A stretch of 46,452 nucleotides of DNA from Candidatus Aenigmatarchaeota archaeon (GCA_021163205.1 JAGGXF010000021.1:1-46452), one strand, 5' to 3'. Positions 1 through 46,452 are shown, numbered from the stretch's first letter. Notes: generated from the letters alone by a model not told the origin. Program-made: numbers and translations.

Positions 1-2446
1 AAGTTTTCACAATTGTTTCATTTATTCCCACGACACTTTGTGTTCCAGACTCTTGGTCAGAGGATGTCCAGTTAGAAACAGAAACTAGGTTAACATCCTC
101 GGCAGGGCCATAAGAATCGCTGACGGTGTAAAATACGAAAGACGCATTTCCAACTACATTGAAAGTATACGAAGAACTAGACCCAAGATTTCCGAGAGAA
201 TCGTTGGCCCATATTTTATAACTATAGGTACCTTTCTGCCAAGTATTGGAAAAATTATATTGATACCTATCTTCGGATATGTTGATCATTGTAAAGTTTT
301 CTTTGTTGCTATTCGGATATGTTATCTCAAGATTAACTACATCTATCCCATTATCTTCGGGGTCTGTAACATTTGCCTCTATAGTTATATTCTGATCATA
401 GCCAGTGGGATCAGGAGAATCCTGAATATTTGAAAATGTTGGTGGGTTGGTATCTGGTCCGTAAGTGAAATAAACCGTATTTGATTCTCGCATAGCCCCT
501 TCTGTATCGTTGCAATAAAAGATTATATTGTGTTGCCCTTCTGACAATCCCGAGACATTGGAATAGAAGTATGTTAAGTTGTATCTTGTCATAGATACAT
601 TTGCGTTGCCATCCAGAGAATAGCCACACCAATCTCCTGACTCGTCTAGACTAACATTTGCCCACACCCAGTCTTTGTCGTAGGTACGATTTGTGGGAGA
701 TATTATAGTTATATATGGAGCTTTGTTGGTAACATTTACCCCCCTGGTCGTGGGGGAATCATAAGACGACGGGTTATTCGCTGTTATCTTACAGCCGACC
801 GTATATTCATTTCTATCTCTACCCGTTACATTAAAAGTTCTTGTTGTTGAAGAACCTGCCGACATAGAAGATATCGAATAGTTACTAACATTTGTGTAAA
901 GTGGACTAGCCGAGCTAGTATTCATGGTTGTATTTGGTGTACAAGTCATGCTTCCTGAACAATAACGAACATATACAACTATGTTGTCACATGTTGTGTC
1001 CTCATTAGTGCAGTTAATTTGACACTCTAACTCAAAGGTGTCGTTCTCTTCCACGTTTATATTTGTCGTTGGTTTTGTCAAATCTACGGTGGCGTTAGAA
1101 ACATCGTTGTAATGTACTTGCAACCAGATTCCATCGTATTCAACTACATCCCACCAGTCGTTGTTGTCTGTACTCGTATCGTCAAAACCGTGTGTTTCCA
1201 GTCTTGTTCTTAGATCATTGTTGTTTTGTGTAAGCCCGTTTAGGATGTTAGTCCAGTCTGGACTATTACTATCCCATGTATAAGATTGGTTTCCAGCTCC
1301 ATTTAGATCAGTCCACCAGTCTCCATCATATATGGTGCCCATGCCGGAGTCTGTGTCTGTCCCAAGCGAGCACCGTGCCCTTGGGAAGCCATCTCCGGTA
1401 TTTCCATCTACTGTATTTGATGTGAAATGAACAATACATTTGATCCATGTTATTTCTATGTCAGAACTATTTGGTGTGAAGTTAAAGTCAACAACATCCT
1501 GATAGTCTGTGGTCAGCACTTTATTCTGTGGACTGCCACCATTGTAAGAAGATAATGTAACCGTCCCTGTTTCATAGTCAGTGCTGTACCATGTTTCTGA
1601 GCCTGTGTGTATTAACATACCGAGACCAAACTCACCTGTTTTAGTTATGGTAAGGGGTGGGTTTACAAACAAGAACGCTGTTGTTAGCATAAATAAGGAT
1701 ATTGCAACAGAAAACTTCAGTGGCAATAGCTTCTTTGTGAGAATAAACTGTCTAACAGCCAGACAAGTCGAAGCCACAATAATGACACTTATCACAGCAC
1801 TGTGCCAATAATTGAGACCCGCCCCGCCACGGAGCACGTCAAACGATATGGTGAGGATATTAGGTATTTCTTCTAGGAAGAATCGCCCAAACAAAGGCAG
1901 TGATAAAGACATGAAAGCAGCATACTTAAGCTCAGTCCTGCTGAAATGTAAAACATCTCTAAAAATGTAGTAACTCATTCTTATTACTAAAATAAAAGCC
2001 GGAATCCATGAAAAGTGTATTACAACACCAGCAAGTCTGAGTGTTGGCAATAATAAATGTGGTATGTCCATCAAAGGCATAAGCGCCCAGACGACCCACA
2101 GGTGGAGAACAGCTCTTTCTATCTGATGTAAACCTACCTTTTTCTTGAACAGCCGAGCTATGAAATAAAAACCAAGACTGCCTACGATCCACAAACCAAG
2201 TGAGTAGGCGGCATGGGTAAGGAATGCATAAGGTGCATATATCTCTAGAAATATATTGTCTCCGCGTACGATAAATACGTGAAGGATAAGCCAAATGCAA
2301 CCCCAGAAGAGCATAAATGGGGTGATTAATAAGTAGTTTAATTTTTTGTTTTTAATGTGCTGAAAAGCCGAGCTCGGAGTAAAGAAAGGTAACAACAATT
2401 TTTTGATAGCTTTATTTGCATTAATTTTCTTCTTGTTGTTTTTCAT
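1..2446 (-). CDS. Large membrane/surface protein, partial (C-terminus beyond left edge): about 6-7 TM N-terminal region (Yip1-like start) followed by Ig-like extracellular modules
   Basis: Manual reverse-strand translation gives an open frame from ATG at 2446 (MKNNKKKINANKAIKKLLLPFFTPSSAFQHIKNKKLNYLLITPFMLFWGCIWLIL...) to base 1 (...YTVSDSYGPAEDVNLVSVSNWTSSDQESGTQSVVGINETIVKT). It is not in the ORF track because it has no stop in the window. Start overlaps the upstream stop (ATGA, 2443-2446). Confidence 0.85.
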   Translation of the reverse strand, partial: MKNNKKKINANKAIKKLLLPFFTPSSAFQHIKNKKLNYLLITPFMLFWGCIWLILHVFIVRGDNIFLEIYAPYAFLTHAAYSLGLWIVGSLGFYFIARLFKKKVGLHQIERAVLHLWVVWALMPLMDIPHLLLPTLRLAGVVIHFSWIPAFILVIRMSYYIFRDVLHFSRTELKYAAFMSLSLPLFGRFFLEEIPNILTISFDVLRGGAGLNYWHSAVISVIIVASTCLAVRQFILTKKLLPLKFSVAISLFMLTTAFLFVNPPLTITKTGEFGLGMLIHTGSETWYSTDYETGTVTLSSYNGGSPQNKVLTTDYQDVVDFNFTPNSSDIEITWIKCIVHFTSNTVDGNTGDGFPRARCSLGTDTDSGMGTIYDGDWWTDLNGAGNQSYTWDSNSPDWTNILNGLTQNNNDLRTRLETHGFDDTSTDNNDWWDVVEYDGIWLQVHYNDVSNATVDLTKPTTNINVEENDTFELECQINCTNEDTTCDNIVVYVRYCSGSMTCTPNTTMNTSSASPLYTNVSNYSISSMSAGSSTTRTFNVTGRDRNEYTVGCKITANNPSSYDSPTTRGVNVTNKAPYITIISPTNRTYDKDWVWANVSLDESGDWCGYSLDGNANVSMTRYNLTYFYSNVSGLSEGQHNIIFYCNDTEGAMRESNTVYFTYGPDTNPPTFSNIQDSPDPTGYDQNITIEANVTDPEDNGIDVVNLEITYPNSNKENFTMINISEDRYQYNFSNTWQKGTYSYKIWANDSLGNLGSSSSYTFNVVGNASFVFYTVSDSYGPAEDVNLVSVSNWTSSDQESGTQSVVGINETIVKT

Positions 2447-3300
2447 ATCATCCATCCAGCCAAGCCAAATAAGCCATAAATTAAAAATTCATAAGATGAA
2501 TAGACTGGCGACAAGAATGGTCTTGTCGAGCTCAATCTTATTCGAACCAGATCCTTCTCTCTTGTGCACCTTAACGAAAACGTCCTGACAATCGAAAAAA
2601 TTGCAGTAACCAAAAAAATTGGATTGTAAAATGAAAACATAATTGATAAAATAATCGAAATGCACGGAAATACAAATAAAAGGTTCTTTGCTTTTTTCCT
2701 TGGCAACACACGCATCTCCCCAAAACTCTGGTCTACGATAATATGATGAACCTCCATATAACAGGCGAATAAAAATATAATGATAGACAAAAACAAGATG
2801 TTCCTTGTCAAAAACCCAGCAAAAATAAAATAGGATTCTAAGAATAATAGGGTCGCCGACAAAGGCAAGACAAGCCATCCGTATTTTTTGTTCTTTATAT
2901 CAAACTGTTCTGATGAATACACGAACGAAAACAAAACAAGTACCGTTGCCAGTAAAGCAGATTTTATACTGGATAATAAAAACAAAGGCCCAGTTATCAG
3001 CAAAAGAGGCAAGAAGCATAGAGCATGTGCCTGACTGACAGAAATATTTTTCTTTCTTATCTCTTCACCTATGAAACTCTTTTCTTTTTTCGCACTGAAA
3101 AAGTCGTTCAGCGAATAAGCAAACATTGCTATGCCAGCAACAACTATGGAGTTTAACAGAATAAGTTTAATGTATTTATGGACGAACAGGGGTTTGATGC
3201 CAAACATAGTGTACGCTAGAAATGAGTAAAGTGTTGGCTTTATCCAGGTCACCCTATTTTTCCATCCCCTTATCCTGTAGAATCTTAACCAGTCTATCAT
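2443..3300 (-). CDS. UbiA-superfamily prenyltransferase-like polytopic membrane protein, Asp-rich motifs degenerate
   Basis: 285 aa, many hydrophobic helices; 'AYSLNDFFSAKKEKS' in place of NDxxDxxxD and 'IIVDQSFGEMRVLP' in place of the second motif. Confidence 0.55.
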   Translation of the reverse strand: MIDWLRFYRIRGWKNRVTWIKPTLYSFLAYTMFGIKPLFVHKYIKLILLNSIVVAGIAMFAYSLNDFFSAKKEKSFIGEEIRKKNISVSQAHALCFLPLLLITGPLFLLSSIKSALLATVLVLFSFVYSSEQFDIKNKKYGWLVLPLSATLLFLESYFIFAGFLTRNILFLSIIIFLFACYMEVHHIIVDQSFGEMRVLPRKKAKNLLFVFPCISIILSIMFSFYNPIFLVTAIFSIVRTFSLRCTREKDLVRIRLSSTRPFLSPVYSSYEFLIYGLFGLAGWMI

Positions 3301-4928
3301 TTATAATCACCGAAAAAATACGGTCTGTTTTCAAATTCTATAGTCTTGCCATCTATGATTATCACATATCTTCCATAAGCAGTTGGTGTAAGATTAAACT
3401 CGACCATTTTATTCATAGGTAAAAATCCAGCCGTTTTAATTGTGCTCTCTTTTATCTGGTCTTGCTTAGAATAGAGACCAAAAGACCAAAGCAGACAACT
3501 TATATATGTTGGGTGGATATCATAGGTTTTTCCTATTGTCTTCGTCTGTAGAGATAACATTATTTTGTTCATAAGTTCTTCATCATAGTTGAGATGCATC
3601 ATTATACCGGCACCGAAAGAACGATAAAAGAAGTTATTCTCAGTCATTTTCTGCATGATCCAAATAGTGGCTTTTTGTAGCGAACCAGTATCATTTATTA
3701 TACCTTTCTCAAGACCGCCTTCTAATGCCAGAGCAGCGTAGGCCGTGTTCATGAATTTAAGATTGTCTGTTTTTCCGTCCCATGAACCGTCTTCTATCTG
3801 AACAGTAACTAGAAAATCTAGTGCCTCTTTTATATTATCTTCTCCTGCGTCGCACCCAAGAAGCGCGAGTGTGTTTAGAATCGTGGACCGTAAAGCGGAA
3901 TCTCCTGAACCCCAAGAACCGTCTTCATGCTGATCGTTTATTATATGCTGAATGCCTTGCTCAATGAGTCTTTCGTTAATTGTTATGTTCTTTTTCTTTG
4001 CGAGACACATATCAACCAGGTACATCTCAGGCTTTTGCCAAAAATTCTTTTCTTCTTCGTCCAGAAGCCTTTCTATGAATTTTATCTGCTGCTCGGTTTG
4101 ATTATCTAGCACTTCAAGAAGAATAGAAACCATTCTTGAGTCTCTATACACATCAATTATTTCTGTATCATTTTCATTTATGACCTGGTTTAATAGAGCA
4201 GCCGTATCGACAGGTATTTTTCTTGGTGGGATTACATTTATGTTTACAAATTTTTTATTTGTTTTATCCTTGATGACAACCTTTCTGCCTTCTCGAAAAA
4301 TCTCGATGTTGTCGACTTTTCTCAAATAAAACTTATTTCCGACTTTTCTGGGCACTATTAAATTTATCTTATCAATCACAAAATCCATAATCTTATCAAA
4401 GCCCAAACGATCCAAAAATTTCTTTGCATCAAACGTAGTAGTTTCTTGCTCTTTTTCTGTTTGTTCTGTTTTATTTTCCTCTGTTTTTCCTTTTTCGGAC
4501 TCTTCTGAAGTTGTGTTTACTTGGGTGGTGTTGTCTGTTGCTATGACCGGTTCTTCTTCGGGACTACCAACGAAAAATTCTTTTCTAACCTCATTTTTTC
4601 TGTTTTTGAGCACAATTAGATACCTACCTTTTTTTGGGAACCCCTTTAAAAATATAAAGTAATGACCAGTGAAATCTGATAATGCTAGCTTTTCATATAA
4701 TTTTCTATCATCTTGGTTAAATATTGTCAGGTTAAAGATGGATCGGGGCTTGCTCTGAACAGTTATGAAAATGTTTTCACTTGGTTCGTAATAATCCTTG
4801 TTAGTTTTTATCCCAAGTCCTTTGTTATCTACCATAACACAAAAACATATGTTTGCTGAAAAAACAAAAACTAGGAACACCAACAAGAATGTTTTTTTCA
4901 AGACTCTATTTTTTGAATCAAATTTCAT
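3297..4928 (-). CDS. Secreted protein: N-terminal A2M-MG-like beta domain plus C-terminal alpha/alpha-toroid (prenyltransferase/squalene-oxidase repeat) domain
   Basis: Signal peptide-like N-terminus; 'NKDYYEPSENIFITVQSKPRSIFNLTIF...DFTGHYFIFLKGFPKKGRYLIVLKN'; QW-type repeats 'DEDGSWGSGDSALRSTILNTLALLG' and 'QIEDGSWDGKTDNLKFMNTAYAALALEGG'. Confidence 0.75.
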   Translation of the reverse strand: MKFDSKNRVLKKTFLLVFLVFVFSANICFCVMVDNKGLGIKTNKDYYEPSENIFITVQSKPRSIFNLTIFNQDDRKLYEKLALSDFTGHYFIFLKGFPKKGRYLIVLKNRKNEVRKEFFVGSPEEEPVIATDNTTQVNTTSEESEKGKTEENKTEQTEKEQETTTFDAKKFLDRLGFDKIMDFVIDKINLIVPRKVGNKFYLRKVDNIEIFREGRKVVIKDKTNKKFVNINVIPPRKIPVDTAALLNQVINENDTEIIDVYRDSRMVSILLEVLDNQTEQQIKFIERLLDEEEKNFWQKPEMYLVDMCLAKKKNITINERLIEQGIQHIINDQHEDGSWGSGDSALRSTILNTLALLGCDAGEDNIKEALDFLVTVQIEDGSWDGKTDNLKFMNTAYAALALEGGLEKGIINDTGSLQKATIWIMQKMTENNFFYRSFGAGIMMHLNYDEELMNKIMLSLQTKTIGKTYDIHPTYISCLLWSFGLYSKQDQIKESTIKTAGFLPMNKMVEFNLTPTAYGRYVIIIDGKTIEFENRPYFFGDYK

Positions 4929-4938
4929 TTTTATTACC

Positions 4939-5328
4939 CTACAATTTTTTGCAATTATTTATTGCTTCAGATTTTTCGGTCTCAATACAAATATAAGCAA
5001 TTACACTGCCTGTTATTGTCTTTATTGGCCACTTGCCGACCTTAACAGCCATCACGTGGATACCGTTTTTATTTTTTTCTAGTACCCGAATCCCCTTTGG
5101 CAATACTAAAAATACCTGGCCAACTGGATTTGCATTAAATAATATTGTTGCCTCTTCACCTATTCCCATCGCATAATTATTTCCCACTTTTTCTGCTGCC
5201 GGTATATCAAATCCCCTCAAAGAAAATCCGAGAAGCAACACTGCTAATATTAACAAAAATACTATTACTATAACTAACAACCTGGTTTTCATTCCAATTC
5301 TACTTGATTTCTTCTTCATATAAGCCAC
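4939..5328 (-). CDS. Small membrane-anchored extracytoplasmic protein
   Basis: 129 aa, one N-terminal TM (RLLVIVIVFLLILAVLLLGFSL), starts 7 nt after the giant ORF ends. Confidence 0.65.
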   Translation of the reverse strand: MAYMKKKSSRIGMKTRLLVIVIVFLLILAVLLLGFSLRGFDIPAAEKVGNNYAMGIGEEATILFNANPVGQVFLVLPKGIRVLEKNKNGIHVMAVKVGKWPIKTITGSVIAYICIETEKSEAINNCKKL

Positions 5329-5334
5329 CTGTGA

Positions 5335-8300
5335 TTATTCTCCAGTTGCGTTGCCCATTATCCATATAGTGCCTTCGTAATCGCCTTTGTAAAGGCCGGG
5401 TGGAAGATCTAACCAGTAGTATGTAGTCACATTTGTTCCGGATGGTGTAAAACCTTTGATTTGAACCCAGTCATAATCTAGGGCGGTTTCTGTAGATATG
5501 TCATTCGTGGTCGAGGCAGACATGTTTGTAACACCGATATAATAATTCCCCCATGACTCAGTTGTCAGGTTCATGTCCGTGCCTTTTATGTACAAACCCT
5601 CAACATTGTTTGAATTCGGGTCGATTGTTATATTATATTGATTGTTGTCATTGCCCAAAGCACTGATGTTTTTTGTCAACGGCTGAGAACTACCAAAATC
5701 TATGTAGTCGAATGTTAAGCTAAGTATGAGCACAATGCCTATCTCTACGGTATGGTTTTCTGTATGGTTGGTCAATGAATACGTGGTCGAATTAAACTCA
5801 ACATCTATTTCATAAGCATCTGTAAGATTGCCCGTGCTGTTAATTGTCCAGGTAAGCGTGCAACTCGTGCCGTTGTACATATACTCAGGACAATGCTTTG
5901 TTTGATTATCACCGATTATAAAGAATGGAGTCGTGCCACTAGTGTTTGATATATATGTATCTGGCAAAGATGATGAAGCATTGTAGCGTGGAGTTCCTGT
6001 AACATAACCACATTCTCCTTCGAGGCACTGGACAGTTGCATTTATTACGAATGTCCTGTTCTGCGGGACTATTTGGTTGTCAAGAGGGGTTGCTAAACTT
6101 GGACTAAGATAACCGATTTTCGTTACATTGAATACAGAGTAGTCATAAGAGCCCGCGTTTTTCTGCGTTTCATTTGCCAAAAAGTATACAGGTAACTGCT
6201 CATCTTGTGAGGAGGTTGCGTTGAACACATAATTAAAAGTGGCTGTCTCCCCTTTCTTCAGAGTTCCGCCCAAAGTCGTGTCCCATGTGACGCGACCATC
6301 AGACCAGTTACCACCTGTACGGTTGGTTGTGCCTATTGAATACCAAACATCTGTGCCATTATCGATTTGCCAGTTGCTGTTTAGCCCTTCGTGGTAGACG
6401 ATATCTGTTGAGTCGATGTTCCACGTTGAGCCACCATCGTTTCTCACCTTTATCTCGACTCTGTATTGATAAGAGCCGTTGGTAACAAAATTAAATGTTT
6501 TGTTCAACCCCGAGTCAACCAGATCACCGCCTACATGCGTATTTGGAAGCCCGGTGACGTTATAAATTTTTATCTCGGTTATATTAGGCAATGGTGATGA
6601 CTGACCGCCACCAAAAGCATCGAACCTTGTAACGTTGAACCAGATATGTGTTGAATTCTCCTGAACATTATAATCTGCTGTATCGTTGACCTCCCAAGAA
6701 GAGCAACTACCTGCTGTAAAGTTCCAGTCTAAACAATGTAGTATGTTAGTGATATTAAGCCCTTTCTTGGGTATTACTAACATCGCGTGGTCATAACTAA
6801 GGCCAGAATCGTTGAGCGCAAAAATGCTAGTTACATTCTGAATCTTGGGCGGTATTGTCCCAGTATAGTTCTCAATAGTCTGTGGTTGCAGGCTCATATT
6901 TTCTGTTATGTTCAAATCTATAATTTTTGCTGTTAAGGTGTTCTGAACAGGCACAACTATTTCTACGGTATAGTTCTGATTTAGAGCCAGCTCGTCTGTT
7001 AACGTGTCGTCAGATGATGTTATGGTCTTATTAGAAACGACCTCTCCGAGATCGTCTATTATTGATATTATTGTGTTCTCGAATGTTGACGACGAATTTA
7101 TCACTGTTATGTTCACCTCTCTCGGTTCATACACGGAAAAGTTTCTCGTGTCCGACCACACAAGGTTCGCCCCATCGCTACAAGAGATTTCCCACACATG
7201 TTCGCCCAACGACAAGCCACTAGCAGCAAGGGTTGTCTCTGTTGCATTTAAAACAGATGAATTGGTTTGCTCGAGTCCGTAATCTACATATAGTGAGCAT
7301 GTCAGTGTAGAAGCAAAATTGTCTGTAACGTTGAACGTAAAATTTAATGTCGTGTCTGCTGTGTACATACCATTAAGCGGAAGAGAAAGGTTTATTTCTG
7401 GTGATACCGTGTCCACCACAAACACATAACTTTTATTTATCGGCTCGCCAGCGTCATCAGTAAGAACATTTTCATTTGAATCTGTCAACGCAACGTAAAT
7501 CTTATAATATCCTGTAGTTTGCGAGTCTGCATTCCATGGATTCTGATTATAAATAGAGCCAATGTTGAGGTAATCTCCGGAATTTATTACCCTTTTTGTC
7601 CCTGTGCTTGTATCGTTTATTTGCGTTGCTATAATTTCTCCTGTGTCATTTTTTTGCACTTGCATCAACAGATAGCCAGAAATATTGGTTGTACCTGTGT
7701 TGATTATTCTTGAGTTCTCTTCTTCATTTCCAACATTATAAATAGGTTCTGGCCAAATATGTTGTCTCATTTGCTTCCAACCCAAAAGATTTGTCTCGTC
7801 TCCGTTGCTGTCTTCCTCGTAATAAGGCCAGACTGGCTTGGTGCACTCCACCTCCCATCGGCCAGAAACATAAGTGTTATCATTTCCACAACCAAAACAA
7901 ATCTTATAGATTCCATTACTGCCGCTTGCAGAAGATGTTGCGACAACATCTCCAGATGAGTTATAAACAGTACAACTTGTGTCTGAATATGGGGTTGCTA
8001 TAGCAATATATTCTGCACTTAGAGAAGAACCAAACTTTGTAGTCATTTCTTTTATCGGGGCAAAAATTGTTGATTCTGTTCCGTCGTGGTCTGCTTGTTG
8101 TATAACTCCAATGGGATTAGAACCATTGATGACAAATGCCGGAGCTGAACCACTGTTTCCTAAGCTACTCAATTGATAATCTTCGTTAGCCGCTATGCTT
8201 GTATCCGTAGTCGCACCGGTATCACTGCGTGTGTATGTTATGTTCGCCCCGCTTGGTCCAGCAGCTGCTATCAAGTAGTTGCTTGGCACACCATACAAAG

Positions 8301-11300
8301 CTTCGGTGGTCGGTGGTAGCATTGAATATGCATCGTTTCCTGCGGAACCATAGTACGAAACAAGAATTGGTCTGTTGCTCACTATTCTTAGACCGGTATC
8401 GTCCGTAGCATCGAAAGTAATACATGTTCCTGTTGAGTTTACGGTTTCTGACCATTGCTTAGTCCCTGTGACATATATTGCTACTGACGCATTTCCAAAT
8501 GGAGCAAGCATACAAAACGTGTCTGATGAGTCTCTGAAACCGTCGTAGATAAACTCTGTTCCAGCCCATGAAATAGGAACAATCATGTCATCGATGTTAC
8601 CAGAACCCTCTATTTGAGCCAGGCATTTTGCCTTTATTGTTGTGTTTTGAGATAGACCAGATGATATTGTGGTTGATTCTAGCTCGTTAAGAGTATAACT
8701 ATTCGAACCAACTTGGATTTCATTGTTATCACACAAGCTCATAATTGACAAACCATTGCTCACAATCTTGTCGCTAGTTACATAACCAATAAGTCTCGGC
8801 TCTGAGTAGGAAAATGTTTCTGTTATGTTTGAGTCTGTTTCTGCATTTGGATTACCGTAGTACATATACACGATTGTATCAGAATTTGCAGGTATTGTTG
8901 GGACCTTTACCCAAATAGTTGAATTTTTTCCATTAATGTTACACTCTTCGATCCAGTACGGGATTTTTATTTCATTACCCGAAGAAGAATTGTACCAAGT
9001 AAATCTTAAGTCTTGGCAAGTTGTATTTAGCTTTCCTTCCTCATAAAGTTGTGTTAGATTTTCTTTTAGCTCGATCTGATATTCTTCCAATGGTGTTGAA
9101 GTGGGGTTGGCAACGTCAATCTCTTTTCTATAGCTCCAGTATCCGTCCCACCAGTGCTGTCCCTGAAGATAAACATTCTCGGAAGGTCCATAAATATCTT
9201 TGCTTGTTTTCAAAGCCATCGAAGCGTTTGCTCTTATGTAAAACTCATCTGGTTGAGAAGATGTGTTATTAACAAGCCCGGCTGTATTGTTTGTCCATAT
9301 CCAATAAGAATAATTACCCCACTGCCACAACGAAGATAGCACAGCCTCATACGTGTTTCCCAGTCCAGAGTAAACCATATTCAACCATTGCCACGTGTTA
9401 TCAGGAAAACTTATATTTACCCTGGCCAAATCTATCTGAACCCTACTCCAAATGTCAGCAAAAATGCTGACATTCTGTCCATAGCCAGTTGTCTGTGGCT
9501 GCGCTGAAACATTTTCTATTATGATTAAATCACTAACATCTATTGCCAGACTATCATTATAGCTTGGGTTCGTGTAAATAGATGAAGAACCTGAATATGT
9601 TGCGTTAATTATGTTGCTACCAAGACTGGCATTGTATGGTATTGTCGTGAATAAAACAGCATAGCCGGTGGAATTTGTAGTGTTCGATCCTAGAGTCAAC
9701 CCATCGAGTTTGAAAACTATTGTTTCACCTTCCACAGCAGAGCTGTTGTCATAAATAAGTCTTGCTTTTAGCTCTACTGCCTCGCTTCTATATGGGTTTG
9801 AATTGTTTATCCAAACATACGGCATCGATGTGTTTGCATATACGGTTACCGTTTTTGTTTCCCAGTCCGGCGCTTCCTCATCAGATTCCGATTTCAATTG
9901 GATTTGTTGCTGCCCCAGACTGGCATTAATAGAAACGTTCGCTGTTATATTGTTCCATAATATTTCAGATGGTCCGAGACTAGAGCTAAATACACTTAGG
10001 TTGCCGGTTTGATTTGTCCAATTAGACGGTAAACTCCAGTTTAGCCATAGATTATTTGTTGTGTCATCTGTGTTGTTCACATAACCTTTCAAATCCACCA
10101 GAGAATTTCTTGTTATGGTTGTTTTATATTCTGTAACCGTTACCCTCAGATGAGTTGGGCCGCGAACACTCAAAACCTGTGTTTGCTGGTTTGACCACGC
10201 CCTCTGTTCGTTGCCTGGGTTGTAATAGCTAACATTCACATTAATATCATAATCAGCCGGCGTTGTCGAGGAATTTGTTGTTATGTTAAATGATGCTGTT
10301 TTGCTATAACCTGGGGTTATATTATATAACAAGCAATATCCGTCCTGGTTTTCTTGTCCGCCCAAAGAACAATTACATGTCATGTTAACAGGACAATTGA
10401 TTGTGATGTTAACATCTGTTATATTTTTAGACCAAGGATTCGCTACCGTGAAATTATATGTGGAAGATTCATTCTGCACGATTTTATCCGGATATATAGC
10501 TGACGAAAAATTATCTGCGAGTTTATGAACAATGAATGAATAGCTTGTATTTTCTGATGGTGGTGTTCCACCTCCTGTCCAGTTGATTGTTATGTTCCAA
10601 CTATATGTGCCATGCATCGCGCTCGGAGGAATTATATAACCATCGGAGTTATTATTAAACTGCACCTCGCACAATTCACCCACGTTCACAGAGCCACAAT
10701 CTTTTGTTTCGTCTGGCCCCCAATTAACTTTCTGGCCGTCAGAGTCAATTATGTTCAGCGTCACGTTAACGGTATAAGCTGTTGCTCCTCCTGTATTGTT
10801 GACTGTTATGTTTATCCAGGATATTTTATCTCCTGACTCGTATTCATTTATGGTATATGTATAATTATTCTGGTGTTCTACTTCTGAGACACTCATTTTT
10901 GGCACCAATATTGTCACAATGGTGTGCGCCTCGTCATTACTTGTGGTGTTGTAAAACAAGGTCGAGTTGTCTTCTATTGTACAATTTACTGTGTGTGGGC
11001 CACCATCTAGCCCAGATGTGTTCCAGTGATAAACAGCATAGCCTGTTGAATTGGTGTTGTTTGTTCCCAACTCATTGCCATTATGCCAGAATTTAACAGG
11101 ATAGTCTTGAATTGCCTGGGTTGTGTTGACGTCTTTAACGAGGCATGTTAGGTTAACGATCGTACCTATAGGATAACTCCCATCATCAGGCGAAACCCAA
11201 GTTATGTTCGACCACCCATAAACTGTCCAAGTATTTGTTGTCCCATTGCCAAGATTTCCCGCAGAATCATTTGCGTAGACTGTAAAATTGTAAACTCCTA

Positions 11301-14300
11301 TCTCTGTTGCTTTGTAAGTTAAATTATAACTAGAACCGGAAAGTAGAGACATGGTCTTGTTTTCGTAGCCGTTTCCAGGAATCCCTATTTCTACCCATGT
11401 TTCATTTATATCTTTGTTGTCCGTAATTGTCGCTGTGATATTAACTGTTTCGTTTCTGTGTATTATGCTTGGTACTATTTGCTCATTACTGATTTGTGGT
11501 GGAGTGACATCTTGAACCTCTATGGTATAAATATCTGTTGTGTTATAACTTCCTTTTGTGTCATATGCTTTGAAATAATAACCTATAAGCTTTGCTTCTG
11601 CCTGTGAGGGGATTTGAAGTGTTATATTGCTCCAATCCGGATTTGTTGTAAAGTTTCCTTCTCCAGCTTTTTGCCATGAACCAGAAGCATTCCAGTAGAA
11701 CTCCCATGAATCTAGTTGACCATTATCACTCCAGTTACAATAGAACTTAACATTATCATTGGGTTTTGGATTTGTATCGTTGGCTCCTAAGTTATTCCAT
11801 GTCGGGGGAACTATGTCAACATAAAAAACATAATAATTTGTGATGTTTGAACCATCATCGTTGGTAAGAACATTTCCATACGGGTCTGTCAACGCAACAT
11901 AAACCTTGTAATACCCCGTGACTTGAGAGTCTGTGTTCCATGGATTCTGATTATAAATAGAGCCAATGTTGAGGTAATCTCCGGAATTTATTACCCTTTT
12001 TGTCCCTGTGTTTGTATCGTTTATTTGCGTTGCTATAATCTCTCCTGTGTCATTTTTTTGCACTTGCATCAACAGATAGCCAGAAATATTGGTTGTACCT
12101 GTGTTATTAATCAGGCTTGGTTTTGATACCTCTGAACCCATATTTATGGTGGGCTCTGAAGACGCATACTTTGTTCCATAAATCAATCCCGAAGGCGTAA
12201 CCAACCAGCTAAAAACTTCTGATGTGTGGCTTCCGTCCCAGGATGCTGACTCTTCACCAGCAAGCTCGAAATCACTTGTTGTCACATCTCTAGTCAAAGC
12301 ATAGAATGGGTTTGACCCTGCCTCATCATTAAGCTGAGAAACAACAACAGGTGCAGAAGAGTATGAATTTGAAAACGTTTGTGTTACAAATGTATGAGTT
12401 ATGCCACTGACTGTCTTTGCCTCTAAGTTGTTTAAAGAATCGGTCCCTGTTTCAATTGTTGCATAAGCGATTGTTTCCGCGCTTGATAGTGACGGTGTCG
12501 TGACATCATCCTCCTCAACCTGTAATTGAATACTTGTCGTGGCTAGATTATCCCCCCTCGCATAAATTTGGTCGTCACCATTCGCGTTTGTTTGTGTATC
12601 TGCCAATACGACTGGGTTTGTAAACGTTTGTCCAAAATTTGCTGTTGTGTAGCTTCCCGTAGATGTTGTTGTGTTCACGACGATGCCCAGCTCTTTTGCA
12701 CCCAAACGATATTTACCTTTCTCGAGTACAATGTATGAAACATTTGTTGTATCTATATAGCCGTCTCCTGAACCCGGACTTTCAACTTGTCTTATTGTGA
12801 AGTTTCCCGAATTCACATTTGTGATTAAGTGATGCTGCGCATCACTTGTTCCGGTTCTTGATTCACCCGGACCAAGACGAGGAACAGCGAAAACCACAGG
12901 ATTCGTATAATTTCTTGATAATATGACTATCGTGTCTGTTCCTCCCACCTCCAAGATGTTGGCTTCACCCGCTATGAACAAAGTTTTAGTTTTGTTGCTT
13001 TTGCTTTGTGCATCTGGATTTCCATAGTACATATAGATTGTTTTTACTTGTGAAGCACTCAAATTAACTTTAACCCAGATTTTTGTCTGAGTTGTGTTGC
13101 ACCCACTTTGAATCCAGTAACTCAGCTCTGTTACATTATCGCTATCAATAAATCTTATATCTGAGCAATCAGAATTCATTTTAGATTGATTGATTATAGA
13201 TTGTGTGTCTATCGTCAGATTAACTTGGTAGTCTGTTAAATCAGCACCAGAAGTCTCGGTCAATGTTATTGGTTTTTTATATTCCCAAGAAATATCCCAC
13301 CAATTTTCAGATGTTAAGAGAACATCTTCATTCGCGCCATAAATATCTCCGTCTGTTTTCAAAACCATCGAAGCGTTTGCTCTGAGATAAAATTTTTTCG
13401 GAGATGATGACGTGTCGTTAGAATTTCCGGATGTGTCGTTAGCCCATATCCAATAAGAATAATTACCCCACTGCCACATGTCTGTGAAATTTGCTCTATA
13501 TATATTTTCAGATACGTACTCTAAATCCAACTGAGTGGTCGATCCGTTTGGAAGAGTTATGTTTGCTATAACGACATCTGGCCACACATTATCTGTGACG
13601 TTTGCTTCTATCGTTACATTGAGACCATATCCCTGGGTTTGTGGAGTTGCGCTAAACGAATTTATTTGTGGTGGTGTTTCGTCAGACAACGACTGAACAA
13701 TTATGTTATTAATATCGGTTTGATTTAGATTGCCACACGTGTCATTTGCATAAAATCTATATCCGATTGTTTTTCCTGCTGCATGAGAAGGTATTTGCAT
13801 CACAACTGAGGAAATGTTGTGTGTGCCAGAAAAATTACCTGATGAGACATTCTCCCATAAGTCATCTGTAGTAGCATTCCAAGAAAAAGTCCAAGCAGAC
13901 AAGTTACAATTATCTGTCCAGTTAGCACTAAAATTAACATAATCATTTATCGCTGGATTTGAATTATTATCTCTTAGATCGTACCACTGTGGTTTCTCTG
14001 CTTCGCAAGATGTGAAACTAGTAAAATTGCTATCCCATTGACCAGATGTACTATTAGCGTAAATCTCAATACTCCATATCCCTATTGAGCTTAATTCATC
14101 TGGTATTGTATAATTATATTCATATGTGTAACCATTGGCTATCGAACTAATATTAACCATAGTTTCATTATTGACCGCGGATGTTCCATTAGGATGTTCT
14201 ATTGTTATCAAAACCGTGTCTATGTAACTTGCTCCGTCAGGATGGGTCACATTAACCCTTATGGTGACATTCTCTCCTATCACAAAGGATGTTTTTTCTG

Positions 14301-16614
14301 TTGGTGTAGAATTATATGTTTTTGGTTTTTCCACATCTGTGGCAGCCTCTTCTGGCTCTATGCTATAAGATGGCTCTGGTGAAACATACTTCATAACCCT
14401 GATGTCATCTGTCAGAAATTCGTATCCACCGTGTATGAAAAAATAACTAAAGCTTGAATAGGTTGAATCTGAACCTGTTATGGACTTTACGATATTGCCA
14501 TTCATATCATAAAGCGTGTAATTCATGTTCTGGTTGTAATAGGTAAAACTCTGCTTGTACCATTGGTTTTGATTTGATACATGTGTGCTAGATGTTACTT
14601 TACTTGCTCCACACGTATTACTTCTCTTCTCTATGTAAAAATCATCAGAGTTTCCGTTGGTTTGCTTTCTTGGTCCGTATCCACTACAACTGGTTGTTGC
14701 TCCCAAACTATACCTATCTAAAGCGCCGCCGTTGTTATTAATCCTGTTGGTAAGAAATATCGCCCTGAAGCTTGTAACGGTTTCCGACAATGCAATATAA
14801 CATCCGTTTGGATCATTATTGCCTGTTTTTTTGATCACACCGCCTTGTGCTGTATCGGTATCGTAAACGCAGTAACCGCTTCCGTAATCTGTCCAGCCAT
14901 CTATGTTTCCATTTTCGAAGTCATCAAAAAGAAGAAATGTCGCAGAGCCGTTGCTTTCGCTGGCTGCAGAAGGATTGCCATAGTACATATAGATTCTTGC
15001 AGTTCCGTTTCCTAGACCAAGGTCTGTTGTGTTTGCCGGTATGAACGTCACTTTCACCCATATCTTGGCATTCTGCCCGCTAGAATTCCAAGATTCTATC
15101 CAATAAGGTATTGGGGTTTCATTACCACTTGTTGCATTGTAGTATGTGAACCTTGTTGAGTTTTGTTGTGACCAGTTGAAGTTTGAGCCGACATTTGACG
15201 AGTTCAATTGTATAAGTATTTGATAATCTGTAAGGTTTTGATTCACCTGATTGGTTATGTTTATTGCCTGTCTATAGTCCCATGTTTCGTTCCACCAGCT
15301 TCCGCCTGCTGGGTCAAACGCAAGGAACTTTGATGGCGTGTTGTCTGTTTCATATTCAAAGTATTCCCAGGTTCCAGACAGGTGCGGAACCTTGTAGACA
15401 TAGACCAATTGTTCTGGCTCAGGCAGAACAGAGCTGTCGAGAACGCTTTCCAGGTCAGTGTTGATGTTGTGCGCTCTCAACAAATCTTTTATCTCAGCAA
15501 CTGCTGGGTCATCGCCATACCATTTTTCCATAAATCCTTTTGTTTTGAACAACAACTCTGGCTCGTCGTATTCCTTGATTGTATATGTTTTGTTTTTGTA
15601 GTATGGATAGCCAACCCTTGTGATGTTGCCGTATGTCGCATTTGCCTCTATGTCTAGCTGCAACGGAATGTATTCCAGAATTGGGGCATCCTTGTATTTG
15701 TCAGTGACATTGCCCTCATAGTATGTTACGTTTTCTATGTAGACTTGTTTTGTTTTGTTGACGAGATGCCACGCCTTGAATGATTGAATATTGCCTGCTA
15801 TAGCTATGTAAGACACATCATCAGATTTGCTGTTGAATATTCTGTATGTTATTCTCTGGTTAACTGGTGACATGTGGTAGTCAACTAACTCAAACTCTGT
15901 TCCATATGATGAGAGGTTGAATAAGTCTGTCTTCATTATCTCCCTGATCGGCCTTGCTCCCAGCTTGCCAGCGAGCCTTGGCTTCAATGGCAAAGGAGCA
16001 TCGTACTCTATCTTCCTGAACCTGTTAGACTTGATGTTGACAAACCTCGTTCTTATGTTTTTTGCGTTTGATGGAGCAAGGCTGCGCCACTGGTCCAACG
16101 TATCCACGTATTTGACCCAGTGGGCTTTTTTATCAAAAAAATGAGGCTGTTCATTTGAGATGGGTGAGGGTTGAACAGCCTCTTGAGAAATACTATTATC
16201 GTGTTCATCGGTCGTGTTGTTGTCTTGGTCAGGTATAACGGTCTCGGGTTGAGTTTGGTTTGTAAGCGCTTTGCTGCTTACGATGAAATAACTAGATACG
16301 GTCTGGTTGTTGCTCATCAGAACCATGTTGTAAATCCCGTCGACAAAAAATCCTTTCAGTAGTGTGAAATACTTTCCAGTGAAGTCTGTCTTAGCAAGTT
16401 TTTCATAGACCTTTGTATTATTTGGCCCAATAACAGTAAGATTAAAAAACGCCTTTGGTGTGCTGGACACCGTGATGAAAATATTCTCTCCCGGTTCAAA
16501 ATAATCTTTATTCGCTTGCACAGACAACTGTCCTGCAGCAAGAGACAAACTAACGAGTAATAGTAATGACGATATAACTATCAAAGCTAAAACTACTCTA
16601 GCTAATGCTTTCAT
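5335..16614 (-). CDS. Giant secreted Ig-like/DUF2341-containing surface protein (3759 aa)
   Basis: Single uninterrupted ORF; Sec signal (MKALARVVLALIVISSLLLLVSLSLAAG); many Ig-like modules with abundant N-x-S/T; three DUF2341-like modules ('WWNETWDYRQAI', 'WWDISWEYKKPI', 'WWDGYWSYRKEI', each ending '...YMYYGNP'); H-lectin-like segment 'NFGQTFTNPVVLADTQT'. Confidence 0.9.
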   Translation of the reverse strand: MKALARVVLALIVISSLLLLVSLSLAAGQLSVQANKDYFEPGENIFITVSSTPKAFFNLTVIGPNNTKVYEKLAKTDFTGKYFTLLKGFFVDGIYNMVLMSNNQTVSSYFIVSSKALTNQTQPETVIPDQDNNTTDEHDNSISQEAVQPSPISNEQPHFFDKKAHWVKYVDTLDQWRSLAPSNAKNIRTRFVNIKSNRFRKIEYDAPLPLKPRLAGKLGARPIREIMKTDLFNLSSYGTEFELVDYHMSPVNQRITYRIFNSKSDDVSYIAIAGNIQSFKAWHLVNKTKQVYIENVTYYEGNVTDKYKDAPILEYIPLQLDIEANATYGNITRVGYPYYKNKTYTIKEYDEPELLFKTKGFMEKWYGDDPAVAEIKDLLRAHNINTDLESVLDSSVLPEPEQLVYVYKVPHLSGTWEYFEYETDNTPSKFLAFDPAGGSWWNETWDYRQAINITNQVNQNLTDYQILIQLNSSNVGSNFNWSQQNSTRFTYYNATSGNETPIPYWIESWNSSGQNAKIWVKVTFIPANTTDLGLGNGTARIYMYYGNPSAASESNGSATFLLFDDFENGNIDGWTDYGSGYCVYDTDTAQGGVIKKTGNNDPNGCYIALSETVTSFRAIFLTNRINNNGGALDRYSLGATTSCSGYGPRKQTNGNSDDFYIEKRSNTCGASKVTSSTHVSNQNQWYKQSFTYYNQNMNYTLYDMNGNIVKSITGSDSTYSSFSYFFIHGGYEFLTDDIRVMKYVSPEPSYSIEPEEAATDVEKPKTYNSTPTEKTSFVIGENVTIRVNVTHPDGASYIDTVLITIEHPNGTSAVNNETMVNISSIANGYTYEYNYTIPDELSSIGIWSIEIYANSTSGQWDSNFTSFTSCEAEKPQWYDLRDNNSNPAINDYVNFSANWTDNCNLSAWTFSWNATTDDLWENVSSGNFSGTHNISSVVMQIPSHAAGKTIGYRFYANDTCGNLNQTDINNIIVQSLSDETPPQINSFSATPQTQGYGLNVTIEANVTDNVWPDVVIANITLPNGSTTQLDLEYVSENIYRANFTDMWQWGNYSYWIWANDTSGNSNDTSSSPKKFYLRANASMVLKTDGDIYGANEDVLLTSENWWDISWEYKKPITLTETSGADLTDYQVNLTIDTQSIINQSKMNSDCSDIRFIDSDNVTELSYWIQSGCNTTQTKIWVKVNLSASQVKTIYMYYGNPDAQSKSNKTKTLFIAGEANILEVGGTDTIVILSRNYTNPVVFAVPRLGPGESRTGTSDAQHHLITNVNSGNFTIRQVESPGSGDGYIDTTNVSYIVLEKGKYRLGAKELGIVVNTTTSTGSYTTANFGQTFTNPVVLADTQTNANGDDQIYARGDNLATTSIQLQVEEDDVTTPSLSSAETIAYATIETGTDSLNNLEAKTVSGITHTFVTQTFSNSYSSAPVVVSQLNDEAGSNPFYALTRDVTTSDFELAGEESASWDGSHTSEVFSWLVTPSGLIYGTKYASSEPTINMGSEVSKPSLINNTGTTNISGYLLMQVQKNDTGEIIATQINDTNTGTKRVINSGDYLNIGSIYNQNPWNTDSQVTGYYKVYVALTDPYGNVLTNDDGSNITNYYVFYVDIVPPTWNNLGANDTNPKPNDNVKFYCNWSDNGQLDSWEFYWNASGSWQKAGEGNFTTNPDWSNITLQIPSQAEAKLIGYYFKAYDTKGSYNTTDIYTIEVQDVTPPQISNEQIVPSIIHRNETVNITATITDNKDINETWVEIGIPGNGYENKTMSLLSGSSYNLTYKATEIGVYNFTVYANDSAGNLGNGTTNTWTVYGWSNITWVSPDDGSYPIGTIVNLTCLVKDVNTTQAIQDYPVKFWHNGNELGTNNTNSTGYAVYHWNTSGLDGGPHTVNCTIEDNSTLFYNTTSNDEAHTIVTILVPKMSVSEVEHQNNYTYTINEYESGDKISWINITVNNTGGATAYTVNVTLNIIDSDGQKVNWGPDETKDCGSVNVGELCEVQFNNNSDGYIIPPSAMHGTYSWNITINWTGGGTPPSENTSYSFIVHKLADNFSSAIYPDKIVQNESSTYNFTVANPWSKNITDVNITINCPVNMTCNCSLGGQENQDGYCLLYNITPGYSKTASFNITTNSSTTPADYDINVNVSYYNPGNEQRAWSNQQTQVLSVRGPTHLRVTVTEYKTTITRNSLVDLKGYVNNTDDTTNNLWLNWSLPSNWTNQTGNLSVFSSSLGPSEILWNNITANVSINASLGQQQIQLKSESDEEAPDWETKTVTVYANTSMPYVWINNSNPYRSEAVELKARLIYDNSSAVEGETIVFKLDGLTLGSNTTNSTGYAVLFTTIPYNASLGSNIINATYSGSSSIYTNPSYNDSLAIDVSDLIIIENVSAQPQTTGYGQNVSIFADIWSRVQIDLARVNISFPDNTWQWLNMVYSGLGNTYEAVLSSLWQWGNYSYWIWTNNTAGLVNNTSSQPDEFYIRANASMALKTSKDIYGPSENVYLQGQHWWDGYWSYRKEIDVANPTSTPLEEYQIELKENLTQLYEEGKLNTTCQDLRFTWYNSSSGNEIKIPYWIEECNINGKNSTIWVKVPTIPANSDTIVYMYYGNPNAETDSNITETFSYSEPRLIGYVTSDKIVSNGLSIMSLCDNNEIQVGSNSYTLNELESTTISSGLSQNTTIKAKCLAQIEGSGNIDDMIVPISWAGTEFIYDGFRDSSDTFCMLAPFGNASVAIYVTGTKQWSETVNSTGTCITFDATDDTGLRIVSNRPILVSYYGSAGNDAYSMLPPTTEALYGVPSNYLIAAAGPSGANITYTRSDTGATTDTSIAANEDYQLSSLGNSGSAPAFVINGSNPIGVIQQADHDGTESTIFAPIKEMTTKFGSSLSAEYIAIATPYSDTSCTVYNSSGDVVATSSASGSNGIYKICFGCGNDNTYVSGRWEVECTKPVWPYYEEDSNGDETNLLGWKQMRQHIWPEPIYNVGNEEENSRIINTGTTNISGYLLMQVQKNDTGEIIATQINDTSTGTKRVINSGDYLNIGSIYNQNPWNADSQTTGYYKIYVALTDSNENVLTDDAGEPINKSYVFVVDTVSPEINLSLPLNGMYTADTTLNFTFNVTDNFASTLTCSLYVDYGLEQTNSSVLNATETTLAASGLSLGEHVWEISCSDGANLVWSDTRNFSVYEPREVNITVINSSSTFENTIISIIDDLGEVVSNKTITSSDDTLTDELALNQNYTVEIVVPVQNTLTAKIIDLNITENMSLQPQTIENYTGTIPPKIQNVTSIFALNDSGLSYDHAMLVIPKKGLNITNILHCLDWNFTAGSCSSWEVNDTADYNVQENSTHIWFNVTRFDAFGGGQSSPLPNITEIKIYNVTGLPNTHVGGDLVDSGLNKTFNFVTNGSYQYRVEIKVRNDGGSTWNIDSTDIVYHEGLNSNWQIDNGTDVWYSIGTTNRTGGNWSDGRVTWDTTLGGTLKKGETATFNYVFNATSSQDEQLPVYFLANETQKNAGSYDYSVFNVTKIGYLSPSLATPLDNQIVPQNRTFVINATVQCLEGECGYVTGTPRYNASSSLPDTYISNTSGTTPFFIIGDNQTKHCPEYMYNGTSCTLTWTINSTGNLTDAYEIDVEFNSTTYSLTNHTENHTVEIGIVLILSLTFDYIDFGSSQPLTKNISALGNDNNQYNITIDPNSNNVEGLYIKGTDMNLTTESWGNYYIGVTNMSASTTNDISTETALDYDWVQIKGFTPSGTNVTTYYWLDLPPGLYKGDYEGTIWIMGNATGE
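7523..7701. repeat. Intragenic direct repeat copy 1 (179 bp) inside the giant gene
   Basis: Aligned by eye to 11927-12105 with 4 mismatches in 179 bp; encodes GTTNISGYLLMQVQKNDTGEIIATQINDT.TGTKRVINSGDYLNIGSIYNQNPWN. Confidence 0.95.
11927..12105. repeat. Intragenic direct repeat copy 2 (179 bp) inside the giant gene
   Basis: See copy 1; 4404 bp offset. Confidence 0.95.
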
Positions 16615-16634
16615 CCATCCACCAACTCTGCCAT

Positions 16635-16661
16635 CTAAAATTTGGAAAATCCAAATTTTAG
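16635..16661. promoter_or_regulatory. Perfect 27-bp hairpin (12-bp stem, 3-nt loop) in the leader of the giant gene
   Basis: CTAAAATTTGGA-AAA-TCCAAATTTTAG, 21 bp upstream of the giant gene's start codon. Confidence 0.8.
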
Positions 16662-16787
16662 GTCCGAAGCTTCAGGAGAACTAATCATTCTCGTGAACAA
16701 TGGTCACGAAGAACAGTCCCCCCACCCATCATTATGTTTATTTATTACGAAGAACCAGTATAAATAATTTTTGCCTTGATTTTATTT

Positions 16788-17810
16788 TTAGCCCATCGGA
16801 TTTTTGTACATGTTTTTATATCTGATGAGCGCCAACATTGCCATGGTTGTGGCATAAATATCCTCTTTTTTCTCAGTACCTACAAAATAACCCCCATTCC
16901 AGCTTCCGTCTGGCCGCTGTTTTTTTATTAGCCATTGAACTCCCTTCTCGATTCTCTTTTTACATTTCTCATTTTTTTCACATGTATCTGAAACAAGTAA
17001 TGTGTTCAAGGCCAGAGCCGTTCTCAACTCTTTTGATGGCCTGCCTTTGGCTGAACTCCCCCAAGAACCGTCTGAATTTTGTGTACGCAAGACAAAGCCA
17101 AGGGCTTTTTCTATAATCTCATTTCTATCATAAAGCTCAGCAGCCCATACATCAACATAAGTTGCGTAATACGGTGTATCATAATACATAGGTGAACTCC
17201 CCCAAGAACCGTCTTCTAGCTGTGTGGACGCAATAAAGTCAAGTGCTTTAGTTATATTAAAGGTTATATGTTTAGTATTACTACCTCCGTCGGTTAGCGC
17301 AAGTGCGACAACAGCGTACCCAGTGACAGAAGGAAATCTTTTATCTACTATGATAAATGGCGTACCTATTTCCCAATATCCTTTCACATTCTGCTTGTTA
17401 GCGAGAAAGTTTCTTGTATCGCTAATGTTTTCATCCACAAGATTGAGAGCAATTAAAGAAACAGCTGTTGTTTCAATACAATAGTCTTCTTTTGCTGTTG
17501 TTGTCATATAAAAACTACCATTACTCCGCTTAACAATATTAAGAAAACGCACCGACTTATTAATTGTTTCATTGTAATAAGATTTGTCTAAAAGTGACAG
17601 CACGACAACAGCATTGGCCGTGTCCCAAATCTTGAACATAGAATTGTCTGACAATGATATGGAACCGTCTTTGTTTTGTTGGCCAACCAGCCACCCAGCA
17701 GCGCTATTCATGGAAGTTGTGGTATTAATTGTGGCTTGCTGATGAAGAATGAAAATGATAAAAGTAATCAACAGAATAAAAAGCAGCGGATGAGTTATTT
17801 TCTTTTTCAT
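16788..17810 (-). CDS. Secreted alpha/alpha-toroid protein (squalene cyclase/prenyltransferase-type QW repeats)
   Basis: Repeats 'WLVGQQNKDGSISL', 'STQLEDGSWGSSPMYYDTPYYATY', 'RTQNSDGSWGSSAKG', 'KKQRPDGSWNGG'. Preferred start is internal ATG at 17810 (MKKKITHPLLFILLITFIIFIL), not 17927. Confidence 0.8.
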   Translation of the reverse strand: MKKKITHPLLFILLITFIIFILHQQATINTTTSMNSAAGWLVGQQNKDGSISLSDNSMFKIWDTANAVVVLSLLDKSYYNETINKSVRFLNIVKRSNGSFYMTTTAKEDYCIETTAVSLIALNLVDENISDTRNFLANKQNVKGYWEIGTPFIIVDKRFPSVTGYAVVALALTDGGSNTKHITFNITKALDFIASTQLEDGSWGSSPMYYDTPYYATYVDVWAAELYDRNEIIEKALGFVLRTQNSDGSWGSSAKGRPSKELRTALALNTLLVSDTCEKNEKCKKRIEKGVQWLIKKQRPDGSWNGGYFVGTEKKEDIYATTMAMLALIRYKNMYKNPMG

Positions 17811-17957
17811 GATGTATAATATCCTCAGAAAGGAATAAAAGATTTCTTTATGGAAAACAGAAAAAAGAAAAATAAAAAAGAAAATTGTCCCCCACCCATC
17901 TCGAAACAAAATAAAATCAAGCAACATTAACTTGAGTCGTCGGCTCAGTTTTTGTTT

Positions 17958-20513
17958 TTATCTCTTCTTATTTGGCCTATAATTGTATTTAAATTCGTGT
18001 GATATTCTGGCTTTCAAGTTTTGCATCTTTTGAATAGTATCTTGTCTTGCGGGTGTACGCCTTGGCAGCGCACCAGTCAGGCGTGTGAGATTTGGCAAAC
18101 CACCCCTTTCACTTCCTTTTTTATACTTTATGAGGAACCCAAATGCGACAATGATAACTATTAGAATAATCCACCAGTTCGCATTTATGAAGGCTATAGG
18201 AGATGTTATCAAAGCTATCAGTACTGCCGGTACCCCAGCGATGGCCGTAAAGAAGCCCGTCGGTGTCTCTTTCTCCTGACTTTGCTCTGCAGGTAATTTT
18301 TCGAGGAGTTGCACAGTTAATGTTGTCTGAGCCTGAGTTTCGGCAGACTGAGCAGCTATATTTATGAGATAAAACTTCTTACATTCATGTGATGCACAAT
18401 AGCCTTTTGGTATGAAAAATCTTAGCTCCACATTTATAGAGTCGTCGGGATTCATCTGAGAAATGCTAGTAGGGATTATCTGATACCACTCTGGTGGCAC
18501 CCCGTCTACTCCAATGGTTATGTCAGTGAGATTTGTCTGCCCCGTGTTTTTAACAGTTATATTTGTTGATATGGTTTTTCCCTCTGCGATATCAATCGTT
18601 TCTGGGGCTAAAAGAGATAGTTCTGTCTTTCTCGAAAGCTCTAGAAAAACAGAAGATTCGGCAGGTAGGAAAGGCTCTTTTTCGCATCGCATGGAGAGTT
18701 TTGCCGAACCTTCGTGCATCGGAGCCTTCACGTTGATCATAAAGAAGCCGCCTATGTCAGTCTTTGTTGTTTCGTTGGTCGAGCCAAGCGAATATTCAAC
18801 AGTGGCGCCTTCCACCGGATTGCCGTTCGAGTCAAGCACCTTGCCTGAAATAGAAACCATTTCACCCATAAAGTAATTTTTCTTTGGTATAGTAACATCA
18901 AAGTGTAGAGCCTTTCTTTCACCTATGACAAACGACGAAAATGAAGAGACATTGAATTTTACTATATTTCTTGTTGTGTCTACGACTGGATTTTCTATTC
19001 TTTCCCAGCTATCAGAACACGACCTCCTATCAAAATTCCAATTGTGGCATGTATAAACCTCTATCCGTTGTTCGTCTGTCACTTTAGAGGCATCGTAATA
19101 TATTTCCAGATCTGCGGAAGAAAATTTTATTTCCGGAGATAGCTCAAGAACAACTAAACTCGCAACAGATATCCCTGGAATGTCTGCCTCTCCAGAGAAT
19201 TTGTCAAACCTTATTGCATCTTCGATACCATTCTCAATATAAACCCCATTAAGCGTTGCTAAGAGGGTATCAAACTGCAAAATAAGGGTATAGTTACCTG
19301 GCAATATGGAAGCAGAGTACTCCCCAAGCTCATTGGTGCTTATCTGCTTTACCTCCCCATCCTTTATAAGTTTTATTATCCCTTTCACAGCATGATTATC
19401 TGCATCAACTATCTTTCCATGGAATGGGAGTATGAACTTAATTGGGCTTTTTGCTTCCACAACAATTGGAGACAAGACATTGTAGTCCATTGCTAAGAAC
19501 AGCCTATACGAACCTGGTTCAAATTGAGGCAGCTTGGCTGTCACAACACCCGTCCCCGACTGGGTGTTATATGAAAAGTCACTAATTTCAAGATTGTTGG
19601 TTTTCTCCCCATTTTCATTCATGAGATAAACATAGAAATCTGACTGAGAAATATCCTCTATGATATTTTTATTATAAAACGCGGAGAAATGTATCTTAAG
19701 CGTTCCGGCTGTTGAATACTCTAACGGGGCTCCGTCATTTACATCGAGTATTTCAAGGTCTAGTGGTGACTGTATTTTCACGACGTTTCTCTTGATTATT
19801 TTATAATTGTGTTTAATCCCAGCATCAAAGTACTCCACTTCTATTATAAGGTTGTATAATATATCTGTGTCAAGACTTGAATAGTCATAATTCACAAATG
19901 GTTTCAGAAGAAACCGCTTGGTGTTCTGGTTAAAGCCAACCGGCCCAAGACTTAGCTGATACTTCTGCCCAAACTGTTCCAAATAAACCTTAAAAGTTGG
20001 GTTGGTTGCGGGTTCTTTTAGATTAGATTCCACAAAAAGCTCCGCTTCTATCGGATTTTCAAATAGCTGTCCGACATACACCGCATATGGTGGGTTGCTC
20101 TCTGGTAAAACCACATCACCGGTTAGCCTTTTGACATTAAACATTCTCTGTACGGTATCTGTTGTCCCAGCATAACTACATGTTATGTCTATGCTGTACG
20201 AACCTGGGTCTGCAGTCTGGTAAGTCAAAGAAAAGACATCATTCTCTGAATCATAAACAAAATCTATTGGCTGGTATGTCACATCCTTGTGCGTCACCAC
20301 TCCCCGAACCGCGAGATTGGAAGAACTTGTGTTTGCTTCGGTACATTTTACAGAAATAACGATATTGGCGGGGGAATACGTGTTTTCCCCTGTTTGCTCT
20401 ATCCAAGGGTTTGGAGTAATCTGTACATCGCTGATCTGAACAGCACTAACAATACTCACCAGTAAAAGGATTGCTCCAACGACGATATATTGCTTTTTAA
20501 CCATTAGCATCAC
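17958..20513 (-). CDS. Secreted, C-terminally membrane-anchored surface protein with Ig-like and carboxypeptidase-regulatory-like domains
   Basis: Signal peptide 'KKQYIVVGAILLLVSIVSAVQ'; 'GKVLDSNGNPVEGATVEYSLGSTNETTKTDIGGFF'; C-terminal TM 'NANWWIILIVIIVAFGFLIKYKKG' with basic tail. Confidence 0.8.
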   Translation of the reverse strand: MMLMVKKQYIVVGAILLLVSIVSAVQISDVQITPNPWIEQTGENTYSPANIVISVKCTEANTSSSNLAVRGVVTHKDVTYQPIDFVYDSENDVFSLTYQTADPGSYSIDITCSYAGTTDTVQRMFNVKRLTGDVVLPESNPPYAVYVGQLFENPIEAELFVESNLKEPATNPTFKVYLEQFGQKYQLSLGPVGFNQNTKRFLLKPFVNYDYSSLDTDILYNLIIEVEYFDAGIKHNYKIIKRNVVKIQSPLDLEILDVNDGAPLEYSTAGTLKIHFSAFYNKNIIEDISQSDFYVYLMNENGEKTNNLEISDFSYNTQSGTGVVTAKLPQFEPGSYRLFLAMDYNVLSPIVVEAKSPIKFILPFHGKIVDADNHAVKGIIKLIKDGEVKQISTNELGEYSASILPGNYTLILQFDTLLATLNGVYIENGIEDAIRFDKFSGEADIPGISVASLVVLELSPEIKFSSADLEIYYDASKVTDEQRIEVYTCHNWNFDRRSCSDSWERIENPVVDTTRNIVKFNVSSFSSFVIGERKALHFDVTIPKKNYFMGEMVSISGKVLDSNGNPVEGATVEYSLGSTNETTKTDIGGFFMINVKAPMHEGSAKLSMRCEKEPFLPAESSVFLELSRKTELSLLAPETIDIAEGKTISTNITVKNTGQTNLTDITIGVDGVPPEWYQIIPTSISQMNPDDSINVELRFFIPKGYCASHECKKFYLINIAAQSAETQAQTTLTVQLLEKLPAEQSQEKETPTGFFTAIAGVPAVLIALITSPIAFINANWWIILIVIIVAFGFLIKYKKGSERGGLPNLTRLTGALPRRTPARQDTIQKMQNLKARISHEFKYNYRPNKKR

Positions 20514-20559
20514 TTGGTATCTTCACGCCACGCCAGTCGAGTATCTCACAGTAAATGAG

Positions 20560-21336
20560 CTAAAATCCTCTGAGCTTTTCTAGGAGGCGCTTGAAGAATA
20601 GATTTCGCGGCTCTTGGAATGCTCTATTTGTAAGGTAATGTGCCAGTCTCCTAAATTCTATGGAAGGCTTTGAATAAGGACTGTATTTGACAACAGGCAT
20701 TTCCTCGAAGATGCTTCTCTTTATTATTTTGTCTTCTGGTATTTTCGATATTATTGGTGCTTCACACATTATCTCTATTTCAGCGGGCCTTAACTCGTAG
20801 TTTGTCCCCTGGACACGATTTACAACTATCCCTAAGACATTTTTTTTCAGGTCTCTCGATATTTTTATAACCTTTATTGCATCTGTAACTGATGGCATGT
20901 CCGGATTAGTCACAACAATCACATCATCTACTGCCTCCATAACTGACAAGGCATCGTCTGTGAGACCGGGCGGACAATCGACCAGGACAATCCCTTTCAA
21001 TTTTTTTAAATCCTTTCTGAGCTTTTTGCTGTTTGGTTTCAAACCGGTATAAACGTCATCAACTGATAGTGATGATGGTATTATTGTTAGCCCCATGGGA
21101 TGATGATGAATAGAATTCAGGATATGTTCTTTTCCACTCACAACGTCTTGCAACGAGACGTCAAAAGAAAATGTTCCGAGCTGCACGCCAAGATTGGAAA
21201 CAGTCATATCGGCATCAACAACAGTCACTTGTTCTCCAAGTTCCTGCAAGGCTATTCCGAGATTAATGGCAGTAATGGTTTTTCCAACGCCCCCCTTACC
21301 AGAAACTATACCAATTATCCTACTCAACACTCCCAC
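20560..21336 (-). CDS. minD: MinD/ParA-family ATPase
   Basis: Deviant Walker A 'GIVSGKGGVGKTITAINLG', 'VVDADMTVSNLGVQLG', 'VLVDCPPGLTDDALSVMEAVDDVIVVTNPD'; amphipathic C-terminus. Start may be GTG 21330. Confidence 0.9.
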   Translation of the reverse strand: MGVLSRIIGIVSGKGGVGKTITAINLGIALQELGEQVTVVDADMTVSNLGVQLGTFSFDVSLQDVVSGKEHILNSIHHHPMGLTIIPSSLSVDDVYTGLKPNSKKLRKDLKKLKGIVLVDCPPGLTDDALSVMEAVDDVIVVTNPDMPSVTDAIKVIKISRDLKKNVLGIVVNRVQGTNYELRPAEIEIMCEAPIISKIPEDKIIKRSIFEEMPVVKYSPYSKPSIEFRRLAHYLTNRAFQEPRNLFFKRLLEKLRGF

Positions 21337-21401
21337 CCTTAAAATATAATTTAGACATTATAATATATTTAAATAATTGTTTTTTTCTAATATAAAGTTT
21401 T

Positions 21402-22217
21402 TCAGTCCCTTCTTTTGGGTCTTTTATTCAGCTTTTTGACTACGATCACTCCTATGACAAAGCCCACGACGGCATATAATGGGGTGACGTCTCTGGGCTC
21501 TTTCAACCTTATGGTCTTCTTAGCATAATATTTTCCGTCTTCTGACACAATTTCTAGCGTTATCGGCTCTTCTTTCCAGTACTCCGCATAATAAGAAATG
21601 GTATCTATTATTTTATCTTGCGTGGGTTCGAGTTTTTTTGACTCGAAATACCACCCCATTGGATATTGCGAAGGTATGACCACTAGCGGCGGTAAAGACT
21701 CCACACCGCGCTTTTTTTTCACGTTTATTCTAATCATGTCTTTTGTGTTTGATATGGATATGCCTGCTATATCTTCTAGAGATGCTCTTGTTTTGTTCGT
21801 GCCTATAGCCGAGAAATTTATCTCTTTTATTTTTTTTGATTCATAACATTGATAAGCAGTCAACACTACGTGATAGTTTCCATCTTCTTTTGGAAGCCAG
21901 TATATGTCAAAGGTGTCATAAGCACCCGGCAACATAATCTTTTCTTGGCTCCACCCAGTATAAACAACGGCATCGTCTTTCAATATGTCTGCCCTTATCT
22001 TCACCTTACAACTAACTGAACCGCTGTTCATCCATTCTGTATAAATGTGTTCATATGTGCCATTAGTTATGTTATCGAAGTACAAGTACTCTGGGTACCC
22101 CTCAATTTTTCCGGTGATGTCGACATTAACTTCTGTTGCTGGCGTTGGAATTGAAAGAATCGCAAGCATCAAAAAACCAAAAGATACGGCAAGATATAAA
22201 CGCAGGGATTTAGACAT
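21402..22217 (-). CDS. Secreted, C-terminally TM-anchored beta-rich protein
   Basis: Signal peptide; C-terminal 'VTPLYAVVGFVIGVIVVKKLNKRPKRRD'; upstream GAGGTGAGAA Shine-Dalgarno-like. Confidence 0.7.
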   Translation of the reverse strand: MSKSLRLYLAVSFGFLMLAILSIPTPATEVNVDITGKIEGYPEYLYFDNITNGTYEHIYTEWMNSGSVSCKVKIRADILKDDAVVYTGWSQEKIMLPGAYDTFDIYWLPKEDGNYHVVLTAYQCYESKKIKEINFSAIGTNKTRASLEDIAGISISNTKDMIRINVKKKRGVESLPPLVVIPSQYPMGWYFESKKLEPTQDKIIDTISYYAEYWKEEPITLEIVSEDGKYYAKKTIRLKEPRDVTPLYAVVGFVIGVIVVKKLNKRPKRRD

Positions 22218-22342
22218 TCTTTCTCACCTCTTAAGTGACTTGGTTCTGTCAAATAATTCGACTATGATATCATATTCTTTACAGACCGATTTTGGCTTGA
22301 AATTTTTTAGCCCGGCTGAATTTGACCGAGCAACACATCAAA

Positions 22343-22927
22343 CTATGAGGCATAAAGGGCCGGAATTAAAAAGTCATACTTCGGTACCTTTATATTAATG
22401 TCTACCTCACCGGTATAATAGCCGGTACTGGTTTTATTTCCTGTTATATTCAGCACAACTCTTATTTCTGGGTTTTCCCCTGGCTTGACTATTATATCGT
22501 TTTCGCTTAATTTGATAAATCTGGAGATATTTCCATAGCTTGATATTTTAACTTTCACGGGTCTCTTACCATTGTTGGGAACTGACAAAAATTTAGTCAC
22601 AACTGGTGTCACGTTTAGTATTATTCTACCAAAATTAAACCTATCTGTATCAGAAGATACCCCGATATTCAGCTTTGTTAGGTTCTTTTGCTTTATGACT
22701 AGAACCTCTGCCGGGTACCTGAACAAAATTGTTTCAAAAAATATACCTTCTCTTTGCTCTTTAGACATATTAACGGCGAGCGTTGTTGGCTCTTTCTCAA
22801 CACCAAATAACTCTATCAAGAAAACAAGTGTTAAAAAAACAACCAGCACAAAAAAGAATAGTAAAAATCTATTTGATTTTTTCTTTCTTCGTCGCTTGTC
22901 TTTTTTCTTCTTTGCTTTTTTTTTCAT
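22343..22927 (-). CDS. Membrane-anchored beta-rich surface protein
   Basis: Preferred start ATG 22927 (MKKKAKKKKDKRRRKKKSNRFLLFFFVLVVFLTLVFLI) with upstream GGTGAG; extracytoplasmic beta domain. Confidence 0.7.
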   Translation of the reverse strand: MKKKAKKKKDKRRRKKKSNRFLLFFFVLVVFLTLVFLIELFGVEKEPTTLAVNMSKEQREGIFFETILFRYPAEVLVIKQKNLTKLNIGVSSDTDRFNFGRIILNVTPVVTKFLSVPNNGKRPVKVKISSYGNISRFIKLSENDIIVKPGENPEIRVVLNITGNKTSTGYYTGEVDINIKVPKYDFLIPALYAS

Positions 22928-22932
22928 CAATC

Positions 22933-23928
22933 TCACCACTTCCAATAAACCAGGAGTAATACGAATAACACAATTAACACAACCAGCCACCAAGGGAATT
23001 TAGATGGTTTTGGTGGCAGTGTGGCTTTTATCGCCTTTGGTATCTCGAGGTTATATCTTTCAGATATAGTCCCTGTCGAATAGTCTACCACAACTTTTGC
23101 CGTGTACAATCCAGGTTCTATCTTATCGCTGCGCCAGAAAACAGACAATATTCCTGTTGTTTTTGGTGGAATCTTTTTGTCACCGCCTTTTAGCACGGTC
23201 ACTATGTTGTTGTCCTTGTCAAAAAGTTTTAGCTCCTTTAATTTTGCTGTCATTGTGACTGTCCCTGTGTTTTGGAAGACCACGTCAAACCTGGCAATAT
23301 TTTTCATCTCTCGTTCGGCGAAAATATTGACAACTTTTCCCTTTCTTATTGCTGGTTCCGGTATAACATGAAAAACAAAATAAAATCTTGTTATTCCTAT
23401 GGTCGAGACCGATGTTCCGCCAGAAGGTGTTGAAGATATTTGAGGATTCAGGTTTATAGCGCCAACATGATATCCTGGCTCTGCGTCTTTTGGGACCTGC
23501 AATATGAACTCAACATCAGCATTTGCACTGACGGTTTTTCCCGACGGAAGTCGAACAACAATCCCCGGTGATTTTGACGATATAAAAACCGGATTCTCTG
23601 GAAATGTTACCCAGTCAATTACTGACTCCTCTGATGCGTTTTTTGGGATAAATCCGTCTGCACCATTTTTCATAAACAATCTTAGATGGGGGTTGGTAGA
23701 AGATAATTGAATAAGCATGTCACTTTCTGCATTGGTCAATATATAGAACATACCTACAACACGTTCACCGGGTTTAACGTCCCCGAGATTCAGAAGGCCC
23801 GGAGCAGTTCCAACAGAAAGAGCCAAAGAAAAATTAGACAACAACAGAGTTATGACTAACGCTTTGACTATCGCTCTAAAACAAGATGACAAAAATGGTG
23901 ATGTAAATGATTGTTTATCCCTCTTCAT
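22933..23928 (-). CDS. DUF916/DUF3324 (WxL-interacting-protein)-like secreted protein with C-terminal TM
   Basis: Signal peptide; 'GTAPGLLNLGDVKPGERVVGMFYILTNAESDMLIQLS...', 'YHVGAINLNPQ', C-terminal 'FPWWLVVLIVLFVLLLVYWKW'. Confidence 0.6.
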   Translation of the reverse strand: MKRDKQSFTSPFLSSCFRAIVKALVITLLLSNFSLALSVGTAPGLLNLGDVKPGERVVGMFYILTNAESDMLIQLSSTNPHLRLFMKNGADGFIPKNASEESVIDWVTFPENPVFISSKSPGIVVRLPSGKTVSANADVEFILQVPKDAEPGYHVGAINLNPQISSTPSGGTSVSTIGITRFYFVFHVIPEPAIRKGKVVNIFAEREMKNIARFDVVFQNTGTVTMTAKLKELKLFDKDNNIVTVLKGGDKKIPPKTTGILSVFWRSDKIEPGLYTAKVVVDYSTGTISERYNLEIPKAIKATLPPKPSKFPWWLVVLIVLFVLLLVYWKW

Positions 23929-24174
23929 TCTCCTCTCTTATTTATTGTCGATAGAGGTATATAAATTTTAGTCATTGATAAATTTCGATTCCTCGACAAG
24001 TGTATGACGAAATGAAATAGGGACAAGGCATTGAAAACATGTGCCATGAAAAATCAATTACAACACTCATTAATTAGCAGACCTGACAAAAGAGATGAGA
24101 ACACAGAGTAAAACTCACATAAAATAAAACATAAAATAAAAAGATGGGGGAGTGGATGATATCTATTCGACTCA

Positions 24175-25110
24175 CTACTCGACTCCGGCAGCAACAAGAG
24201 TCAACTTTCCTGTTATACTTCCATGTGGTGTACCATAGGGTACAACAACACGAACATTCAACACCATCGTGTCTCCTGGATTAAACTTGGTTGTTCCATC
24301 TGCGAGCAGATCTTGGTAAGAACACCCCCCTTCTTCTCCTGGAACATCCAAGTTATACTTGTAGAATATCGCATGATCACATGTTGACGCGATAGCCATG
24401 CAATATTTATATCCTTCTATTGTTACCTCTGCCAATCCCCAATCCGTGTAGTTTCCACCTGCATTAGACATGTTGTAGTATGTATAATCAGAACCTGTTG
24501 AAGTGAAATCTGTCGTGCCCGTCGATGAAGAGTTGTGCGGCGTTTTTGCTATTCTGACATCGCCCTTTGCAGCATTAGCATCCGTGTCATTACATAATCC
24601 ATTTGCTCCTGGGTTCACAGTCCATATAAATTCATGGTAAGATCCTGTTGAAAAGTTAGCTGTTCTAAATCTACCATATTTCCATCCGCTGTCAAACGAA
24701 GCAAAAGGAAGTGTCGAGGATTCATTCCACTCGTGCCTATTTACATAAAAATATGCCCAGGATGCGTTTGTTTCTCTCTTAAGAACAACAAAATTTCCAG
24801 CATCATAGCTGCTTGTTAAACCAGAACCGAAAGGTCGGCTTGTTGGGTGGGTTGTATTTAACCATAAATATGTTATATTAGTGGAACCAATGTTCTCAAT
24901 AAAAAGGTCCTTTTCACTTCCAATTTCTCCCGGGTTTAGATTGCTCCAGCTCAATGAATCTGGCGTAAAGTCTATTTGTGTGACAGTCCCGACGGTAACG
25001 GTTATATTAACCTCCGATGTTGTATTTACCGTGGGTATTGCAAACACAGAGACGGACAAAAATAACAGACCTGAAATAATGAAGATAATGCCTCTTAGTA
25101 CATCATTCAT
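24175..25110 (-). CDS. Small secreted surface protein, TasA/camelysin-like architecture (possible structural subunit)
   Basis: Start ATG 25110 preceded by GGAGGG; signal peptide 'GIIFIISGLLFLSVSVFA'; 'TQIDFTPDSLSWSNLNPGEIGSEKDLFIENIGSTNITYLWLN'; C-terminus 'VVPYGTPHGSITGKLTLVAAGVE'. Confidence 0.65.
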   Translation of the reverse strand: MNDVLRGIIFIISGLLFLSVSVFAIPTVNTTSEVNITVTVGTVTQIDFTPDSLSWSNLNPGEIGSEKDLFIENIGSTNITYLWLNTTHPTSRPFGSGLTSSYDAGNFVVLKRETNASWAYFYVNRHEWNESSTLPFASFDSGWKYGRFRTANFSTGSYHEFIWTVNPGANGLCNDTDANAAKGDVRIAKTPHNSSSTGTTDFTSTGSDYTYYNMSNAGGNYTDWGLAEVTIEGYKYCMAIASTCDHAIFYKYNLDVPGEEGGCSYQDLLADGTTKFNPGDTMVLNVRVVVPYGTPHGSITGKLTLVAAGVE

Positions 25111-25152
25111 GACTATTCCCTCCAAAATGACTGCTATCTATTTTTTCCAGAG

Positions 25153-25235
25153 AGTGGTATATAAAGTTTGTGGTCTTTTCTCATTGTTTGATTTATCCAA
25201 ATAATCATTTGAATAATTAAAATCAAATGAGACCA
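25153..25235 (-). promoter_or_regulatory. Putative promoter (CTTTATATACC TATA box) with adjacent imperfect inverted repeat
   Basis: Minus-strand TATA near 25155-25167; CTCATT(GTT)TGATTT at 25180-25194 versus AAATCAAATGAG at 25220-25231. Confidence 0.45.
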
Positions 25236-25432
25236 TATAGTTGCGTCCCAGAACTAATTTCAGCGTTATTTATCAGGGCTACGAAAAAATAATAAATGAT
25301 AGAAGTTGTGGCGCACGGTTATTTTGTTCGGTTTTGTTTGATGCGTCCTCTGATACATGGCTATAATTTCTTTTATCTTGTTTCGATAATTTGTATTGAG
25401 TGAGCTTTTCATCAGAATATTGCCATTCTGTT

Positions 25433-25918
25433 TCATTTAGACTGCTCATAAGATGAAAGATCTTCTGGACAAAGTATTGTTGACTTATACCAAGCTGTGA
25501 CGCGCGTGTTATTAACCGGCTTCACTTTTGATATAACTGAGACAGAATCAGTATCATTACATATGTTCCCGACTCTTATAGTTATTGCCCTGTTTGCAGA
25601 TATTTGACTAAAACTTATGTTGTTGTCATCTTTGAAGGTGTTCACCGTTCCATAAAATTCATTGTCTTTGTATATCTCGATATCTGTCGTGTTTATTGTA
25701 TCAATTCCTGTGTTTCTCAAAACAAGAAGACATCCATTCTTATTTAGACAGTCCCCTATAAGTTCGGCATCTATTTTTCCGAATTTTTTTTCCACAGTTA
25801 TGACTTTCCTATCTTTTACTGTGTATCCTACGAAAAAACCGAGCAAAAAGGTTCCGAAAAATATAATCGCAAAAAGAACAAGAACCAGAAACAATCTCTG
25901 TTCGTTTGACTTTTTCAT
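25433..25918 (-). CDS. Small membrane-anchored extracytoplasmic protein
   Basis: Preferred start 25918 (MKKSNEQRLFLVLVLFAIIFFGTFLLGFFVGYTV). Confidence 0.6.
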   Translation of the reverse strand: MKKSNEQRLFLVLVLFAIIFFGTFLLGFFVGYTVKDRKVITVEKKFGKIDAELIGDCLNKNGCLLVLRNTGIDTINTTDIEIYKDNEFYGTVNTFKDDNNISFSQISANRAITIRVGNICNDTDSVSVISKVKPVNNTRVTAWYKSTILCPEDLSSYEQSK

Positions 25919-26135
25919 GCAAATCACAAACAACCAAAAAATACAAAAAATAAAAAGTAATGGGAAGATAGAAGAATTTCTTGGAGGAAATAGTCTTCTG
26001 AAGACCACACTCTTCCCATTACCAGTTAAAATATAGTAAAAAACCTTTTAAAAGTTGGTTTTTTCGTTTTTCACCACTCTCACGGAAATATTTTTACAGA
26101 AATATTTCGTAATTTTTAATTCTGTTTGGTTTCTT

Positions 26136-26987
26136 TTAGTGAAGACTATCTTCGACCAACTTTCTTGCTTGGAGTACTAAATCATGTATCTTCTCCCTGC
26201 TTATGCCCATCGCCTTTTCTAATCGACCTTCTGGTGAAATTAAAATATCGAATAAGGTTATATAACCATTCTTGAGCAGTTTCCTTTTTACAGGGGAACT
26301 TGCTTTTAGTATGGTGGTGGGAAAAACTCTTTTCTCTTCTATCATAAGCTCAAGACTTTTTCTCCTTCGCTTAGGATAAGACCAGCCTGTTAGTAATATA
26401 CCCTTGGCTTTTGCATATCTTTTAGCGTGTTCTGAAAATTTAGTATTCGTGACAATCCACGCTTTCGTGAAATCGTATTTATTTATGGATCTCTTATATC
26501 CATCCTTAATATCTTCTAATCTTGCTTCGACCTGAAGCACGACACCGAGACCACAATACCTGTGTGGATTTACATGTCTCTTACATTCCACCAAAAACAA
26601 ATCAGAACCCTTTTTCGCCACGATATCGACCTGGTGTTCGACAGAAGCTCCAGGGATAATTTTATTCCATTCACATTCAAATCCATGACACGCAAGCAGC
26701 TCTTTCACGAACTTTTCAAAGCTTTCGGCATCGATTTCAGCCATGGCTTTTCTTAATCTATAATAATATGCCGGTTTGGAAATCTCCTCTATTCTTTCTA
26801 ATTTTTTCAAAACCATCTGATAAATTCTGCGTGTTGTTATACCATCATACACCAGCTTCTCTATTTCTTTCGATATCTCTCTTGCCTGCTTTCTTGAAAC
26901 GCCTGCCCGCAGGCACGTTCTCTCTATCTTCTCTGGCCTGAACTCTTCTCTCCGACCGTCCGCCTTTATTACATAGGCTTTTGCCAT
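26136..26987 (-). CDS. ATP-cone domain fused to Mrr-like PD-(D/E)xK nuclease domain, HhH-like C-terminus
   Basis: 'AYVIKADGRREEFRPEKIERTCLRAGVSRKQAREI' (ATP-cone); 'EHQVDIVAKKGSDLFLVECKRH' (D...ExK); 'LEKAMGISREKIHDLVLQA'. Confidence 0.75.
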   Translation of the reverse strand: MAKAYVIKADGRREEFRPEKIERTCLRAGVSRKQAREISKEIEKLVYDGITTRRIYQMVLKKLERIEEISKPAYYYRLRKAMAEIDAESFEKFVKELLACHGFECEWNKIIPGASVEHQVDIVAKKGSDLFLVECKRHVNPHRYCGLGVVLQVEARLEDIKDGYKRSINKYDFTKAWIVTNTKFSEHAKRYAKAKGILLTGWSYPKRRRKSLELMIEEKRVFPTTILKASSPVKRKLLKNGYITLFDILISPEGRLEKAMGISREKIHDLVLQARKLVEDSLH

Positions 26988-27033
26988 TACAACACCTTGC
27001 CACGCTTCTCTAAACTAATATTCGTTTACCGGA

Positions 27034-28539
27034 TTATGTTTGATTCTTGTTTACTATCAAACTTTTAGACATAATTTTTGGTTTTTTGATTTTCAGAAGC
27101 TGAAGAACAGTTGGCGCTATATTATATAATGAATTTTTTTTAGACCGTGAAAGCTTGTATTTTTTTTTCGTTACAAGAATAAACGGTACTCGATTGAATG
27201 TGTGGGCGGTGTGTGGCTTACCACGCTCTTTCATTTTTTCTACGTTTCCATGGTCTGCCGTTACAATTATATCATAGCCATTTTCTTTTAGCACAGGCAC
27301 AAGTTTTTTAAGACACTTATCAACAGCCTTTACAGCCTTTACAGCCGCTTGTAAAATACCGGTGTGGCCAACCATATCTCCATTGGCAAAATTCAATATT
27401 ATGACATCGTATGTTCCTTTTTTTATAATTGGTAATAGTTTTGAGGTTATTTTAAACGCGCTCATTTCTGGCTTTTTGTCATACGTGGCGACTTTCGGTG
27501 ACGGTATTATTATTTCTCTTTTTCCCTTCATTTTTCTGTATTCCCCGCCATCAAAAAAGTAAGTCACGTGAGCAAATTTCTCTGTCTCGGCTATCCTCAA
27601 CTGCTTAAATCCATGACTAGCAAGAACATCACCAAGCGTATTTTTTATTTCTCTCCTATGAAACGCAACTCTTGTCCCGACTTCATAATCGGTGAAAGAA
27701 ACGAAATATAAATTTTTTATTTTCTTTCTCTTGAACTTGTTAAATCGCTTTTCTATGAATGAACGGGATATCTGCTTTGCTCGGTCAGCTCTGAAGTTGA
27801 AAAAGATTACAGCATCATTATCCCTCACAAAAGCATCTCCAAAGACAAGCGGTTCCAGAAACTCGTCTGTTATGCCTTTCCTGTACTGATAATCTATAGC
27901 CTCGAAATAATCATCAAACCGTTTGCCCTTTCCATAAACAAGCATTTCGTACGCCTTTTTTGTTCTATCCCACCTATTATCCCTATCCATGGCATAATAT
28001 CTGCCTATTATAGATTGTATATGACCACCATACTTTTTGGTCTGTGTGAGTATTACACGAAGATATTTCTTGAACGCTTTCGGTGGCGTGTCCCTTCCAT
28101 CTCCGAACAAGTGTAAAACAGGTTCTATCTTTTTGCGGTGACATAACTTTAACAATGCTATTAGATGGTTTATGTGCGAATGTATAGAAGCATCACTAAA
28201 AAGACCCATTATATGGAGTTGGGACTTATTTCTCTTTGCGTGCTCGATAGCCCGAAGAAGTTCTTTGTTTTTGAAGAAAGAACCAGTCTTAATTTCCTCG
28301 TTTATCAGCAACATCTCTTGCTTTACTAGTCTGCCCGCGCCTATATGCAAATGACCTACTTCAGAACCGCCGAGCGACCTTTTTGGAAGGCCAACATAAC
28401 CGTTATGGGCACCAAGGGTCGTGTGTGGGTATTTCTTCCACAACGACCAAAAGAAACTTGCCTTTTTAACAGGATTAGCATGGCTGCTTTTTCTCAAACC
28501 CCACCCGTCAAGAATTATAAGAGCAAGCTTTCTGTTCAT
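27034..28539 (-). CDS. gpmI: 2,3-bisphosphoglycerate-independent phosphoglycerate mutase
   Basis: 'LALIILDGWG', 'LGGSEVGHLHIGAGRLV' (catalytic Ser), 'LHLFGDGRDTPP', 'VTADHGNVEKM', 'PHTAHTFNRVPFILV'. Confidence 0.92.
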   Translation of the reverse strand: MNRKLALIILDGWGLRKSSHANPVKKASFFWSLWKKYPHTTLGAHNGYVGLPKRSLGGSEVGHLHIGAGRLVKQEMLLINEEIKTGSFFKNKELLRAIEHAKRNKSQLHIMGLFSDASIHSHINHLIALLKLCHRKKIEPVLHLFGDGRDTPPKAFKKYLRVILTQTKKYGGHIQSIIGRYYAMDRDNRWDRTKKAYEMLVYGKGKRFDDYFEAIDYQYRKGITDEFLEPLVFGDAFVRDNDAVIFFNFRADRAKQISRSFIEKRFNKFKRKKIKNLYFVSFTDYEVGTRVAFHRREIKNTLGDVLASHGFKQLRIAETEKFAHVTYFFDGGEYRKMKGKREIIIPSPKVATYDKKPEMSAFKITSKLLPIIKKGTYDVIILNFANGDMVGHTGILQAAVKAVKAVDKCLKKLVPVLKENGYDIIVTADHGNVEKMKERGKPHTAHTFNRVPFILVTKKKYKLSRSKKNSLYNIAPTVLQLLKIKKPKIMSKSLIVNKNQT

Positions 28540-28612
28540 AACTATTCTTTCTACTGCTCCATATAAAAGTTTTTATCGAACGTTGGACTAAGAGTTCAAA
28601 AGACATTAATTC

Positions 28613-29599
28613 TCATTCTATTATTATACCACCATTCAACTTCGCATGTCTTCCAACAGTTGAATCTATAAGAGAAATGTTAGAAACCTTTGCAAACTCG
28701 TCGATAATAGTATTTTTAATGTTGCAATTCTCAATAACGCTGCCTCTGAACAATATTGAATTTTCCACCACAGAACCGACAATCCTGACATTATCTCCGA
28801 TAAAAACATTTCCCTTAATTTCGCTGTCTTTCAGAAAAACATTTTTTCCGATGTGTTGTGGATTAGTCATATGCTTAAAATTGCTTTCAAGGTAAGAACC
28901 ATGATCTCCTATATCATACCATTCTTCATTAAATACGAAGCCATAGACATCGACTAATTGATATAACCACTGAAGAAAATATCCTGGGGCATCTGGATTG
29001 TTACCTTCTTCCAAGTATTTTGAGAATAATGGCAGGATCTCTCTCGGAAATATGTAGCAAGCTGTGCTGACTAGGGTTGACTTCGGATTTATAGGCTTTT
29101 CTTGGAACTCCTTTATTTTTCCTGTGTCGTCTACAATTGCAACACCGTATCTCCCAGATATCTTTTTTTTATCCTTCATGTTGTGCAATGCTACGACAGG
29201 ATACCCTATTTTTTTATAGAATATCAAAAAGTCTCGCAAACTGAAATCAAAGATATTGTCCCCTGCTATCACCATAACATCTTCGTCTAACATTTTTTCT
29301 TCGAACAAAAGATTAAGCGCACCTATTGTTCCCAACTTATTTTGCTCTTTTGTGCTCGACTCGATAAATAATTCTATTTTTTTGTCAGAATCTGTTGTCT
29401 TAAGCCAATTCTTGAAGTCATTCGCAAATGCCTGGTTTGTAGAAACAATTATGTGGGTAATTTCTTCTATTTCTTCCAGCTTCTCGATAATGTAATTTAT
29501 GATAGGCTTGCCAGCTACTGTTAGTAATGGCTTGGGCCTTTGGTGGGTTATTGGCCACAACCTCTTTGCATAGCCACCTGCTAATATAATAGCCTTCAC
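28613..29599 (-). CDS. NDP-sugar pyrophosphorylase (glucose-1-P thymidylyltransferase/mannose-1-P guanylyltransferase type) with left-handed beta-helix
   Basis: 'VKAIILAGGYAKRLWPITHQRPKPLLTVAGKPIINYIIEKL'; GTG at 29599 preceded by GGAGGGATCATTA; C-terminal hexapeptide repeats. Confidence 0.85.
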   Translation of the reverse strand: MKAIILAGGYAKRLWPITHQRPKPLLTVAGKPIINYIIEKLEEIEEITHIIVSTNQAFANDFKNWLKTTDSDKKIELFIESSTKEQNKLGTIGALNLLFEEKMLDEDVMVIAGDNIFDFSLRDFLIFYKKIGYPVVALHNMKDKKKISGRYGVAIVDDTGKIKEFQEKPINPKSTLVSTACYIFPREILPLFSKYLEEGNNPDAPGYFLQWLYQLVDVYGFVFNEEWYDIGDHGSYLESNFKHMTNPQHIGKNVFLKDSEIKGNVFIGDNVRIVGSVVENSILFRGSVIENCNIKNTIIDEFAKVSNISLIDSTVGRHAKLNGGIIIE

Positions 29600-29756
29600 T
29601 AATGATCCCTCCTTTGCCGGTTTTCTCAATTTCTTCTTTGCGACGCATATTGTTAGGTCTTCTCTCGATTGCCTAACTACGCATTCCAGGCTTGCTTTTG
29701 CGTATCTAATTATTTATTTGCTAATAATTAAGTAGTGAAAAGTATGACGAAAAACT

Positions 29757-30965
29757 TTAAGTCTTTGAACCTTTTGCTGTTTTCAAGCACTCCAAGACTG
29801 GCATCTTTTTTCCAGACAAATAGCTTATGAGTGCTCCACCGGCAAGACTTATGAAAGAGAATTTTTCTTTTGGTATCTTGAACTCTTCAATAGCAGAAAT
29901 GCTGTGCCCGCCGCCGACCAAAGAAAATGCATCAGATTCGGCGACAGCTGTGAATATCCTTTTTGTTCCCTCACTAAAGCCTTCTTCGACAAGGCCTGCC
30001 GTGCCATTTAGAACGATGAACTTCGCGGCTTTTATTATGTTTTCATATTTGTCGCAAGTCTTTGGCCCTATGTCATATATTTTTTCTTTAATGGGCATAT
30101 CATATATCGTAACAATCTTTTTGCTTTCTGTGATCATGTCAATAGGTATTTTTATGTCACCGGCGTTCTCGCTAGCCTCAATCTTATCAAGAAGCTCCTT
30201 TGCCTTCGGCACGAAATTCCAGTAATCGTTGTCCTTTAGGAATTTTTCCGGTTCTCCCATTTCAATGTCTTTGGCTGCTGTGAAAACCTGTGCAACAATG
30301 CCTGTTGTGAGCACAGATTGAAGAATCTGCTTTTCAGAGAAATGCCTAATAATCTCCAGGGAATCCTCTGGTTTTGCTCCGCCCAAAATAAGTACGGCTT
30401 TTTCTGATTTTATTTTTTCGAGTGATTCGAGTTCGTGTTGCATCTCCCTTCCAACCACTGTTGGTAATAAAAACATAAAACCTACGAGTGATGCCTGTCC
30501 ACGATGCGCAGCAGAAAAGGCATCTATCACGAAAAGCTCAGCCTCTTTTGCCAAGGTCTGAACAAATTCTGCTTTCGAATGCTCCTCTGGAGTAACCTTT
30601 GCCATTTCCTCCTTGAGGCTTCGCACATTATCAAGGAGAAGTATATCTCCCTTCTTCAGAGTTCTTATCTTATGAATGGCTTTTTCTCCATATATATCAT
30701 CAATAAACATAACAGTCTTGCCCACATGCTTTGTCAGTAGTTCAGCATGCTGCTCAAGATTTGTGAAATCTTTGTCACCGGGCCTACCTTGATGTGCGAG
30801 CACAACAACCTTCGCTTCTTTATCAGATAGCTCTTTAAGTGTACCAGCTGCTGCGTTTATTCTTGGATTGTCTTGCACTTGACCATCAACAACAGGAGAA
30901 TTGATATCAACCCTGACAAGGACCGTCTTGCCAGAAACATCTACATCGTCCAGCGTTTTGAACAC
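29757..30965 (-). CDS. pgk: Phosphoglycerate kinase
   Basis: 'TVLVRVDINSPVVDGQVQDNPRINAA', 'VVLAHQGRPGD', 'LLLDNVRSLKEE', 'SLAGGALISYLSGKKMPVLECL'. Confidence 0.95.
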   Translation of the reverse strand: MFKTLDDVDVSGKTVLVRVDINSPVVDGQVQDNPRINAAAGTLKELSDKEAKVVVLAHQGRPGDKDFTNLEQHAELLTKHVGKTVMFIDDIYGEKAIHKIRTLKKGDILLLDNVRSLKEEMAKVTPEEHSKAEFVQTLAKEAELFVIDAFSAAHRGQASLVGFMFLLPTVVGREMQHELESLEKIKSEKAVLILGGAKPEDSLEIIRHFSEKQILQSVLTTGIVAQVFTAAKDIEMGEPEKFLKDNDYWNFVPKAKELLDKIEASENAGDIKIPIDMITESKKIVTIYDMPIKEKIYDIGPKTCDKYENIIKAAKFIVLNGTAGLVEEGFSEGTKRIFTAVAESDAFSLVGGGHSISAIEEFKIPKEKFSFISLAGGALISYLSGKKMPVLECLKTAKGSKT

Positions 30966-31116
30966 AAAAACACCCCCAGTATATGGTTTTTTTATTATTA
31001 CTTTTTATTTTATTTGTGAATTAGCCAAATAAAATTAAAAATAACCCAGTTGGCAGCTACAGTATAATCCCAAACACTATCTAAATCTAATAATCACAAC
31101 TCTTGGTGCTGAAACA

Positions 31117-32151
<1,035 letters not shown>

Positions 32152-32175
32152 TTACAGTTAAGCATAAATACAATT

Positions 32176-33120
32176 ATGAAACTTCTCAAAAAGAAGGACT
32201 TTCTCGTTTTTCTTGAAACACTGGCTAAAAAAAATGATTTCTACGCACCAACATCAAAAAAGGAGTTTGGTCGGATTAGAAAAGTTGATGACATATGCTT
32301 TGATTACACAAAAACTGAAATGCCCGCAAAAAGCATATTCTTTCCACGCGAAGAAATAATGATGAGATTTTCAGAGAAAAAAATAAGAATAGTCAAGCCA
32401 CGCCTGAAAAGAAAGACAATAATATTCGGACTGCGCTCTTGTGATCTTGTTGCAATTGAGATTATGGACAGAATATTTGAAAATGACTTGTGGTACAAAG
32501 CACGAAGAAAAAATGCAATACTCATCGGAATGGCGTGTAATAAAACAGACGACTCTTGCTTCTGCGCGTCTTTTGGTATAAACCCGAGAAATGGTGATGC
32601 TGACTTGTGGGTCATAAATGAAGGTGAATCTTTCTTTTTGCAGCCCAAAACAAGCGTGGGAAGAAAACTGGTGAATAAACTACTGAAAAATATACCAAAT
32701 ACCAGAAAAAAACCGAAGAAAAGAAGACTGAAATTCAAGAAAAAGGTCCTCTTCAATAAGAAAGAACTTCAGAAACTCAAGGAACTCAATTTCGATAACT
32801 GGAAAGAATGTCTGGCTTGTGGTTCGTGCACAACAATCTGCCCAACCTGTCATTGCTTTGATGTTGTAGATGTTGTCGAGCAAGACCTTAAAAGAGGTGT
32901 CAGGAAGCGCGTCTGGGCATCCTGTATGGAGAGAGATTTTTCAAGGATTGCTGGTGATCTGATATTGCGAAATAAGAGAACAGATAGACTAAGGCAGTTC
33001 GTCTTAGACAAGTTCATTTATTTTGAACATCACTACGGTCACATGGGATGTGTTGGGTGCGGTCGTTGCATCGAAACATGCCCCGTCGGTATAGACATAC
33101 GAAAAATATTGAGCAAATAA
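32176..33120 (+). CDS. hydB: Group 3b [NiFe] (sulf)hydrogenase beta subunit, Fe-S protein
   Basis: 'CLACGSCTTICPTCHCFDVVDVV' and 'CVGCGRCIETCPVGIDI'; first of a four-gene hydrogenase set. Confidence 0.88.
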   Translation: MKLLKKKDFLVFLETLAKKNDFYAPTSKKEFGRIRKVDDICFDYTKTEMPAKSIFFPREEIMMRFSEKKIRIVKPRLKRKTIIFGLRSCDLVAIEIMDRIFENDLWYKARRKNAILIGMACNKTDDSCFCASFGINPRNGDADLWVINEGESFFLQPKTSVGRKLVNKLLKNIPNTRKKPKKRRLKFKKKVLFNKKELQKLKELNFDNWKECLACGSCTTICPTCHCFDVVDVVEQDLKRGVRKRVWASCMERDFSRIAGDLILRNKRTDRLRQFVLDKFIYFEHHYGHMGCVGCGRCIETCPVGIDIRKILSK

Positions 33121-33168
33121 TAAATTAGTGTGTATAACCAATAAAAATTATGTGAAAATGAGAATCAC

Positions 33169-33930
33169 GTGAGACGAATGGACAAACTAAAGCGAACGAA
33201 AATATTGAAAATTAAGGAAGAGGCGCCCGACATTCTTACGTTTCGCGTTCAAAACAAACTTGGTGGAATCAAACCTGGACAATTCATTTTCTTGTCTATA
33301 AACACCGTCGGAGAGGCTCCGATATCTGTCTCGTCCATAAATGAAGATTATATCGAGCTTACCGTGAAAAAACTGGGTTTGGTCACAACCGCTCTCTTCC
33401 AGAAAAAAGTTGGTGACATTGTTTACATACGCGGACCTTATGGTAATTGTTTTCCGACAGCAAAACAATATGTGTTGGTGGCTGGTGGCTTTGGCTTAGC
33501 ACCACTGAAAGCGCTCATAGAAAAAAAACAGAAAAATGTGAAAAAGTTGTTTTACGGCGCAAAGACCTTTGAAGACATGATATTTAAAGACGAACTAAAA
33601 AAGTGGCAATTTTCAGAGCTGATAGTAGAAAGAAAGACAAAGGGGTGTCACCTGCCAACAGGCCTTGTAACAGATTTGATAGAAAAAGCGAAAATGAGAC
33701 CGATATCGACCGTAATAATATGCGGCCCACCGATTATGGTTAGATTTGTTTCTCAGTCGCTAGAAAAAAAAGGGTTCAAAGACAAAAAGATATATGCATC
33801 GCTTGAAAAAACCATGTACTGTGGAACTGGCTTGTGTGGCCATTGTAATATTGGCTCGTATTACGTATGCAAAGATGGACCTGTCTTCAGACTCGACAAC
33901 ATAAAAAATTTCGAAGAAAAAATTATTTAA
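33169..33930 (+). CDS. hydG: Group 3b [NiFe] (sulf)hydrogenase gamma subunit, FAD/NAD(P)-binding
   Basis: 'IKPGQFIFLSI', 'IRGPYGNCFP', 'VIICGPPIMVRFVSQSLEKKG', 'SLEKTMYCGTGLCGHCNIG'; GTG start. Confidence 0.88.
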   Translation: MRRMDKLKRTKILKIKEEAPDILTFRVQNKLGGIKPGQFIFLSINTVGEAPISVSSINEDYIELTVKKLGLVTTALFQKKVGDIVYIRGPYGNCFPTAKQYVLVAGGFGLAPLKALIEKKQKNVKKLFYGAKTFEDMIFKDELKKWQFSELIVERKTKGCHLPTGLVTDLIEKAKMRPISTVIICGPPIMVRFVSQSLEKKGFKDKKIYASLEKTMYCGTGLCGHCNIGSYYVCKDGPVFRLDNIKNFEEKII

Positions 33931-33998
33931 CTTGGTTGAGAATGTCTTAATAGAGCATGAACTAAAAAACAATGAGTAGAACCTTAACAGTGGTGTGA

Positions 33999-34727
33999 AT
34001 GAAAAAAACAACGAAAAGATCAAAAAAACAAAAGAAGCTGCGAATTGGTAATTTTTGGATGGCTGGCTGTATAGGGTGTCTGCTAGAGATTTTCAATGTT
34101 CAGGATGGTACGCTTGATTTTATGGACTATATTGACATAATAGATTTTGATCTAATTCAAGAAAAAAATATAGAAGGTCCATTTGATGTTGCTTTTGTTG
34201 AGGGTGCGATAACGAACAAAAAAGAGGAAGAAGAGTTGCGCAAGATAAGAAAAGAGAGTAAGATTCTCGTTGCACTCGGGAGCTGCGCATGCTTTGGTGG
34301 CATTTCCGGTCTAAAGAATTTTGTTCGAGGCCGACCGTTTGGAACTGCGAAACCATTGTATAAATTTGTTAAGGTGGACTATAGGTTGCGTGGATGCCCA
34401 ATAAGTAGAAAGGAATTCATAGAACTTGTTAAACATCTGAAAAGAGGCTTACCATACAGGGAAAATACTTCTCCGGTTTGCACAGAGTGTCCCCTGAAAG
34501 GCGATGATTGTTTTTTGAAAAAAGGTATTCCGTGCATGGGTCCAATAACAGCCGCGGGCTGTGACGCGATATGCATGAAGAACGGGCAGGCGTGTGAGGG
34601 ATGTCGCGGACCGATACCTAATGCGAATATATCAAAGTTGTTTCAGATGTTTGAAAAATTCGGCATGAAACCGAGAGACATAAGAAAAAAATTCAGAAAA
34701 TTCGCTGGAAATGCTTTTGGTGAGTAA
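33999..34727 (+). CDS. hydD: Group 3b [NiFe] hydrogenase delta (small) subunit
   Basis: 'NFWMAGCIGCLLEIFN', 'ALGSCACFGGISGL', 'RGCPISRKEFIEL', 'CMGPITAAGCDAICMKNGQACEGCRGP'. Confidence 0.9.
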   Translation: MKKTTKRSKKQKKLRIGNFWMAGCIGCLLEIFNVQDGTLDFMDYIDIIDFDLIQEKNIEGPFDVAFVEGAITNKKEEEELRKIRKESKILVALGSCACFGGISGLKNFVRGRPFGTAKPLYKFVKVDYRLRGCPISRKEFIELVKHLKRGLPYRENTSPVCTECPLKGDDCFLKKGIPCMGPITAAGCDAICMKNGQACEGCRGPIPNANISKLFQMFEKFGMKPRDIRKKFRKFAGNAFGE

Positions 34728-34728
34728 A

Positions 34729-35973
34729 ATGAAAAAAATAACGATAGACCACATCTGCAAGATATATGGCCATGCTAATCTTGCTATCAAGGTTGACGGT
34801 AAAAAGGTTCAAAAAGCTGAACTAGAAATTTTCGAGTCATCGCGATATTTTGAGTCTATTGTAAAAGGCAGGTCATACGAAGAAGCACCAGAACTTACCA
34901 GTAGGATATGTGGCATCTGTTCTACTGCCCACCAGATGGCATCGTTGAAGGCTATGGAACACGCGCTCAATATAGAACCAAGCAGCCAAACAAAAAAACT
35001 GAGAGAAGTCCTGCACATGGGAGGTATAATACAAAGTCATGTTTTCCATCTATACTTCCTAGCGCTGCCTGATTATCTCGGGTATGACAGCGCGATTCAA
35101 ATGAGTAAAAAACATGGAAAAAAACTGAAAGAAGCACTCTTGCTGAGAAAGATCGGAAACGATATCATTACTATCATAGGAGGCCGTCCTGTCCACCCAA
35201 TAAGTTGCAGAATTGGCGGTTTTGATAAATTACCAAACCAAGACGATATAAATAAACTGGTTAAGAGCTTGAAAGAAAAACGCAAGATAGCTTTGAAAAC
35301 AATCGAACTTATGAAAGGGTTTCTGAAAAAGGAATTCGAAAGAAAAACAGAAGTAATTGCACTCAGAAATAAAGACCACTCTTTCATAGATGGGGTGGTA
35401 TCAACAAGAGAAAAAGAGATAGAAGAAGATTATCGAAGATATATCAAGGAGTACCACGGTGAACCGAAAAAAACAACAACAATAGAAGGTAAATCATATA
35501 GGGTTGGACCGCTTGCAAGGTTTACTATAAACGGAAGCCCTGTAAAAAAATATGATAAAATAAAATTATCACTAGATTCGCCATTCTCAAGCAACTTTAT
35601 CAGGGCAGTTGAGATTTTATACTGTATTGATAGAAGCATTGAAATACTTGAGAACATCAAAATCAAAAAAGAAGCCCCAAGAGAAAAGAAGCGCCTGAAA
35701 AATGTCAATGAGGGCTTCGCTGCTGTTGAGGCACCGAGAGGCGTGCTTTTTCATCATTATAGGTTCAACAGACACGGGCGTGTGAATAGAGCAAACATAA
35801 TAACACCAACTGCGCAAAACCTGAGGAGCATAGAAGATGATGTCAAAGTTTTTCTTCCTCACATACTAAAGAAAAAAAAGAAAGATGTTGTGCTTGAACT
35901 GGAGAAACTGATAAGAGCTTATGATCCATGTATTTCATGCTCCACGCATTTTCTAGAGGTGAGGTGGTTATGA
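34729..35973 (+). CDS. hydA: Group 3b [NiFe] hydrogenase alpha (catalytic large) subunit
   Basis: L1 'RICGICSTAHQMAS', L2 'DPCISCSTHFLEVRWL'; preferred start ATG 34729 (MKKITIDHICKIYGHANL). Confidence 0.93.
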   Translation: MKKITIDHICKIYGHANLAIKVDGKKVQKAELEIFESSRYFESIVKGRSYEEAPELTSRICGICSTAHQMASLKAMEHALNIEPSSQTKKLREVLHMGGIIQSHVFHLYFLALPDYLGYDSAIQMSKKHGKKLKEALLLRKIGNDIITIIGGRPVHPISCRIGGFDKLPNQDDINKLVKSLKEKRKIALKTIELMKGFLKKEFERKTEVIALRNKDHSFIDGVVSTREKEIEEDYRRYIKEYHGEPKKTTTIEGKSYRVGPLARFTINGSPVKKYDKIKLSLDSPFSSNFIRAVEILYCIDRSIEILENIKIKKEAPREKKRLKNVNEGFAAVEAPRGVLFHHYRFNRHGRVNRANIITPTAQNLRSIEDDVKVFLPHILKKKKKDVVLELEKLIRAYDPCISCSTHFLEVRWL

Positions 35974-36746
35974 TTGACTTTTATAAAGAACGGCCAAAAA
36001 ACAGCCACAAGGGAGATTTTGGTCGACTGGCTGTGCTGGCGTATGAATATACGGGCGCGCCTGCACTTGTCGCGATGGCGGCACTAAGGTCTGGCACAGA
36101 CCTCGTAGAGATTATAGCACCAAAGGAAAAAGCAGATATCATTGCATCGTTCTCACCGAACCTTATTGTGCGACCAACTAACTTCTCTCTCAGTGCTATA
36201 AAAAAAGAAATAGAAAGGGCGGACGCATTCTGTGTTGGGTCCGGACTGGGAAAAAATAAAAAAGTTTTGGGTATCGTTAAAAAATTTTTATTAGAAACAA
36301 AAAAACCGGGTGTAGTAGATGCGGATGCCCTGGTGGTTGTTAACAAAAACATGAATGGAAAAAGTTTTGTGTTGACACCTCACAGAAAAGAGTTTGAGTT
36401 ATTCGACAAGCTTAGCAAAAGCATAGAGAAAAACAAGAAGATCGTAACCAAGGTCGCGAAAAGGCTCGGTCTCGTGGTTTTGCTAAAAGGTCCAATTGAT
36501 ATAATTTCGGATGGAAAAAATGTTGAACTGAACAAAACAGGAAATCCTTATATGACAAAAGGTGGGACAGGTGACGTTCTGACAGGTATAGTCGGCTCTC
36601 TGCTTGCTCAGGGGCTGAACCCTTTCAGGGCCGCCTGTCTCGGCGCTTACATATCAGGGCTTGCCGGTGATAGGGTAGCGAAAGAAAAAGGACCTGGTTT
36701 GTTGGCAACGGACATCATAGAAAAGATACCAGAAATAATAAAGTGA
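35970..36746 (+). CDS. nnrD: ADP-dependent NAD(P)H-hydrate dehydratase
   Basis: 'HKGDFGRLAVLAYEYTGAPALVAMAALRSGTDLVEI', 'VVDADALVVV', 'LTPHRKEFELF', 'NPYMTKGGTGDVLTGIVGSLLAQG'; ATG 35970 overlaps hydA stop (ATGA). Confidence 0.92.
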   Translation: MIDFYKERPKNSHKGDFGRLAVLAYEYTGAPALVAMAALRSGTDLVEIIAPKEKADIIASFSPNLIVRPTNFSLSAIKKEIERADAFCVGSGLGKNKKVLGIVKKFLLETKKPGVVDADALVVVNKNMNGKSFVLTPHRKEFELFDKLSKSIEKNKKIVTKVAKRLGLVVLLKGPIDIISDGKNVELNKTGNPYMTKGGTGDVLTGIVGSLLAQGLNPFRAACLGAYISGLAGDRVAKEKGPGLLATDIIEKIPEIIK

Positions 36747-36801
36747 TGGCGAAAAAAAGATAAAAATCGGGTAAATAACATACAAAAATAAATAAAATAA
36801 T

Positions 36802-36817
36802 GGCCGATTTATCGGCC
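36802..36817. terminator. Hairpin plus T-rich tract between convergent genes
   Basis: GGCCGA-TTTA-TCGGCC; on the minus strand followed by ATTATTTTATTTATTTTTG. Confidence 0.6.
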
Positions 36818-36827
36818 TGTTCAAGCG

Positions 36828-37016
36828 CTACTCTGTTATGGCATTTTCTATATCTTCCATTGTCATGTTCTCTATAGCTTCATTCATTTCCTGTTCCACG
36901 ACATCCATGGCCTGCTTTTCTGCTGTAGCCTCGCCTGTTGTCGCTGGTTGCTGAACACAGCCACTAACAAAAATAAGTGATAACAACAGCGTCAACAACA
37001 AAAGTTCTTTCATCAT
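36828..37016 (-). CDS. Small lipoprotein
   Basis: 62 aa, lipobox 'LLLSLIFVSGCVQQPATTG', acidic remainder. Confidence 0.65.
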   Translation of the reverse strand: MMKELLLLTLLLSLIFVSGCVQQPATTGEATAEKQAMDVVEQEMNEAIENMTMEDIENAITE

Positions 37017-37018
37017 AG

Positions 37019-37972
37019 TTACTCACCTGTTACGTTTGTCGTGTTAATCTCTGTATTTGCTTCTGGCCCAGTTTCGACAGTCTCGTTTGTTGTTGGTGGA
37101 TTAACAACCTGACTTGACCTTACTCTTCCAAGTCTTCTTACCCTGCGCGCTCTAATCTTTTCTTTTACCAGCTTTCTCACCTTAGCGACTTTTACACAAG
37201 CCGGTGCCTTAGGGTGCTGCAAGCAGTATTTTTCTGTTGTTTGAACCAAGAAAATCTTGCATCTGTCTTCATTCGGATGATTCTTACAATAAACTCTTAG
37301 CGCATATCTGCATCTGGCATCGTCCAAGTTGTCAACACAATATTCCTTGAATATTTCTTTACACCTGTGATCGTCCGGATGGTTTAAACAAAAACTCTTC
37401 ACCTTTTCCCTGCATGAGGGGTCTGTTGGATTTTTCTCACAGTACCTGTTTCCTATTGCCTTCACGACAGCTTTACATTTTGTTGGGTTCTCCTCGCAGA
37501 AGCTTCGTACTTTTTGTGCAATTTCCAATGGCCTAGCTTTTCTCACAGCTCCTAAAACGTATGCATTATATGTTGCTCCGCCCACATCTATTGTTCCAAC
37601 CCAGACTTCAGTGTCTTCCTTTTCTACTGATTCGGCATTAATAGAGCCTACCTTTTCTTCTCCTGAATAGAGGTTGGCCTCGATTGACCCGTTACCTAAG
37701 ACAACATCTTTCACTTTGTATTTATCGCTGTCTAAGTAAAGCACACCAACAACAAGCTCTGTTTCCTCGCCGAGTAAACTCACTTTCACTTCACCAATAC
37801 CTATCTTGATAATCTTGAAATCCATGAGGTCTGATGGGTTTGTTGCTATGCCCTTGCCGAGAATTGCTAACTTTTGGATAACTGGTTTTGCTGCTGCATT
37901 TCCAACCGGTCCCTGTGCAAAAACAGGCATGACCAGAAGCAGAACAACAAGCACCGCAAAAAGATTTTTCAT
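37019..37972 (-). CDS. Secreted protein with Cys-rich tandem repeats
   Basis: Signal peptide 'NLFAVLVVLLLVMPVFAQG'; repeats CEENPTKC / CEKNPTDPSC / CLNHPDDHRC / CVDNLDDARC / CKNHPNEDRC / CLQHPKAPAC. Confidence 0.8.
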   Translation of the reverse strand: MKNLFAVLVVLLLVMPVFAQGPVGNAAAKPVIQKLAILGKGIATNPSDLMDFKIIKIGIGEVKVSLLGEETELVVGVLYLDSDKYKVKDVVLGNGSIEANLYSGEEKVGSINAESVEKEDTEVWVGTIDVGGATYNAYVLGAVRKARPLEIAQKVRSFCEENPTKCKAVVKAIGNRYCEKNPTDPSCREKVKSFCLNHPDDHRCKEIFKEYCVDNLDDARCRYALRVYCKNHPNEDRCKIFLVQTTEKYCLQHPKAPACVKVAKVRKLVKEKIRARRVRRLGRVRSSQVVNPPTTNETVETGPEANTEINTTNVTGE

Positions 37973-38074
37973 TATCTACCACCCTCTGTTCTATCTAAAC
38001 ACTTTATCAAAACCAATATAATTATTAATTATATCTTGGCGTGTTAATAAAGCTTTTGAAATTTTCTAAGAGCT

Positions 38075-38458
38075 TCATAAAGAATTATCAAAGAGCTTCA
38101 AGCAGAGTTTTTTTACTTCGTCTGCCTTTGCGTCAAAAGGTATTCCGATTATCTTTATGTTTCTTATTTCTTTCATAGTCTTGAGAAGACTGATAACGAA
38201 ACCAAGGTCCATATCATGAAGTGTTGAAAGGCGTCTGGATTTAATATCGTTTTCTGACAGGAGTTGTGGTTTATCCAAGCCGTTTACTACGTCCATCAGA
38301 ACAACATCTTTTTCTTCTCTTATAACAAATGGGTCTTCTGTCTTAACAAAATCGACAGCTGGAAAGTCCTTTTTTATTTTGTCCGCAATATTCCATGCTT
38401 GTGGGTCGTTGTGAGAACCAAAAACAAAGACTTTTCTCTTATAACTTTTTTTATTCAT
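38075..38458 (-). CDS. Hydrogenase maturation protease (HycI/HyaD-like)
   Basis: 'KVFVFGSHNDPQAWNIADKI', 'DVVLMDVVNGLDKPQ', 'LSTLHDMDLGFVISLLKTM', 'IKIIGIP'; preferred start 38458. Confidence 0.6.
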   Translation of the reverse strand: MNKKSYKRKVFVFGSHNDPQAWNIADKIKKDFPAVDFVKTEDPFVIREEKDVVLMDVVNGLDKPQLLSENDIKSRRLSTLHDMDLGFVISLLKTMKEIRNIKIIGIPFDAKADEVKKLCLKLFDNSL

Positions 38459-38474
38459 GGTTAAACGCCAATAG

Positions 38475-39386
38475 TCAAATGCCGCTAACAAACTCGCTCT
38501 TGACGCGAGAAACCAGAAACGCGCCTAGTAAAATCATTGCCGAGCCGGCAAGTTGCATTGCTGGTGCTGGCTCTCCAAAAACAGCAACGCCAAGTATAAG
38601 GGATACTAGTGGGGCCAGAAGAAGTAAAGTCGATGCTTTCGAAACATTGATCAACTTTATGCTGTTATACCAACAAAACACGTAACCGAAAAGGAAGAGC
38701 GTGGATACCATGATTTTTATTATTTGCTCATGGCTCAGCGTAAATAGTATATCCGCCTTGCCGAAGTAAAAAACAGCTAAAAATAAGAAGATCGAACCAA
38801 AGAACATTCTCGAGAATGTAACAATGTAGTTGGACTCTTTCTTTATCATAACCCCCCTGGCCAGAATATTTTCAACGGCCCATAAAAATGTAGCAGCTAT
38901 GATAAGCTTGTCACCGAATGATGGATTAGACCAAAGCTCAGCAGGATTTATCTTGGTGCAATAAATAGCCATTGTTCCAAGAAACATAAGCACAAGTGCA
39001 CATGCTTGTTTTTTTGTGATTCTCTCCTTAAGAAATAGAAACGCAAGCAGGGTTGTGTAGAGTGGTAATGTCTTGTGTAAAAAAGCGGCACGTCCGCCTG
39101 TCGTAAGACCAAGACCTGTAAAAAATAGTAAGAATGCTACAGCACCCCCTATGAATCCTATGAGCAACATAACAGGCCAGTTAATCTTCTTTACACCCTT
39201 CGAGAAATCCTTCCTGTAAAACGCTATTATCAGAAATGCCAATCCTATGATAAAAGCTCTAACTGCTGTGAAGACCGTTGGGTCTATAGAGGCAACAAAA
39301 AACTTATTGACTATTATAGAGAAACCGCTTATGACTGCTGTCGCAAGAGCGAACAGAGTTCCCATCGTTTCTTTTTTCATATTCAT
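38475..39386 (-). CDS. EamA/DMT-superfamily permease
   Basis: About 10 hydrophobic helices, duplicated EamA pattern ('ATAVISGFSIIVNKFFV...', 'LFLKERITKKQACALVLMFLGTMAIY', 'APLVSLILGVAVFGE'). Confidence 0.85.
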   Translation of the reverse strand: MNMKKETMGTLFALATAVISGFSIIVNKFFVASIDPTVFTAVRAFIIGLAFLIIAFYRKDFSKGVKKINWPVMLLIGFIGGAVAFLLFFTGLGLTTGGRAAFLHKTLPLYTTLLAFLFLKERITKKQACALVLMFLGTMAIYCTKINPAELWSNPSFGDKLIIAATFLWAVENILARGVMIKKESNYIVTFSRMFFGSIFLFLAVFYFGKADILFTLSHEQIIKIMVSTLFLFGYVFCWYNSIKLINVSKASTLLLLAPLVSLILGVAVFGEPAPAMQLAGSAMILLGAFLVSRVKSEFVSGI

Positions 39387-39393
39387 ATATTTA

Positions 39394-39945
39394 TCAACCT
39401 TGGGATTTAAATTTTTTCAACACGTTTTTCATCGCCGCATCTTTCATGTAGAAATCCAAAATATCGTCGTATTGCTTTTGGGTTATTTTTTCCACGATAT
39501 AATCGTAGTGGACGACAACACAATCGCCCGGGTTTGCGTCAGGAACAAAATCCTTTTTGTATTTTTTTTCTCCAAGTGGCGTTTTAACAGTTTCTTTTTT
39601 AACAATACCTGGCCAGACAATGCAACGTTGAACAGGTATGTCTTTATATATCATGTTTCGCTGTTCTATGGCTTGAAAATGCCTGAACCAAAAATACTCG
39701 TGAATCGTTTCCACATCTATTTTTTTCTTTTTTTGTTGCCTTGCTAGAATCTTGAGCATCCTGATAGCTATGGTAAAAATTTTTTCCAGGTCAACATCTA
39801 CGCTTTCGTTCTTAACGAGTTTCGTCCTTATTTTTTCTATGGTGCTCGATTTCACATTACCGCGCTTTATCAGAACCTCACTGCATGGTATCGCATATCT
39901 AAGAAAGAGCCTTTTTGTCTGTTCAGAATCAAACATACACAACAC
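39394..39945 (-). CDS. Uncharacterised protein with C-terminal HypC-like domain
   Basis: 'CIVWPGIVKKE...ANPGDCVVVHYDYIVEKITQKQYDDIL' aligns by eye with HypC at 40037-40231 'CLAIPAKVIEV...KIGDYVLVYGGFVMDIIDKKQAEKIL'. Confidence 0.6.
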   Translation of the reverse strand: MLCMFDSEQTKRLFLRYAIPCSEVLIKRGNVKSSTIEKIRTKLVKNESVDVDLEKIFTIAIRMLKILARQQKKKKIDVETIHEYFWFRHFQAIEQRNMIYKDIPVQRCIVWPGIVKKETVKTPLGEKKYKKDFVPDANPGDCVVVHYDYIVEKITQKQYDDILDFYMKDAAMKNVLKKFKSQG

Positions 39946-40036
39946 CCTGACAAGTACTCACCAGATTGTTTGTGTCCTTCGCATCCTATCGTTATGTCAT
40001 ATCCGCTTCTCTAATGCATTATCAATTACAATACTA

Positions 40037-40231
40037 TCATGCCTGCTTCAGAATTTTCTCCGCCTGTTTTTTGTCAATGATATCCATAACAAATCCGCCA
40101 TAAACAAGAACATAATCACCTATTTTTGGTTTTACAAGTTCTGTGCTTGCCCTGATCTTTTGTCCTTTTACCTCTGCCAGAATCTCCTCTTTATCTACCT
40201 CAATAACCTTTGCAGGTATTGCCAGACACAT
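40037..40231 (-). CDS. hypC: Hydrogenase assembly chaperone HypC
   Basis: 'MCLAIPAKVIEVDKEEILAEVKGQKIRASTELVKPKIGDYVLVYGGFVMDIIDKKQAEKIL'. Confidence 0.95.
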   Translation of the reverse strand: MCLAIPAKVIEVDKEEILAEVKGQKIRASTELVKPKIGDYVLVYGGFVMDIIDKKQAEKILKQA

Positions 40232-40240
40232 TTTTTAACC

Positions 40241-40582
40241 TCAGTCAATAATAACTTCCTTCAAAATAATCTTGTCGCCGTCTATAATATTATTTTCACT
40301 CAGCTCTTTTCCACATTTCGGACAGTTAAACCTCGTGTAGCTGTGTGCTTTTTCCAATATTTTTGGCTCACCTTCATATCCACAATCACATCTAACAAGT
40401 CCGGGCTTCTTCAAAATCTTTATATCCCATTTGACAAGCCCTTTCAGAGCATGCTCAAGCTCTTCAGCAGGCAAATGGCCTAGGTCTCCAACCTCAACCA
40501 CTATTGCTTTTATTTTATTTTTGTCACCAGCGTTCTTTTTTGCTGTCTGGATTATATCATTAGCTATTGCATATTCGTGCAC
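40241..40582 (-). CDS. hypA: Hydrogenase nickel-incorporation protein HypA
   Basis: 'MHEYAIANDIIQTAKKNA'; zinc motif 'CDCGYEGEP...FNCPKCGKE'. Confidence 0.93.
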   Translation of the reverse strand: MHEYAIANDIIQTAKKNAGDKNKIKAIVVEVGDLGHLPAEELEHALKGLVKWDIKILKKPGLVRCDCGYEGEPKILEKAHSYTRFNCPKCGKELSENNIIDGDKIILKEVIID

Positions 40583-40586
40583 ACAA

Positions 40587-41051
40587 TCACCTCTTTACAT
40601 CCTCAACTTTAATCATGCTCGCCACGCTTCTCGGCACCAGACGCTTCCATGGCTTTCCACGTCGCATAAGACGTCTTATGCGCGTCGCGTTATATTTTCT
40701 CCTCTCGAGAAAATCAGGTCTCTTCACGGGTTTAATCCCAACAAAACACCGCTTCACCCAAGAGGAACCCGTAACAACAACATCGAAATTCATTTTTTTC
40801 ATTATTGTTTTTGTCCATTCTGTGTCTGAGTCGACATCAGGCACAATAAAAATCTTGTAGTTTTTGTGCTTCAGAGAAGATACTATCATCTTTCTTCGGA
40901 GAGCGAAGGAAAAAGGATTTTTCTTATCTAGTTTTTTTGGCCCGCTTATTACTATGTTGACTTTTTCATATCTTTTCTGAAGTTTTTCTATTGCGTGCTT
41001 GTGACCCCTGTGAAATGGCTGAAACCTTCCGACAAAAAGCACCACACCCAT
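40587..41051 (-). CDS. nadM: Nicotinamide-nucleotide adenylyltransferase, archaeal type
   Basis: 'VVLFVGRFQPFHRGHKHAIEKL', 'KKNPFSFALRRKMI', 'RRKYNATRIRRLM' (ISGT-like position). Confidence 0.85.
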   Translation of the reverse strand: MGVVLFVGRFQPFHRGHKHAIEKLQKRYEKVNIVISGPKKLDKKNPFSFALRRKMIVSSLKHKNYKIFIVPDVDSDTEWTKTIMKKMNFDVVVTGSSWVKRCFVGIKPVKRPDFLERRKYNATRIRRLMRRGKPWKRLVPRSVASMIKVEDVKR

Positions 41052-41138
41052 AGAAACCTTTTTATTGGGGGTTTTTAAATATCTTAATTATATTGTTTTG
41101 CTTTTTAGATAAAGATAGGCAAAGATAGCGATGATAAA

Positions 41139-42770
41139 ATGGTGGAAATAGTCTCTGAAGTGAAAAGAATAGGCGAGTATGTCATTATTTTTACAAGGGT
41201 ATTTGACTCTGGGCAAATGGTTACAGATGCAGATGTTGCTATAGTTGTCGAAGACGTGGAAGAAAGGATATTCTTACCCCGGTCCTCAACTACTCATGGC
41301 TTTTCTGTCTATACTATCAACGAAAAAAATGTTATAGAAAACCTCTCCGGTGTTTACACACTTATATTCAAAAGTCTGTTCAAGAAGTTCAAAGTCACGA
41401 TATTTGCCAGGGTAAGAGATAAAACAACAAAAAAGGTTTTGCTGTTTGAAAATGGACGGACCAGAGAAGAAAAAGACCCGCTGGATGTAATCAGGACATT
41501 GAAAGTATTTCTTGGATTTAATGTCAACATAGATAAAATAATCTATGTTGACAAGCGGCTTGAAAAACTTGTCAATAAGAACACGAGAAAAGCTATACTG
41601 CAAGACCTGATAAAACCAAGAAAAAAGATAAACTCGATCGAGGATGTTTTTGTCGGCATAATAGACTCGATGAGATACGGTAGCCAGGAGTGGGTTATAG
41701 AAGACCCAAGTGTTATTAAGTGGCTGGAAAATCTCTATAAGGACAACTTGGGAAAAGAAACGAGAATTGGTGGACAAGCTGGCATAATAGCAAATCTCAT
41801 CGCTATCCTTGGTGGCTACCCTACTGTATACTCGCCCGTGCTGTCAAAAGAGCAAGCTGGTCTTTTGCATAAAAATGTTTTTTCGCTCTGTCCGACAAGA
41901 AAGCCCGTGACAGAGTGCGCCGACGCGAAGGAAAGCAAGGTAAACTGGGTGTTTGAATTTAATCGAACTGATGAGTTGTTTAATATTCGGTCAAATCAAA
42001 ATGGTCGCTTCATTGCAGGCTCGCAAATGGAAGAATACAGACCGGAGTGGCCTGACATTAATAACATCGACATAGATGCTATCATATTGGCCGGATTGCA
42101 TCTTCTCAAGAAAAAATACAGGGATGGCACAACAGCTGAAAAAATAATAAAAGAAACGATAGAATGGATTGATGGAGCTGCCAAAAGAGACATACCAACA
42201 CATTTGGAGCTAACGTGCATGGAAGACGAATGGCTCAGAGAAAAAATTGTGGAAATCCTATACCACGTTGATAGTGTTGGTATGAACAAAGATGAACTTA
42301 GGCAAATAGCAGAGCTCGATGAAGAAAAAATAGACCTGCCGGACGCGCTTTCAATTATAAAGTATATGAAAAAAATTGCAAAAAAGTTTGGATTAAAGCG
42401 TGTCCACGTTCACACGCTTGGTTATTATATTAATTTGTATAAGGACTCTGGATGGGCTTCGCCGGAAAAGATAAAGAAAGCTATGTTATTTGCATCTGAT
42501 CTGGCAGCTGCTGCAGCGTTTTCTGGCTCCATAGAAAAAATGGAGGACCTTGAAATAGCTGATTCTATATCTCTGTCGAAGACAGGTCTAAAAGAGCAGG
42601 AAAAACTAGAAAAAGAAATAGGTATGGAGAACGGAGTAGCTCGGGTTGGTGATTATACAATCATATTCTTGCCGACGAAGGTTGTCGGTCACCCAAAAAC
42701 AACGGTTGGTCTTGGCGATACAATATCTGGGTCAATGTTTGTAGTTGAATGTGGATACAGATACATGTAA
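41139..42770 (+). CDS. ADP-dependent phosphofructokinase/glucokinase family with about 120-aa N-terminal extension
   Basis: 'RIGGQAGIIANLIAILGG', 'NQNGRFIAGSQMEEYRPEW', 'THLELTCMEDEWLREKIVEILYHVDSVGMNKDEL', 'TTVGLGDTISGSMFV'. Confidence 0.88.
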   Translation: MVEIVSEVKRIGEYVIIFTRVFDSGQMVTDADVAIVVEDVEERIFLPRSSTTHGFSVYTINEKNVIENLSGVYTLIFKSLFKKFKVTIFARVRDKTTKKVLLFENGRTREEKDPLDVIRTLKVFLGFNVNIDKIIYVDKRLEKLVNKNTRKAILQDLIKPRKKINSIEDVFVGIIDSMRYGSQEWVIEDPSVIKWLENLYKDNLGKETRIGGQAGIIANLIAILGGYPTVYSPVLSKEQAGLLHKNVFSLCPTRKPVTECADAKESKVNWVFEFNRTDELFNIRSNQNGRFIAGSQMEEYRPEWPDINNIDIDAIILAGLHLLKKKYRDGTTAEKIIKETIEWIDGAAKRDIPTHLELTCMEDEWLREKIVEILYHVDSVGMNKDELRQIAELDEEKIDLPDALSIIKYMKKIAKKFGLKRVHVHTLGYYINLYKDSGWASPEKIKKAMLFASDLAAAAAFSGSIEKMEDLEIADSISLSKTGLKEQEKLEKEIGMENGVARVGDYTIIFLPTKVVGHPKTTVGLGDTISGSMFVVECGYRYM

Positions 42771-42791
42771 CCATTCGAAACAACTAACCAT

Positions 42792-43916
42792 CTAGGAATA
42801 TACGACTCCGTCATAGACCTCTATGGTCATATTAGCAACATCCTCCCATGTCGGCAAACTCTTCACAACTTCCTCGGCTTTCTTTGAAAGCTGTTTTCTT
42901 TTTTCATCGCTGCCCAGCAAATCTAGAATGGCCGACGCCAGTGCGTCTGATTTCGTGTCTGAAACGACAACGGCGTCTCTGACAAGCTCGAGTGCACCGA
43001 AGTTTTTTGACAGAATCGTGGGCTTTCTGAACGACAAAGCTTCCAATGCCACTATACCGAAAGGTTCGTGTTTTGAAGGCAAAACAATTATATCAGCTTC
43101 CTGCAAGAAAGATTTTTTTTCATCTTCGCTCACAAAGCCCGTGAACATAACTTGATTTTCTATGCCGAGCGTTCGAGCGAATCTCTTCAGAGGCTCCATC
43201 AAATGTCCTGCACCTATAAAAACAAAATTCGCTTTTTTTCTGTCCAGCACTTTTTTAGCGGCGTATATGAGATTCTCAGGTCCCTTCTGCTCGGTTAGCC
43301 GACCTAAGAAAACGATTAGAGGTTTTCTCAATATATACTTCTTTATAATATCTACATACTCGAAAGCCCGCTCTTCGTAAGCGTTGTATATGACTTTTAT
43401 TTTTTTCTCGTTGACACCGAAATCAGAAACAAGTATTTTTTTCATCATTTTACTGACAGTAATAACAGCGTCTGATTTTTCTACACCGAGTTTCTCCATC
43501 TGCGATGGGTAGTTGTCCAAATCCCTCAGTGTGCGCTGCTTTTCGAGACTGTGAACAGAAAAAACAAGTGGCTTTTTTAGAAATGTTTTTAGCTCTATAC
43601 CGGCAGCAGCAGTCAACCAGTCGTGTGCATGTATTACATCTATCGGCTTTTCAACATCTAGCTTTATGACGCGCTTGACAACCTCTTTATTGTAATTCTT
43701 AACTATGTCCATATTTTCGTATATATTTTTTATTCTTGGTGTTTTTATCAGATGTGCCGTAAATCTTTCGTGTCTTTCAATAAAATCCTCTACCCCAGGA
43801 ATAAACACGTGCAGTTCGCACCTCTTTCCAAGTGTTGCTGTCAGTTCTCTCAGATGCGTTCCCAAGCCACCCGTTATGTTTGGGGGAAACTCCCACCCTA
43901 TCATGGCAACGCGCAT
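42792..43916 (-). CDS. GT4-family glycosyltransferase, glycogen/starch synthase-like
   Basis: 'MRVAMIGWEFPPNITGGLGTHLRELTATLG', 'VIHAHDWLTA', 'IVFLGRLTEQKGPENLIYA', 'VLPSKHEPFGIVALEAL'. Start 43916 preferred over 43946. Confidence 0.88.
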   Translation of the reverse strand: MRVAMIGWEFPPNITGGLGTHLRELTATLGKRCELHVFIPGVEDFIERHERFTAHLIKTPRIKNIYENMDIVKNYNKEVVKRVIKLDVEKPIDVIHAHDWLTAAAGIELKTFLKKPLVFSVHSLEKQRTLRDLDNYPSQMEKLGVEKSDAVITVSKMMKKILVSDFGVNEKKIKVIYNAYEERAFEYVDIIKKYILRKPLIVFLGRLTEQKGPENLIYAAKKVLDRKKANFVFIGAGHLMEPLKRFARTLGIENQVMFTGFVSEDEKKSFLQEADIIVLPSKHEPFGIVALEALSFRKPTILSKNFGALELVRDAVVVSDTKSDALASAILDLLGSDEKRKQLSKKAEEVVKSLPTWEDVANMTIEVYDGVVYS

Positions 43917-44015
43917 GAAATCGCCTTTTACGTTCCTTTTTAGCAATATATTTTGCTTGTCTATTTCTAAATTTATTCACTAACCGAAAATAAAACATGG
44001 GCCAGAGCACAATTA

Positions 44016-44070
44016 TTTATATGCATCGAAATAATAGTTAGTCAGATAATTATAAAAAACTGAAAGGGGG
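44016..44070 (+). promoter_or_regulatory. Putative promoter and SD for FBP aldolase/phosphatase
   Basis: TTTATATG at 44016-44023; AAAGGGGG ending at 44070, 7 nt before ATG 44078. Confidence 0.5.
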
Positions 44071-44077
44071 CTTTAGT

Positions 44078-45190
44078 ATGGGAAAAATAACTTTTTCTTT
44101 GATAAAAGCGGATGTTGGTGGTTGGCCAGGACACTCAAAGGTTCATCCGGAGTTAATCAAAACCGCTGAGGAAGAACTAGCAAAAGAGAAAGGCAAACTT
44201 CTAATAGACTATCATGTGACGAGTTGTGGCGATGACCTGCAACTAATAATGACGCACCAGCAGGGTGTTGACTCAAAGGATATTCACGGTTTAGCATGGA
44301 ATATATTCGAGAAAGCTACCGGAGTCGCGAAAAAACTGAAGCTCTATGGTGCTGGTCAGGATATGCTAAAGGATGCATTCTCGGGAAATATAAGAGGAAT
44401 GGGACCTGGCATTGCTGAAATGGAATTCACGGAAAGAAAGGGAGAACCTATCATAACATTTATGATGGACAAAACAGAGCCCGGTGCATTCAACCTACCG
44501 ATATACAGGATGTTCGCAGATCCGTTCAACACAGCTGGTTTGGTTATAGACCCCAACTTTCACGCTGGTTTCAAATTTGAAATATGGGATATAAAGGAAC
44601 ATAAAAGGGTATTTATGAATGCACCCGAGGAAATGTACGAAATGTTGGCTTTGCTCGGAGCAAAGTCTCGCTACGTAATAAAGCGTGTCTATCCCAAGAG
44701 CGGAGAAAAGTTGCCAGAGGATGAGCCGGTGGCTGTTATAAGCACGGAGAAACTTTTCCAGATTGCCAAAAAATACATAGGAAAAGATGACCCTGTTGCT
44801 GTTGTTCGGGCACAATCAGGATTACCTGCCTTGGGAGAGGTATTAGAACCATTCGCATTCCCTCACCTGGTGTCTGGCTGGATGAGAGGCTCGCACAACG
44901 GACCAATCATACCTGTTGCACAAAAAGATGCGATGTGCACACGATTCGACGGTCCGCCAAGAGTTGTTGCGCTAGGATTCCAACTGGCTGAAGGTAAGCT
45001 TGTGGGCCCTGTAGACTTGTTTGCTGACGTCGGGTTTGACAACGCAAGGAGAAAGGCGCTCGAAATCGCAGATTATATGAGAAGACACGGTCCATTTGAG
45101 CCACACAGATTACCTTTGGAAGAGATGGAATACACAACGCTACCAAAAGTGATGGAGAGACTCAAAGATAGATTCGAGAAGGTGGAGTAG
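44078..45190 (+). CDS. fbp: Bifunctional fructose-1,6-bisphosphate aldolase/phosphatase
   Basis: 'ITFSLIKADVGGWPGHSKVHPEL', 'HVTSCGDDLQLIMTHQ', 'GPGIAEMEFTERKGEP', 'MDKTEPGAFNLPIYRMFADPFNTAGLVIDP', 'GSHNGPIIPVAQKDAMCTRFDGPPRV'. Confidence 0.97.
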   Translation: MGKITFSLIKADVGGWPGHSKVHPELIKTAEEELAKEKGKLLIDYHVTSCGDDLQLIMTHQQGVDSKDIHGLAWNIFEKATGVAKKLKLYGAGQDMLKDAFSGNIRGMGPGIAEMEFTERKGEPIITFMMDKTEPGAFNLPIYRMFADPFNTAGLVIDPNFHAGFKFEIWDIKEHKRVFMNAPEEMYEMLALLGAKSRYVIKRVYPKSGEKLPEDEPVAVISTEKLFQIAKKYIGKDDPVAVVRAQSGLPALGEVLEPFAFPHLVSGWMRGSHNGPIIPVAQKDAMCTRFDGPPRVVALGFQLAEGKLVGPVDLFADVGFDNARRKALEIADYMRRHGPFEPHRLPLEEMEYTTLPKVMERLKDRFEKVE

Positions 45191-45245
45191 CGCCTTCTTT
45201 TTCTTTTGTTATTTCATACTAATTCATGTTCAGAGGTGAGAAAAC

Positions 45246-45923
45246 ATGACAATGAGAAAACCGATAATAATAGTAAATATGAAAACATATTTGCAATCTA
45301 TCGGAGAAAAGGCTATAAAACTTGCGAAAAGCGCTGCAAAGGTTTCGGAAAAGACTGGCGCAGAAATAATTCTTGCACCGCAACTTGCTGACCTAAAAGA
45401 GGTTGCAAAGATTGTTCCTGCCTATAGCCAACACATCGATCCCATAGAACCTGGCGCACACACTGGTCACGTGCTGGGAGAATCATTAAAAGATGCTGGA
45501 GCAACCGGCGTCATAATAAATCACTCCGAAGATGTTGTTCCTTTTGACGACATAAAGAAAAACATTGAAAAAGCAAGGTCACTTGGACTGACAACCGTAG
45601 TCTGTGCGCCGTCTGCGATAGAGGCGGAAGAGATAGCAAAGTTCTCACCCGACTTCATAGCTGTCGAACCACCAGAACTGATAGGTGGAGACATCTCTGT
45701 GTCCACAGCCAAGCCCGAACTTATAGAAGAGACTGTTAGGGGGGTTCATAAAGTAAATCCAAATATCAAAGTTCTGTGCGGGGCTGGAGTCAAGACCGGG
45801 AAAGACGTTAAAAAAGCAATGGAACTCGGTGCAGAAGGCATCTTGGTGGCGTCGGGCGTTGTCAAGGCAGAAGACCCAGAAGTAGCACTTATGGATTTGA
45901 GCGGAGCGTGTGTGGAGAAATAA
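45246..45923 (+). CDS. tpiA: Triosephosphate isomerase, archaeal type
   Basis: 'IIIVNMKTYLQSIG', 'GAHTGHVLGESLKDAGATGVIINHSED', 'FIAVEPPELIGGDISVSTA', 'VLCGAGVKTGKDVKKAMELGAEGILVASGVVKA'. Confidence 0.96.
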   Translation: MTMRKPIIIVNMKTYLQSIGEKAIKLAKSAAKVSEKTGAEIILAPQLADLKEVAKIVPAYSQHIDPIEPGAHTGHVLGESLKDAGATGVIINHSEDVVPFDDIKKNIEKARSLGLTTVVCAPSAIEAEEIAKFSPDFIAVEPPELIGGDISVSTAKPELIEETVRGVHKVNPNIKVLCGAGVKTGKDVKKAMELGAEGILVASGVVKAEDPEVALMDLSGACVEK

Positions 45924-46036
45924 AACACTCTCAAAATTCTTGCAGATAATTGGATGATATATCAATAATTAACAACCTATGCATTCGTTTTGTCAACGAT
46001 GTCAAAACCTATGAACACGCTTATTAGAACGTTTGG

Positions 46037-46402
46037 TTATTCAACTGGACTATATCTAAATTTCTTAGGATCAGTCTTCCCCCCTCGGTCTTCATTCAAG
46101 AAACCATAAATATTCAGTTGATGCAGGAAATGAGCAATCAGACGTGTACTTTTTTTCTCCCCATACATTTTCTCATATTTTCGTTTTACTTGGGTTGGAG
46201 TAACTCCTTTAGGATATTTCTGGCATAACTCCTTAACTGTGTTATATATCTTCTTCTCTGACCCAATTAACTCTACTTCCTTATTCAGGTCAATACCTTT
46301 AAACCTTTCCCTTTCCTCATAGCGCTCTACACAAAGTTCTGACTCTGCTACCGCTATTAGCTTATCCCAATCCTTCTCAGATCCATCCGTCATATATATC
46401 AC
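46037..46402 (-). CDS. Small winged-helix-like protein, function unknown
   Basis: 'IYNTVKELCQKYPKGVTPTQVKRKYEKMYGEKKSTRLIAHFLHQLNIYGFLNEDRGG'; probable start ATG 46393 after AAGGTGAT. Confidence 0.5.
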   Translation of the reverse strand: MIYMTDGSEKDWDKLIAVAESELCVERYEERERFKGIDLNKEVELIGSEKKIYNTVKELCQKYPKGVTPTQVKRKYEKMYGEKKSTRLIAHFLHQLNIYGFLNEDRGGKTDPKKFRYSPVE

Positions 46403-46452
46403 CTTATAATAGTAAAAATAATAAAAGAAAAATATTTAAAATTAATTTAAAT

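Follow-up and report, generated by a model that had tools for sequence, protein, structure and literature searches.

How the ultra-small DPANN archaea grip their hosts and exploit them is a long-standing question, for which type IV pili and SPEARE giants are usually put forward. Here the question is raised by a run of surface-protein genes on a contig of Candidatus Aenigmatarchaeota: do these genes encode one apparatus and, if so, of what kind? The stretch analysed (the window) is the whole 46,452-nucleotide contig C26 (JAGGXF010000021.1) of an 811 kb, 91% complete genome that is fragmented across contigs. An earlier note on this DNA had described a co-oriented set of surface genes from position 26008 down to the left edge, and this was confirmed, as all credible CDSs in this interval lie on the minus strand, giving 13 genes, one for a MinD ATPase and almost all the others for proteins that are secreted or sit in the membrane (Table 1). 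The minus-strand run extends rightward past 26008 to 32121 via housekeeping genes (Mrr-like nuclease, phosphoglycerate mutase, PGK and GAPDH), and strand alone is therefore no marker of a boundary at 26008. Pfam searches of the window proteins returned general features only (DUF2341, CarboxypepD_reg, NPCBM-associated, squalene-cyclase-type toroids, and MinD/ParA for M), NCBIfam/Pfam searches gave no family match for T, A, B, C and p191, and neither RNA features nor tRNAs were found in the window. A viral origin was rejected given that A has no relative in viral_contigs and no PHROG match was meaningful, and a defence island was rejected given the absence of PADLOC matches.

Table 1. Genes and domains of the surface-protein run in the window, from right to left.
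Feature	Position	Strand	Description
p191	25433-26008	-	191-aa membrane protein upstream of T; genus-restricted, not core
T	24175-25125	-	316 aa, secreted TasA-like putative subunit; signal peptide, then free beta-prone N-terminal segment
A	22933-23928	-	331 aa, WxLIP-like; two Ig domains and C-terminal TM helix
B	22343-22993, used from 22930	-	195 aa, small beta-sandwich with N-terminal anchor
C	21402-22217	-	Ig-like, secreted/anchored; N-terminal domain homologous to second Ig domain of A
M	20560-21336	-	archaeal MinD ATPase; deviant Walker A (GKGGVGKT), C-terminal amphipathic basic tail
D	17958-20513	-	851 aa, large membrane-anchored multi-Ig protein; CarboxypepD_reg and NPCBM-associated domains (Pfam)
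toroid	16788-17927	-	alpha/alpha-toroid (Pfam prenyltransferase/squalene cyclase); accessory, genus-restricted, not core
giant	5335-16614	-	3759 aa, secreted, adhesin-like; three DUF2341 domains
GC domain	5338-6183	-	conserved C-terminal ~280 aa of giant
s129	4939-5328	-	129 aa; accessory or unrelated, unconserved
MG-toroid	3297-4928	-	accessory or unrelated, unconserved
UbiA-like	2443-3300	-	accessory or unrelated, unconserved
X	2-2455, cut by window edge	-	polytopic-Ig protein; accessory or unrelated, unconserved

About 50 loci, from Aenigmatarchaeota and Nanohaloarchaeota, retain the core T-A-B-C-M-D order at sequence identities of 20-40%, with a recurrent layout of T (0-4 copies), A, B and C, followed by M and D in either order. 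B lies directly 3' of A in 46/50 A-containing loci and C follows A-B in 47/50, indicating clustering far beyond chance. D is found no more than 7 genes downstream of A in 25/27 loci, M near A in 23/27 and T near A in 27/37, about a quarter being without a nearby T. The A query matched 17 of 59 relatives, and a profile search detected A in 58 of the 156 phylum genomes (35 of them strongly), T in 39 of the 156 (1-4 copies each) and D in 37 phylum genomes at E<=1e-80. A and T occur together in 33 genomes, out of 35 with A and 39 with T, including genomes that encode T far from A, while A and D occur together in 31, out of 35 and 37, respectively. Fisher tests across the 156 phylum genomes, uncorrected for phylogeny, gave p values of ~1e-25 for A/T and ~1e-22 for A/D, the A/T, A/D and T/D pairs spanning ~1e-25 to 1e-17. 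The pairwise-distance matrices of the six core families also correlate, with A-T at the top (r=0.83, shared ancestry not removed). Taken together, it is well supported that the core genes form one system. The earlier proposal of a conserved surface apparatus, for which absent co-occurrence had been named as the refutation, is thus upheld by co-occurrence and gene order over two phyla. To judge from sequence comparison, the core and the giant are this genome's version of a DPANN surface system that is conserved and, it appears, undescribed.

The layout extends to nanohaloarchaea, with A present in 9 of 28 genomes of the nanohaloarchaeal set (the phylum of G164). In closed genomes of this group a single locus combines a GC adhesin, a ~215-aa TM protein, a ~700-aa NPCBM protein, a ~540-aa protein, vWA, DUF58, MoxR, T, A, B, C, D and M, and one chromosome carrying the contiguous locus, at about 208-227 kb, is 948,351 bp long. 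Spread to Altiarchaeota is not claimed, as it would depend on a single MAG named Altiarchaeales (L041), in which T was not found.

Not every gene of the run belongs to this system. The full gene order predicted earlier, from the TasA-like to the UbiA-like gene, is not conserved, because the UbiA-like protein found no match in 58 relatives (0/58) and the MG-toroid gave no more than partial matches, all of them in the sister genus; the same results exclude the UbiA-like protein and the toroids as core members. Copies of p191 occur solely in the sister genome (L022/L038), and the first toroid has a copy at the locus solely in the sister genome, whose contig stops inside the giant, so that the sister comparison covers the window only up to there. 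The two toroids and the UbiA-like, 129-aa and 191-aa proteins, all placed in the apparatus by the earlier note, are accordingly left out of it: by their distribution the toroid, UbiA-like, s129, p191 and edge proteins appear genus- or species-restricted. The UbiA-like label itself depends on one weak BchG match (E=1e-4, far under the cut-off), and the protein has no Pfam match.

Sequence-profile searches of the PDB gave spurious matches only for A and no match for T, and fold comparison was therefore needed. AlphaFold models of T and A were built from alignments of window and database relatives. The T model (pLDDT 86) has the TasA fibre 8aur as its top PDB fold match in Foldseek (probability 0.95, E 6e-3), with modest TM scores of 0.27/0.35; the remaining listed matches have probabilities of 0.35 or less. 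The Pfam TasA/M73 model matched 0/36 T family members, and neither TapA nor SipW had a recognisable equivalent. Residues 22-50, which follow the signal peptide, carry no strand in the model, and family members tend towards an alternation of polar with hydrophobic residues there, which fits, short of proof, what would be expected of a donor strand. Up to four tandem T paralogues occur in some loci, and further T genes on C10 and C38 of the window's genome are cut by contig ends. The predicted structure thus supports a TasA-like fold for T, in line with the label first given from the sequence.

The A model (pLDDT 88) consists of two tandem Ig domains and then the C-terminal TM helix. In fold comparison it comes closest to the WxLIP structures 9i25/9i1y of E. 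faecium, one of them bound to WxL (E 1.9e-10), which backs the earlier description of A as WxLIP-like, and the Csu pilus chaperone is also among its fold matches. The DUF916 Pfam domain was found in 0/39 A relatives and WxLIP_HBD in 1/39 (E 0.0013), and no WxL Pfam domain was detected in T, the giant or the other scanned neighbours. Between the N-terminal domain of C and the second Ig domain of A, hhalign returned 94.9% (E 5e-8).

The giant has a signal peptide, no later TM helix and 197 N-glycosylation sequons, and DUF2341 alone exceeded the Pfam cut-off. It is conserved solely via its C-terminal ~280 residues (~3480-3759), the GC domain, the body being lineage-specific. Another 11 locus proteins, 278 to 1646 aa long, match the GC domain at their C-terminus; it is C-terminal in 12/12 aligned proteins and in the smallest relatives forms the body by itself; at E<=1e-50 it was found in 30 phylum genomes, in reading frames of up to ~4300 aa. 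Where extracellular proteins vary but share a conserved end, that end has the look of a docking domain, and we infer such a role here. In hhalign the GC domain gave 41.8% with T, 1.2% with B and 0.3% with A; the value for T, though specific relative to the B and A controls, is too weak for the GC domain to be taken as a proven T homologue.

M exceeds the cut-off of the archaeal MinD model (TIGR01969 minD_arch, 213.8 bits vs 201.75), and its basic amphipathic C-terminal tail and deviant Walker A are common to most family members. The tail resembles the membrane-targeting tail of MinD. As for an energy source, the earlier statement that FlaI/FlaJ-type machinery is missing stands for the window, where no type IV pilus assembly ATPase or platform was found, and fails for the genome, in which T2SSE-family ATPases are encoded, on other contigs only. 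MoxR, DUF58 and vWA/BatA genes adjoin T or the GC domain on C10 of the window's genome (the window core being on C26) and in the sister, and the MoxR-DUF58-vWA linkage to T or A recurs in other Aenigmatarchaeota (e.g. L093, L094, L095, L045 and L046) and in nanohaloarchaea. By this gene neighbourhood, the missing ATPase of the locus is probably the MoxR of the MoxR-DUF58-vWA module, though such modules are common and the neighbourhood could be incidental.

Known themes meet in this locus: its putative subunit has a predicted TasA fold, the membrane partner a predicted WxLIP fold, and the adhesin a C-terminal domain that is conserved. For this reason we favour a platform in the membrane at which TasA-like subunits are handled through strand complementation and from which giant adhesins are displayed; MinD would position it, MoxR would remodel it, and it would probably serve host contact. 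We assign this reading a probability of about 0.5, and we infer from it both fibre formation and host contact. T would be exported by Sec and then cleaved, and its free N-terminal strand would complement the next subunit to give a thin fibre or a short chain. A, B and C would form a membrane-anchored platform receiving T, probably by a strand complementation modelled on the WxLIP-WxL proposal and on pilus chaperones. The C-terminal domain of the adhesin would dock in the same assembly with the Ig/DUF2341 array facing outward, M would bind the membrane from inside and place the assembly, and MoxR with its vWA/DUF58 partners would supply ATP-driven remodelling, all of this likely serving to attach the cell to a host or partner. 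Against this reading stand the modest T-TasA match, the nil sequence-family support for T, the failure to find TapA or SipW, the loci with no T close by, the weak GC-T similarity and the separate contig of the MoxR module in this genome. A stronger version, in which the locus would be a categorically distinct filament machine with TasA-like subunits, a WxLIP-like strand-donating platform, MoxR/vWA drive, a MinD of its own and exchangeable giant-adhesin caps attached via a subunit-like C-terminal domain, by which Aenigmatarchaeota and Nanohaloarchaeota seize their hosts, is tentative and somewhat doubtful.

The same proteins might instead serve a non-filamentous anchoring in the manner of WxL proteins, with T as a small anchor that does not polymerise, A as its membrane partner and the giant shown by its C-terminal domain. 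Bacterial WxL clusters follow the same logic, with a small WxL protein, a large protein with a C-terminal WxL and a WxLIP with a C-terminal TM helix (PMC10599100), and both the WxLIP match of A and the C-terminal position of GC domains agree with it. T, for its part, has a fibre subunit as its best fold match and comes in as many as four tandem paralogues, both of which speak against this arrangement. To our knowledge, DPANN archaea have no peptidoglycan, so a WxL-type anchor surface would be absent, and we regard this arrangement as unlikely.

An improbable alternative is a machine of the type that Makarova et al. 2015 predicted, working in Sec-dependent secretion or membrane remodelling, whose cargo would be T and the giants. 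The adjoining of MoxR-DUF58-vWA(BatA) to T/A in several lineages and the extracytoplasmic location of all Ig proteins (PMC5898192) would suit such a machine, but no match to its defining DUF4350 component (arCOG01314) turned up in the scanned proteins, T is kept with A as an apparent partner, and many genomes have the core without a nearby MoxR. That T and D are coat glycoproteins of an S-layer or cell-coat accessory, with A-B-C as anchors and MinD acting on shape or division, is very improbable: sequon density is high in T and the giant and all parts except M are extracellular or anchored, but the patchy presence (strong A in 35/156 genomes) is unlike a coat protein and the fold of T is TasA-type. 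Finally, a chance cluster of unrelated surface genes, to which the lineage-specific accessory genes at the locus might point, is hardly credible against a core order and co-occurrence kept over two phyla.

As a strand-complementation platform, the locus would be a third candidate for the host grip, conserved in two DPANN phyla, and it can be set beside several known systems. TasA subunits polymerise via an N-terminal donor strand (PMC9674648). T shares with TasA fibres, archaeal bundling pili and Sulfolobus threads a Sec signal, a free N-terminal segment, a TasA-fibre-like beta-sandwich and the lack of type IV pilin features, but sequence homology is undetectable, TapA/SipW were not found, and the locus has A-B-C-D, MinD and MoxR, of which thread counterparts are unreported. 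For the threads it was not possible to assign a chaperone or an usher (PMC9715654); if our reading is true, the locus offers a candidate assembly platform for donor-strand-type archaeal fibres of the kind lacking there. A search that left most subscription papers and preprints outside found no literature on TasA together with DPANN. With the predicted archaeal MoxR-vWA-Ig secretion complex (arCOG01314/arCOG02884; PMC5898192) the locus shares a MoxR-type AAA+ ATPase, a vWA protein, anchored Ig-like proteins and S-layer-like giants, but scanning detected no DUF4350 protein, and the locus is centred on T-A-B-C-D-MinD.

The SPEARE and VirB4-fused giants of nanohaloarchaea (PMC6642349, PMC10266531) are likewise very large, Ig-rich proteins at the surface of DPANN symbionts, but the giant of the window has no C-terminal TM helix, VirB4-like ATPase or protease domain. 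For Ca. Nanohalococcus occultus SVXNc, the surface-structure section describes an S-layer, an archaellum-like structure, LamG/PKD proteins and VirB4-fused giants, and the present locus does not appear in that section (PMC10266531); by gene number, the giant SVXNc_0300 probably represents a separate locus. MinD2/MinD4 of Haloferax show that MinD proteins place surface machinery (PMC11588486), and M, likewise an archaeal MinD, differs in being encoded inside the surface locus. There is also a likeness in composition to the bacterial WxL cluster, whose proteins form a surface complex for which insertion of a WxLIP hairpin strand into WxL has been predicted (PMC10599100): both have a membrane-anchored two-Ig protein (A having the WxLIP fold), a small secreted partner and a large adhesin with a conserved C-terminus, clustered together. 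The present locus, by contrast, has no WxL domain or motif protein and no peptidoglycan, its T is TasA-like, it adds MinD, B, C, D and MoxR, and it belongs to another domain of life; if the proposed platform is real, it would link the Gram-positive WxL/WxLIP logic with archaea.

The core surface genes are not arranged identically in all relatives. Three loci of one family (L027, L031 and L066) possess the core without an adjacent gene for the TasA-like protein, T, copies of which are present in the same genomes away from the core. Here the core is preceded by a ~700-aa protein with eight or nine TM segments together with four small proteins of unassigned family, each with one TM segment. A variant locus in family f11 (L096 and L097) keeps the MinD ATPase and the multi-Ig protein D, while a ~400-aa two-TM protein that scores against both the WxLIP-like A and the Ig-like C stands in their place.

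Within the window's own genome, the right ends of two further contigs, C10 (L086) and C38 (L087), each fall within a T gene. The neighbour order in the sister genome (L088) suggests that the two ends adjoin at their T-gene breaks, the assembly having broken where T paralogues lie in tandem.

Features in and around the surface locus
Feature	Position	Basis
Polytopic edge protein, several N-terminal TM helices and Ig-like ectodomain	2-2455	Big_13-type match in ectodomain
MG-toroid (alpha/alpha-toroid protein)	3297-4928	
Giant secreted adhesin-like protein	5335-16614	
Glycolysis/gluconeogenesis genes	27034-32121 and 44078-45923	translations
[NiFe] hydrogenase/sulfhydrogenase-type operon, 4 genes	32176-35973	translations
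Secreted protein, about five ~20-aa repeats of type YCxxNPxDxxC	37019-37972	

Translations of the flanking glycolysis/gluconeogenesis genes gave phosphoglycerate mutase, PGK, GAPDH, FBP aldolase/phosphatase-like and TPI. Such genes flank the surface locus in the window genome and the sister genus, and were not observed beside the locus in other relatives. The hydrogenase operon reads as an Fe-S subunit, an FAD/NAD reductase and the hydrogenase small and large subunits; its host is a DPANN genome of 811 kb. The repeat of the secreted protein is possibly disulfide-rich, and this protein had no blast match at the corresponding place of the sister contig.

The left-edge protein represents an unusual type of polytopic surface protein. 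In their N-terminal parts the giant and the MG-toroid have an MG-like domain in common, roughly 100 aa long and about 40-50% identical between them, which suggests that this N-terminal module has been shuffled.
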